This document shows, in pieces, positions 1-64,000 of a stretch of 64,000 nt of DNA. The notes under the pieces are model-generated. The model was not told where the DNA came from and ran no database searches. It saw only the letters and a program-made list of their open reading frames with translations. How positions within the stretch are numbered: position 1 is the first letter of the stretch; each line of letters begins with the position of its first letter. This DNA is from Blumeriella jaapii (Eukaryota > Ascomycota > Leotiomycetes > Helotiales > Drepanopezizaceae). The translations under genes and the position numbers were made by a program. The stretch is from the NCBI GenBank assembly GCA_009599575.1, contig VWND01000073.1, positions 1,488,001 to 1,552,000 on the forward strand. Direction: 5' to 3'.

Positions 1-1770
1 AATTAGTTATTTCAACGATAAAAACAGCTGTTTCGAAAGCCGTGGAAAATCGAAGTTTTTTAATTAAAAAGCGATGATCGATTTGATCGGCTCGAAAAAG
101 AGTTTGCAAACGCTAAATGCGTTTAAAAAAGTTTTGGCGGTCGAGTTCGCTTATACGACGTGTTAATGCGTCAGCCAAAAAATTGTGTTTATTTGGTCTG
201 TACGTAATAAGAAAGTTGTAATCGGCGAGAAGCTCGGTCCAGCGTGTTTATCGAGCGTTTAGGAATTTAAAAATTATAAAATATTTTAAAATTTTATAAT
301 TAGTAATAATTTTGATTTAATAAATTAAGCCAGCTAGTTTAGTACGAAAGTTACTTAAAAATCTTACGATTGCGAATATTTTTTTGTCGTATACGACGTA
401 GTTTAGTTTTGCGAAAATTATGGTTTTGTTAAAATAGGCGATTGAAAGCCAGTCGTCGCTATAAAATTAGGAAAGCATAAAAGCTATTACGCCGTCGAAA
501 GCGTTAGTTTCTAATATATAAAAAAGGTTTTGCCTGTAATATTATAAAACTGATACAATAATAAAAGCTAATATAAAAAAGTCGAAACTTTTCTGATATT
601 TAAAAGTGAAATTAAAAAAAACGTTAGCTTTAATTAAATAAATTAAAAGCTTTGCAATAATACCGTAATTTCGAATAAAACGTCGGTAAAAATTACAAAA
701 ACCAAAAAAGCTTTGTACACTTTTTATAATAATAGAAGGCTTTCAGTAAGCGATTACGAAGACTTTTTTTAGATTTATTTTAAGCTTTTAGTCGAAATAA
801 TAAAGCTTAAGTAACGGGTCCGAATAACGTTAAATTTAAATTTTCGAATATCGGCCTGTAATTTAGCGTTAGCGAGCTTTTGAAGCATTTTGCGAACGTA
901 TATGGCGTGTTTTAAAAGGTCGGACGAATAAATAAAAATATTATTTAAATATGCAATATAAAAATCGTTTAAATAATCGAAAAAAACGTCGTTTATATAG
1001 CGTTAATAAATTGCGAGTCTATTAGTAAGGCCAAAAGGTAGCATTTTGTATTTATAAACGTCGTAACGCGTACGAAACGTCGTCAGTTTTTTATTAACGA
1101 GGTCCATTCGAATTTTGTAAAAAGCTTAACGAATATCGAATTTCGTAAAAATTCGCGTTTTCGAAAAACGAGCAAAAGTCTTATCGATAAAAAAAAAAAA
1201 TAGCGATTTTTACGAGTAATATTATTAAAAGCTCGATAATCGATACAAAAACGCAATAAACCGTCGGGTTTTTTAGCGAAAAGTATTAAAGCAGCGAAAA
1301 AAGCGGTAAAAGATTCGATAAAGCTTTTGTTAAAATTATTTTGCAAATAAGTTTTAATAATCTCGAGCTTTAAAATCGATATTTTATATAAAAAAGTGTA
1401 TTTTAGTTTTTTTTTATTTATAATAAGCTCGATTTTATAGTCGTAAAGCCGGTAAAAAACTAGCTTGTTATTGGCGGTTTTAAAAAACACGTGTTTAAGG
1501 TTTTTATATTCCGGGGAAAAAAATTCGAAAAAAGATTTATTCGAAGTTAGCTTTGCTAAGCTGATTGAAAAGGTCGAAATCGATATTTCGTTGGTTTTAA
1601 AACGTTCGAAAAAACTGTAAAATTAAGTTTTAAAAAAAGTATTATACGTGAGATCGTTTAGTATTCTATCGATTTCGTATAGAAAAATTAAAAATACTTT
1701 AACTGCTTTTTTTTTAAAAATCAGCTTAAAAACGTATGCAATAATTTGGCAGATGAAGATTGAGTAAGCA
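1..1770 (-). pseudogene. A1 reverse transcriptase and RNase H remnant
   Basis: Minus-strand decayed pol. The best open stretch (1083-1490) reads KPDGLLRFCIDYRAFNN, the RT motif upstream of the catalytic aspartates, and matches 20.0-20.3 kb of A2 on the other strand. Towards position 1 the RNase H and tether regions follow. Several in-frame stops and an A/T-shifted codon set mean it cannot encode a working enzyme. The integrase part is beyond the left edge. Confidence 0.75.
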
Positions 1771-2069
1771 GTAGATTAAAAGACTCGTTTTCGAATTGGT
1801 CGTTTAAAAGGTTCAGAAAATGGCTTGTTTAAATTATCGATTATATTAAACTGAAAGGCTATCGCGGCAAAAGCTTTTTTTCGGTTCTTAGTATAACTGT
1901 TTTTCGTAGAACGAGAAAGCTGTTTTAACGAAGGAAAAAAAAAAAAAAAAGAAATAATAAAAAAGGGATCGGCAGCCTGGGAAAATGGTATAATTTTTTG
2001 TATTATTCTATTAGCGTCGCTATCGAAATTAGCACCGCGAATAAAATTCGACTTTTTCGCGCTTCGTAT

Positions 2070-2336
2070 TGTAAAAGTAGGTAGGAAAACCAGACTGATA
2101 CGGCCACATATCGGTGGGTAAGATAGTCTAGGGAATTCCTAGAAGAGACTGAAAAAAGGAAAAGAAGAATGAATAAAGGTATGAATTGGACTGCGTGCCT
2201 GCGGTATTATTTAAAGGAATGTTTTGCTTTTATACTTGTTGAAAGTAGTTAATGGCAAAGGGTTTCGGAGGAGTTTATGCCTCGATTATAGCTAAAATTA
2301 TTAACTTTTATTAATACAAAGTATTACCGTTTTATA
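2070..2336 (-). repeat. B1 3' LTR (relative to gag-pol)
   Basis: 267 bp, TGTAAAAG to TTTTATA. Its outer part (about 2070-2190) is almost unmutated while the inner part has many C-to-T and G-to-A changes relative to the LTR at 14920-15186. The final ACA has become ATA. A third copy of this LTR sits at 48985-49251. Confidence 0.85.
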
Positions 2337-4884
2337 TCCTGTTTTAAATAATATACGTAGTTGTTTCTGATTACGACCAAAAAAAAACATAATTTTAATA
2401 AATGCAATTTAGTTTATTTTATATGATTTAAAAACTAATTAATTAAAACCGAACTTTTTAGCTCCATATTTCTTCGGTTTTTTAATCCGTTTTTGGCTTT
2501 TTTGCTATTGGCTTCTGCGGAAGGGTAGCGTTTCGCTTGTCGTTTGAATTATTTTGTTTATTTTGTTTTTTTGAAAAATGGCTCGATAAAATATCAGTCG
2601 AAGTATCGTTTAGATTTACGAACGTTTTAATAGTTTTTTCGTCGATAATATTATTAGGCGTCGCAGCGACGGGTGTTTTTTACGATTTTTCTTCGTAAAT
2701 AATAGATTTCAGCTTCTGAACGTGGTCTTATGTTTTGCAGAAAGCGCTGAAAAGTTTTGTGTTGAAATCGTAAAAGTAGTCGACTAGTTCGTCGTAATTA
2801 AAACCGATTAACGTTTTTATTTCGCGTAAGACTGATGGGTCGGATTACGGTTGTTTATCGACGAATGCTTTTGAAAAGGCTTCGAGGCCTGTAAAAAAGA
2901 CTATTTTACGAAATGGTTCGGAAATAGTCGTTTGCAATCGAAACTACCGAAGATGCTGTGATTGCTTCCGCCGCAGTACAGATAGTATTAGATTGCTTAT
3001 CGGATTGTCGTTTTCGAAGTAGTTTTTGTATTTTTGCGCCGTATAATTGTTCGAATAGATTAGTATTGCGCCGTCGGTTTTTTAGGTTCTGAATCTGACG
3101 AAGATTTTTTGCTTAGTCGAAAAGCTGACAAAAGTTATTTTATTTTTTATTTCGTAATTTTCGGTTTTATAATCCGATGAAATAGCTAAGGCCATCGCTT
3201 TAAACGCGCTGAAATACGAAGAAGCTGAGCTTTTTTAGGTGGTTTTAATTAATTTGGCGTCGTGGTGTAATTGCAGGTAAGTTTCGATTATTTCCGAGTT
3301 GTATGCGAGAGCAGACAGAACGTGATAGTCGAGAATGGCGTCGGTAAGGTTTTCGATTTTTTTTTTTTTCTGAAGGTCGGCGATATCGAATTTTGTGATT
3401 GTAATACGGTCGGAATCAGCGAGGCTTGAGGCGATCGGAACGTTAGAATAAACCACGAAGCGGCAGTTTTCGAGATTCCGAATAATCAAAGCAGCGAAGT
3501 AAAGGCCGGGGTGCATTTTAAAAGCTTGTTAAATAAAACTGTAAAGCATATTAGCGAAGAAGACTATAGGTGCTTCTTAGGTTTTAATCAGTCGAAAATA
3601 ATGCTTATATATAACTACTTTTTTTTTTATAAAATGCAACAGTGGTTTGTTTTTTCCGTTGTGAAATTTTACGTAATTAATAAATTCGCAGCTTAATTCA
3701 GGTAGACTTTAAAGCACTTTTTCGGTCGAAAAGCCAGAAAAGTCGGCTTTTGAAAATATTCGTTGCTTTCATTTTTCCACGTTTCAGTCGAGTTTTATAA
3801 TCGCGCTAAAAGCTTTAGGATTTGCTTTAAAGTTTGCGTAGCTTAGGTAAGCTTTAGTACGCGCTTAAGTAATTTTCGCAGTTTTTCGTCGGAATATAAA
3901 TTGGTTATTAAAATTAATTTCGAATACGTCGTAGTCCGAATTTTTGATAGCAGCGAATCGATCAGCGAAGCCGATAATATTAACTTTTTTTATAATCAAA
4001 TCGCAATACGCCGCGTAATAGCGTACGTGGAAATGGCAGAATTTGCCGTTTTTTTTGGCGTTGACGTTATTTGTAAAAACGAAATTAAGAAATCGAAGTT
4101 TTTCAGCGAAGGAAAGTTCGAATAAAAACGGGTTATCGTTTTTAAAAGTTTTTTTTATTTGCTTTGGCGTATTATACTTGCAGTTTTCCGAAAGAAGCTT
4201 GGTTTAGTTTTCGTTCGAAGCAAAAGGGAAAAAACTGACGGATTTATTTGGTTTTTGTGTAAAAGTATCGAAATAGAATTTTTAAATTGTTTCGTCGTCG
4301 AAAGCGAGAGTTTTAAGTAAAATAATTTGATTTTGTGCTTTTTGTATAATTTTTCTCGCGATAATTTCGATATTTTTTTTTAGGTTTTTTCGGTCGAATC
4401 GCGCAATGGTCGAGATTTTAAATGCTTTTATTAAAGTTTGAAATATTAGCGGTTCGACGTTTTTAAACGTAGCAAGCGTTTTTGATGTTTGCGTGTTTAG
4501 TTTCGAAAAGTCAGATTCAGGGTCGTTTAAATCTTTTTTTTTCGGAATGTTAAAGTTTTTTAAGTTTGATTTTATAGAATCGTCGCGTTTTCTGTTAATT
4601 AGCTTAAAGCCTGTAGCTCGGCGTTGATTTCCGGCTGTTTTTATTCGCGGTGCTTTTTTTGTTGGCGACGCGAATGGTTTTTTTTTTCGAACAGAAAAGG
4701 TTTCGGAAATATCGGCGCGCTTTTTTACGTTTTTTGTTTTTATTTTTTCCGGAATTGTATTTATAAATATAATAAGTTTTTTGTATTCGAGTAAGCGGTT
4801 ATTTGTTATTACGCTTTTGGTTTCGTTTTCGGATTCGTTTTCGACAATTGAAAATGAAAATCGTCGAATTGTTTTAGCTGCTTT

Positions 4885-5056
4885 TGTAACGGCCCGGCCT
4901 TTCGGCTGTTCGGCTTTCGGCTATTCAGCCTTCCGTTACATTTCTGGCGTAGCGCCAGGGCCAGGGGGTTCTACAGTGTATATAGTTCGCCCTGGGAGCT
5001 TCCTTCCTTTCAGCTCTTTGTCTGTATCTTAAGGGAAATATATGAGGTTCGTCACA
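4885..5056 (+). repeat. C1 5' LTR, 172 bp
   Basis: TGTAACGG to CGTCACA. It has internal short inverted and direct repeats of a CGGCT(G/T)TTCGG kind at the start and a TATATAG box-like stretch at about 4979. I see no mismatch to the 3' LTR at 6533-6704. No convincing tRNA primer-binding site follows it. Confidence 0.88.
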
Positions 5057-6061
5057 CTATACAGACCCTTCGTTCGGAGTAACGTCGTATTATTGATTAT
5101 TGATTATTGATTATTGATTTATTGACTTTATTGATATTGGTTCATTGATTTATTGGCTCATTGATTATTGATTATTGGTTATTGGTTATTGCCCCTTTTA
5201 TCGACTACAACTCTCGCCATTATATTGTTTCCGGTGTATCCGACCTTTCGCACCATTCTAAACCACGAAATTTATTGTTTCAGGCGCTTCCGATCAATTG
5301 CGCCACCAACCTACCTACCTTCTATTACTACGATTATTGCACCTTTTCGTACGCTACCGCCATACTAGCGTGCACTGCCTTACAATACTTCAATACGACT
5401 ACTCCCACCGATAACTTGGTGCTTCCGACCCAAAAGCACCCCCGACAGCTACTACAGCACCAACCTCCCCTTTGTTTATTCGATTATTCATTCGTTTTTC
5501 TTTCTAAACTAGCTACGTCATAGCTATGTTTACACCACTTTCTGAACAGCTCTGCCAGTTCTATTCAATTACGAATGCAACAACAACGCACTTTGGAATC
5601 TGAGCAGCAGCTTGAAAATCTTCAATCTTTTTCTTCGAACCGGCGATCTTTACCGAAAATCGTCGGCCCAGGCCGTATTTACCCGATCCTGACAATTTCG
5701 GTGGACCCTGGAAATCCAGTCAAACTTTTGTTACCCCTCAAATCGAAAGTTTAAGTACGAATCGACCTTTCGGATTGGTTTAGCCGATCCGATGAAAAGG
5801 CTATTCCGGGGCTATATGGATTCACCTACCACCAAGCTTGCATATTGCACTTTTGCAACGTTCAATTGGTTCGAGAAATCGGCTTAGTCAATTTCGGCCC
5901 TTTCAGTCAATTCGGCCCTGCCAATTTCGGTCCCTTTTTCTTCAATTCGGGCCAGCCCGGCCTTAGCACCCCTCGGAACGCCCTCGCAACTTTTCTAGGA
6001 TAATCGGTATGCGTACGAAATACACCGACCCGCCGGCTAACGTTACGACGCTGGCGACCTT

Positions 6062-6537
6062 ATGAAAATTACGCAAATCGAAAAGCGCGAACGAGAAAAG
6101 CTCGAACGTATCGATAAGCTAGGAGCAATTAAGGTTTCAAAAGCATTCAACATGTATAAAACTTTAATTCTAGAGCAGAAGGACCCAGTTCTGCCTAAGG
6201 CTTTTATTTCGTCGATAGCTCAAAGAGAGGCTTGGGACCGTACAATCAGTTGCACCAATTTCAGACCCGCCATTGCTTTGAGATTCTGAAAAGCAAGCAA
6301 TTGGCTGCAATAGGTTTGTTCGGCCAAAAGGATCAGGCTGAAATTCAGGCTGCACTGGCTGAGGAGTTTCGGACGGTTCGGAGTAGGGTTTTCAGTAGTG
6401 GTTTTCTTTCACTCCTTTATTCTTTGATTGCAATTGCAGTCGTTCGTTCGTTTATTTCATTTCGGTATGCCGAACCTTCGGTATTTTCTGTACAGTCAGC
6501 TGGAGGCCAGCTTTTTTCGGAGGGGGGGGTAGTGTAA
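6062..6537 (+). pseudogene. C1 gag-like interior remnant
   Basis: Two overlapping open pieces (6062-6289 and 6232-6537) in different frames carry charged, helix-forming text (KREREKLERIDKL) and end at the polypurine tract. Upstream (5.65-5.9 kb) the frame is broken several times but gives text such as GLADPMKRLFRGYMDS. I read this as a truncated structural-protein gene. No zinc knuckle and no enzyme motif is visible. Confidence 0.35.
6519..6532 (+). other. C1 polypurine tract
   Basis: A run of purines (CGGAGGGGGGGGTAG) sits directly against the 3' LTR of C1, where plus-strand priming is expected in LTR retrotransposons. It is intact, in keeping with the young look of the element. Confidence 0.7.
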
Positions 6538-6704
6538 CGGCCCGGCCTTTCGGCTGTTCGGCTTTCGGCTATTCAGCCTTCCGTTACATTTCTGGCGTAG
6601 CGCCAGGGCCAGGGGGTTCTACAGTGTATATAGTTCGCCCTGGGAGCTTCCTTCCTTTCAGCTCTTTGTCTGTATCTTAAGGGAAATATATGAGGTTCGT
6701 CACA
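6533..6704 (+). repeat. C1 3' LTR, 172 bp
   Basis: Second LTR of C1, identical by eye to 4885-5056, followed at once by the GCTTT target duplication (6705-6709) and then B1 sequence. Confidence 0.88.
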
Positions 6705-7560
6705 GCTTTGGGAATATTAATTGCTATTGCGTGTGTCTTTTCGAATTGAACGAAAATGATATTAGCTTTTTCGTTTCGTCGTCGTAAGTTTAAAACGTCG
6801 GGATGGCGTCGTTTTTTTCGTTCGGTATAAAAATGCCGCATTTGGCGACGCTTAGTTTTTTGCTTTGAAAAAAAATTAGATTTAAAGTTTCGCAGCCGAT
6901 TAAAACTTTTTCTGGCGATTGCATAGCGTCGTCGATCAGTTTGCAAACAGCTGTAAAAAGGCTTGTGAATCTGCGGGCTTTTGGGTTGTTAGCTTTTAAA
7001 GTTTGCGCTTTAAAAATATAAGCGTTTAGTATTCAAATTTTTTTTTTCGTAGGAATAATGGTTTCGAAAAAGCGAGCGAAGTGCCGAAATGGAATAATAC
7101 CGGTGATTTTGCTAAGAACGTATTTTTGGATATTTTTTTCTCGTTGATTTAGCAAAAAGCGCAAAATCCGGTTTGTCACCTTTTTTTTGTTATTTCGAGC
7201 TTTTTTTGCTTCGGCGAAGGCTTTTGAAGCGTTATCGTAATTTAGCAGGAATTTGTCGTAATTAAAGCTTTTGCGAACGAATTTAGCTTTAACGAAGCTT
7301 TCGTAATCGAATAGAAATTCGTTGACGTTTTTAGTTATTATATCGAATTGTTTTATAAATGTTTTTACGAAAACTGCTTATTGATTTAAAATGGCGACAT
7401 TATATGCTTGCTTAAATTCGGAAAGGTTGCGTATAATGGTTCCGTTTTAAAATAAATTAAAAATGAGTTTGCCAGGTTTGGCAACGCTTTGCTTAGGAAA
7501 CGATATGATATCGATGGGTTTGTTAATCAAAAGGGTATATTGTGTTTATTAAAAAGTAGC

Positions 7561-8100
7561 TGGAAAAAAGTACGGGAATTATAAGATATTTATATTTAAA
7601 AGTTACGGGGATTCGCATGCTGTTTTTCTAATAAATTATAGCTGTTTAGGCAGGCATTCGTTCAGAATAACGAAAAAAGTAAACAGTACAGAAAATAGCA
7701 AATAATAAAATATATAAAAAATAGTTTTCGTAAAGTGTGCGAGCAATATAAATGTATTAAATATGCGGCTTAAATATATATAAAGCTTTTGTTTTAGTAA
7801 ACAAAAGTACAGTTAAACAAAAAAAAGTACAATAAGTGTTTTAAATAATATAAAAAAAGGTTTTAAAAATAAATAGTATATATGGAACAGAATAATTAGA
7901 TTGTATATAAACAAAACAAAATAAGAACAGTAAAGCAGTATATAATAAAAAGGAAAATAATGAATAATAAAAACAATAAAACAGTTAGTACAATTTTGTA
8001 TGTATTTTTCTTTTTTTCGGTTATAAATGGAATTACGATTTAAATTGTGCTTTTAATAGCGGGGTTATTATTCGGTTGTTTCCAGACTTTTCCAGGGGTT
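7561..8100. other. B1 non-coding spacer between integrase and third ORF
   Basis: A-rich stretch with dense stops on both strands, no open frame and many short runs such as ATATAAA. It separates the end of the integrase-like text from the start of the third open region. No other structure is seen. Confidence 0.5.
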
Positions 8101-8149
8101 TCTTTTTTTTTAGAAGTATAATCGTTTTGGTCGGAGTCGTCGTCGGAGT

Positions 8150-9400
8150 CGCTGGAATCGGAGTCGCTGTTTGATTTAAAGTCCAAAGGGTAAATTTGCT
8201 GGTTTTTTCTATAAAATCGTTTTAATCGGTTGGCGGCGAACGTTTTTTTCAGTTTTGTTTTATCGAATTCCGTAAATTTGTAATAGCTTTTATTTAACTC
8301 GGCTTCGTATATTTCGTAAGGTCCGAGTTATTTATAATCAAGCTTAATGTCGGCCGATTTGTCGATAGCGCGCTAAACGTCGTAAACTAAAATCAGATCT
8401 TTTTTTTTAATTAGCGTTTTTTTTAAAATCTTGGTTTTATTTCAAACTTTTTTAACTGCTTTTTTATATCTTTTTTTTTTTAGGATTATTTTTTTTATAT
8501 TTATATCGCGGTAGTCTAGCTGTTTAGATTTTATTGCCAGTAAATCAGCTTTCGTTTTTATTTTAACTACGTTATAAAGCTTTTACACAAGCTATTTTGT
8601 TTTAAAAACAGTCGAGCGTTTTTGCCGTATTAAATGAAAAATAGGATTATTCCAGTGGAAGCGTATATGCATATGCGCATAGCAAAAAATATTTCCGAAA
8701 ATTTCCGCGATTAACGCTTATAGCCTTTTCGAATGGTTTTTAAAAGGCCGTTAAGAATATTCTTATAATTTCGTTTTACGGATCCGTTGCTTTTCGAATT
8801 ATAGGCTGAGATTTGAATGCGTTGGATTTCGTATTTTTTTATAAAGGTTTTAATAACGTTTTTGTTTTCGGATTTATTATCGACGTTTAATTTGCTAAAT
8901 AAACCGTGTCGATAAACAACGTTTTCTTAAAAAAAGGTCGTTATAGCTTCGGAAGTAGCGTTTCGAAAAAGTCGCTTTTTAGGCTATTCAGATAGATCGT
9001 TAATAGCGAATACGAAGCATATATAACCGCGATCGGTGGTTGGCACGCGTATAACGTCGAGGTTAATTTTTTCTTATATTTCAAAAGATTACGTCGGATA
9101 TAATAAGTTTTTTTTTCGGCCAGGTTTTCGTTTTTAGCAAGGAATGCAATTTTTAACGAAGACTTTGCAGTTTTCGAAGCATTTTTTTTATTAAAAGTCG
9201 TTTTTGGTTCGGTGATAAATGGCTTTAGTTTTTTTATAAAACACTTTTTCGTAAGCTTTTTTTATAATTTAAAACTTATCGGTTTTATTATTTATTATTA
9301 AGCGTTTTTGATATATATTGTTTTTTATTTTATACAGCTTTTTGTCGGCCAAAGTATAATCGAAAGCTTGGTTTTTAAATAATTTGAATTAATAGTTTGA
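8150..9400 (-). pseudogene. B1 integrase remnant
   Basis: Minus-strand decayed integrase. Near 8.2-8.35 kb the text reads LGPYEIYEAELNKSYYKF followed by FAANRLKRFYRK, which resembles the C-terminal domain of Ty3 integrases (GPY motif, then RLKPF-like). The catalytic core should lie at about 8.5-9.3 kb but is too stop-ridden for the three acidic residues to be assigned. Confidence 0.6.
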
Positions 9401-9699
9401 TACGCTAGATGGTTTAAATAAAATGGTTAGATAGTATGCGATTGAATAAAAATCGTCGGTTTTGTAATTATCGATCAAAAGTTTATTTTCGTCGCTAGTC
9501 GGCTTATTTCGATCGTTTTCGGTTAAATTTATTCGCGGTGTTAATCGAGATGATGACGCGAGTGCTTTTTCGGCTCGAGAATTAATGTTTTTTATTCGCG
9601 GTGCTAGCCGAAATAGCAACGCGAATAGTTTTGGCTTTGTAAAACCCAAAGCGTAAATAGCGAAGCAGCCGATTTCGTTAGCAATTTATTCGTTAATAT

Positions 9700-11540
9700 T
9701 TTATTCGTTTTATTTAGCGAAGTTAAACGGATAAAAGCGTTTTCGTTTGGAAAAGCCGTTTGCCGCTGTATTAGTTGTTTTTTTAATATGTTTAATTTCG
9801 AAGTTTATAAATCGTATTTAAGCTATTTAGTTAGTAACGAACGCTTTTAATAGATTATTGGTTTTTTATTTAATTAGTCGATAAGGATTTTTGCGTTTGT
9901 TTTTAAAATAAAATATACGCCGTACAATTCGCTTTTTATTTTTTTTATTGCTTTAAAAGCGCTTCGATATTTTCGTTTGATGATATCGTAGCGTGCTTTC
10001 GCGAAGGATTATAGGCCGTTTTCGAATCGTAAAAAATGTCGTTTTTTGTTTTTATCGATTTGTTGCAATACAGTTTTTTAACCGAAAATATTGGCGTCGA
10101 TAGTCAGGATAATTTTTTCTGCGTTTGGGCTGTAGTCGATCCGCATAAGCGATGGGGCCGATAAAAGGTCGTTTTTAAAGATTTTTATAGTTTTGCTTTG
10201 CTTTTTTTCCTAAACGAAATCGATTTTTTTTTTTATCGTAACGTAAATAGGTGCGGCTTTCTGAAAGAAGTTTTTGATTTAATTGCGGTAGTAAATCATA
10301 ACGCTAATAAAAGTTTTGGCTTCGGTAATATTTTTACACTTTTTTTATTTGCAAATCTTTTTAATTTTTTTTCGTTAAGGGTGGCGGCTAGCGCTGTTAG
10401 TTATATAATCAACGATATTTATTTCGGATATATAGAATTTTGATCGAGGGCCAATAGTAGCTTTGGTTTTTTCGAAGTAGACTATGATTTTGTCGATGTT
10501 TTAAATATGTTTTATTATATAACGTCGAATTTTAGAAAGAATTTTTTTATTATTATAATATAATTTGAGGCTTTTTATTTCGACGTCGTTAACGTAAGGC
10601 AAAGTAATGTCGGGGATGCAAGTTATAAGGATTTTGTATACGATTTTTACGAATTAAGCGATTAAATTGGTGGCTTCTATAAGTATTTTCGTTATACGTA
10701 ATAGATCGATTGGAATTTGAATTGCTGTTATATTTCGAGATCGTAGATTAAGTATTAAATGGTCGTAGCCGAAAAACAGATCGAAAAGGGAGGCGATCGT
10801 TAATTTTACGAATTCGTTTGAAAATTGGTCGACGTTGGGTGGCACGTTAGCGTTTCGTATCGTTATTTTGTTTATTTCGACGATTGCGATGATAAGTCTG
10901 TAAATGCTTTTTTTTTTTTTCGCAACGATGAATTATTTGTTTTTGTATGGGCCGTAGCAGAATTCGAAGATTTTTTGTTTGATTCGCTTTTTTAATATTT
11001 CGATTATTTTATTTTGGAAGGCTTTGGGAACTGAAAAGGTTTTTTTTTGCCAGGCTTTATAAAACACGGTTTTGATATCGATATAGGACGTAACGTTAAA
11101 ATTGAATTGGCTTATTTCGGTGAAATCGAAGGCTATAGCTTTTTTTCGGTTGCGTAAGATTCGTACAAAACTTTTTTCTTTTTTAACAGGAATTGGGTTT
11201 CGATTGCTAAATTATTAAATCGTTTTTTTGTAAATCGGCTGCTAGGTGATAGACTGGAAAATCGGCCGGTGATAAGTTTTTCGAGCTCGCTAATAATTAA
11301 TTAGGATGGTTTTGTTATTTTATTTTTTTCAAACCAATCGTTTATTTTTTCGGAAATATTTTTATCGGATTCGCTAAGATTTACGAATCGTATTTTATTA
11401 GCTTTGCGCTTGTAAAAAATGCTGATATTAATATAAAAAAGTAGAATATATAGGTCGGATTTGTTTAATACGAAAACGAAATCTTCGGAACTTTTATTTT
11501 CGAGTTGATAGCTAAAAATATTAATATTGGCCAATTTCAT
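9700..11540 (-). pseudogene. B1 reverse transcriptase and RNase H remnant
   Basis: The minus-strand text around 10.65-10.85 kb reads NVDQFSNEFVKLTIASLFDLF and, further on, ITLPYVNDVEIK, where the RT catalytic pair (VDD in this fungal Ty3 group) has become VND. Around 10.0-10.17 kb MRIDYSPNAEKIILTIDAN marks the start of RNase H, with its first Asp still present. The order RT then RNase H then integrase on the minus strand fixes the coding sense of B1. Stops interrupt every domain. Confidence 0.75.
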
Positions 11541-11699
11541 TCGCGGTGCTATTTCGATTAATAACGCGAATGCTTTTGGCTAAGTGTTTTCCAGGTTTTG
11601 TTATAGCTTAGCGTTTGTTTTAGAATCAGAGCCGGTTATTCGTTTTCCGATAAAACGTCGATTAAAAAGATTTTATCGCCGGCGACGGTAATTTGATTT

Positions 11700-12060
11700 T
11701 AAAAGAATCGGTTCCAGTTTTAAAAAAAGGTTTTTATTTGGCCGTTTTCGATGTATTTAAAGCTGACGAAACTCTTCAGAATTTAAGGCATTTCAAAAAT
11801 AATAGAATAAAAGTATTTTTTTATTATTAAAAAGTTTTTATAAATAATAATATTTTTAACGTCGATTTTTATATTTCGTATAATTTTATTAAATTTAATA
11901 ATGTTTTTATTAACGGTAGTATAAATTATTCGCTTATTAATAATAATCGGGATATTATTGATTTCGGCTGTTTTTTGGTTTATGCAATTGATTTCGGCTT
12001 TATTATCGAATAAAGCGAGGGCTGTCGTGCTTTTTTTAAGTATTGTTTTTATTTTTGGCG
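11700..12060 (-). pseudogene. B1 retropepsin remnant
   Basis: At about 11.99-12.02 kb the minus strand reads ALALFDNKAEINCINQKTAE, the position of the D-(S/T)-G-A active-site loop of retroviral-type aspartic proteases. The Asp and the following A-E survive, the S/T-G pair has become N-K. It lies between gag and RT as expected for Ty3. Confidence 0.6.
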
Positions 12061-12889
12061 CTTTTATAGCCGTGTAGAGGCAGTTTCGTCGTTTTGATTT
12101 TTAAATTTTTATAACGAGGGCCAAAAGATTGACTTTTTCCAAGGATTTTTTCCTATCGGCTAAATTGACTGCGGTGTTGTAAATTTCTTTCTAGTTTTTT
12201 TTTAATTTAAAGTCGTTTTTTTTTCGAATAATTTCAATTTTTTCGTTTTTTTTTAATGCAGAGATTTGTTTGTTAATAATTTTGTCGAATTTTTTTTTTG
12301 TGCTGAATAGATCGTTGAATTTTAATTTAATTTTTTGTTTTATGATTTTTTCAATGGTTTCGTCGACTGTTTCGGGGCTAATATATTTGTCGATTTATTT
12401 TTCGCTTCGCATTAATAAAGGGCGCTTAGAAGCTGGTACTTTTTGAATGATTTGGATCGGAATGTCGGTGTTAATATTTTTTATATCGTCGTTAATTTCT
12501 TTTATTATAAGCGTTTTTTTAATGATTTTATCGGTTTTTTTTCGAATTTCAAAATCTTTTTCTTTTTCGATTCTGACGTTTTTTTTTACGTTTATTAGCT
12601 TGGCGAATAAGACAAAAGCATTTTGTTTTTTTGTGGTTCGCTGGCTTGATTGTGCAGCTATAATATCTGCAGATGCGATATTTGTATTAGCAATATATAT
12701 ATTTGATTTTTATTTATACACTTGGATTTTATTTACGCTTAAAATAAAAGTTTTTTTTTTGATTAATACGCTTTTTGGAATGTTTTTTTTTTTATTAATA
12801 AAAATCGTTTTCGCATTCTTTTTGTTTTCTAAGTAATCGTTTTATTTCGTATCTTTTATTTTTAAGCAAATAGTATTTAATCAGCTTTG

Positions 12890-14250
12890 ATTTTCAGTTT
12901 TGTTAAAAAGGCTTATTTCTGCTTTCGTCGGTTCGAGGCAGATCGCTTCGTATTTGTTAATATAACAGATATTATTGTTTATACAAAAATTAAATGTTTT
13001 GCATTTAAAGCAAATATAAGGTTTTTCGCAATGAATTTTTCTGTTGTTACAAAATTCATATTTGAGGCTACGGGGTTTCTTTTAATAATTATTTTTATTA
13101 TTTTAATAGCCGCGATTTTGGTTTTCGCGTTGATTTTCTTTTTTCTTTTGGTAATCGTTATTATAATTAATATTTCGCTGATCTTGATCGTTAATACGGG
13201 AAGATTGTTATTGGACAGCTATTATTTTTACGGTGGCTTGGCGAAGCTGATTATTTCGCGCATTTTAAAAAGAATAGTTGTTGTAAAGATTATTTAGTCG
13301 TTTTTATTATTCGAATTAACGTAAGGGAGTTTTTTTTGCTGCTGTATAAGACTTTCGATTTTGCTTTAAAGCTTTTGAATCTTAATATCGGTAAATTTTA
13401 ATACGAAAGTTTCGATATTTTTATTAAGCTTTTCCAAGCTTATAGGTTTTGCAACGCGATTAAATAATATAATAATTAATTGTTTTTTGGCGATTTCGGT
13501 AACTTTTAGTGGCTGGGCATGTTTTTGCATTAGAACTTCTACGTCTTTTTTGTAAATAAAAGATGGGAATTTCTTTTGATTTATGATTTTAATAGTACGT
13601 TCGCTTTGGTTTTGCTTAAAAACGAATTTTACAAATTTGGAATATTAATCGAAAGTTTCGGGGTTTTATTTATTAATTTTAAAATGCTTAATGATTTTGT
13701 TGCGAATGCTGATTAGAAAGCTAAATAAAAACAATCTTTTTTGCTTAATTTCGTTTAAAACTTTTTTGTTAACGAAAACGTTAGAAACTTTTGTATAAGT
13801 ACGATAATAGGTTTTGAGTTTTTTGGCTTAGCGAGTTGTTATAATAAACTGTTTAAAAAAAGCGATAGTATCGCGAATTTGCTAGCGATCGTGGTTTCGG
13901 AATTCCGATTTCAAAGCTTTAATTAGTTTACGCCAGTTTCGAGTTTTAATAGTTTTTTATTTATTTATCGATTTAATAATATCTTTGGTAGTTGGGTTAT
14001 AATAGCGAGGGAGTTTATCGAATATTTTAGTTTTAAAGATTTCGAAATCCTTATAGGTTTTTTTATATTTCTCGATAAAATCGGTAATATTGGCGCTATT
14101 AAATAAAGGTGTATTAGGGAAACCAGAAAGAGGCATGCGATTTCGCATAAGAAAACGAAAGGCGTCGTTGTTTATGGTATTAGCGAAAATGTTGGTAGGA
14201 TTTGAGTTAAACGAATAAGTGTTTTCTGGAATTGCAGGTTAAGAGTTTTC
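12890..14250 (-). pseudogene. B1 gag remnant with cysteine-rich 3' end
   Basis: Minus-strand text from about 14.15 kb reads SGFPNTPLFNSANITDFIEKY, then KDFEIFKTKIFDKLPRYYNP, matching the capsid-type start of fungal Ty3 gag. Near 12.9-13.1 kb a cysteine-rich piece (EFCNNRKIHCEKPYICFKC) looks like the nucleic-acid-binding end of gag. Stops are frequent. Open frames on the plus strand at 12447-12836 and 12887-13297 are antisense shadows made hydrophobic by T-richness. Confidence 0.65.
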
Positions 14251-14919
14251 AATATAAAAAAAATCGTTTTTAATAGAAAAGCTATTAAAAAAGTCTTTGT
14301 GTTTTCTAAAGAAATTGAATAAAATAAGATTGCGTTTAGATATTTGAGTAGTATGTTAAAGAATTTGTTTTTTAATAAGTTGATTGGATTGATATGATAT
14401 TGCTATATAATTTACGGTTTCGATATTCCGTAGCTTAGGCTAATGCACGTATAGCTATTTTTTTATTATTTTTAATAAAAAGCCGCAAATTGTAATTGCT
14501 ACAATTACAAAGCGTAAGATCAGAAGGTTGAATTTTCGCTAGGCGTTTGACCAAAAGAGATTTAGTTTAGGAGGGCCGAGCGCAGCGGTCGAAGCGTACG
14601 AATTAATATTCGATTTGTTATTTTTAGATAAAAAAGCGACTTTCGAGCTTTGAATTTCGCACGGTTCAGAATTGCCTGACCGTAATTTCAGACGTTTTTG
14701 AAATATATTGCACTTTTGTAATTTAATAATTGTGCGCAAAATAGAAGAAGCTATTAGAAGTTTTTTATATAATGCAGCTGCGAATAATATTATATAAAAG
14801 GTTTTTTAAGCCGTAGTGGCGAAATATCGAAATCGACTTTGATTATGAATTTGAGAAATGCATCGGCGAATATATAAAAACGAAACACCGAAGTTTGAAT
14901 TTTTGCGTAGGTTATTAAA

Positions 14920-15186
14920 TGTAAAAGTAGGTAGGAAAACCAGACTGATACGGCCATATATCGGTGGGTAAGATAGTCTAGGGAATTCTTAAGAAAGATT
15001 GAAGAAAGGAAAAGAAGAATGAGTGAAGGTATGAATTGGACTGCGTATCTGCGGTATTATTTAAGGGGGTGCTTTGCTTTTATATCTGTTGAAGGTAGTC
15101 AGTGGCAGGGGGTCTCGGAGGGGTCTATGCCTCGACCATAGCTAAAACTACCAACTCCCATCAACACAGAGTATCACCGTTTTACA
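14920..15186 (-). repeat. B1 5' LTR (relative to gag-pol)
   Basis: 267 bp, TGTAAAAG to TTTTACA. The half facing outwards (about 15060-15186) keeps its GC-rich text (for example GGGGTCTCGGAGGGGTC), whereas the same stretch of the LTR at 2070-2336 has lost it by transitions. Confidence 0.85.
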
Positions 15187-15199
15187 GTATAACATCGTA

Positions 15200-16920
15200 A
15201 ATCTGCTATAATTAATCAAGGTTTTTGTTACGTTTTACAACGTCGTTTTAATGGCGAGATTAAATCTTTCGAAAATGCAAATAAAAAACTTTAATACAAC
15301 GAGCGTAAAAGGCTATAAAAGAATAAAACTTCGGCTAATAAAGCTTGCGTTTATTACAATCTAATAAAATTTAATATTCGGCCAACCAAACTTTTTTTAA
15401 AATCATATTATGATTTTCGAAGTTAATAATCAAAAAAAAAGTAAACGATTATATTTAGTTGTTAATAATAAGATTAAAAAGCGTAAAATATATAATTAAA
15501 TAGCCACGAGTTTTATTATATTTTTTTACAAAAAAAAAAGCCGGAAAAGGTTGAATTAAAAGTTTTAAAAAAAAAGAAAAAAATTTAATCAGCGCCGAAT
15601 CGATTAACGCATAATCGTTCGTTTTAAAATCGGCGAGCGTTTTTATTTTGTACAAAAGGCTATTTTTAATAAGTATAACGGAAATTATTAGTAAATCGCT
15701 ATTAAAAAGCTTTCGAACGTTAAAATAACGCATATCGCGCAATACGCTTAAAAAAGGCTTTATTTAGGCCTGGGCGTTTTTTCGACTAGCGGAAAAGCTT
15801 TTAACTTTTTCGTATGCGTTTTGAAAATCGTTTGAAAAAAGGTTTTCGTTTTTATTATTATTATTAAAAAGCGAATCTTCGGCCGGTTCGATTTCGTTTA
15901 TATTTACTAATTTAAAAAAGCTTTTAAATAGAACCGAAAATCGGCCCGTAAAAAATCGTACAAATTAGCTTCGAACTTTTTGATATAAAATAAAAAACAA
16001 GCGTTGTCGTTAATTCGATCGAAAAAAAAAAAAAACGCCAGGAGAAGCGTTTTAACGTGGAAAAAAAAAAAAAACAAAAGGCTGAAAAAAAGCTTATAAA
16101 ATATTTAAACGATTTTCGTACGTACGATTTGATTCGTAATACGCTTTGGTTAAAAACTTACTATTTTGATAAATAATAGATTTGATTAAAAAGCGACTCG
16201 CGTATAAAATTCGTTTAGCTAATTAATTTTGTTTTTTTTGTCGAACGGCGGTAAATTAATTTTTAAAAGTCGTTGTACGCGTTTATTCCAAATGCAGCTT
16301 TTTTCGTAAACGCTTTGGTATTTTATCGCAAAAAGCGTTTCGAAGCTGTTTATTAATTCGTATTTAAGCGTTCGCTGCGAAAATGGAAAATCGCAAATAA
16401 AACCGCTAAAAATCGTCGTGCGTATTTATTATAAGCATTTTAAATTCGTTTTCGGCCTTTTGAACGTCGGAAAAATCGGCCAGAAAATCGGCGATTTTTT
16501 TGATTAATTCTTCGAAAAAAATAAAATCGGAACGGTTTAAAATACGCGGGATAAGGAATTTTTTTGCCACGCCTTCGGTCTGATCGAATATATAATTTTT
16601 GCGAGATCGATCGCTAGCGAAATAATCGTGGTAAAATTCGAAATTGTCGAAAATTTTAATTTTTTAATAGCGTGTTTTGTAATTTTTATTATTATTTAGC
16701 TTAAACTTAAGATTCGGAACGCGTTTTATACGAGCTAATCGAAAGTTAACAAATAAATAAAAATTATAGCGTTCAAAAAGCGCGCTAAGGTTTTGGCCGT
16801 CAAAAGAAAATCTAAAAAAAATTCGCGAAAAGCGTGGAAGTTGGTCTGCAGCGTTTGCTGGTTGAAATAAAACGTTGCAAAAAAGGAAAAAAGCAGCAGA
16901 TTCGCGATTAGCAGAAGCAT
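15200..16920 (-). pseudogene. A1 gag remnant
   Basis: Minus-strand gag of copy A1, cut near its N-terminus by insertion of A2 at 16921 and cut downstream by B1 at 15186. Open stretches 16664-16933 and 15455-15742 match A2 gag at 17631-17906 and 18816-19016 (shared text RESAAFF, RFSRIFF, ALFERY). The first codons reappear at 23357-23395 on the other side of A2. Confidence 0.7.
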
Positions 16921-17189
16921 TGTGACGATTCACTCTGTTGCCATTTCTCGTGTTTCCCCAGCAACTACGTATAGCTGCAAGCTTCCTGGTCTCCTGGTGG
17001 GTCTTCCTATCAATTGTGAAAACTATTTATATATATAAAGCTTTCTTTTTTTAGCAACTTCTGCCTTTTGCAGTTATTGATTCTAAATGAATATCTTTGT
17101 TACAAAACCAAAGGTTCGTTTTTTATATTATATAAATACGGCGACCAGTTGATTAATTTTCCAGCCTTTCGATTAATTAAATTATTATA
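16921..17189 (+). repeat. A2 5' LTR, 269 bp
   Basis: Begins TGTGACGATTCAC (near-intact) and ends ATTATTATA where the partner LTR has ATTATCACA. A TATATATATAAAG promoter-like box is at about 17028-17040. Confidence 0.85.
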
Positions 17190-17630
17190 TTATTAATAAC
17201 TCTTTTTCTACGCTGGCGACGGCGTAAATTATTTTTTCCTTCGAATTTTTTACGGATTATACCAAGGTGATCGACCGGTCGTAAAAAGGTTTATTTCCGC
17301 ACTTCGCGAAAGATGGCTTTTGTTTAACGATTCTTTTTTCAGCAGAGCTTTTCAGCTCCTGCTATTACACCTTAATTTCTTTTTTTTTAATCAGCGAAAA
17401 AGCAGCTTTCCCCAGAAGCTTTTTTTTTTGAAAAACAGTCTTTTTTCCGAGGAAAAAAGAACAAAGGAAAAGGCAGGGCGCCAACCACTTCGCCTGCCAC
17501 CTTTTTTTTGCAGCCTAGCGCTAAAAGCATTTAGTTGAGACTTTTGCAAAATCAATTGAAAAAAGCGCAAAAGCGTGAACGATAATTTTTGAAAATTATG
17601 CGATTGCGATAAACTTTTTAATCAGAGCGT
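17190..17630 (+). other. A2 leader between 5' LTR and gag
   Basis: Untranslated leader, repeated in inverse orientation at 23357-23818 (A1). A short open frame at 17320-17538 is low-complexity (F, L, K rich) and not conserved as protein between the copies. No clear tRNA primer-binding site is left. Confidence 0.6.
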
Positions 17631-19400
17631 TTGGTAGAATCTATCGAACGTATTTTTGCCAGTCGCGAATCTGCTGCTTCTTTTTTTTCTCGCAACGTTT
17701 TATTTCAACTAATAAACGCTGCAAACCAATTTTTACGCTTTTCGCGAATTTTTTTTGGATTTTTTTCTAACGGCCAAGATTTTAACGCGCTTTTCGAACG
17801 CTATGGTTTTTATTTATTTGCTGATTTTCGACTAGCTCGTATAAAACGCGTTTTGAACTTTAAGTTTAAGTTAAATAATAATGAAAATTATAAAGCACGC
17901 TATTAAAAAACTAGAATTTTCGACAATCTCGAATTTTATTACGATTATTTCGCTAGCGATCGATTTCGCAAAATTATATATTCGATTAAACCGAAAGCGT
18001 AGCAAAAAAGTTTTTTATCCCGCGTATTTTGGACCGTTCCGATCTTATATTTTCCGAAAAATTAATTAAAAAGGTCGCCGATTTTCTGACCGACCTTTTA
18101 AACGTTTAAAAGGCCGAAGACGAATTCAAAATATTTGCAATAAATACGTACGACGACTTTTGGCGGTTTTACCTACGATTTTTTATTTTCGCAGCGAACG
18201 CTTAAATACGAATTAACAAACAGCTTCGGAACGCTTTTCGCGATAAAATACTAAAGCGTTTACGAAAAAAGCTGCATTTGAAATAAGCGCGTATAACGAC
18301 TTTTAAAAATTGGCTTACCGCCGTTCGACAAAAAAAATAAAATTAGTTGGTAAAACGAATTTTATACGCGAATCGCTTTTCAACTAAGTTTATTATTTAT
18401 TAAAATGGTAGGTTTTTAACTAAAGCGTATTACGAATCAAACCGTACGTACGAGAATCGTTTAAGTGTTTCATAAGCTTTTTTTTAGCCTTTTGTTTTTT
18501 TTTTTTTCTACGCCAAAACGCTTTTTTTAGCGTTTTTCTTTTTCGATCGGATTAACGACAACGTTTGTTTTTTATTTTATATTAAAAGATTCGAAGCTAA
18601 TTTATACGATTTTTTACGGGCCGATTCTCGGTTTTATTTAAAAGTTTTTCCAGGCTGATAAATATAAACGAGGTCGAGCCGGCCGAAGATTCGCTTTTTA
18701 ATAATAATAGTAAAAATAAAAACTTTTTTCCAAACGATTTTTAAAACGCATATAAAAAAATTAAAAGCTTTTCCGTTAGTCGAAAAAACGCTCAGGTTTA
18801 AGCAAAGCTTTTTTTTTGGACGTGTTACGCGATATGCGTTATTTTAACGTTCGAAAGCTTTTTGGTAGCGATTTACTAATAATTCCCGTTATATTTACTA
18901 AAAATGGCTTTTCGTATAAAATGAAAGCGTTCGCCGATTTTAAAGCGAACGGTTATACGTTGATCGATTCGGCGCTGATTAAATTTTTTTTTTTTTTTTT
19001 AAAACTTTTGATTTAATTTTTCCCGGTTTTTTTTTTTGTAAAAAGGTATAATAGAGCTCGTGGCTATTTAATTATATATTTTACGCTTTTCAATTTTATT
19101 ATTAATAACCGAATATAATCGTTTATTTTTTTTTTGATTATTAACCTCGGAAATTATGGTATGATTTTAAAAAAAGCTTGGTTGGCCGAACATTAAGTTT
19201 TATTAGACTGTAATAAACGCAAGTTTTATTAGCCGAAGTTTTATTTTCCCACAGTCTTTTACGCTCGTTGTATTAAAATTTTTTATTTGCATTTTCGAAA
19301 AATTCAATTTCGCTATTAAAACGACGCTGTAAAACGTAATAAAAATTTTGACTAATTGTGGCAGATTTACGACGCTGTGCGGAGCGCGAAAAGGTCGAAT
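17631..19400 (+). pseudogene. A2 gag remnant
   Basis: Starts with a frame reading ASRESAASFF and LRFSRIFFGFF (17631-17906); a second open piece is at 18816-19016. Homologous to A1 gag on the opposite strand at 15200-16920. Stops and lost codons throughout; no zinc knuckle could be assigned. Confidence 0.65.
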
Positions 19401-19733
19401 TTTATTCGCGGTGCTAATTTCGATGGCGACGCCAATAGGATAATATAAAAAATCATATTACCATTTTCCTAGGCTGACGATCTTTTTTTTATTATTTCTT
19501 TTTTTTCTTTTTTTTTTCTTTCTTCGTCAGAACAGCTTTTTTATTCTACGAAGAACAGTTATATTAAAAACCGAAAAAAAGCTTTCGCCGCGATAGCTTT
19601 TCAGCTTAATATAATCGATAGTTTAAATAAGCAATCTTTTTTTAAATCTTTTAAACGACCAGTTCGAAAACGAGTTTTTTAACCTATTGCTTATCCAATT
19701 TCCATTTGCTAAATTATTGCATACGTTTTTAAG

Positions 19734-21340
19734 TTGATTTTCAGAAAAAAAGCAGTTGAAGTGTTTTTAACCTTTTTATACGAGATCGACAGAATACTAG
19801 ACGACCTTACGTATAATATTTCTTTTAAAATTCAATTTTATAATTTTTTCGAACGTTTTAAAACCAACGAAATATCGATTTCGATTTTTTTAATTAGTTT
19901 AGCAGAGCTGATTTCGAATGAACCTTTTTTCGAATTTTTTTTTCCGAAGTACAAAAACTTCGAACACGTGTTTTCTAAGGCCGCTAATAACGAGCTAGCT
20001 TTTTACCGGCCCTACGATTATAAAATCGAGCTTATTATAAATGAAAAAAAGCTGAAATATACTTTTTTATATAAAATATCGATTTTAAAGCTCGAGATTA
20101 TTAAGATTTATTTGCAAGATAATTTTAATAAAAGTTTTATCGAACTTTTTATCGCTTTTTTCGCTGCTTTAATGCTTTTCGCTAAAAAACCCGACGGTTT
20201 ATTACGTTTTTGTATCGATTATCGAGCTTTTAATAATATTATTCGTAAAAATCGTTTTTTTTTTTTTTTTATCGATAAAATCTTTGCTCGTTTTTCGAAA
20301 GCGCGAATTTTTACGAAGTTCGATATTCGTTAAGCCTTTTATAGAATTCGAATGGATTCCGCTAGTAAAAAACTGACGACGTTTCGAACGCGTTACGGCG
20401 CTTATAAATATAAGATGTTACTTTTTGGCTTTATTAATAAATTCGCAATTTATCAACGTTATATAAACGACGTTTTTTTCGATTATTTAAACGATTTTTG
20501 CATTATATATTTGAATAATATTTTTATTTATTCGTCCGACCTTTTAAAATATATTATATACGTTCGCAAAGTGTTTTAAAAGCTCGCTGACGCTGGATTA
20601 CAGGCCGATATTCGGAAGTTTGAATTCAACGTTATTCGGACCCGTTATTTAAGCTTTATTATTTCGATTAAAAGTTTAAAGGTAGATTTAGAAAAAGTTT
20701 TCGTGGTCGCCCACTGGAAGCCTTTTATTATTATAAAAGGTGTACAAAGCTTTTTTGGTTTTTGTAATTTTTACCGACGTTTTATTCGAGATTACGGTAT
20801 AATTGCAAAGCTTTTGGTTTATTTAATTAAAGCTAACGTTTTTTTTAATTTCATTTCCGAATATCAGGAGAATTTCGACTTTTTTATATTAGCTTTTATT
20901 ATTATATCAGTTTTATAATATTACAAACAAGATTTTTTTTGCATATTAGAAACTAACGCTTTCGACGGCGTAATAGCTTTTGTGCTTTCGCAACTTTATA
21001 GCGACGATTAGCTTTTAATCGCTTATTTTAGCAAAATTATAGTTTTCGCAAAATTAAACTACGTCGTATACGACAAAAAAATGCTCGCAATCGTAAGATT
21101 TCTAGGCAATTTTCGTATTAAATTAATTGGTTTAGTTTATTAGATTAAAATAATTATTAATTATAAAGCTTTAAAATATTTTATGATTTTCAAACTTTTA
21201 AACGTTCGACAGACACGTTGGGCCGAGCTTTTCGCCGATTACAATTTTTTTATTACGTATAAACTAGGTAAACACAATCTTTTGGCTAACGTATTAATAC
21301 GTCGTACGAGCGAACTCGACCGCCAAAACTTTTTTAAACG
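19734..21340 (+). pseudogene. A2 protease-RT-RNase H remnant
   Basis: The longest open piece (19734-20333, 199 codons) covers the RT N-terminus: HVFSKAANNELAFYRPYDYK, then KPDGLLRFCIDYRAFNN and FTKFDIR. After a stop the palm continues: IIYLNNIFIYSSD at about 20.5 kb replaces the usual YLDD, so both catalytic aspartates are now Asn. Then VQSFFGFCNFYRRFI (thumb/connection). RNase H follows with DKKMLAIVR and WAELFADYNFFITY. Typical fungal Ty3 order; dead enzyme. Confidence 0.8.
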
Positions 21341-21599
21341 CATTTAGCGCCTGCAAATCCTTTTTCGAGCCGATCAGATTAATTATCGCTTTTTAATTAA
21401 AAAACTTCGATTTTCTACGGTTTTCGAAACAGCTGTTTTTATTATTAAAATAGCTGATCTTTTTTTCGTATTCCGTATTATTAATTAAATTTTCCACGCT
21501 AATCGCATAGCTAGCAGCTTAATAGCCTTTCGAAAAGAAGCTGTACGAAACGCTACGAAAAGGAACGACGATAATAACATTTCGTTTTCGTATATATTT

Positions 21600-23070
21600 A
21601 AACGCGATCTGCTGCTATATTACGGTCGCTTAATAATATCAAACGTCGATTATTTTCGTTTGGCCTTTGTACGAAAAATGCACGACCAGATTTCCACCGC
21701 TTATTTCAGCGCTCGTAAGATTACGCAATTGTTTTCGAATTAATATTATTAGCGAAGTATAACAGCTTTCGTAAAATAATACTGTCGCAATTGTTACGCT
21801 TATCGAAAAAGTTCTGTTTTAAAAAATAAGCGTTCCGGCTTTTTTCAGCTTTTTCCTGTTTCTGACCATTTTTGAAAGCACGTTATAATAAACTTTTGCA
21901 ATTTTAACAAAAACAAATACGGTTACGATAACGTGTTCGTAGTAATAAATCGCTTTTTTAAGCAAGCTATTTCGATTTTTTATTATAAAAATATCGATGT
22001 TCGAAGCTTCGTCAAATTGTATATATTCTACGTATACAAGTATTTTGGCCTTTTAAAAAGTATTATTAGCGATCGTGGCCTTTAGTATTAATTTACCTTT
22101 TGGTTTAAAATTAAATAAAATACTCGGTATATAACTAAAGCTTTCGATAGCCGTTTATTCCGAAACCGATAGTCAGACCGAAATTTACAACTAATACTTA
22201 TAAAAACGCTTTCGATTTTTCGTAAACTTTTATTAAAACGATTAAAGCGAATTTTTTTTTTAATAATAGATTTCGCTTAAATAGTTTTTTTTTACGAGAA
22301 TCTAAATGGCTTTTTATTTTTTAAAATTGTATACGATTATATTTTTTATATCAATTGAAATTGAAAGTTCGATATTTCTATTTTTTTCAATTTTTTATAT
22401 AAACTAAACGCAAACGAAGCTCGTGCGTACGCTCGCCGCTATTACGACGCTTAAAATTTCGCCAAATCGCATTTTTAATAAGCTTACGATAAAATAAAAA
22501 AAAATGCGAATAAATTTCGCCGCGCGATCGATTTTAACGTTAGCGATTACGTTTGGCTCGATATGCGTTTATTTCCGACCTTCCGGCTTTTTCGCAAGTT
22601 CGATAATTTTACAAACGGTTTTTTTAAAATTATAGCCAAAATTTTCGATAACGCTTTTAAGCTAAATCTTTTTAATATTATAAACGTACACCCAGTTTTT
22701 TACGCTAGTCGACTGCGTAAAGCAGCTAACGACGCGCTTTCAGATCAGATTAACTCAGCTTTTAAATTTATTAATATAACTGATAAGCTTAAATACGAAA
22801 TCGAAAAATTAATCGTTTATCGAATGCAACGGAAAACTTTTTAGTATAAAGCTTTTTGAATAGGCTTAAATAAAAATTTTACGTGGTATTTCGCGTCTGA
22901 TTTTATATACGCTTTTTTGAAAATGCGCGACTTTTATTTAGCGTATAAAAAGCTTTCCGGTTTTTTTATAAAACTTGTAAACTGGCTGAAGGCGTATTCC
23001 GAAGATTTGAATTCGTACGATCATTTGGATAGCGACGTATTAATAAATAAAAGTTCGAGGACGCGCTTTT
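21600..23070 (+). pseudogene. A2 integrase with C-terminal chromodomain remnant
   Basis: Core text includes FFKQAISIFYYKN and LKSIISDRGL (the SDRG motif next to a catalytic Asp). At 22563-22844 NVHPVFYASRLRKAANDAL is the integrase C-terminal end. From about 22.77 kb KYEIEKLIVYRMQRKTF, YKAFWIGLNKNFTWYFASDF resembles a chromodomain (aromatic W/Y residues near the end), which is what places family A among chromoviruses. Chromodomains steer integration to modified heterochromatin in characterised members, which fits the self-nesting seen here. Confidence 0.7.
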
Positions 23071-23087
23071 TTCGGACGGGAAAATAA

Positions 23088-23356
23088 TATAACGATTTAT
23101 TTTGTTGCCACCTTTCGTATTTCCTTAGCAATTACGTATAGCTGCAAGCTTTTTGGTTTTCTGATGGGTTTTTCTATCAATTGTGGAAATTATTTATATA
23201 TATAAGGCTTTTCTTTTTTAGTAATTTCTGTTTTCTGCAATTATTAATTCTAAATGAATATTTTTGTTACAGAACCAAAGGCTCGTTTCTTATACCATAT
23301 GAACACGGCGACCAGTTGACTGATCTCCCAGCCCTTCGACTGATTAGATTATCACA
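23088..23356 (+). repeat. A2 3' LTR, 269 bp
   Basis: Starts TATAACG (decayed from TGTGACG), ends ATTATCACA. The last roughly 85 bp (from about 23270) are undamaged, in contrast to the inner part. A purine-rich stretch (GGACGGGAAAATAA) precedes it at 23076-23087. Confidence 0.85.
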
Positions 23357-23818
23357 AGCACGTTCGATAGATTTTATTAAACGCTCTGATTAAAAGGTCT
23401 GTCGCAGTTGTATAATTTTCAAAAATTATCGTTCACGCTTCTGCGCTTTTTTTAATTGATTTTGCAAAAGTCTTAACTAAATGCTTTCAGCGCTAGGCTG
23501 CAAAAAAAAGATGGCAGGCGAAATGATTAGCGCTCTGCCTTTTCCTTTATTCTTTTTTCTTCGGGGGAAAAACTGTTCTTCAAAAAAAAAAGCTTTTGGA
23601 AAAGGCTGTTTTTTCGCTGATTAAAAGAAAGGTTGAGGTGTAGTAGCAGAAGCTGAAAAGCTTTGCTAAAAAAAGAATCGTTAAACAAAAGCTATTTTTC
23701 GCGAAATGCGAAAATAAGCCTTTTTACGACCGGTCGATTACTTTGGTATGACCCGTAAAAAATTCGAAAAAAAAAATAGTTTACGCCGTCGCCAGCGTAA
23801 AAAAAAAATTATTAATAA
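23357..23818 (-). other. A1 leader and first gag codons, displaced by A2
   Basis: Inverse copy of 17190-17660. The end next to A2 carries the AGCAC target duplication and the codons that join onto A1 gag at 16920. Confidence 0.75.
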
Positions 23819-24115
23819 TATAACGATTTAATTAATCGAAAGGCTAGGAGATTAATTAATTAGTCGCCGTGTTTACATAATATAAAAAACGAGCTTTTGG
23901 TTTTGTAACAAAGATATTTATTTAGAATTAACAATTGCAAAAGGCAGAAGTTGCTAAAAGGAAAAAGCTTTATATATATGAATAGTTTTTACAGTTAATG
24001 GGGAGACCCATCAGAAGACCAGGGAGCTTCCAGCTATACGTAGTTGCTGGGGTGCTTGCAGCTATACGTAGTTGCTGGGATGACACGAGAGGTGGCAACA
24101 GAATGAATCGTCACA
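23819..24115 (-). repeat. A1 5' LTR, 297 bp, with a 28-bp tandem duplication
   Basis: Same LTR as A2 in inverse orientation, 28 bp longer because 24026-24053 is repeated at 24054-24081 (core AGCTATACGTAGTTGCTGGG). The outer part (about 23990-24115) is undamaged, the inner part decayed. GGTAT follows at 24116 and should recur at the other A1 end outside the window. Confidence 0.85.
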
Positions 24116-24270
24116 GGTATTTTTGTACGTTCGCTATTTATTTTTCAGCTTACGTATCGTTACACGGTATGTTTTTGTAACTCGAGTAAGTTGAATATAA
24201 CGTCTTATTTATTTGAAATATTATACTAATTATTGGATTTGCAATTATCAAGTTTTTCAATCGGTTATAA

Positions 24271-24435
24271 CGACAGACGCAAAAGAGCGGGGGCGATAAG
24301 CGCAGAGGAGCGGGAGCGACAGGCGCAGAAGGGCGACAGGCGCAGAAGGGCGATAGGCGCAGAAAAGCGGGGGTGACAGGCGCAAAGGGGCGGGGGTGAC
24401 AGGCGCAAAGGGGCGGGGGCGATAGGCGCGCAAAG
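24271..24435 (+). repeat. Minisatellite of 23-bp and 17-bp units
   Basis: About eight head-to-tail units, consensus near YGAYAGGCGCARARG followed by RGCGGGGG. Two central units lack the last 6 bp, giving the order 23, 23, 17, 17, 23, 23, 23 and a partial unit. The open frame on the minus strand here (CACHPRFSAPIALLRLS-type repeats) is a by-product. Confidence 0.85.
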
Positions 24436-24612
24436 TGAAAGTGGACGGAAATAAGGTCTAGTCCCGATTAGTAATAGTATATAAAACGAAATAAGGCGCA
24501 CCGCCACAAATATATACTAGCGTTTACCCTCTGCTTTTACCCCTTACTAGCTTCATGCACCCCTCTACTAGCTTTATGCAGCCCTTTGCTAGCTGTTTTA
24601 GTAAAACGCGTT

Positions 24613-24742
24613 CTAAACGGTTTCTACACGGTTTTTACACGGTTTAAAATTTCTATACGGTTTATAAATTATAAACCGAGCTGTGATCATTGATACCTGC
24701 CAACGGTTTATTTTCACTATACGATTATTACACGGTTTATAG
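24613..24742 (+). repeat. Clustered ACGGTTT motifs
   Basis: Four closely spaced ACGGTTT copies (24616-24663), one inverted copy (AAACCG, about 24674) and two more by 24740. They may be the remains of a short tandem repeat; function unknown. Confidence 0.5.
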
Positions 24743-24997
24743 AAATCCAACATTCTCCTTTAAGGTAGGTAACCCAAGATGTCCAACAATCCAAAGGAGA
24801 AGCATCTACAACGACAGCGATATTGCCAACTCACGTCTTCCTTTCCGGTCGACCCTTTGGGCCCTGCTTTAGCCACGTACTCGGAACTTTGTACTTCAAT
24901 ATTCACTCACATACACACGTGTATAAATTTACTCTCCTAGTAGTCCTTTGATCTTACTCATCCAAACCTCATCACTCTTAAAATCATTAATTTCTAC

Positions 24998-25587
24998 ATG
25001 GCCTTTTCGACCAAGCACGCGGAGCTCACCATGCCTAGAATCTCCCTCCACGAATTTTCCTCGCGTATCGACGAAATCACCACTCAATTCATACACGCCG
25101 CTGAAACCGACGGGTTTTCGTGCTCGTGAACCACGGCATCTCCCTCTCAGAGATCGAGCCCATGTTCACAAGATCCGAGTCCTTTTTCGCCCTCCCCTCC
25201 CCTCCCCGACAGCACCCAGGCCACAGTCCCGTTCGCGCCTCTCGATGCAGGCTGGGAGGAGAAGTTGCACGTCCGTTCCTCGACCGGGCACAACCAGACC
25301 GCAAAGAGAGCTGCCAGATGCAGTTCGGTGCCAACATGTCCGGCTGCTGGCTTCTCGAGTCCACCATCCTCGGATTCGAGAACGCGGAGCCTGATATTCT
25401 GCGGAAGGCGCAGGCCGTACGCAAGAAGCTCATACTCGGCTCCGCTCGAGGCCTGGGGAAAAGCAATCCGGAGGTTAGGGGAGGGGACTTTACGCGGAAT
25501 GCTGTGGAGAGGAACTATACAATGTCGATGGAAAAGAAGGCGCTGTTGGCTGAGGCTACGGGAGACGTGGACAGTATCGCTGTCTGA
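24998..25587 (+). pseudogene. 2-oxoglutarate/Fe(II) oxygenase-like pseudogene (DIOX_N part only)
   Basis: Starts ATG at 24998 and reads PRISLHEFSSRIDEITTQF, HAAETDGF, then (one frame on) VLVNHGISLSEIEPMF and FFALP, the N-terminal domain of isopenicillin-N-synthase-like oxygenases. At least three frame shifts are needed to follow it: about 25115 (a T run one base short), about 25195 (CCTCCCCTCCCC run) and about 25300. The last part reads ESCQMQFGANMSGCWLLEST, then RGLGKSN, and stops at 25587. The catalytic jelly-roll with its His-x-Asp...His iron ligands is absent. Dead and truncated; it lies 0.9 kb from the retrotransposon border. Confidence 0.7.
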
Positions 25588-26398
25588 TTGGGATAGTAGA
25601 TCAGAGTACTGCTGTACTCGTGAACTGGCTGACGTTCTAGCCTGTGATTGATGTGTGATGTGCTCGTACTGACTTTGGTTGGTTCTCCAACGTTGAGCCT
25701 CGCTCTTGGTCTTACAGAACCGGAGCTTCTTTATGTACTTTGGTAGATGGATGCTTTCAGGAGGAACCTTCAGAGGGACGAATGGCCAACCAAGCTTGAC
25801 GCGAGACACGATTCCCGCCTGAGCAATTGATCTTTGACCAGGAATTAGTGATCTCTTTTCCAAGTTCCGACTTGTGTATCCATTCTCCTCGAAACACGCG
25901 TAAATACGAACCCGATTGATTTGAGAAATAAGCGACTTTTGAAATCTTCAGTACCGATTTGAGCCCCTAGACCTGCTCTGGGTGCCTTACAACACAGATC
26001 TACCTACTTTGCGTATTCGTCAAATCACTTTCGTTTCAGCTCAAAGTCATTCTAACTCAACCCAAGACCGATGTGAAGCATACATTTCAAAGTCATTAAA
26101 GCACCTCCATTGCGGTTCAAATTCACCTACTTACCTCAAATTTGGTTTGAGAATTGTAGATTTCCCAGCTTCCGCGACAAAATTAGAAACGATGGTATTT
26201 GCAACTGTACTTTAGAGGTAAGATTCCATGGTTTTATGCTTCCAGTTTCTTTGTTTAGCTGAAAAAAGCGACAGACTGCGTGTTTCTTCATCCAATCAAC
26301 CTATCGGGAGTGGACTGAAGGAATGCGGCCGTGCCCAATTTTCCTAGACCGTGGGTTTAAACCGTTGATTGGTTATCACCCTATCATACATTTCTATA
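25588..26398. other. Intergenic, no gene recognised
   Basis: Mixed-composition text with only short, unrelated open frames on both strands. Nothing conserved-looking was seen between the oxygenase pseudogene and the tRNA gene. Confidence 0.5.
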
Positions 26399-26491
26399 GG
26401 ACCTCTGGCCCAATGGCAAGGCGTTTGACTTCGATTGTTTAATCCCACACTTGGCATCAAAAGATTGTCGGTTCGATCCCGGCGGGGTCCT
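26399..26491 (+). tRNA. tRNA-Arg (anticodon UCG) with 21-nt intron
   Basis: Folds by hand into a full cloverleaf. Acceptor GGACCTC (26399-26405) pairs with GGGGTCC (26484-26490); D stem GCC/GGC (26408-26410 with 26420-26422); anticodon stem TTTGA (26424-26428) pairs with TCAAA (26457-26461). Anticodon TCG is at 26431-26433; T stem GTCGG/CCGGC encloses loop TTCGATC. The intron 26435-26455 follows base 37, the standard nuclear position. B box GGTTCGATCCC (26470-26480). A T run right after the gene (26491-26498) is a pol III terminator. It decodes CGA arginine codons (also other CGN with A34 editing excluded here, since position 34 is U). Confidence 0.93.
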
Positions 26492-26498
26492 TTTTTTT
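26491..26498 (+). terminator. RNA polymerase III T-run terminator
   Basis: Eight T directly after the tRNA acceptor stem; the first T doubles as the discriminator position. Confidence 0.75.
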
Positions 26499-27027
26499 AT
26501 GATTTTTTCTTTTCTCTCCCTTAATCAAAACATCTCGCTGTCTGAATTTGGCTATTGGCTATGCAAACAAATTCCATTGCATTTGATTGAAAACCGTAGC
26601 TTTTACTCAATTTTTTTTTCTTACAAAAGCGGCTACGGCTGACTTTGTTTTGGTAACATGGACAGAAGCCGGCCTAAGATATACAGTACATGATCGTGCC
26701 TATATTAGTTGAAAGATCTCAAGATTGTTTGTCCAAGGACGCTCACACGCTAAACCGTTTACGCTATGTATAACTGTTCATATTTATATATTGTTTACAT
26801 ATATATATAAATACAGACATGATATGCTTAGGAAAGGATTACACTCCTGTAGGAACGCTCTCATCCCCCGAAGGAAGGTGAACGAACGGTTTGATCTTTT
26901 ACGTACGTAGACAGATTCTCGCCAGGCGAAAGTCATCTCTATCCATCTGTAAGACTGGTTGTTTACACCCTTTTCAACCTTCTTCGATTCATTCCAACAT
27001 CGGCCATCGGCACAACCGCAAGCAAGC
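26499..27027. other. Intergenic, upstream of secreted-protein gene
   Basis: No gene seen. Contains a TATATATATAAATA stretch near 26800-26812, about 215 bp before the ATG at 27028, which could serve as a core promoter. Other short open frames look random. Confidence 0.45.
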
Positions 27028-27363
27028 ATGCAAATCGCCCAGATTCTTTCCGTGGCCGTCCTCGCTCTCACAGTAGCAGCTGATCCCATCCATTCTCCCC
27101 CTGCGGAATCCACCTCCGCCCAGCTCGAGTGGAAGGGACGCTGTCGCTGGGGTGCTATCGCCTGCTTGTAGTATGTCTTCCCTGGTCACTCTCCGTCCTC
27201 ACTTGCCAGAGCTGACTTTTCTCCCCGTCATAGCACATTCGGCGCTTGCAAACGTACCTGCGTGTTCCAAAGGTCCTGTCAATGCCCCAAGTTGCCCTAT
27301 GACTGGTTACATGGAGCTCAGTGCACTAATCCCTTCACTGTGAGGGCCTTAAAGAGGTGCTGA
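27028..27363 (+). CDS. Small secreted cysteine-rich protein (90 aa, one intron), effector candidate
   Basis: Two exons: 27028-27170 and 27234-27363. The 63-nt intron 27171-27233 has GTATGT, a GCTGAC branch site (27211-27216) and a TAG acceptor; splicing removes an in-frame stop at the exon 1 border and gives 90 residues. Residues 1-18 are a clear signal peptide (MQIAQILSVAVLALTVAA, cleavage before D19). The mature part of about 72 residues has eight cysteines, all after residue 38 and spread over both exons, ending in RC-stop, enough for four disulphides. No known domain recognised. Fungal proteins of this size and cysteine content are often host-interaction or antimicrobial proteins; that role is inference only. 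It sits 2.9 kb from the RIP-affected block. Confidence 0.8.
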
Positions 27364-28103
27364 GACTATCGGGAGGAAGAGGGAAGTTTGGGATAGGAAG
27401 GAAAGGGCCGAAAAGAAGGTACTGGCGGAAATGAAACGGAATCAACAGTGAGTCTATTGGAGGAGTGACGGGAGAGAGCTGTATTGTTTTGGTTTTACTT
27501 TTTGTCCCGCGAATGAAAATCTTTCAGCGCCTACAATCCAGAATTCCCAGAGGGTAAGGAGACGTGCTAACAAGAATTGAAAGAAAATAAGTAAAAAATT
27601 TAAACGTGAAACATGCTTCCGATAGAAAGCTAGTCCTCAATGGTGGTTCTTGCTTCTCCATTAGATATGTCCCAAGACTCTGTTCCTGCGGTGCTCGCAG
27701 TCCTTGAAGGTACCTATCTCGCAATGCTCCCACGGATACATCTAACAGGGGGCATTTCAAGGTCCTGGTGGATGGCCGGGGTTGCAATATTCATAGATCG
27801 GATCGTACGGGATCTAATATTCTATCCGATGATTGATTTTGCTGGCCCTTCATAAAGTGTTTGATATACACTCTGATCGCAGTTTGAGGCAGGCATAGCT
27901 CTAATACGTCGAGATGGGCCCAGTCTGCTTATCTCCTTAATTGGCTTACTCGCGATACGTAGTGATATTTCGTGGGTTGCGAATTCGGATCTGCTCCAGT
28001 CAACGGGAAGTTGGTTTCTTTTGTATGCCAAGAACCATAGCCCGGCTCTTCATTTGATGTGCCATTGTCTCTTGTCGTAACTTGCTGCAAAAACGAACTT
28101 AAA
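27364..28103. other. Intergenic, no gene recognised
   Basis: 3' region of the secreted-protein gene and 3' region of the CMD-like gene. Several short frames on both strands (for example 27524-27787 minus, 27640-27855 plus) have no recognisable content. Confidence 0.5.
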
Positions 28104-28779
28104 CTACTTGTCAGATACCGCAAGGCCTTTGACACCGTTTTTCTCTCCAACTGTATCCGGTAAGTATATCTCATATAATAGCAAAACATCAAGACTCACC
28201 ATCCAAAGCCACCAAGAACCTACTAACACAGTTGTAGCAGGCAACCTCAAAACAACGTCAGTGTATCTCTCGGGGCGCTCTCGGAGCACCACTAACCGTC
28301 GCCGTAATCTCAACCACCTCCTGCTCCGAAAATTGCTTCTTCAACTCGGAAAACACCTCATCGCCAACCTTAACATCCCTGGTCATCGCGTCGGTGTACC
28401 GCACCACGGCCCACTGCTTCTCACTCAGCCCCTGCCCGGCCGTCCTGCCGCTCAGATCTCCCTCCTCCAGGACCTTCATACCCTCGTCGCTGACTCCGCC
28501 CGCCGCGGCGAGCGGCGCGTGGTGCGCCCACTCGTACCACGCCTCGTTGATGACAGCAACTCGGCAAATGGCAATCTCGCGCACGTCGTCCGAGAGGGAC
28601 GTCTTGGTACGGACGGCGCCGAGGAAGCTGTTCCACCCATCAGCTACGGCGGGGGAGTGTAACAGAGTGAGGTCGAGGGCCTGGAGAGGACGGGGACTTC
28701 GACGCGCTCGAACGCGTTCCACGACCGCGGCGTCCGAGGGGTCGGTGATTGTGCTGGGGTCGACATAGGGCAAACGCAT
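28104..28779 (-). CDS. Carboxymuconolactone decarboxylase / AhpD-like protein (191 aa)
   Basis: Three exons on the minus strand: 28779-28297, 28245-28200, 28150-28104. Introns 28246-28296 (GTTAGT, CACTGACG branch region, AG) and 28151-28199 (GTGAGT...CAG) keep the frame and add VACYNCVSRFLVALDVGE at the C-terminus. The start chosen is MRLPYVDP; an upstream in-frame ATG (28914) would add 45 residues of unconserved-looking text. The motif REIAICRVAVINEAWYEWAHH (given here in two parts: REIAICRVAVI, then NEAWYEWAHH, residues 67-87) is the hallmark of CMD-family helices. The family is all-alpha and oligomeric; members decarboxylate lactones or act as thiol peroxidases. This one lacks the AhpD CxxC pair in that helix, so the reaction is unassigned. 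Confidence 0.85.
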
Positions 28780-30196
28780 CTCGCGGGGTTGCGTGGGAGT
28801 GATATATGCTCGTTGGCAGGCTGTAAGATTTCGTACACAAAATGTGTTCCGATGCGTCCACGGGGAATGCTGTGTGCTTCTAGATGGTCGAATTAGAGAA
28901 ATGCAACGGTTCATTGAAGTGCCGTATGTAGGTCAAACTTATGGGGGCCTTAAATACCCAAGATGTCTTTCGAAATGTGCCTATGTGACGGGTCTGTGGT
29001 GTTGTAGACTGATCGCACTTCGTGAATGAGGGGTAGTTTCGCAAGATCTCGTCCCGGGAAAATGTATTACCGATTTCCCGGCGTCGGCTCGTCCACACCG
29101 TTGGTTGATATTTGCATCGTGGGATGTTAGACTGGAGTTTTGAACGTGGACTTTGGCAGCGACAGAAATAGAGCTGTAGTTTGAATCCCGACAAAAGCCA
29201 TCGTGAGACGGGAATGAGATGTGTACAGTATGTGATAGCATGTGACTTCAGTCGCGTCCCCCCAAAACTCATAGTGGCCACGGGCATTACTTACAATCAG
29301 AACAGACAACTTGTATACTTTTAACACAAAACGAAAAGCCGGATTACCAATCAAGATACCTACATAGAATGATTTGAACGTACTCTGTCTTGTTTACTTT
29401 TAACACTAAACGAAAAGCTTAATCACCAGTCAAATACCTACATTTAGTAGTATGAATATAACTTGTATACTTACTATTAATACTAAACGAAGAGCCTAAT
29501 TACCAATCAAGATACCTACTTATAGTACTGTGATGTAATCAACAATTAAGATACTAACATATAATCATATTAATGCAACTTGTATAAATTTAGAACTAAG
29601 CAAAAAGCCTGATTACCAATTAAGATACCTACAAACGGTATACCTACAAACGGTGCAAGGAATATACTTACAGATAGTAATAGGACTATAGCTACAAATA
29701 GCAATAGGAATTTAATTTGTACACAATTGAAACTAACGAAGAGCCTCAAAGCGTGCTAACTTTAATAGCGAGCTTGTTTACGAACTTCGAACGGTAGGGT
29801 AGATACCGTAGTTAGTTCATCAGAACTTCCCCCAATTCATTTCCCCAAGGTTTAGCTGTGCACATAATCACGATTCATAGGCATCTATAAAGATCATAGG
29901 CATCTGTAAAGAGACGTAGTCGTACCAATCTACAAGTGCTTGATGCCACCAGAGTGGAGGCGGTTCAAGCGAAAAAAAGCTTTTGTTACATCTAACCAAA
30001 GCAGTAACACGCTTGATCGGGGGAAGTTGGGATAGCGGAGTACATTTGTCGTTCAACATACTTGCTTCTCAGCCAGGGAATCAGGCGCAGGTTCTACAAT
30101 AGACGTGTTGTTCTCCAAGCCCGACTCATTTCAGACGCTTCCCTCGCTCGCAAGCACAGCAAAGACACCCCCCTTTTCACAAGCTGATCTCGTCTC
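28780..30196. other. Intergenic, mostly AT-rich degenerate repeats
   Basis: Upstream region of the CMD-like gene and downstream region of the acetolactate decarboxylase gene. No gene seen. The middle is a degenerate tandem array (29308-29755). Confidence 0.5.
29308..29755 (+). repeat. Degenerate tandem repeat, about 75-bp unit
   Basis: Recurring blocks AACTTGTATACTT, AACACTAAACGAAAAGCC, GATTACCAATCAAG and ATACCTACA begin at about 29308, 29386, 29460 and 29578, with partial units at about 29541 and 29713. Units differ by substitutions and gaps. No open frame spans it. It is an island of AT-rich repeats within otherwise gene-type DNA. Confidence 0.75.
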
Positions 30197-30910
30197 TCAA
30201 CCCTCAGCCTTCCTGATGCCAGCCCTGTCCAGATCCAACTCTCTCTCCCCAAATTCCTTGCTACCAGGTAGTTCCAGATGGAGGCTGCCCCCAACACTCC
30301 CCTCAAAGCTCAGCTCCCCATCCCCCTCGATCTCCAGAATGTGGCCTCCCAACTCCCTCCGGGCATCGATGAAATGCGCATGCACGCCCACCACGCTCAC
30401 ACCCTCGCTCCAGCGCGGGCTCCTCAAGCCCACCACCGTCCCCTCGACATGCTCAAAGTCCTTGACCGTCTGACCCTCGGCCAGCTCGCTCAGTCGCTGG
30501 CCCTCATAGCTCTGCTTGTGAATGGCCCTGACCTTCACCTTGCTGAAGCGGCCCGTGACCTTGAACAGCACGAAGGCGTTCTTCGCGCTGGGAAAGGTGG
30601 CGTCGACCTCGGCCAGCAGGTCCGCCTTGCTGGGCACGCGGAGCGACCGGCGGACTTGCGGCTGGAAGTCGGCCACCATGGCGAAGGGCACGAGCTGGTC
30701 GCCGGCGACGCGGTTCGTGCGGCCGTCGCCGTGGAACTGGTAGGCGCGCGAGTCGAGCACGACCATCTCGCCGTCCATGGACTCGAAGGTGCCGACGCCG
30801 AAGCTGCCGTGCTGGAGGAGCGTCGAGATGGGCGTGCTGGAGCTGGCCGACGCCAGGCCCGACATGAGGGCGCTGATGAGGGAGAATTGGTAGATCTCGT
30901 TGGGTGCCAT
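30197..30910 (-). CDS. Alpha-acetolactate decarboxylase (237 aa)
   Basis: Single exon, ATG at 30908-30910 in good context (ACGATGG). EC 4.1.1.5: converts (S)-2-acetolactate to (R)-acetoin, diverting carbon from valine/leucine synthesis. Text MDGEMVVLDSRAYQ, KVKVRAIHKQ, VEGTVVGLRSPRW and VHAHFIDARRELGGH is typical of the family. By spacing, the residues known as functional in the Brevibacillus enzyme are all present: zinc ligands H177, H179, H190, and E48, R128, E236. No signal peptide, so probably cytosolic. The family is common in bacteria and patchy in fungi, so ancient transfer is possible. A 246-residue version starting at a TTG is not needed. Confidence 0.93.
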   Translation of the reverse strand: MAPNEIYQFSLISALMSGLASASSSTPISTLLQHGSFGVGTFESMDGEMVVLDSRAYQFHGDGRTNRVAGDQLVPFAMVADFQPQVRRSLRVPSKADLLAEVDATFPSAKNAFVLFKVTGRFSKVKVRAIHKQSYEGQRLSELAEGQTVKDFEHVEGTVVGLRSPRWSEGVSVVGVHAHFIDARRELGGHILEIEGDGELSFEGSVGGSLHLELPGSKEFGERELDLDRAGIRKAEG

Positions 30911-31441
30911 CGTTGATGGATTGATGGGACGAAGCAAGAATCAATTTGTCGGCGGTGTGGTCGACTTGCAGAGGGGGGTATTTGTATCGTTCAAATCCAT
31001 GGTGGCGAGGACGACGTCCTGTACTGTTACTGTTGGAAGCTCGGGTGGGCCAGGATCGCAACAACGTGTGATGGCGTGAATCTCGCCAACTCTGAACACA
31101 TTGCAAAATGCTGCAAGTTCAAAGCGATATTCAGAGATTCGTTAGGCATCGAACTCGTCGTGACGGACGTTGATGTTGCCGCCAGTTGTGTAGTTTCTGG
31201 ACATGGGCTCGCCTATTTCTCATAACACCACCATACTTACTCGCGTCTGCATCTCACAATTCGTGCCGCCGTAAAATATCATTTAAATTCCATGACATAC
31301 TTTAATGCTGGGTATCTCCCATCTACTTCACGATAAACGTCGCGCGAAAACGCCCCCGCCTGTCAACTGGACGCCTGGGTTACCAACAATCAAACAATCA
31401 AAAGAGAAAAGAGACCCCAAAAACGCAACGCCGCTGATCTA
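30911..31441. other. Intergenic between acetolactate decarboxylase and VWA genes
   Basis: Promoter of the decarboxylase gene and 3' region of the VWA gene. No gene, repeat or RNA recognised. Confidence 0.5.
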
Positions 31442-32536
31442 TCATTTCCTGGCCCGTCCATCAAGATGCCTGCGATCTAGGCGCTTGATCACAGCGCCCA
31501 AGACAGCCTTGAGCACGCCCTCGCCGGTCAGACCGTTCCCGCCGCCAGTCCAGGTGACTGTATCAACGATATCCCGCACGCCCCCCTCAACCCTCTGGCT
31601 CAGATCATCATCAAGCTCCTCGAGTGCCTCCCTGGCGCCCGGCTCGTTGCCCACCTGGAAGAACTGCACGCCGACCTGGGACGGCGGCGCCTCGAGCTTG
31701 TCTAGCTTCTTCGCCACCGAGATCAACACGCTCTCGACGTCGTCCGATGGTACACCATCCGTGATTACAATCAGATTCAGCGGCTTCAATTCCCGCCCGG
31801 CTGCAATCTCGCTCTCAAGCTTCGCCAAGTAGGGCTTCAGGATGTTGTGAATGCTGGTTCCAGTTGGGGTGCCGCCTCCGGGGCGTACACGCCCAAAGAG
31901 CTCGTGTACGTTTTCCGCGCGATTGATGTGTCTGTATCCGCCAGGAGCGACGCCTGCAAAGGGATCGCCTTGGTCCGGGGACCTGTTGTTCATGAAGTAG
32001 ACGTCGATGCCGTCGTTGTCGTGCCTGGTGACGATCGGGGCGATGGTCGAGAGGGCCTGTCCGACCTCGCGCCATGAGCGGCCGGCCATGGAGCCAGAGT
32101 CGTCGATCAGGAGCTTGGTGTCGAAGGTGCCGAGAAAGGAATAAGGGTCCTCGGGTGGTGCGGAGGCTTCTAATTCGGGCATCAAGTTCCCGTACGCCGT
32201 CGGCATTGGTAAGGGCGCGTAGGCTGGGCCGGGTGGTACGGCGGGCATTGGCACAGGCGCGTACACTGACGGTGGTCCATTGAAGGGGGCCGGGAAGTTG
32301 TTCACCGGTCTTTCGGGGCGTCCGTAAGAGTCCGGGCCCCAGGGCACCGCGCCCTGGGGGCTGCCCATGTTGACCGAATGTCGGAAGGCAGGATGTGCAT
32401 TTGGAGGTGGTGCGAAAGTGTTTGATTTTTGCGAAACCATGCTAGATCTGCGATCCAGTTGCCTGCGTAAAGACCCAAAGAGCGAGCGATGTGGAGCTGG
32501 CTCCGGTTTAGAACCATATGCTGAGCCTGCTGGCAT
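31442..32536 (-). CDS. VWA-domain protein with proline-rich N-terminus (364 aa)
   Basis: Single exon on the minus strand. Residues 1-130 are low-complexity and rich in Pro, Ala and Tyr (repeats of the kind PMPAVPPGPAYAPLPMP). Residues 137-330 form a von Willebrand factor A domain: MIDAS motif D145-x-S147-x-S149 in LLIDDSGSMAG, the Thr in GGTPTGTSI (223-225) and D260 in VITDGVPSDD, so metal binding should be intact. No signal peptide or membrane segment. Stand-alone intracellular VWA proteins of this type are widespread in Pezizomycotina and mostly uncharacterised; a protein-protein interaction role is assumed, not shown. Confidence 0.88.
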   Translation of the reverse strand: MPAGSAYGSKPEPAPHRSLFGSLRRQLDRRSSMVSQKSNTFAPPPNAHPAFRHSVNMGSPQGAVPWGPDSYGRPERPVNNFPAPFNGPPSVYAPVPMPAVPPGPAYAPLPMPTAYGNLMPELEASAPPEDPYSFLGTFDTKLLIDDSGSMAGRSWREVGQALSTIAPIVTRHDNDGIDVYFMNNRSPDQGDPFAGVAPGGYRHINRAENVHELFGRVRPGGGTPTGTSIHNILKPYLAKLESEIAAGRELKPLNLIVITDGVPSDDVESVLISVAKKLDKLEAPPSQVGVQFFQVGNEPGAREALEELDDDLSQRVEGGVRDIVDTVTWTGGGNGLTGEGVLKAVLGAVIKRLDRRHLDGRARK

Positions 32537-33275
32537 GACTAGGTATGTTGCGTCGATGAGAGAGATGATTGCACGTATTGACTGGAGGACCTGAGAGCGA
32601 TATCAAGAGTTGTTTGCGTGCGAGACTACGAAGAGCAGCGTTCTTCCTGTGCTCTTGGACACAGGCGGGCGCGGTTATATACAATCTGACGCCGGCCATC
32701 ATTGCCGGGACGTCGGGATGTGAATCCTGAACCCTAAATAACAATCAATATCTGGAGAGATGAGCCTGCCGAGAGACTATGTGGGGACGTGAATCACAGA
32801 CATCCACTCACAATCGATAATTCATATCGAAGATGACGTGTCCCCGGCTTGCATTCTCAACCATCGTATGTAGGTTGAGTTTTTAAGAGGCGATGTTGTT
32901 GTAAAGTGGTGTTGACTATATCAACCCCAATAGCTCGCTTGTCTGCACAGCCATGCGCGGCGAACTGCGTCTTTCAGACGGCCAACGAGAAACCGAGAAC
33001 TCGAGTCTGGTGACCTGAGCGACAAGGCCATATAGTATGCCATCTGACGATGGTACAGTACATGCATAACAGAATGGCTCGTCAGAAGTCTGGATCTGGA
33101 ATGCCGTTGTCGCTCCTATCTCAGTCCTCCTCCTGAGTCCTGACAGAAACCGGCCCTAAGCGAAAAGGTCCGGTCTCAGGTACAGTCTTTCCAGAGACGC
33201 AGGTCCGGAAGATCGGGCATTTCCAATCTCGAGGGCAATTTGAGTAATTGCCCTATAATTGCCCTATAATTGGCC
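32537..33275. other. Intergenic between VWA gene and MTG1
   Basis: No gene seen. Near MTG1's stop there is a short direct repeat (TGCCCTATAAT twice, 33249-33272), probably in the 3' UTR. Confidence 0.5.
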
Positions 33276-34393
33276 TCAGACCACAGCGCCGGCCGCATGT
33301 CTGGCTTTTACTCGCGCTCTTTGAGCCTCCTTGGCCTGCTTCCTGGCTTGGCTGACACTCAGTCCGACTTCTTCGTTCATCGTGTTGATCAACGCATCCT
33401 CCGTAACGTCGTCCAGAGTGAAATGACCCAAGCTTCCCTGTCGCCATTTCTGTATCATCCACAGCGCGGCCGCATCAAGATCTGGGATTCCGCCCTTCCC
33501 TAATTTGCCCGTCTTCCTGCACAATCCTTCGAGCAATTCCACCACATCATTGGTGGGCGTAGAGTAGTCGCCATACCACGTCTCGCCGCCTTGCTGCTTG
33601 TTGATGTGGTAGAGCAGATAGTCGCAGAGGGTGACGGGCGAGATGATGGTATCCTTCACACTCCCAACAAGAGCCAACTTCATCATCGACTCGGCATCTG
33701 GCACGAATGGCACAAACACGCCGGGCGTATCCACCAAGTACACGCCCTCCGTCCCCTTCTCCTCGTCGCGCTCTACAATCTTCACACCGCTGGCAATCTT
33801 CCTCGTCACGCCAGGCTGCGCGCCCGTGATCGCTGCCTTCGCTTTGTGTACCCCGGCCATTCGTAGCGCGTTGAGTAGAGAGGATTTGCCAACGTTGGGC
33901 ATCCCGACGACGAGCATTCGGGCACCGAGGAGGGACTGCCGGTGCCAGGCGTGGTCTTTGGCGAAGTCGAGCACGATCTTCATGTCCTTCTTGCACTTGT
34001 GGTTGGTAAAGAGCGTGGTGTGCGGCGCGTGCCATTGTCTTATGATGTCTTCTCTCTGCCACAAGCCAGTCAGCCGGCCATCCATCTCCACGAGTTGGGG
34101 CTTCAAGTGCCGTGGAAAAGACTGTTGCTGACCCGCCTGTCTGAGGGCCGGTCCTTGCTACCCAAATCCCGCTTTGTGTAGATGACAAGCCTCTCTCGCC
34201 CCGCAAGAGACTGTTCGAACAGAGGATTCCGCGATGTGAGCGGCACTCGATAATCGCGGCATTCCAGGATTAGGTCGATGTTCGAGAGCATGGTCTTCAT
34301 CTTCGACAGCCCTGAAGCATGGTGGCCGAGAAAGTAGGATCTTGGGAGGCAGAGTTGCGATGGGAACACGGCGCGGGGGACGAATTGGGCCAT
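33276..34393 (-). CDS. MTG1: Mitochondrial ribosome-assembly GTPase MTG1 (346 aa)
   Basis: Two exons: 34393-34133 and 34055-33276. The intron 34056-34132 (77 nt) starts GTCAGC and ends GGCTGAC...GGCAG; it joins two frames in phase 0 and leaves a continuous YlqF/RbgA-type protein. GTPase motifs are circularly permuted as in this family: G4 TKRD (73-76), then G1 GMPNVGKSS (138-146), G2 Thr in PGVTRK, G3 DTPG (196-199). MTG1 is imported into mitochondria and helps assemble the large mitoribosomal subunit. Start: ATGGCCCAATTCG at 34393, next to FVPRAVFP, preceded by a CAGCAGC repeat. Diverges from the F-box gene across 485 bp. A genuine frameshift is less likely than the intron, given branch site and phase. 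Confidence 0.9.
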
Positions 34394-34878
34394 CGTGCTG
34401 GCTGCTGGCTGCTGGCTGCTGACTGCTGAGTGCTGTGCCACTGCTACCCATGGACCACTGGATCTCGAATTCGTTCGGGGCAAGCGAAGCTGTTGATGCG
34501 CAAAGACGCGAGGCTGCCAACGGGCAACAAAATCCCAGGTGTAGCCTCGCCCTGGGGAAGGGCTCGGTTAGCGTGTTGTGCGGCTCCCAAGAGCAGACGC
34601 TTTTTGGCGACATTGCACGACGACACACTTTGAAAGAAGCATCGCACTCCAGATATTGCATGGTCGGGGGAAGAAGTCTTCATGTATCGGCTTTTGCATC
34701 TGTCGTTCCTCTTGTGTCGAGACGAGTTCACCTTCAGCAGCTGGAGCCAGCTCGGCTTCCCTGGCCTGACACCACCAAGCAAGAGCTGTCTGTCCTGAGC
34801 CTCATACACCTCTCCAACTTATATCACTGGAATCGTCGGTTCTGACCCTTCTGATCCGAATCACGCATCTCAAAAACA
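34394..34878. promoter_or_regulatory. Shared divergent promoter of MTG1 and the F-box gene
   Basis: 485 bp between two outward-facing start codons. Adjacent to the MTG1 ATG is a GCTGGCT repeat (34396-34434). A CTTATATCA stretch at about 34818 lies 60 bp before the F-box ATG. Open frames here are short and not gene-like. Confidence 0.5.
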
Positions 34879-36350
34879 ATGGCCGAATCGCCAAGCGCTC
34901 AGAAGGGCTTCATGAACCGGCTCTTCCGCCCCAAATCAAGTCATCGGCTACGCAAAGCGCCTTCAGCACAACCACCACTACCTTCAAAGGCGTCGATATA
35001 TTCCGTCGCAAGCAGCTCTTCTCAAGCCATATCACCCGTCTACTCCCCGGCCGTCAAATGCAAGCCGTTGGCTTACGGTGCCATCTACCGGCCCCAAGAT
35101 GACAATCGTGACGAGCAGACTGGCGAGAGGAGAGACGACACAGACTTACTCCACGGACTCGCCCATCACGACTCGAACGACTCCTTGAATGAAGCGGCCG
35201 AGGTCCAGGAATGGAGAGCTCCGGGAGAACGGGACATCGCGTCTCTGCCCGAATCACTCTGGAGCCGGATCGCTTCGTTCATGCCACTCGGCGACAAAGC
35301 TGCCCTGGCTTTCTCTTCGCACACCCTGATGATGCGAGTGGGAATAGAGTGCTGGTATGAGCTTGAGAGAGAAGACAACTTCCGAGAGAAGTTGAGATTC
35401 CTGATGACCCAGGATGAGCATCTCCCGGGCCATCTTCTTTGCTTCTCCTGCGCGAGATACCACCGACGAATCCGACCAGGCCAGGAGGCCCTCAAGCGCC
35501 GAACGGTGCTCAATCCAGTCTACCGTTGCCCCATGGTCGGCAAGCCCGGCCACTCCCAGCCGCGGGCACGAATCACCCCAGACTGGGCGCTCCCCTTTAC
35601 GTTCGTCCAGCTCGTGACGCGAGGCCACAGATACGGCGTCCCCACGCACGGCATCCACGTGACGAGCTGGGACGGCGCTGGAAAGACTCGAGCAGCGGCT
35701 GGAGCCACGAGAGCCGCTTCTACATGCACAAGGGCCAGCTGCTGATGCGCGTCATCAGCCAGAGCTTCGCCGCGCCGAAACTGCCGCCCAGCGCCATGCG
35801 GCACCTGCTGTACAGCCGGGAGGACTACACGCCGTACTTCAGCGCGTGCGCGCATTGGCAGGACGGCGAGCTGATGCCCGTGTGCAAGTGCGCGCTCTCC
35901 CACATCCCGGAGCCCCGGCAGTCGGTCGCGCAGCAGCTCAAGCAGGGCCCCTCGATCCAGTCGCGGCTCCGCAACCCCAACCCGATCGTGCTGCTCTGCT
36001 CGCGGTGCCGGCCCATGCGGCGCTGCCCGGAGTGCCCGTCCGAGTACCTGGTGGAGTTGAAGCTGGCCGAGGACAAGGAGGACCCGGTCGTGCGCTTCAA
36101 GCAGGCGATTGTCGTGACGCGGTGGTGCGACTTTGGGGACGGGAGGACCCCGTTTGGGCCCGAGTGGTGCGCTATCAATGGCTTGGAGGTGGCCGATCGC
36201 GAGGCTTACGATAGCTTTGCGATGATGGGCAAGAGGGCCATCTCGGGAGTGTTCGAGGCGCAGAGTGGCGTTACGATGCCGGGGCAGAGACTCATAAGTC
36301 TGAATCCCAAGATGGTGAAGCTGGGAGAGGAAGGGGACGACTGGTACTGA
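34879..36350 (+). CDS. F-box domain protein, apparently frameshifted near codon 263
   Basis: Starts ATGGCCGAATCG at 34879. The first frame (34879 to about 35667) gives a basic, Ser/Pro-rich N-terminus and an F-box at residues about 119-150 (IASLPESLWSRIASFMPLGDK). The homologous-looking text then continues one frame away, from GRRWKDSSSGWSHESRFYMH at about 35670 to the stop TGA at 36348-36350 (LGEEGDDWY end). This is best explained by one missing base around 35665-35670; no intron of plausible size fits. Downstream is undamaged for about 225 codons, with CXXC pairs in CSRCRPMRRCPECP that could bind zinc. F-box proteins recruit substrates to SCF ubiquitin ligases. Either a recent mutation or a sequencing error. 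An intact protein would be about 490 aa. Confidence 0.75.
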
Positions 36351-36947
36351 ACACGGGATCGAGCCGGATGGGAAGCGTTTCGCCGATCGGCAAACTTGTC
36401 ATGGTGTAACACTTCTCTCCGTGGAGAAAGCATTTGGGCGCACCGCGGATTAGGCATTGTGATTGATGCGGAAGAAAACACAAGGGGAAACGATGGCCTC
36501 ATGCCTCGAAGGAGGATGGTAGTCACGGAGATACTGAGTTGGGGGGAGGGGTGGGGGAGGGCGAGAGACACAGGGCGTGATATGGCTGCCACCTTTGTCA
36601 AGATCGCGAGAAGGATCCTAGACTTCTCGGTGCGGACCATTGATAGTGGCTTCATGGGTCGATGAAATCCAACGATCCTGAGGTTGGTGGACGTGTATAT
36701 CCAAATAGTACAGGACTGCCCTGCGTGTTGGTTTGGATAGGAATTTGAAGACACCAACAGAATCAGGCGTAATGTTGTGCAACAGAGAGCTAGCTGGATA
36801 GATACAATATCACGAATTAGCAGCTACGAGTGGTTGCTTCTCATCAAAGGTGTACTGTAATTGCATTGACACAGATATCCGAACGGCCGCGCTCCCGAAA
36901 AACGACACAACAGCGAACTACCTATAGGTACACGAATCGTCGGCCAA
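36351..36947. other. Intergenic, convergent 3' regions
   Basis: Lies between the F-box gene and the GH114 gene, which point towards each other. No gene or repeat recognised. Confidence 0.5.
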
Positions 36948-37931
36948 CTAACAGGTCTCAAACCAATCATCAAGCTTCATCTTCTTCAACAGCGTCGAAA
37001 AGCCGCCGTCGGTCTTGGTATCGCAGAACCTCGCCCTGTCCGACGAGCTGACCTCCGGCGCCGAGTCCGGGTACTCGATGTGGAACACGGGCTTGTTGGC
37101 GTCGATGAAGGGCTGGAAGCTATCGCATTCGTCGTACTGGGCGCACTGCTCGTTGACCTGCCACTGCATCATCAGCAGCGTGGACTCGACAATAGCGCCC
37201 CCGTTCTTGAGCCCGATGGACATGTTGCGCGCATGCGATTCGACGGCGAGAAACTCCAGGTAGTCGACGGCCTGTTGCTTGGTCAGGTCGAAGCCAGAGT
37301 CGTTGTCGAAGCCGTCGATGTTGTCGGGATCGACGCCGTCGCAGCCCTTCTCGTGCGCGAGGTCGAGGCGCGCGGCCATGATCTTGTGAACGTTGGGCGA
37401 GCTGACGTTCAACCACCACTCTCCCGGCCAGCCGTCGAGCCCCTTGCCGCGGTCGCTTTTGGCAAAGTCGCCGGCGTCCGGACGCCAGTCCTCGTAGCTA
37501 CCGGCCGAGAAGTAACAGATGACCTTGCGGCCTTGCTGGTGCAGCTGGGCGATCAGAGACGCGTCGGTCGAGTAGAGATCGATGTCGTAGACCGACACGT
37601 TGAGCGACGTGTCTTGGATGGGCTGCAGCACGATCTGCCAGGTGGTGCCGGCGTCGGGGCGCCAGAACGAGCCCTCGATGGCCTGGGGGTTGGTGACTTG
37701 CGGCGGCGCGGGCGAGTCGTCGTCGCCGCTGTCGTCGTCGCCGCCGCCATCGTTCCCGTGGCGAAGGCCGACGCCGAGACCGACGCCGAGCGCGATGGCC
37801 ACGACGACCACCAGGGCGCCGGCGAGGATCCAGAAGCGCTTGCTGAAACGTGACTTGCGAGGCGTCGCGCCGTCGCCCAGCTTGAGCTTCTGATGGGAGC
37901 CCGTCGGCGACGAGAGGCGGGTGGGCGACAT
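36948..37931 (-). CDS. Membrane-anchored GH114 endo-alpha-1,4-polygalactosaminidase-like protein (327 aa)
   Basis: Single exon. Start is ATG at 37929-37931 (MSPTRLSSPTG). Residues 1-32 are basic and cytosolic, 33-56 one transmembrane helix (WILAGALVVVVAIALGVGLG), 57-75 an Asp/Gly linker, and 85-327 a GH114 domain: WRPDAGTTWQIVLQ, VICYFSAGSYEDWR, GCDGVDPDNIDGFDN (201-210), IGLKNGG and FHIEYPD. Family knowledge: fungal GH114 enzymes such as Aspergillus Ega3 cleave galactosaminogalactan using an Asp and a Glu; the likely equivalents are one Asp of DPDN and E286. Type II topology with the catalytic domain outside the cell, as in Ega3. This suggests that the fungus makes or remodels a galactosamine polymer. 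Confidence 0.9.
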   Translation of the reverse strand: MSPTRLSSPTGSHQKLKLGDGATPRKSRFSKRFWILAGALVVVVAIALGVGLGVGLRHGNDGGGDDDSGDDDSPAPPQVTNPQAIEGSFWRPDAGTTWQIVLQPIQDTSLNVSVYDIDLYSTDASLIAQLHQQGRKVICYFSAGSYEDWRPDAGDFAKSDRGKGLDGWPGEWWLNVSSPNVHKIMAARLDLAHEKGCDGVDPDNIDGFDNDSGFDLTKQQAVDYLEFLAVESHARNMSIGLKNGGAIVESTLLMMQWQVNEQCAQYDECDSFQPFIDANKPVFHIEYPDSAPEVSSSDRARFCDTKTDGGFSTLLKKMKLDDWFETC

Positions 37932-37983
37932 GTTTCTCAGCGAGAGACGGAGATGCGGAGCACGCACGCCCAAGAAGCGGTGT

Positions 37984-38009
37984 TGTCGTCGTCGTCGTCG
38001 TCGTCGTCG
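37984..38009 (+). repeat. GTC trinucleotide microsatellite
   Basis: About eight GTC units just upstream of the GH114 start codon (minus-strand gene), so probably in its 5' UTR or promoter. Confidence 0.8.
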
Positions 38010-38861
38010 GCAGCTAGAAGGACCTGCGCTCTGTACCGACTCGAGCCGTGAGCGGGAGACTGTCGGGAGAGCAGCTTAACATGTAGAAGCTGTCGAGCAA
38101 GCCTTTATTCAGGGGGACGAGGGACGACATTGGAGAGGTGCATGGACAACCAGACAGGGACCGGGACCGGGATAGGGGATGGCGATGCCTCCGAGCGCGG
38201 GCGCCTATAAATAATGGCCATGGAAATACTTCAACATTGTTCAGGGATGCCGCCATGGCTGGCCAGCTGAGACAGGTCGACGTGGTGGCGCGGCGTCGCG
38301 CAGGATGGCGAGCTATTCACGATGCTGCGTCTTGTCGCCGGCCTATCGTCTCCCCCGTCTGCCTGTCGATCCAAGACCCCGAGAGCCCTTGGCTGGAAAG
38401 CTTGGTGAGTTAAGAATGTAACACACCACCCAACGCGAGGGGGATGAGCGTGCGTGCGGTGAAACTTTGGAAGTCTAATCATCATTAGGCTCAAACTACC
38501 GCCAGCATGTATATACCTCGTGAGTGATAGGAGGCTGGACGCTCTGATGCCGGACAAGCTACAGTAAATTGCACCTCACAGACCCCTTGTTTGGAATTCC
38601 GTCTACAGAGCCTTTCGGTTTCTTGCGTGCAACATCTGCGTGGTCTCCTGCTTCGAGAAAGTCATCGCTGGCATCTCTACGGCGGGAGTCACCCAATGAC
38701 CACGGAATCGAGCGAGGGCGTCCGCGTCGAGCAGACGTGAACCCTCTGCACACGTTCCATGTTTTCTGCAGTGGCACCGCGGTCCAAACGACTGTCCACG
38801 GTCGAGTTGAAGAAGAGCTTCAAGCACAAATATGGTCTCGCCATCGAGCGCTACTAGCTTC

Positions 38862-38890
38862 ATCAGGGGATCAGGGGATCAGGGGATCAG
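38862..38890 (+). repeat. 8-bp tandem repeat ATCAGGGG
   Basis: Three full copies and one partial copy in non-coding sequence. Confidence 0.8.
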
Positions 38891-39123
38891 GCGGCACTGG
38901 CGTAGAACGACATACGGAGTGGCATCAGCGCGAACATACAGTACATAGCATCGCACGCAATTGCTACGGTCAAACCCACGAAAGATCGCACGTCTTCATT
39001 GCGCTGGCATTTCGAAGTGAGTCTCTGGCCAGAGTTCTCGCTAGACGGCTAGCCGAGCCAGCCGAGTAAACATCTCGGGTATCTAAGGCATGTGCATTCT
39101 GTAAAGATACAGCATCACAACCC

Positions 39124-39537
39124 CTACGACTCGATCTCGAGGTCGGTGTAACCAGCACGACTCTTGACCTTCATTGCAATGTCGGCAAGCTCTGCACAAT
39201 GCAGCCCCAGGCCGTCGATGCGCAATGCTGTCTGGCGTGTCGAGTTGCCCTCGGGGAAAGATGCGATGATCCGAACTGACTCTTGTGATTTCGTCCGCTG
39301 CGTGATTCTGGATACCAGCCAAGAGCGTGTACTCGTCTCATCCTCAAAATGGTGGGAGCTTGAGGCAGTCCAAAGCTGGTAGGAAGAAATGTGGTGATTT
39401 TCCAGACCTTCATCGTCGGCTCGGACCAAAACCCCACCACGCAAAGATGGAGAGGCTGACGAGTCACTGCGATGCTCACTTCGACCGATGCTGCCTCTTG
39501 AAGTTACATGACCGGACTGCAGACACTGGAGATACAC
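39124..39537 (-). CDS. Possible hypothetical gene or exon, uncertain
   Basis: A 138-codon open frame on the minus strand without its own early ATG. Its last 50 residues (for example VRIIASFPEGNSTRQTALR, then LGLHCAELADIAMK) look more protein-like than chance frames nearby. An ATG at 39676 (MSSPAPNVADSGEP) could be joined by a GTGAGG donor and an acceptor near 39500 in matching phase. That would put its start only 88 bp from the PrpD-family start on the other strand. I recognise no family. Confidence 0.22.
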   Translation of the reverse strand: MYLQCLQSGHVTSRGSIGRSEHRSDSSASPSLRGGVLVRADDEGLENHHISSYQLWTASSSHHFEDETSTRSWLVSRITQRTKSQESVRIIASFPEGNSTRQTALRIDGLGLHCAELADIAMKVKSRAGYTDLEIES

Positions 39538-39717
39538 ATCTACATGCTCGAGTACCTACTGTAGGAACTGTACTCTGCTGGACAGCACTTGATGCCGAAG
39601 CGTCGGCACCTCACACGCGTGCGGTCGTTAACCGAGGTTCGCCCGAGTCAGCGACATTCGGTGCCGGCGAGGACATTGTCTACAAACACCAGAGCTGAAG
39701 GTTCCTGTTCGCCCAAA

Positions 39718-39752
39718 TCATTCTCTCCCCCTCTCTCCCCCTCTCTCCCCTC
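39718..39752 (+). repeat. CTCTCTCCCC tandem repeat in PrpD-family promoter/5' UTR
   Basis: Three copies of a CCCCCTCTCT block ending 13 bp before the ATG. Pyrimidine tracts of this kind are common just upstream of highly expressed fungal genes. Confidence 0.7.
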
Positions 39753-39764
39753 ACCCAATTGACT

Positions 39765-41532
39765 ATGTCGGCGATCAAGCGTGGTGTTCGTACAGCTTCC
39801 AGGTCTCTGCGAGCACCGGCACTCCACTCGCGCCCTGCTCTCCGTACCCCTCTCGCCCTCTCGCGAGCTTCTCTCGCAGCTTCACCAAGCACCAGCACAA
39901 CCTTCAGACCATTCTCCGTCATGGCCGCCAGACAGTCGGGGGCGCCTCCTCCGCCTCAAGCCCGGGAGTACGACGCCGAGATCAAGGATATCGCCAGCTA
40001 TGTGCACAACACTCCCATTCAATCCGACCTCGCGGTAGGTCGCGTCTCCGCCCTCTCTCCCTCCCCACAGACTCGTGCTGACGCGGGCCGTAGTTTGATA
40101 CTGCGAGATTCGTCTTCCTCGATACCCTGGGCTGCGGCCTCGAGGGTCTGCGGTTCAAGGAGTGCACGAAGCTGCTCGGGCCCGTTGTGGATGGCACCAC
40201 GGTCCCCAATGGCACGAAGGTCCCCGGAACGCCCTTCCAGCTCGACCCCGTCAACGGAGCCTTCAACATCGGGGCCATGATCAGATGGCTGGACTACAAT
40301 GACTGCTGGCTGGCCGCAGAATGGGGTCATCCCTCGGACAACTTGGGCGCCATTTTGGCCGTTGCCGACTGGATCTCGCGCACGAACCGCGCTGGCGGGA
40401 ACTTGGGCCATGGGAAGCTCATAACGATCAAGGAGGTGTTGGAGGCTATGATCAAGGCACACGAAATCCAGGGCTGTCTGGCTCTGCTGAACTCGTACAA
40501 CAAGGTCGGTCTGGACCATGTTGTGCTTGTCAAAGTGGCCTCGGCGGCTGTGGTTTCCAAGATGCTGGGGCTGTCCGAGAAGCAGACGGCCGACGCCGTC
40601 TCCCAAGCCTGGGTTGACGGCCAGAGCTTGAGGACCTACCGGCACTCGCCCAACACTATGTCTCGAAAGTCCTGGGCGGCCGGTGATGCGTGCCAGCGCG
40701 CCGTCAACCTGGTCTTGAAGGTCATGAAGGGCGAGCCCGGCGTCCCCACGGTTCTGTCTGCCCCCGTCTGGGGCTTCTACGATGTCCTCTTCAAGGGCAA
40801 CAAGTTTGAGTTCCAACGCCCCTACGGCAGCTACGTGATGGAGAACGTCTTGTTCAAGGTCTCCTACCCAGGTACGTTGAGGCGACCGCGCTCCTGTACT
40901 TTGTCTCACCCACCACAGCGGAGTTCCATTCCCAGACGGCCATCGAGGCCGCCAAGCGAATCCACCAGCAACTGAAGGATCAGGGCAAGTCTGCCGCCGA
41001 CATCCAGGGCATCGTCTGCCGCACCCACGAGGCCTGTATCCGCATCATCGACAAGCAGTTCAAGCCCATGGACAACTTTGCCGACCGCGACCACTGCATC
41101 CAGTACATGGCGGCCGTCATGCTCGTCTTCGGTCGCCTCGAGGCCACCGATTACACGGACGGCGGCGAGGCTGCAACGTCGCCCCTCGTCGAGTCTCTCC
41201 GCCAAAAGATCAGGTGCGTGGAGGATCCTCAGTTCACGGCGGACTACCACAACGAGAACCTGCGGACCATCCCCAACGCGTTGACGGTCACCCTGAACGA
41301 CGGCAGCGTGCTCGAGGAGATCGTCGTCGATGCTCCTCTGGGACACCGACTGAGGCGCGACGAGGCCAAGCCCGAGATCCTGTCCAAGTACAAAAGACAT
41401 CTCGGACCCCACTTCAGCGAGGCCAAGGTCAAGCAGCTGGTCGAGCTGGGCAACGACGCCAAGGAGCTGGAGCGCATGGCTGTGGACGAGTATGTGGATC
41501 TCTATGTGGTCGAGGACAGCAAGTTCGTGTAG
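39765..41532 (+). CDS. Mitochondrial 2-methylcitrate dehydratase, MmgE/PrpD family (553 aa)
   Basis: Three exons: 39765-40034, 40094-40871, 40919-41532. Introns 40035-40093 (GTAGGT, GCTGACGC branch, TAG) and 40872-40918 (GTACGT...CAG), phases 0 and 1. The N-terminus ([15 protein letters not shown] and following, rich in Arg/Ser/Ala, no acidic residue for about 60 positions) is a mitochondrial transit peptide. The body has [36 protein letters not shown] (quoted in part: [19 protein letters not shown]), [20 protein letters not shown] and [13 protein letters not shown], as in PrpD. The enzyme dehydrates 2-methylcitrate to 2-methyl-cis-aconitate in the methylcitrate cycle that detoxifies propionyl-CoA. 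The other cycle genes are not in this window. Confidence 0.93.
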
Positions 41533-42618
41533 AGGTGTAGAGAGATGGGTGCGCCCGCGTGTCCCTGGCTGTGAGATAAGGAGAATGCATCTGTGATACT
41601 CGAGCTGCGGGCCTGCGGTGTGACCAGTTGTACGAGTGTACTGTCTGTCTGTCTGTAGGTACGGTACAGTGCTTCGCACTGCGCACTCGAATGGCACGCC
41701 ACACGGAGTCCACGTCCCAACCTTTGCCCCAGCTCGAGACCCGAGGCGTTGGCCTCTCATAAGTGGGATTGACAAAGCCAGTATAGTGCGCAACTGCGTG
41801 TCCTGAATCATGTTCTCATGGAACCCTGAACCAGCCAGCCCAGCGATCAGCTCGTCCAAAAGCTTGTAGCCGAAAAGAGGCTCCCCAAGGCAAATGGACC
41901 CGCCGCCACGCGCGGGAATAATTGCCTTCTTGGACGGGGTGCATATCGGCCATAGAGGTGTTGCTCTCGTATCACCACATTCTTCTTAGCGACCGCCTTA
42001 ACGACCGTTTTTTTCTGCTCTTTTTCTCTCCGACCTGCATGGCGGCGCTCTTCGCTCCAACCGCGTCGCCGGTTCGACACGACGTGCTCACCCCCCGAGC
42101 TGGGCACCTACGCAGAGTCATGTTGTCATGGCTGGGCAAGTGGCCGTTCGTGACGGTCTGCGAGCAGCAGAGATAAAGCTGGCCTTGCCAGCTCGAGCGA
42201 TCCAGTGAGTTACGGCGCTGTACCCATCGGGAAATTCCTCCCGCTGTGTGGCTAGCCCCGAGCCCTGAGCCGCTATGTAATGGCGAGATCGTGTGGCCGG
42301 AGAAGGCAACCAACCCTTCACTCGATCATCTGTCCCATTCCCGCTGCGACTCGGTGGATTGGCGAAGACGAGGTCTGGTAAGTGCTTGGAATCGTCAACT
42401 TTCTCCGCGCCCCGGATCTCCGCTAACCAGGCCAAAGGAAAGGAAGCTGTTCGCGATCCACGCTCTCTCTCGATCGTTAAATAGTAGCTGTCATTCCCCA
42501 GGGAAAAGCATTTTCCCTCCAGCCTTCTGCCTCTTCCTCTTCCTCTTCCTGTTTCGCGGCTCCCCTTCTCTTTTCCTGGCCCCCAGACTCGTTCACGCGG
42601 TATCACCATCCGCCCCCC
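41533..42618. promoter_or_regulatory. Upstream region of the inositol oxygenase gene
   Basis: No gene recognised over 1.1 kb. The last 120 bp are pyrimidine-rich (TTCCTCTTCCTCTTCC at 42533-42549), a usual fungal core-promoter or 5' UTR feature. Confidence 0.45.
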
Positions 42619-43625
42619 ATGGTACCTTCAGCCACCACGCCCTACCCCGTCCGGGACGGCGCCGCGCTGGAGGAGATCTCGGACCGCATGGACGCCATCA
42701 ACATCAAGAAGGACCAGATCCGGCTGAAGGAAGCCGCGCTGTCGGACCGGCAGAAGAAGCATCAGCAGACGAACAATGAGCTGGAGAAGGATCTCTCCAA
42801 GTTCCGGGAGTACCTCGACTCGGACACCGCGGTCAAGGCGACCTACACCGAGCAACACACCAAGCAGACCGTCGCCTTCAACATCGCCGCCCGCGAGAGG
42901 TTCCGGCGCGAGTCACGCGACCACATGACCATCTGGGAGGCCATGGAGAAGCTGAACACCTTCATCGACGAGAGCGATCCCGATACGAGCCTGAGCCAGA
43001 TCGAGCACCTGATCCAGAGCGCGGAGGCCATGAGACGGGACGACTGCCCGCGCTGGATGATCTGCACCGGCCTCATCCACGATCTCGGCAAGCTCATGTT
43101 CTTCTACGGCGCCGAGGGCCAGTGGGACGTCGTCGGCGATACCTTCCCCGTCGGCTGCAAGTTCAGCGACAAGATCGTGTATCCCGAGACCTTCACGGCG
43201 AACCCGGACTACCACAACCCCAAGTACAACACCGAGCTGGGCATCTACGAGCGCGGCTGCGGCATGGACAACGTGATGCTGTCGTGGGGTCACGACGAGT
43301 ACCTGTACCTCGTCGTCAAGGACCAGAGCACGCTGCCGGACGAGGCGCTGGCCATGATCCGATATCACAGCTTCTACCCGTGGCACACGGAGTCGCAGTA
43401 CATGCAGTTCATGAACGAGAAGGATCACCGCATGCTGGCTGCGGTCCGACGCTTCAACCCGTATGATCTGTACAGCAAGAGCGACGAGGTGCCGAGCGTG
43501 GAGGAGCTGAAGGTACGTTTCTCGCCTTTCCTTCTTGTAGACCTCACATACTGACTCATCCTGCTCAGCCTTTCTACCTCGCGCTCATCGACGAGTTCTT
43601 CCCACAAAAGGTTCTACGGTGGTAG
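42619..43625 (+). CDS. MIOX: Myo-inositol oxygenase (316 aa)
   Basis: Two exons: 42619-43512 and 43569-43625, intron 43513-43568 (GTACGT, TACTGACTCA branch region, CAG). The second exon adds the conserved C-terminus FYLALIDEFFPQKVLRW. EC 1.13.99.1: uses a mixed-valent di-iron centre and O2 to convert myo-inositol to D-glucuronate. By comparison with mammalian MIOX, the ligands are H130 (QIEHLIQ), H154 and D155 (GLIHDLGK), H225 (SWGHDEY), H250 (IRYHSFYPWH) and D283 (PYDLY), all present. Length matches the family. No targeting signal; cytosolic. ATG lies in CCCCATGG. Confidence 0.95.
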
Positions 43626-44219
43626 ATGCAGTACCTGCTGGGAAGGATGACCGGTCAAGCATAGCGGAGGCGAAAGTGGGCGTTTTGGCGCACAGGGATA
43701 GGCACGTATCGCGCCGATCACTTGTGGAGACTTGGGGGCGAGTTGGAGACATGGGATAGAAAAAGCGATTCAGCATCGTTTGATTTTGGCGTTAGCGATG
43801 GAGGTTTCAGTCTGTTTCTTCACTCGGCATACGTGTATCTGCAATCGTTTCTACTTAATATCGAAAAGTGCATTTCCCAAAACTTTTCCCCTGTGTCTTT
43901 GGAAACCTCGTGACTGCGCTGCAGATAGTGACGGGTCCTGTTCGCGTGGTTCTCGATGTCACGGTGGGGATTTGCACCGCACCATGTGGTGAGGACACCG
44001 CCACGGGGAGAGAGGTGCAGTGCAGTACGTGAGGCAGCGTCAACAACCGACGGTCAATAGCCGAGTCGTAGATGACCACAACAGACGAGGACTTTCGAAG
44101 CGAATCTTGCGAAAGAATTGAGAGAGAGAGCACACATCTTGTAGTGTGATGGTAACTAATCATTAAGCGTTTACCCACCCGTCGACGAGGGCGTGGCTCG
44201 TCATGTCGTCGATGTGAAG

Positions 44220-44276
44220 AGCATCAGCATCAGCACCAGCACCAGCATCAGCATCAGCATCAGCATCAGCATCAAC
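44220..44276 (+). repeat. CATCAG hexanucleotide microsatellite
   Basis: About nine units, two of them CACCAG, ending in ATCAACATT. Confidence 0.85.
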
Positions 44277-44361
44277 ATTAACACAAGTTTTCCCTTTCGC
44301 ACAAGACAGACCGACCAACCGACTAACCGACCAGCAGCAGTAGAAACCCCGTGAAACATCC

Positions 44362-44426
44362 TCCTCTCCTCCCCTCTCCTCCCCTCTCCTCCCCTCCCCT
44401 CTCCTCCCCTCCCCTCCCCCTCCCCC
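44362..44426 (+). repeat. Pure pyrimidine tract
   Basis: 65 bp of only C and T in CTCCTCCCCT-type repeats, just downstream of the stop codon of the minus-strand gene (its 3' UTR is purine-only here). Confidence 0.85.
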
Positions 44427-44435
44427 GCTTTGCTT

Positions 44436-46190
44436 CTAACAGTTATTATACCTCACGCCCCGGCGTCCCAGCTCCTTCCGGCCAACCGGCTCCTCCGGCC
44501 ACACCCAGCCGCGCGCCCTCTTGGCCTCCCTCTTCTCCGCCAGCTGCGGCTCGGGGATCCACTCGTCCTTGGGGAGGCACTTCCTCCGCGTGCCCTCCGC
44601 CGGCGCGCCAATGTCGGAGCTCCAGCCCGGCTGGCCCGGCAGCACGTCGTCGCGGGCGAGCATGTGCAGGTACCACAGCGCCAGCAGCGCCGTCATCCGC
44701 TGCGGCCGCTCCGGCACGACGGGCTCGTCCAGCTCGCCCTCGAGGCCGAAGCTGTGCTCGGCGCTCGCGTACGCGTACGCGGCCGGAGCCGGGGCCGGAG
44801 CCGGGGCCGGGGACGCGGCCGCGAGCGGCACGGTCTGGATCTCGAGGTAGCCAAAGTGCGGCACGGCGTCGGCGCCGTTGCGCACGACGACGAGCTCGAT
44901 CTCGGTCAGCAGGAAGCCGTAGCGGCAGCCGTGCTCGCGCATGCAGCGGTGCAGATGCGCCAGGCCGCGCAAATACTCGACCCTGCGCTGGGCGCCCTCG
45001 ACCCGCATGCCTGTGTTCCAGCGGTCAAAGGAGCGCACCAGGCCGACCACGCGGCCCTGGCCCGGCCGCCCGTGGCCCAGCAGCGGCGCGGCGTCGTCGG
45101 CGTAGTTCGACACGAAGCTCGGCTCGGCGCCGGGCGTGCTGCTCTTGGGCGCGGCCCGCATGGCCAGGTGTCGGCGCCCCAGCGTCAGCGAGAGGGCCGC
45201 GTTGAGCTTGGTGCCGTAGAAGGCGCTGTAGATGCGGCGCAGCTCGGCCTCCGTCTCGGGCTGCGACGAGGTGCGTGGCGGCGTCGGCAGCGTCGCCGAC
45301 GGGACCTGGATGTGGAGGAGGGCCTCGAGGCCGGGGATCGCGGCGATGCTCGTCGCGTTGAAGGCCGTCCAGGGCCGGATCTGGCGCACATCCCACCAGA
45401 AGTGCTTGCTGTGGCCGTCGCGGACGTGCAAGTGGAGCTGCCGGACGAGGGCCGGCGCCGGGTTGGGCGAGGTCAGATAGGCCATCATGGAGCTGCTGGC
45501 CCCATCGACGACGGGCGAGAGCGTCGTCTCGTCGAGGCCGATGCCTGGCGGCTGAGGGGAGGGAGCGCGTGGCGGCATGGAGAAGCTGGCCGGGCTGAAG
45601 GTCTCGCTCCGGCCGTGGGTGGCCGAGGGCGTGTAGCTGGCCATCGGACGGTAGCTGGGAAAGCCGTTTCGCCCGAGCATCTGGGGGTCCAGGAGATCAG
45701 CACTCGATGCTCGTCGCTCACCCCCGATGCTGCTGGTGTCGTGGCGCGCCGTGACGGCGAGAGACGAGCACAAGGTCGACATCGGCCGAGCGTGCGATGG
45801 AAACCAGTCCGGGCGCGCGAAGGGGACGACCGGCTCCGGATTCGTGTAGCTTCTCGTGTGGAACGGCGGGAAGCTGGCCGTCGACTGGATCGTCTGGGAC
45901 CGGCTGCTGGGGAGCTTCCTAGCTCGCCGGGGAGGCGAGGGGATTGCTTGGTCCTGATCCCGGATCTTGGGCAGCAACAGCGGGCCATGGTGTCTGATGG
46001 GCGACCTGGCTGGGCTGGTCAACTGGGTGTCGACGGACTCGGGCGAGGACCCGTGAGAGAAGATGGAGGCGCGCGAGTCGGAACGGCCGTGGTCCATGTG
46101 ATAGGAAGCCCTGTTCAGAGCGCCCTCGAAGGAGAAGTCTGGGGGCGTGACCGGGCCTGCTCCGAAGGAACAGGAGTAGTCGACCGACAT
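44436..46190 (-). CDS. Conserved fungal protein of unknown function (584 aa)
   Basis: Single exon on the minus strand, ATG at 46188-46190. Residues 1-235 are disordered-looking and rich in Ser, Pro and Arg. Residues about 240-584 are the conserved part: HFWWDVRQIRPWTAFNATSI (263-282), FYGTKLNAALSLTLGRRHLAMRA, VVGLVRSFDRWNTGMR, REHGCRYGFLLTEIELVVVR (418-437), MTALLALWYLHMLA, and EKREAKRARGWVWPEEP near the end. I recall this arrangement from many Pezizomycotina genomes, often labelled sialidase without basis; no sialidase Asp-box is present. The YGFLLTEIELVVVR part and the size suggest an enzyme-like or kinase-like fold, not proven. An Ala/Pro run (457-473) is a lineage-specific insertion. A long plus-strand frame opposite is a GC-rich shadow. 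Confidence 0.82.
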   Translation of the reverse strand: MSVDYSCSFGAGPVTPPDFSFEGALNRASYHMDHGRSDSRASIFSHGSSPESVDTQLTSPARSPIRHHGPLLLPKIRDQDQAIPSPPRRARKLPSSRSQTIQSTASFPPFHTRSYTNPEPVVPFARPDWFPSHARPMSTLCSSLAVTARHDTSSIGGERRASSADLLDPQMLGRNGFPSYRPMASYTPSATHGRSETFSPASFSMPPRAPSPQPPGIGLDETTLSPVVDGASSSMMAYLTSPNPAPALVRQLHLHVRDGHSKHFWWDVRQIRPWTAFNATSIAAIPGLEALLHIQVPSATLPTPPRTSSQPETEAELRRIYSAFYGTKLNAALSLTLGRRHLAMRAAPKSSTPGAEPSFVSNYADDAAPLLGHGRPGQGRVVGLVRSFDRWNTGMRVEGAQRRVEYLRGLAHLHRCMREHGCRYGFLLTEIELVVVRNGADAVPHFGYLEIQTVPLAAASPAPAPAPAPAAYAYASAEHSFGLEGELDEPVVPERPQRMTALLALWYLHMLARDDVLPGQPGWSSDIGAPAEGTRRKCLPKDEWIPEPQLAEKREAKRARGWVWPEEPVGRKELGRRGVRYNNC

Positions 46191-46920
46191 CTTGCCTGCT
46201 TCCAGACTGACAGCCCACGATGTGAGCCGGTGTGTATCAACGGGGCTCGTGGCTCACTCACGCAGAAATGATCTCCCGCGGACGCTGAGGTTGGTTTGTC
46301 TGAGAAGCACTATCGATTATGAGACGAGGAGGCCAGCTCCCGGTGTTGACTTCTCCCCGAGGAAGAAGGCAAGAAGATTCGTAGGCAGTACAGCTCGTCC
46401 AAGACGTGGGCGTTGTGAAAATGGAACCCGGACCAGAGATGAAGAGGTGAGGTGGACAGGAGACGGCGTTGTTGCTCTATCGAATGATGTCGACCAACAC
46501 GTCCCGAGGCGACAGGCCGATACTTATGCTCCTTGCGACAAGAAACGGCACCGGCCAATCCCTTTGGGCCATTCCCAGGGCCATGCGAGTCTCAGTCAGG
46601 GTGAAACGCGGCAGAGCGCGAGGGCTCCCGACAATGCGATGTAAAGAGCCGGGCTGACTTCTTGGTCGGGCCCAGATGGGCCATTTGGTAGGCCAAACCG
46701 GACAGCCGCTGCACCCAAGATCAGAGCACGCATTACAGACATTCTATCTACCTGCACCTCTTCTGACTCATATCAAAGGCAGCTGTCTACCCTGGAGCGT
46801 GCAGCAGCAGTAGCTTCTTGCTCGAAGACTTGCAAAGAGCAGAATCAAGAACCCAGATTGTGCCAAAAAGGCAGCGCGTTAACGCGTCGACTCGTAACAC
46901 ACCCAAATTTACAAGTCATA

Positions 46921-47008
46921 AACACACACACATACTGTAAATACACAGATACACAAATACACACACACACACACACCATATACATAACAAACAAACAAAC
47001 AAACGAAC
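46921..47008 (+). repeat. CA and ACAA microsatellites
   Basis: Interrupted (CA)n and (ACAA)n runs with ATACACA blocks. Confidence 0.8.
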
Positions 47009-47370
47009 AGCTTAGCCGAAAGATACGCGAGTACACACATAAGCGAGAGCCCGGACCATGACACCCCACCCAAGCTTCACGAGGCGCCCGCGTCACCTCG
47101 ACCAGCCAGCCAGCCCATGGGAGAATTCTCGTAACGCCAGCTCTTGCTGGGACCTTGCTCTCACCCACCTCACGATTACTATATACGGTACATACATACG
47201 GTATGTACAAACCTCGAGCCGCTGCGGCGCTGCGAGTGTTGGCGACCGGCGGCTCCTCAGATTGGGAAATGAAACCGAGAGCCGCGCATCGCAAGCGCCA
47301 GCATCACCACACAGCCGACCTCGAAGCGCCCTCGAGAATGCTGTTGCACGGGAGAGGATTTGTGCAAGGA

Positions 47371-47420
47371 GGTACTGTACAGTACAGTACAGTACAGTAT
47401 ATACAGTACAGAACTGTACT
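47371..47420 (+). repeat. Self-complementary GTACA repeat
   Basis: Five tandem AGTAC/GTACA units flanked by TACTGTAC and GTACAGAACTGTAC; the block could form a hairpin or cruciform. Confidence 0.75.
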
Positions 47421-47889
47421 TTACGTGACCTTTCTTTGTTGTCTCTGAGGCCCACCAGCCCCACGCGTGTCAAGGTCGTGTTCAGCGACAACCTCGCTTC
47501 GCGCCCCTGATTGGTTTGTCAACACTGTCAACACGCGCGCCGGCAAACGAGAGATCCCTGGTGCGCTGCAGCCGGGAGACAAGGGGAGAAAGACGGCTGT
47601 CTATGCCTATTGGTCCTCGGTCCTGAGCAGATGGTTTGGGGATCGTCCGTCTCACAAAGCTGTGACTCATTATCTTTTTTTATCGAGCACTAGGGCACGT
47701 TGACGTACTGTGCAGTGTACAAATGGAGAAGTTTAGATAAGATCCAAGCTGATAATCATAATATTAATATTAAAGTTCTTTAACGTCTGGAGGGGGCAGT
47801 GAAACTGCGCAACCTGAAGCCTTCCGTAGATCATTGGAAATGCGCTAAGCTAAGGATGTTTACAGAATTAAAAAGTTAGTCAAGAGAAA

Positions 47890-48424
<535 letters not shown>

Positions 48425-48745
48425 GATTTTCGTTTGGCGGAATAGCGCAGTTTGCCCATACTGCTATCCTAGGACCTTCCAGTATGATAAACCTCGTACA
48501 ATCCAGAAGAATGGGATAAGGTAGTTCTTGAGATCGGAGATATATTATTTTAAAAAAGTAAAGGTTTTAGAAAAGTTTAAGTACAAATTGTGCGGGTCCG
48601 TGCCTTTAGTTTCGCTTAAAACCTCAGGCCATAATAAATCCTTTTCTAAAAAGTTTTTGTTCCGAAAGCTTTTAAATATAAAAATCAAACTTAAAAAGCT
48701 AAAATTTGCAAAAGCAAGAATTTTTAAAAAGACATTGGTATATAA
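48425..48745. other. Border sequence, decayed repeat of unknown type
   Basis: The first roughly 100 bp are ordinary; from about 48540 the text is AT-rich with a decayed look and is the target of element C2. No gene recognised. Confidence 0.5.
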
Positions 48746-48984
48746 TGTAACGGCCCGGCCTTTCGGCTGTTCGGCTTTCGGCAATTCAGCCTTCCGTTAC
48801 ATTTCTGGCGTAGCGCCAGGGCCAGGGGGTTCTACAGTGTATATAGTTCGCCCTGGAAGCTTTCTTCCTTTCAGCTCTTTGTCTGTATCTTAAAAGAAAT
48901 ATATAAGATTCGTCACACTATACAAACCCTTCGTTCGGAATAACGTCGTATTATTGATTATTAATTATTAATTATTAATTTTAT
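48746..48984 (+). mobile_element. Element C2: 5' LTR and start of interior, cut by B2
   Basis: LTR 48746-48917 (172 bp, same length as C1) and 67 bp of interior with the CCCTTCGTTCGGAATAACG text of C1, then the B2 LTR. The first roughly 115 bp are almost identical to C1; from about 48855 on, transitions appear (CTGGAAGCTTTC, TTAAAAG). The rest of C2 should lie beyond B2, outside the window. Confidence 0.85.
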
Positions 48985-49299
48985 TGTAAAAGTAGGTAAG
49001 AAAACCAGACTGATACGGCCACATGTCGGTGGGTAAGATAATCTAGGGAATCCCTAGAAAAAACTGAAAAAAGAAAAAGAAAAATAAGTAAAAGTATGAA
49101 TTAAACTGCGTGCTTATAATACTATTTAAAAAGGTGCTTTGCTTTTATATCTGTTGAAAGTAGTTAATAGCAGAGGGTTTCGAAAAGGTCCATGCCTCGA
49201 CTATAGCTAAAATTACCAACTTTTATTAATACAAAATATTATCGTTTTATATTTTGTTTTAAATAATATACGTAATCGTTTTTGACTACGATTAAAAAA

Positions 49300-51043
49300 A
49301 ACATAATTCTAATAAATGCAATTTAGTTTATTTTATATAATTTAAAAATTAATTAATTAAAAACCGAACTTCTTAGCTTTATACTTTTTCGGTTTTTTAA
49401 TCCGTTTTTGGCCTTTTTACTATTGGCTTTTGCGGAGAAATAGCGTTTCGCTTATCGTTTAAATTATTTTATTTATTTTGCTTTTTTAAAAAATAGTTCG
49501 ATAAAATATTAATCGAAATATCGTTTAAATTTACGAACGTTTTAATAATTTTTTCGTCGATAATATTATTAAATATCGCCGCGACGAATGCTTTTTACAA
49601 TTTTTTTACGTAAATAATAAATTCCAGCTTTTAAACGTGGTTTTACGCTTTGTAAAAAGCGCTGAAAATTTTTGTATTAAAATCGTAAAAATAATCGATT
49701 AATTCGTCGTAATTAAAACCGATTAACGCTTTTGCTTCGCGTAAGATTAATAAATCGGATTACGATTGTTTGCCGACGAATGCTTTTAAAAAGGCTTCGA
49801 AGCTTGTAAAAAAAATTATTTTACGAAATAATTCGGAAATAATCGTTTGCAATCGAAACTACCGAAAGTGCTGTGATTGCTTTCGCCGTAATACAAATAA
49901 TATCAGATTGCTTATTAAAACGTCGTTTTCGAAATAATTTTTGTATTTTTACGCCGTATAATTATTCGAATAAATTAATATCGCGCCGTCGGTTTTTTAG
50001 GTTTTAAATTTAACGAAAACCTTTTGTTTAATCGAAAAGCTGATAGAAATTATTTTATTTTTTATTTCGTAGTTTTCGGTTTCGTAATCCGATAAAATAG
50101 CCGAGGCTATTGTTTTAAACGCGCTGAAATACGAAAAAGCTGGGCTTTTTTAAATGGTTTTAATTAATTTAGCGTCGTGGTATAATTGCAAATAAGCTTC
50201 GATTATTTTCGAATTATATGCGAATGCAAGCAGAACGTAATAATCGAAAATAGCGTCGATAAAATTTTCGATTTTTTTTTTTTTTTTAAAAATCGGCGAT
50301 ATCGAATTTTATAATCGTAATACGGTCGGAATCAGCGAAACCTAAAGCGATCGGAACGTTAAAATATGTTATAAAACGGCAGTTTCCAAAGTTCCGAATA
50401 ATTAAAACAGCGAAGTAAAGGCCGGAATGCATTTTAAAAGCTTATTAAATAAAATTGTAAAGCATATTAGCGAAAAAAGCTATAAGCGCTTTTTGAGTTT
50501 TAACCAGCCGAAAATAATACTTGTATATAACTATTTTTTTTTTATAAAATATAATAATAGCTTGTTTTTTCCGTTATAAAACTTTATATAATTAACAAAT
50601 TCGTAATTTAATTCAGATAAATTTTAAAATATATTTTCGGTCGAAAAGCTAAAAAAGTCGGCTTTTGAAAATATTCGTTATTTTTATTTTTCTACGTTTT
50701 AGTCGAGTTTTATAATCGCGTTAAAAGTTTTAAAGTCCGTTTTGAAATTTGCGTAGCCTAAATAAATTTTAATACGCGCTTAAATAATTTTCGCAGTTTT
50801 TTGTCGAAATATAAACTGGTTATTAAAATTAATTTCGAATACGTTGTAATCCGAATTTTTAATAGCAGCGAATCGATTAGCAAAGCCGATAACGTCGATT
50901 TTTTTTGTAATTAAATCGTAATACGCCGCGTAATAGCGTACGTAAAAATGGCAGAATTTGCCGTTTTTTTTAGCGTTAACGTTATTCGTAAAAACGAAAT
51001 TAAGAAATCGAAGTTTTTTAGCGAAAAAAAGCTCGAATAAAAA
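49300..51043 (-). pseudogene. B2 copy of the family-B third open region, 3' part
   Basis: Aligns with B1 2390-4130 on the same strand. More stops than B1; no open frame over 60 codons is left. Useful mainly for aligning with B1 to infer which changes are decay. Confidence 0.55.
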
Positions 51044-51456
51044 TGTCAGGAACCAATATCACGTGTATAAGTCAGATGATCCGCCAAGACCTTCTGTCTT
51101 TTACCAATCCTCGAATAGTATTTTCTGCGGATAGACCGTAGGGGCCGGATAATGCTGTGGAGGCTGGAAATAATATTTAAATAAAATATTTTATAAAAAT
51201 AATTGCTAAGAAACCAGTTATTAGAGTTATATTAAGAAAAATAAAAAAAGGTCGGGATAAAGGCTAAAAAAGTATATTAAATAAAATTCGCCTGGTTTTC
51301 TGAAAAATACTTTTTTCGAAAGCTTTATTTTTTCTTTTGTATTTATATACGCTTTTTATTAAAAATATAAAAGATAAAAATCAATTTAATTATTAACCCA
51401 ATTTTATTTGAGTTTTATTATTTGAATTAGTGTTTTTCTGTTTTTTAATTCTTACA
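51044..51456 (+). repeat. D1 5' LTR, 413 bp
   Basis: First roughly 130 bp intact (TGTCAGGAACCAATATCACG, GGGGCCGGATAATGCTG), then strongly AT-shifted. Confidence 0.87.
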
Positions 51457-51699
51457 TTCTGATTTTTTTATTTATCGGAACGGCAGTTCGATATTATTAA
51501 AACAATCTTTTATTATATTATTATATTTATATCGTTATTATCGATATTATAGCTTTTCGCATTCGCAGCGAATAAGCATTTTCAGCTATTTAAAAAGATT
51601 CAGCGCTTTCGGCTGTTTAAAAAAACCTCGTATTATCGTCCCTTTTGACGTTACCAGTTTTATTAAGAATCGAAAATACTCCATTATCAAAACGCGACG

Positions 51700-53130
51700 A
51701 CTTTCCAACTTTTTCTATCGAAAAAATTATTAAAAAAGGCCACGCTTAAAACAATTCGAAAAAATCTTTTATCGAAACTTTAATTTATCTGACTGATAAA
51801 CGAATCCGCGCCGAATAAAAAAAAAACGATAAACGTAAAAGAATAAAAAAAATACGAATTAAAAAAAAATAAAAAAAAATAAAAAAAAAAATCTACGAAA
51901 TAATCAAAAAACTCGAAAAAACCAAAAAACGCCGAAACGAATTCCGAAAAAAGATTAAACAATTTCAACGAAAATTTAACGCTTTCGAAAATATCGAAAA
52001 AAAGGTTTTTATATTTTTTAATATCGCTTCAATTAAAAAAAAAACAGAAAATAATTTAAGCCGGCAATTACTATAAGATATCTTCGAAGCATTACGATAA
52101 TAATATTTATTAAAAACGATTTAACATTTTTTTTTAAATATATTATACTTTTTGTAAAAAACATAGCGAATTCGAGCCGAAAAGCATCAAAAATAAAAGA
52201 TTTTTTAATATATCGAAAAAAAAATACTAAAAAAGCTTAATTTTTTATTCGGCGTGCAAAGCGAAGTTTCCGCCAAGATAAAAAAGTAATATTCTATACT
52301 AATTAAAAAAAAATTAACGCCTGTGTTTTAGCTTTCGACGATAAAATAAAAAGAAAATAAACCAATACGAACGACGTTTTACGAATATTCGAATTATATA
52401 AAACGATTTTAAAAAATAAATATTAGACTTTCTAATAAATGCGAAAAATCGAAAAATCGCGGCTTCGAATTTATACGATAAAGCGAAGCAAAAAAAATAT
52501 AAATTAATTAACGATTTCGTTGCTTATTTAAATAATTTCGAATAGCAGTTGCAAATAATAAACGATGCGATTAAAAAAAAAATGCTTTTCGCAAAATTCC
52601 GATTTATTTTTCGAAAAAAAATTATTAAACGAAGCAATACTGCAATTATAAATTCGCATAAAAAATTAATATTAATCGCTCGTCGTATCGAAAATGCTAA
52701 TAAAATTATCAACGACGAAACGAAAAATAATAAACGACGAAACGAGCGTAAAAAAAAAAAAAAAAAAAAAAAGATTTATATTTACGATTAAAACTTAAAA
52801 GCTAAAATAAATATATACCGTTTTCGATTCGAAAATACGTTATAAAAAAAAAAACGAAAGCGAAAAAACGATAATTCTAACAAAATCCTTTGGAATTCTA
52901 GAATTTTTAACGATTTTTTTTACTTTTCGAAATATAATCGCTGCTAAAAAAAAAAGCATCGCATAGCCAATTGTTTAAAAATCGAATATTATAAATATAA
53001 TAAAAAAGAATATATAACTTTAAACTGTCCCGAAGCTAATAAATCTAAAAATTCGGGAAAAGCTTCCGCTCGATTTTAATTTCGTTGCTGCTAATAAAAT
53101 CGAGCAAAAAAAAAAAGCAGAAAATAATAA
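51700..53130 (+). pseudogene. D1 gag remnant with destroyed zinc knuckle
   Basis: Lys-rich decayed gag. At 52981-53034 the text EYYKYNKKEYITLNCPEA stands where a CCHC zinc knuckle (C-x2-C-x4-H-x4-C) is expected; both first Cys and the His are now Tyr, and only the last Cys remains. TGT-to-TAT and CAT-to-TAT are exactly the changes made by the decay seen elsewhere. Confidence 0.65.
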
Positions 53131-53149
53131 TTTTAATCGAAATTAAAAA

Positions 53150-55020
53150 AGTTATAAGCGAAATTCGTACGAAACGAGCTTTTATCGACTGCGGCGCGGA
53201 AAAAAATTGCGTAATCCAAAAGTTATTAATTAAATATAAATAAAAACCAATTTAAAAACGTATTAATTTATTTACGATTAAAAAAAAAAAAGTAATTATT
53301 TACGGCACGCATACGCAATTTATTCGCGCTATTAATAATTATAAAATAATTAAAAAAATACAAAGCGATTTCGTGGCTTGCGATATAAATATTCTAAAGG
53401 TTTTATTTATTTTAAAATTCTTTTGGTTGCGAAATATCGACCCCGTTATAAGCTTTCGAGCTAAATCGTGGCGATATTTAATCGAACGCTTACAGCTTAA
53501 TTTCGTTATAATTAAACGTTTTAAAAAAAAATCCAAAAAAAAACAAGCGTTTTGTATCGTTTTAAAAAAAGCTACTGAAAAACAGCATTAATTACCTTTT
53601 AAATACGACGATTACGCCGACGTGTTCGACGATACCGCCGCGGTTATCCTAGCTTTTTATTATTTTATAAAGCATCGAATAAATTTCGCGAAAAAAAAAA
53701 ACCTTTTTTAAAAACTAATTTATTTTTTATCGGAATTTGAATTCACCGAATTACGCGAATATTTCGATTCGAGCTTAAAAAAAAACTGGATAAAAAAATC
53801 TATTAACCTTGCCGGCGCACCGATAATATTTATACCGAAAAAAAACGGAAATTTACGATTATACGTCGATTATAAAAATCTAAACGCAATTACGGTTAAA
53901 AATCGAACTTTTTTATTTTTTATAAGCGAAATTTTGGATCGTTTGAAAAAAGCTAAAATATTTATTAAACTAGATTTTATTTAAGCGTACCATCGCCTTC
54001 GAATAAAAAAAAAAAATAAATAAAAAACTGCGTTTCGCATTCGTTACGAATATTTCGAATACTGCGTATTACTTTTCGGCCTTTCGAACGCATCAGCAAT
54101 CTTCCAAGCGTATATTAATTAAGTTTTAGTCGGTTTAATAAATATTACGTGTATAATTTATTTCGACGATATTTTAATATTTTCCGAAAACTCCGACGAT
54201 TATATAAACGCGATAAAAAAAGTTTTCGAAAAACTTCGTATTAATAAATTTTACGAAAATCTGAAAAAATATATTTTCGATACAAATACGATTAAGTTTC
54301 TAAGCTTCGTCGTTATTTCTACGAGAATTAAAATAGACCCAAAGAAAATAAATAATATTCGGAAATAGCCCCTTTTTATTACGTAGCGAAATATTTAAAT
54401 ATTTTTAAGTTTTATTAATTTTTATAAACGTTTTATTAAAAACTACGCTAAGCTTTGCCGATTTATTACAGATTTTCTAAAAAAAATGCAACGAAGAAAA
54501 ATATCGGGCCTTTTTCGTTTTCTATTCGAAGCGAAGCTCGCTTTTTTACTTTTAAAAGAAAAGTTTTACTAAGCACCGATTTTACGTTATTTCGATTTTC
54601 GATTAAAAATCCAAATCGAAACAAACGCTTCGAAATTCGCTATAAGCGGAATATTATTTTAATTATTCGAGAAAAATGCGAAGGCACGTTAGCATCCTAT
54701 CGCATATTATTCGAAAAAGCTTTTTTTTATAAAACAAAAATACGAGATTTACGACGCTAAGCTAATAGCTATAATTTACGTTTTTAAATAATAAAGCTAA
54801 TATTTACGTAGCGCTTCCGACGTTATTATTATACGTATAAATTATTATAATTTAAAATACTTTTTTACGAAAAAACGTTTAAACGGACGCTAAGCGAAAT
54901 AGGCCGACGAGCTAGTTAAATACGATTTTGCAATCGAATATAAAACAGAAGTTTTTAATCCGGCGGATAATCTTTTTCGCCGGCCAAATTTAAAAGAAAA
55001 TTTAAAAAAAATAATAAACA
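53150..55020 (+). pseudogene. D1 protease, RT and RNase H remnant
   Basis: Protease: TRAFIDCGAEKN at about 53.18 kb (D-C-G-A where D-S-G-A is usual). RT: IPKKNGNLRLYVDYKNLN (about 53.83 kb), FIKLDFI, then CIIYFDDILIFSEN (about 54.16 kb) with both catalytic Asp still present, and INFYKRFIKNYAKL. RNase H follows at 54.5-55.0 kb. Many stops. Confidence 0.72.
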
Positions 55021-55399
55021 ATTATTTACGTTATATCGTAAACTAAAATTAGCTTATTTAAAAAATTTTAAAATGTTTTTCGCAATAAAAACACGCCTAA
55101 AATCAAAGCATAAACCATTTCGCGCCGATTAGTATTCGAAGCTTTTGTTAACGAAATTAAAAAATAAAAAGCAAGCGGAAAAAAGCCAAATAAAAAGCTT
55201 TTTCGCCGGATTATTTTTTGCTAATATTATTAATTGCAAATAATATATACTACGAAGCGTAGCCGCTGTATTATTATAATCCGAAACGGTTAATAACGAG
55301 CTAGCAAAACCGATTTATAAAACTATTTTTAAATTGCAAAAATCTGATTTTTTTATATTATAAAAAACGTACGAATCGGCCTCGCAAAACAATCGAGCC

Positions 55400-56760
55400 G
55401 GATTCGAAAAATATTAGCGTATAAATTAAAATAAATTACTACGTTACAAAAAACGTACGTATATTCCGAATAAAAGCGTTATTAAAAGCGAAATATTAAA
55501 AATTAATTACGACGATCCGACCGCCGGCTATTAAAATTTTCGGCGAACGCTAAAACTGGTCGAAAAAAGTATTTCTGGCCTGGTTTATAAGGCGACGTAA
55601 AGCGTTACGTTAATACGTATAAAAAATACTAAAAAAGCAAATTTAAAAAGCACCGATTTTATAGCGAATTAGCTTTTTTTTCGATTTTTACAAAATTTTA
55701 AAAAAAAAAATTATAAATTTTATTACGAATTTATTTTTTAATAAAAAACGAAATCGTATTTACGATTCGATATTCGTTATAATAAATCGATATACGAAAC
55801 TGTCGAAATATATACCGATATAAAAAACGATTTCAGCCCTAGATTTAGCTAAGATATTTATATAATACGTTTACAAAAATTTTGGCTGTTTTAAAAAAAT
55901 TATTATAAACAAAAAATTAGTTTTTATTAGTAAATTCTGGTTTTTAATAATATTTTATTTATAAATACAACGTCGATTAAACACCGCTTTTTATTTTTAA
56001 ACCGATAGCCAAACGAAACGTTAAAATTAAATTTTAAAATTTTATTTTCGCACGTATTACGATTATCGACAAAACGATTAGGCTACGAAGCTTGCTTTAG
56101 CCGAGTTTACGTATAATAATTCGATACACGTTTTTACGGATTTTATTTTTTTTCGCATATTATACGGCTTTTATTTAAAACTTGGCAGCAACGTCGAAAG
56201 CGACGTCGTAAAAAAAAAAATACCGTCAGCGAAAAAACGAATTAAAATATTACAAAAAAAAAAAAAAATATTTAATAAAAAGCTAAAAAAAGCCAACGCG
56301 AATTATAAAAGGTTTTACGACGCTAAATACAAAAAAACTAAATTTCAAATAAGCGATAAAATATTATTATCGATTAAAAACCTTCGATAGCTGCGATTTT
56401 TTCGAAAGCTTTTAAATAAATATTTAAAACTTTTTAAAATTAAGCGAATTATATACAAGCACGGCTAAGTTTATTAATTCGAGCTTTTTTTTTAATATCG
56501 TATTTACGATATTTTCTACGTTTTCTTATTAAAACCTTAGTAAGGTCGGAACGATACCGAGCCGAAAAATAATATAATAAAATTTTAAAAACCCGAAAAA
56601 TATAAAATTAAATTAATATAAATTTACAAAAATACAAAAAAAAAAACCGATATTATTTAATGCGATAAAAAAGCTATTTATTAAGCGAAAACTTTTAAAA
56701 GCCAAAAAACTATTTTACGAACGCAAAAAAAAAAATTATAAAAAAATATTTAAAAAATAC
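55400..56760 (+). pseudogene. D1 integrase remnant
   Basis: Decayed text in the place of integrase; the C-terminal end near 56.34-56.45 kb (FQISDKILLSIKNLR) matches the DKVLLSTKNLR-type motif of Ty3 integrases. A following Lys-rich tail may be a former chromodomain but is too damaged to call. Confidence 0.55.
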
Positions 56761-56849
56761 GATAAATAATAACAACGGAATAACAACGAATACGCGTCGT
56801 AAAAGCAAAAAAAAAAAAAAAAAAAAACATTTAAAAAATTTTAAAACCG

Positions 56850-57702
56850 CCGCTAAGCTAATTTATTTTTATCGTTATTTTTTTTTTTTATTTTTTTCGC
56901 TATTTTTTTTTAAATTCGAAAGCAGCGGCAAATTAAAAAAATTAATATTAAACGAATTTGCAAAATATTCGATTTATTTTAATTAAAGCTTTTATAATAG
57001 CCGTAATCGAATTTTAAATTGCAATTACGATATTTTCGTAAAAATCCAGAATTTAATTTAATTAATTAAAATAAATCCGAACGACGTTTTCGAAACGTCG
57101 AAAAATACGTTTTATATTAGCGTCGTTAAAAAAAAAAGCCGGCGCAGCCAAGACTTTTAAAACAGCAGCAGCCGCCAAACCGGCAAAAACGGACGCAGCA
57201 GCAGCAGCGGCAGCCCGAGCCGCGGCGCGATTCGTACGATTTTCGATTATTATAAAAGCCGAAGCGTTACTTTTTTTTAAACGATTTATATAAGCGTCGT
57301 AAATAATAAAATCGATAAAAATTTTAATAAAAGCTTTGGCTTCGGCAATAAAAAAAAAAAAAACGGCAGCGGCGATAATAATATCGAAACGATTTATAAA
57401 ATCGTTAAAATCCGCGAAAAGTATTTGCGCTTCGGTAGCGCGTGCGGCAAAAACTTATAGTTAATTAAAAGCGAATTCGAATAAAAATCTAAAAGATTTA
57501 TAAAAAAGTATTAAATATACGAAGCTTTACAGCGGTTGCATTTCACGCTGAAAAGCTCGAAAACGCAAAAAAACAAAAAGGCCGTTATAATATTTTCGCG
57601 TAAAATCAAACGGGCGCACCGAAAGCAAATAAAAATTAAAAGCATTTTAAAAATTCGCGGCGAACGCGGCGAAAAGCAATTAATTAAAAAAAAAAAAAGC
57701 TA

Positions 57703-57736
<34 letters not shown>

Positions 57737-57980
57737 AAACAGAAAAATTGCGGCCATTTTAAAAAAAAAAGCTTTTTTAAACGAAAATGCGAACGTTACC
57801 GAAAACAAAAAAAACAAAACAGTAAAACAATTATAATTCACGACCAAAAACGGAAAAAACAATTATAATTCACGACCGAAAGCGAAAAAAACCGCATGTT
57901 ATTTCGAAAGCGTAACGCACGCTATATACAAAAGCATACGTATAAAAAAATCAATCGCTTTTAAAAACCAAAAGCTTAAA
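56850..57980 (+). pseudogene. D1 extra Ala-rich, charged open region downstream of pol
   Basis: After the integrase the plus strand reads KTAAAAKPAKTDAAAAAAAR, then RFVRFSIIIKAEALLFFKRF and CASVARAAKT, and ends in a Lys/Arg-rich coiled-coil-like tail. It is on the same strand as gag-pol and ends at the 3' LTR. No family recognised. Could be a separate gene or a C-terminal extension of pol. Confidence 0.4.
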
Positions 57981-57990
57981 AAAAAAGTAA

Positions 57991-58403
57991 TATTAAAAAC
58001 TAATATCACGTATATAAATTAAATAATCCGCCAAAATCTTTTGCTTTTTATTAATTTTCGAATAATATTTTCTGCGGATAAACCGTAAAAGCCGGATAAT
58101 ATTATAAAAATTAAAAATAATATTTAAATAAAACATTTTATAAAAATAATTGCTAAAAAATCAATTATTAAAATTATATTAAAAAAAATAAAAAAAGGTC
58201 GGGATAAGGGCTGAAAAAGCATATTAAATAAAATTCGCCTGATTTCCTGAGAAATACTTTTCTCGAGGGTTCCACCCTTTTTTTTGTATTTATACACGCC
58301 TTCTACTAGAAATATAAAAGATAGAAATCAGTCTGACTATCAACCCAATCTTATCTGAGCTTTATTATTTGAATTAGTGTTTCCCTGCCTTTTAATCCTT
58401 ACA
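57991..58403 (+). repeat. D1 3' LTR, 413 bp
   Basis: Inner part strongly AT-shifted, outer part (about 58200-58403) intact, the mirror image of the 5' LTR. A purine run (AAAAAAAAAGTAA) precedes it. Confidence 0.87.
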
Positions 58404-58739
58404 AAAAACGGGTTATCGTTTTCAAAAGTTTTTTTTATTTGTTTCGACGTATTATATTTGCAATTTTCCGAAAAAAGCTTAATTTAGTTTTCGTTCGAAG
58501 CAAAAAAGAAAAAGCTGACGGATTTATTTGATTTTTATATAAAAGTATCGAAATAAAACTTTTAAATCGTTTCGTCGTCGAAAACGAAAGTTTTAAACAA
58601 AATAATTTAATTTTATACTTTTTGTATAATTTTTTTCGCAATAATTTCGATATTTTTTTCTAGGTTTTTTCGGTTAAATTATATAATAATCGAAATCTTA
58701 AAAACTTTTATTAAAATTTAACGTATTAACGGTAATAAT

Positions 58740-58990
58740 TGTTACGATCCTCCCCTGGCTAGTGGTGTGGTTGCCAGTGGTATGATTGCCGGTGGTGTTG
58801 GAATAAGGTTTGGGCACGGACCACCTCGGCCATTAGGCCTCGCGTTAAGTTACGTGACTTATAAGCGCAGCTTATTATACATAAAGTTCGCGACTCCGAG
58901 CATTTTAGCTCGGTGTTTTTTTTTTAATTTATATACGTATTTTTTGGTTTATATTATTTTTTTGATTATTCTTAAGCTAGCTGTGATATA
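58740..58990 (+). repeat. E1 5' LTR, about 251 bp (end uncertain)
   Basis: Repeated GGTGTGGTTGCC / GGTATGATTGCC motifs at the start, then an abrupt switch to AT-rich text after about 58910. The 3' boundary is a guess from a TGTGATATA end. Confidence 0.6.
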
Positions 58991-58999
58991 AAAAAAGAT

Positions 59000-60610
59000 T
59001 AAACAACTTTCGCTGAGAAGCTTTGTATTTACGGTTAAAAATTCGATCTGCTTTTGCAATTCGAACTCTTTTTAGGCCGTTCGTACCGACGTTTATTTAT
59101 CGATGCTTTAATTAAAATTTTTTTTTATTGATTTTGTTTCCAGAAAAAGCTAGAGTTTTTTTTTTTATTAATTCGATCTGCTTTTGCAATTCGAATCGCT
59201 TTTTTTTAATATTACAACATTTTATGCTTTTTTTATAAGTCGACGTGGCATTCGAGAACGAACGCAATTCGTACGATTTAGCTTCGAATCAGCACTTTTA
59301 CTTTTTGCTTCTGGCGCTTCCGAATTTCTATTCGTTTCAGGCTTTTTCGACGATTTTAACAACGAGTTTTTATTTTACGACTTTTTTACCGAACTATAAT
59401 TATTTGCTGCTGGATTCTTTCGCTTTATTATCGAATTTAAAGTCGAGTTGTACGACGCTGATATTCTAGTATTTTTAAACCGACGAATGCTTTTACGACT
59501 GTTTAGCATATTTGCTAACGCTGAAGGATTTATTGCGGCCCAGCAGTTTTAAATCGCTTAAATAATCGCTTAAGCTATCGCCGCCGCTCGCTTTCCAGCC
59601 TTTGCTATCGCTTGCGACGCTTTTTTTTTATTTCGAGCTTCGCGCGCTTTTACGGCGGATTTTTAATTAATTTCCGAGTATTATTTTTCCGTTTTCGACC
59701 CAGCTATTTTTCGAATCGAATTATTTAAAGTTAAATACTTTCGCTACGTTTTCAGCGATTATTAAAAAAAGATTAAATATAACGCATGGAAAATAAATAT
59801 AAAGCTGTTTATTAAAAAGTATTTAAGAAACTTTATATAAGGCATAAACTAAATTAAAGCATATTTTAAATGCATTACCGGAAAAGTAAAAACTATTATT
59901 TTGGAGCATTTGAATTTCGAGTTTTATAATCAAGCCCAATCGGTCCGAAACGTTTTTTATATTTTTGATCAGCGCTTTTTTAATTATAATCGCGTTTAAT
60001 TTGCCAAATTGCAATATAATAAGCTTTATATAAACAACGGTCAGATTTATAATAATTTTTGTTTTTTGTTTATTTATTACGCAGTTATTAATAAAGTTGC
60101 TAAAAACCGTTGATTTAAAAACATATGCGAAAAAGTCATTTTTATTTTTAAATACGATTTTCGAATGGAAAAGTATAAAATAAATAATAATTATATTGTT
60201 TTGAACGAGTTTTTAGCCGTTGCGGATAAAAAATCACGCAATATCCGAGCTAAAAAAATGGTTTTTGCCCGTCGTATAAGCTATTTTTCTTTTGTTATAG
60301 CTTTTGCTAATCAGAATTTTAGGCGTATTCCCGGTATTCTCAAGGTCTTATAGCGTTTTACCTTTTTAGCCCTTTTTGTTCGCACGGCTTTTCTTTCTTT
60401 TGATAAAGATTTTTACGAGCGTATAGCTGTTATTTCTGCTATTTTCGGTTTTTTTCGTTTGGCTGCGCGTTTTTCTGGCGCTTATTATAATTGCGGTAAG
60501 CCCGGCCATTTCGCAAACGTTTGCTTCGACGCCAAATTTAGTCGCAAAATCGCCGAAATAATTATCGACGAAAAGCAAAACGATTTGTTAAAAAACTTTT
60601 AAGCCGTAGT
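59000..60610 (+). pseudogene. E1 gag remnant with zinc knuckle
   Basis: Decayed gag. At about 60480-60524 the text AYYNCGKPGHFANVCFD is a CCHC knuckle with the first Cys changed to Tyr and the other three ligands kept. Confidence 0.65.
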
Positions 60611-60689
60611 AAAAATTTTTATTATAATAAAAGATTCGATTTGTAAAAAGATTTGAAGTTTGACCAGCGTTTTTTAATAGGAGAGCGAC

Positions 60690-63000
60690 AGTTTTTAATT
60701 TTTATAAAATTAGCACGCAATAAATTATATATTAAAATATTTGCATATATCGATGGCGAAGCTAATATTTTCGATGCGATTAAAACTTTTTTAGCGTATT
60801 AATTTTCTTAACGTTTCGAAGTAAGTTTTATTCGGCTGCATAAGCTTATTATATTCACCGGCTATAATAACGAGCCGGAAAAGCTTATTTTTTCTGTTAT
60901 TTTTTTTTTTTTTACGATTAACCGACGTCGTATAAATTTTTCTTTTTTGATTACAAACCTGGGCTTTACCGACGTTTTTATTAATCGCAAATTTCTATAG
61001 CACTACGATTTAAAACAAGCGTATAGCCAAAGAAAAAACAAAATAAAATGGCTATTCGATATGCTTATTATTTTTTATTTCAACGAACAATTGTTCGTCG
61101 ATTTTAATTAGCGAAAAAAGCCTAAAATGTTTAATCGTATGCATTAAAAAAATGCAAATAAACGAAATAACGTAATAGAAATCTTATATACTTTTGCTAA
61201 TATTCTTACGACGATTAAAAAAGCTTATTTAAGTTTTGGAGCTGGTAGACCTTTTACGTTTATACGAGATTTTAAAAACAGTTTATATAAAATGGAAAAG
61301 TTTTTTATTAGCAGTTTTGAACCGATTAAGCCGGTCTTTTTAACCGGGCTAATTGCTATCTCTTCTATTTTCAATTGCAATATCAGCTGTATTTCCGCTT
61401 TTGCATTTAGCGTTTTACAAATACGTTACGAAAAGCGAATGCGGGCCGCAAAAAAAAAAAGATTATTATTATCCAGCGATTGCACGTTTGTTGCTTTTGT
61501 ATACGATATAAATAAAAAACGTTTCCGCCGTGCAAAGATCGCCGAGTTTAAAAAAGTTATATAATTCGCGGCAATAAAAAGCATTTCCGTTCCCGACGCT
61601 TTGCAAGCCAAATATAACGATAACGTGGTTTTTATAAAAAAGCTTTTTCTAGCTTAGTATTTAAAGTTCGAAAAACTTTTTTATAAGCAAAAAAGCGATA
61701 AGCTCGTTTTCCGCCGCTTTAGTATAAATTATAAAATATATTTTGCTACGAAAAATACGCTTTTTATAAAACTATTCAAACGTTTTACGAACGAACAGTT
61801 TATAAAAATCAAAAGTTATATTTTCGACAATTTGCATAAGAGCTTTATTAAATCTTTTAATGCTTTTTTCGCCGCTTCGATTTTATTTATTAAAAAGTCA
61901 AACGGTTTTATGCGCTTATATATCGATTATCGCAAGCTTAATAATCTTACGAAAAAGAATTTTTACTTTTTGCTTTTAATTAACGAAATGCTGGCGCGAA
62001 TTATTAAGGCCAAAGTATTTACGAAAATTGATATTTAATAAATATTTAATCGAGTCCGGATATCCGAAAAGTCTGAAAAACTGATCAGTTTCCGCATTCG
62101 ATACGATATATATAAATATAAAATCTTTTCGTTCGGCTTTATTAATAGGCCCGTTATATTTTAACGTTTTATTAATAATATTTTTATAAAGCATTTGAAT
62201 GATTTCTGCTCGGCGTATTTTAACGATATTTTTATTTATTCCGCGAATAATTTGAAATATAAAATCTACGTTAAAAAGATTTTATCGATTTTAAAAAAGC
62301 ACGGTTTGAAAGCTAATATTAAAAAATACGAATTTAATATTACGAAAATCAAATTTCTAAGTTTCGTTATTAGTATTTAAAGCATTAAAATAAATCCGGA
62401 AAAAATCGTTATTATTAAAGATTGGCAATATGCAACGAATATGCGAGGCGTATAAAGCTTTTTAAGCTTTTGCAATTTTTACAAACGCTTTATAGCCGGC
62501 TACAGCCGCATTTGCCGCCTTTTTACTGTTTTCATAAGTAAAAACGTTTTTTTCGTGTTCGAGAAAAAGCAGAAAGACGCATGGAAAGCATTGCGCAAAG
62601 CTTTGCTGAATGCTTTTATCCTGTGCTATTACGACTTTTATAAGTAAACGCGCCTGGAAACCGACTTTTCTGATAGGGTAATAATTGGCGTATTATCGCA
62701 ATTGTAAAAAAATGATTTTTATTATTCGATCGGTTTTTTTTTTAAAATTATAATCGACGCCGAGCTTAATTATCCGATTTACGATAAAAAGCTTTTCGCT
62801 ATTTTTCGCTTTTTTAAAAACTATAAGCCGGAGCTGTTAAAAGCTTAAAAAACGTATATATATATACCGATTATCGCGCTTTGAAATACTTTATAATAAT
62901 TAAGGATTTTTCGGCTCGATAAGCCCGATGGGCCGAGTTTTTCGCCGATTTTTATTTTATAATTATATACCGGTCGGAAATTATTAATACGCTCGCTAAT
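60690..63000 (+). pseudogene. E1 protease, RT and RNase H remnant
   Basis: Around 61832-62038 the text SNGFMRLYIDYRKLNNLTKK and FTKIDI is RT; SAYFNDIFIYSAN (about 62.21 kb) is the catalytic box with the first Asp now Asn; FLSFCNFYKRFIAGYSRI follows. RNase H text (NYPIYDKKLFAIFRFFKN) is at about 62.77 kb. Protease is expected near 60.7-61.0 kb but not identified with certainty. Confidence 0.72.
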
Positions 63001-63299
63001 ACTTTTTTTCGCAAAAACTAAAATATTTTTTTATTAGAAGCGCGATAGCGAGTAGCTCGAAAGCAGCAAATGTTTTTAAACGATAAGTTGAATCCTTAAA
63101 TTTTAAAAAAAATGGCTGCTAAAAGCATAACTACGCTGGCGCTTATGAAAATACCGTTCGATAAGCGCGATAACGATAGCATTTTTTTCGAAAAAGACAG
63201 CGAAAACGAAAAAAATGAAATGTTTACAAAAAAAATCCGCAGATTCAACTTTTGTAATCGCATACGATATGCATAATTATACAATTATAAACGATTTGC

Positions 63300-64000
63300 T
63301 GCAAGTTAATAAAAACTTTTTTTTTTTCGAAACGCAGCGAGCGCAGGCTCGCAATTATAACTTTGATTATTAATTGCGACAAAACAAGTTGTTTTTCCAA
63401 AGCAGATTAATAATACTTTTGAAACTTTCCGAATTGCGAATCTTTTTGATCCGATATATTTACGAACAGCTTTGCGTAGTATACGCTGGAATAAAAAAAA
63501 TAAAGCTTTTGGTCGGTCGCAAATATTATTAAAAGGCTATAAAAGCAGATATATAGCAATACGTTTCGAATTATTATTATATACGAATAAAAGCTAGGCG
63601 CGACAAAACCCCGGGCTTTTTAAAGCTTTTGCTTATATTCAGCAGGCCTTATTAATATTTAACGATAAATTTTACGAAGCTTTTATTAAACGAAAATAAT
63701 CACGACTTCGCTTTTGTAATAATGGATCGCCTGTTTAAAAAGCTTTTATTAGTTTTTTGCTATAAAATTATTAGCGAAAAAGTTGGCAATTTTGTTTTTG
63801 ATTTATTAGATGCGCTATTTCGGCATGCCGGATTTAATTATTTCGGACCGAAAAGCTTAGTTTGTTTCGGTTTTTTAGCAAGAATTTTGCCGTATATTAA
63901 AGACCAAGATTAAATTAATTACTGCGTATAATTTTAATATCGATAAACAGATCGAAATAATAAATTAGTATATTAAGTAACGCTTCCGCTTTTTTTGCTT
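63300..64000 (+). pseudogene. E1 integrase remnant, N-terminal part
   Basis: Text LIRYIYEQLCVVYAGIKKIK, then KARRDKTPGFLKLL and NNHDFAFVIMDRLFKK match the HHCC domain and the first core Asp region of Ty3 integrases; the zinc His has become Tyr (VVYAG for VAHAG). Runs off the window. Confidence 0.68.

What the first reader, a model, noticed from the sequence alone, without database searches (positions are those of the whole stretch)
2070..58990. Outer ends of every LTR element are spared while interiors are destroyed
In all seven insertions with a visible end, the outermost roughly 85-200 bp keep GC-rich, undamaged text and the transitions start only further in: B1 (2070-2190 and 15060-15186), A2 (16921-17030 and 23270-23356), A1 (23990-24115), C2 (48746-48855), B2 (48985-49075), D1 (51044-51170 and 58200-58403), E1 (58740-58910). 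Because the two LTRs of one element are the same sequence, the left LTR is intact where the right one is ruined and vice versa. So sequence content is not the cause; distance to the insertion edge is. This is what a mutator needing homology on both sides, or a fixed minimum match length, would leave behind. It could give a measure of the pairing length of the RIP machinery in this fungus.
Basis: partly seen in the sequence, partly recalled or inferred. Interest (0 to 1): 0.85.

Follow-up and report, generated by a model that had tools for sequence, protein, structure and literature searches.

The report
Mutation spares transposon outer edges
In this fungus the process that riddles repeated DNA with C-to-T mutations leaves roughly the outermost hundred bases of each retrotransposon largely untouched, so the two originally identical ends of one element are damaged in mirror image, which may serve as a natural ruler for how the fungus recognises repeats.

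Summary
The two LTRs of an element start out identical (recalled), yet both carry their damage at the inner end. I compared 30+30 LTRs of family B, 20+21 of A and 20+20 of D, found through internal sequence so that edge state did not choose the copies. Inner damage exceeds outer damage in 141 of 141. Shuffled left/right labels never reproduce the mirror pattern (0 of 5000 for each family). At non-CpG sites damage is 11-14% within 50 bp of the edge and 46-56% beyond 200 bp. Half-rise lies at 84 (A), 93 (B) and 166 bp (D): graded, not one fixed step. The best explanation is a RIP-type mutator whose action fades near the end of shared homology. That cause is inferred: clear solo LTRs, truncated copies and non-LTR ends could not be tested. 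The host side of junctions is not spared. Centre-weighted RIP is known from Neurospora constructs, while in Zymoseptoria new RIP mutations pile up at LTR ends. Six searches showed me no report of mirrored LTR pairs.

The parts
2070..2336 (+). B1 left LTR (267 bp): outer part spared, inner part damaged
   Evidence: 0/32 outer, 17/42 inner
14920..15186 (+). B1 right LTR: outer end intact, inner end only lightly damaged
   Evidence: 2/42 outer, 3/32 inner
16921..17188 (+). A2 left LTR (268 bp)
   Evidence: 2/43 outer, 14/37 inner
23089..23356 (+). A2 right LTR
   Evidence: 2/37 outer, 16/43 inner
23826..24116 (-). A1 LTR, outer end at 24116 next to gene-rich DNA; A1 appears to hold A2 and B1 as nested insertions (inferred from matches)
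   Evidence: 2/43 outer, 12/34 inner
48746..48984 (+). C2, start of a C element, interrupted by B2; light G>A damage from about bp 111
48985..49252 (+). B2 left LTR
   Evidence: 3/32 outer, 16/42 inner
51044..51455 (+). D1 left LTR (412 bp)
   Evidence: 5/46 outer, 18/35 inner
57992..58403 (+). D1 right LTR
   Evidence: 3/35 outer, 24/46 inner
58740..58985 (+). E1 left LTR (about 246 bp, length judged from partial copies)

Best explanation
The elements are LTR retrotransposons mutated by a RIP-type process (C-to-T on both strands, in repeats) after each copy had inserted. The process acts where copies share a long stretch of homology and fades near the end of that stretch. Each insertion has its own flank, so homology to other copies stops at the outer LTR end, and about the last hundred bases there escape most of the damage; the inner LTR end has the element body beyond it and is hit. 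Shown: mirrored damage, dependence on position rather than sequence, a graded curve, different insertion sites, no sparing on the host side. Inferred: that loss of pairing at the homology boundary is the cause, and that this is RIP in the strict premeiotic sense.
For: Mirrored damage in the window and in 141 of 141 LTRs of three families; 0 of 5000 label shuffles reach it in each family. Similar damage by distance to the outer edge in A, B and D despite LTRs of 268, 267 and 412 bp, and the D LTR middle is damaged on both sides. Both C and G columns are hit (inner 75 bp 0.56 and 0.43). 60 B junctions lie at different sites: a single flank pair aligned up to the junction. LINE copies differ by 72-146 transitions and 0-1 transversions (15 pairs of 6 copies). 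Precedent: in Neurospora constructs mutations lie near or around the centre of the repeat (PMC4858203, passages).
Against: No direct test of homology. Half-rise is not constant (84, 93, 166 bp) and the two sides differ in B and D. Left/right comparison alone cannot tell distance to the outer edge from distance to the LTR/internal boundary. Host flanks are damaged right up to the junction, which needs the further assumption that hosts were mutated before the insertion. The C family, 1.8 kb and 48 first-look candidates, is little mutated in the part I saw. In Zymoseptoria new RIP mutations are commonest in the outermost windows of LTR elements (PMC10294615, passages).
Confidence: 0.72

Rival explanations
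1. Damage starts in the internal region and leaks outward into LTRs that are not recognised themselves; what counts is the distance from the LTR/internal boundary.
For: Paired comparison fits equally well (likelihood 8120.8 against 8121.1, mirror-image models). With strict columns the leak looked similar in A, B and D.
Against: With relaxed columns D, with its longer LTR, is damaged at 150-250 bp from the outer edge about as much as A and B at that distance, and its middle is damaged on both sides. Columns that are wholly A/T are invisible, so this is moderate evidence.
Confidence: 0.14
2. The mutator follows the transcript (RNA-guided or transcription-coupled). The outer part of the left LTR (U3) and of the right LTR (U5) are not in the genomic RNA (recalled) and would therefore survive.
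For: The spared parts are of the kind missing from the RNA; the zones damaged in both LTRs could be R.
Against: Damage is graded and per-copy changepoints scatter over 61-253 bp in B instead of stopping at one transcript end; A, B and D follow similar curves by distance; both strands are hit. None of these is decisive and no RNA data were available.
Confidence: 0.08
3. Sequence content: the LTR ends are GC-rich or poor in targets, so the pattern is compositional.
For: CpG sites are almost never hit (22/917 cells) and composition varies along the LTR.
Against: The same columns are damaged when inside and spared when outside; the permutation test with CpG sites left out gives 0 of 5000 in each family.
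Confidence: 0.02

Closest known systems
RIP in Neurospora crassa repeat constructs (PMC4858203; passages)
   Same: Mutations tend to lie symmetrically near or around the centre of the repeat; recognition integrates over several hundred bp.
   Different: Engineered repeats of a few hundred bp; here natural elements of several kb, boundary fading read from LTR pairs, and a non-CpG rather than CpA-dominated context.
RIP on the LTR retrotransposon crapaud, Podospora (PMC10787394; passages)
   Same: LTRs of full copies are RIP targets; solo/fragment LTRs mostly keep high GC, which the authors attribute to small size.
   Different: GC per LTR; no inner/outer or left/right comparison in the passages I saw.
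De novo RIP in Zymoseptoria tritici (PMC10294615; passages)
   Same: Uneven distribution of C-to-T changes along LTR elements.
   Different: Opposite: the outermost windows (5% of TE length) hold 35% of new mutations in TEs, mostly in LTR elements.
CpA/CpT signatures in Botrytis and Sclerotinia, with RID/Masc1 genes (PMC4352252; passages)
   Same: Targets other than CpA alone.
   Different: Here CpC is also hit and CpG is almost exempt.

Membership tests
RIP | C-to-T and G-to-A transitions, almost no transversions, in repeats | tested here: met
   LINE copies 72-146 transitions, 0-1 transversions per pair; A, B and D have 327-768 first-look candidates with the internal queries and C and G columns are both hit
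RIP | CpA preference, usual in ascomycetes | tested here: not met
   CpA 0.43, CpC 0.35, CpT 0.50, CpG 0.02; other contexts are reported in some ascomycetes (PMC4352252), so I call the process RIP-like
RIP | RID/Masc1-class cytosine methyltransferase in the genome | tested here: inconclusive
   DNA_methylase matches at three loci; homologues found for two, class not assigned
RIP | Action in the premeiotic sexual phase | not testable with these tools
   needs crosses
RIP | Length threshold: short repeats escape | tested here: inconclusive
   no clear solo LTR found; the 1.8 kb C elements are little mutated in the part seen
Homology-edge effect | Damage rises with distance from the repeat's own boundary, independent of sequence | tested here: met
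   0 of 5000 shuffles in A, B and D
Homology-edge effect | Constant boundary length | tested here: not met
   half-rise 84, 93 and 166 bp
Homology-edge effect | Also at ends of non-LTR repeats and truncated copies; absent where flanks are shared | not tested
   LINE 3' end not reached; the two broken LINE copies were hosts of D and A insertions

The most novel reading that the evidence does not exclude
The mutator does not read DNA homology at the edges at all but follows the element's transcript: the two LTR parts that are absent from the genomic RNA are the parts that survive. RIP-like mutation in this fungus would then be guided by RNA or transcription.
Probability: 0.08. Interest if true: 0.9.

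Novelty: new variant of a known kind. Interest (0 to 1): 0.62.

Why it matters
How RIP machinery finds homology without recombination is an open question, studied mostly with engineered repeats in Neurospora (recalled). Paired LTRs offer many natural, internally controlled experiments per genome: the same bases at two distances from a boundary. They yield a curve (half-rise about 85-165 bp here) that a pairing model would have to reproduce and that can be compared between fungi. It also warns against dating insertions by LTR divergence, or measuring RIP from LTRs, in such genomes, because left and right LTRs differ largely by damage at opposite ends.

Tried and rejected
Rejected: 'the middle of the D LTR is spared in both copies', which I noted after and withdrew; it came from requiring at least 70% ancestral state on one side. 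The 141 of 141 count uses such strict columns and compares different columns within each LTR; the side-neutral test is. Rejected: separating outer-edge and inner-boundary models by paired likelihood (mirror images). Family C as a short-LTR test: little mutated in the 20 copies fetched (83-91% identity; the 98% copies were not fetched), so uninformative. Middle LTRs of tandem elements: the two candidates (L050, L054) were B elements inserted into other B copies; their outer 67 bp held 7/29 and 2/29 damaged sites, against 0.09 on average, so L050 is a poor example of sparing. Solo LTRs: one candidate (L040), with a left-LTR-like pattern and not a clear solo. LINE truncations: the two broken copies are hosts of D and A insertions; L173 is less damaged near the break than further in, but so are the six uninterrupted copies at the same columns, and L174 is not less damaged near the break. 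LINE 3' end: not within the 506 bp fetched from two copies. Other repeat families in the first 68 loci: 90% of bases, the B copies themselves included, match the window, leaving small groups. DNA transposons: 5 DDE_1 matches, not followed.

Rows dropped. Family A: L116 not located; L145 in odd orientation (kept, removed). Family D: L077 and L095 not located (38 of 40 used, plus the window pair). For A and D I fetched 20 places per side of the 40-41 listed; for B the 30 best-ranked per side of 41 and 40. Sampling favours copies like the window's internal sequence. Columns that are A/T in all copies cannot be seen.

Full report
What is there. The window is bases 1488001-1552000 of contig C71 in a 47.4 Mb, 91-contig genome. 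One cytosine methyltransferase piece has its best listed match in Cadophora gregata (65% identity over 80% of the query), which suggests an ascomycete of the Leotiomycetes; that placement is an inference. A gene-rich block lies between two AT-rich blocks made of nested LTR retrotransposons: A1, apparently holding A2 and B1, on the left; C2, B2, D1 and E1 on the right.

Check of the observation. Aligned base by base, the two LTRs of B1, A2 and D1 differ almost only by C/T and G/A, and the damage is mirrored: each LTR is damaged mainly at its inner end. Counting window LTRs against family columns agrees for A1, both A2 LTRs, B1 left, B2 and both D1 LTRs; B1 right is weak, and E1 and C2 rest on few comparisons.

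Genome-wide test. I searched the genome with internal stretches of B, D and A, so that the state of the edge did not choose the copies, and compared 30+30, 20+20 and 20+21 left and right LTRs, the window's own included. In all 141 the inner part is more damaged than the outer part (60 of 60; 40 of 40; 41 of 41). The stronger test is per column: the same position is spared when it lies outside and damaged when it lies inside. Shuffling left/right labels among copies never reached the observed statistic (0 of 5000 for each family; one odd A copy removed).

Shape and length. With CpG sites left out and columns chosen without regard to side, damage is 0.11-0.14 in the first 50 bp and 0.46-0.56 beyond 200 bp. 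The half-rise is 84 bp in A (bootstrap over copies 83-101), 93 in B (91-94) and 166 in D (136-167). Separate sigmoid fits with CpG sites included gave 62 (left) and 101 (right) for B, 83 and 77 for A, 282 and 183 for D. The rise is graded; per-copy changepoints in B scatter from 61 to 253 bp. One fixed match length is therefore not supported. I first believed the middle of the D LTR to be spared on both sides; that came from a too strict choice of columns and vanished with relaxed ones.

What the position effect refers to. Left/right comparison cannot by itself tell distance from the outer edge from distance to the LTR/internal boundary. Absolute levels favour the outer edge: D, with 412 bp LTRs, follows roughly the curve of A and B, and its LTR middle is damaged on both sides. 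This is moderate evidence, because columns that are A/T in all copies cannot be seen.

Surroundings. The host side of junctions is not spared: mean flank GC is 0.24-0.32 in every 50 bp bin out to 250 bp, with no rise towards the junction (60 B copies). In two LINE copies broken by a D and an A insertion, damage near the break is not below that of six uninterrupted copies at the same columns. Of 60 B junctions 44 lie in A, B, D or E elements, and a single flank pair aligned up to the junction. The simplest reading is that hosts were mutated before the insertion arrived.

What kind of mutator. Six LINE copies differ by 72-146 transitions and 0-1 transversions per pair over 801 bp. In LTR inner thirds damage falls on CpA 0.43, CpC 0.35 and CpT 0.50 but CpG 0.02, and less after a 5' G (0.12). 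In mutated stretches of the window CpG is 3.1 times and GpC 2.2 times expectation. This is RIP-like with a non-CpG context; CpA and CpT signatures are reported for Botrytis and Sclerotinia, which carry RID/Masc1 genes (PMC4352252, passages). Three loci match DNA_methylase, class not assigned.

Mechanism. Most likely the mutator acts within stretches of shared homology and fades near their ends; the outer LTR end is such an end because each insertion has its own flank. Shown: mirrored damage, dependence on position, graded curve, different sites. Inferred: pairing as the cause. Neurospora constructs give precedent, with mutations around the centre of the repeat (PMC4858203, passages). Kept alive: leakage from the internal region, and a transcript-guided mutator.

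Literature. Six searches showed me, in listings and in the passages I read of eight papers, no description of mirrored LTR pairs; most listed papers were not opened, and papers outside the held library may have one. The closest natural data, from Zymoseptoria tritici, show the opposite for new mutations: most in the outermost windows of LTR elements (PMC10294615, passages). The two could be reconciled if interiors there have few targets left; I did not test this. In Podospora, LTRs of full crapaud copies are mutated and solo LTRs mostly not (PMC10787394, passages). Passages of PMC7296669, PMC11969663, PMC10502011 and PMC12543289 did not bear on edges.

Verdict. A real, strong position effect; known in kind from constructs, apparently not described in this form; the mechanism is probable but not proven.

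Noticed in passing
LTR columns of A, B, D; window 7001-14900, 17301-23000, 49301-51040, 51501-57900: The mutator nearly exempts CpG (22/917 cells) and is weaker after a 5' G, while CpA, CpC and CpT are hit about alike; CpG is 3.1 and GpC 2.2 times expectation in the mutated stretches.
   Followed up: partly
4885-6704 (C1) and L149-L168: C elements (1.8 kb, 172 bp LTRs identical in C1, 48 first-look candidates, several at 98% identity) are little mutated in the first 500 bp of the 20 copies fetched, unlike the A, B, D and LINE families.
   Followed up: partly
48746-49252: B2 interrupts C2, so this C copy was there before B2, yet it is far less mutated; its 11 transitions against C1 are 10 G>A and 1 C>T.
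   Followed up: no
47885-48424: Long GTA/AGT trinucleotide array (about 540 bp, strong GC skew) at the edge of the gene-rich block.
   Followed up: no
24041-24080: Short tandem duplication inside the A1 LTR next to its outer end.
   Followed up: no
L172, L175-L181 and the places listed: A LINE family with 81 first-look candidates whose copies differ almost purely by transitions; a good object for testing edge sparing outside LTR elements.
   Followed up: partly
G000 C7:1395565-1396566, C67:526531-527531, C2:488008-488352: Three loci matching DNA_methylase PF00145; RID or DIM-2 class not assigned.
   Followed up: partly
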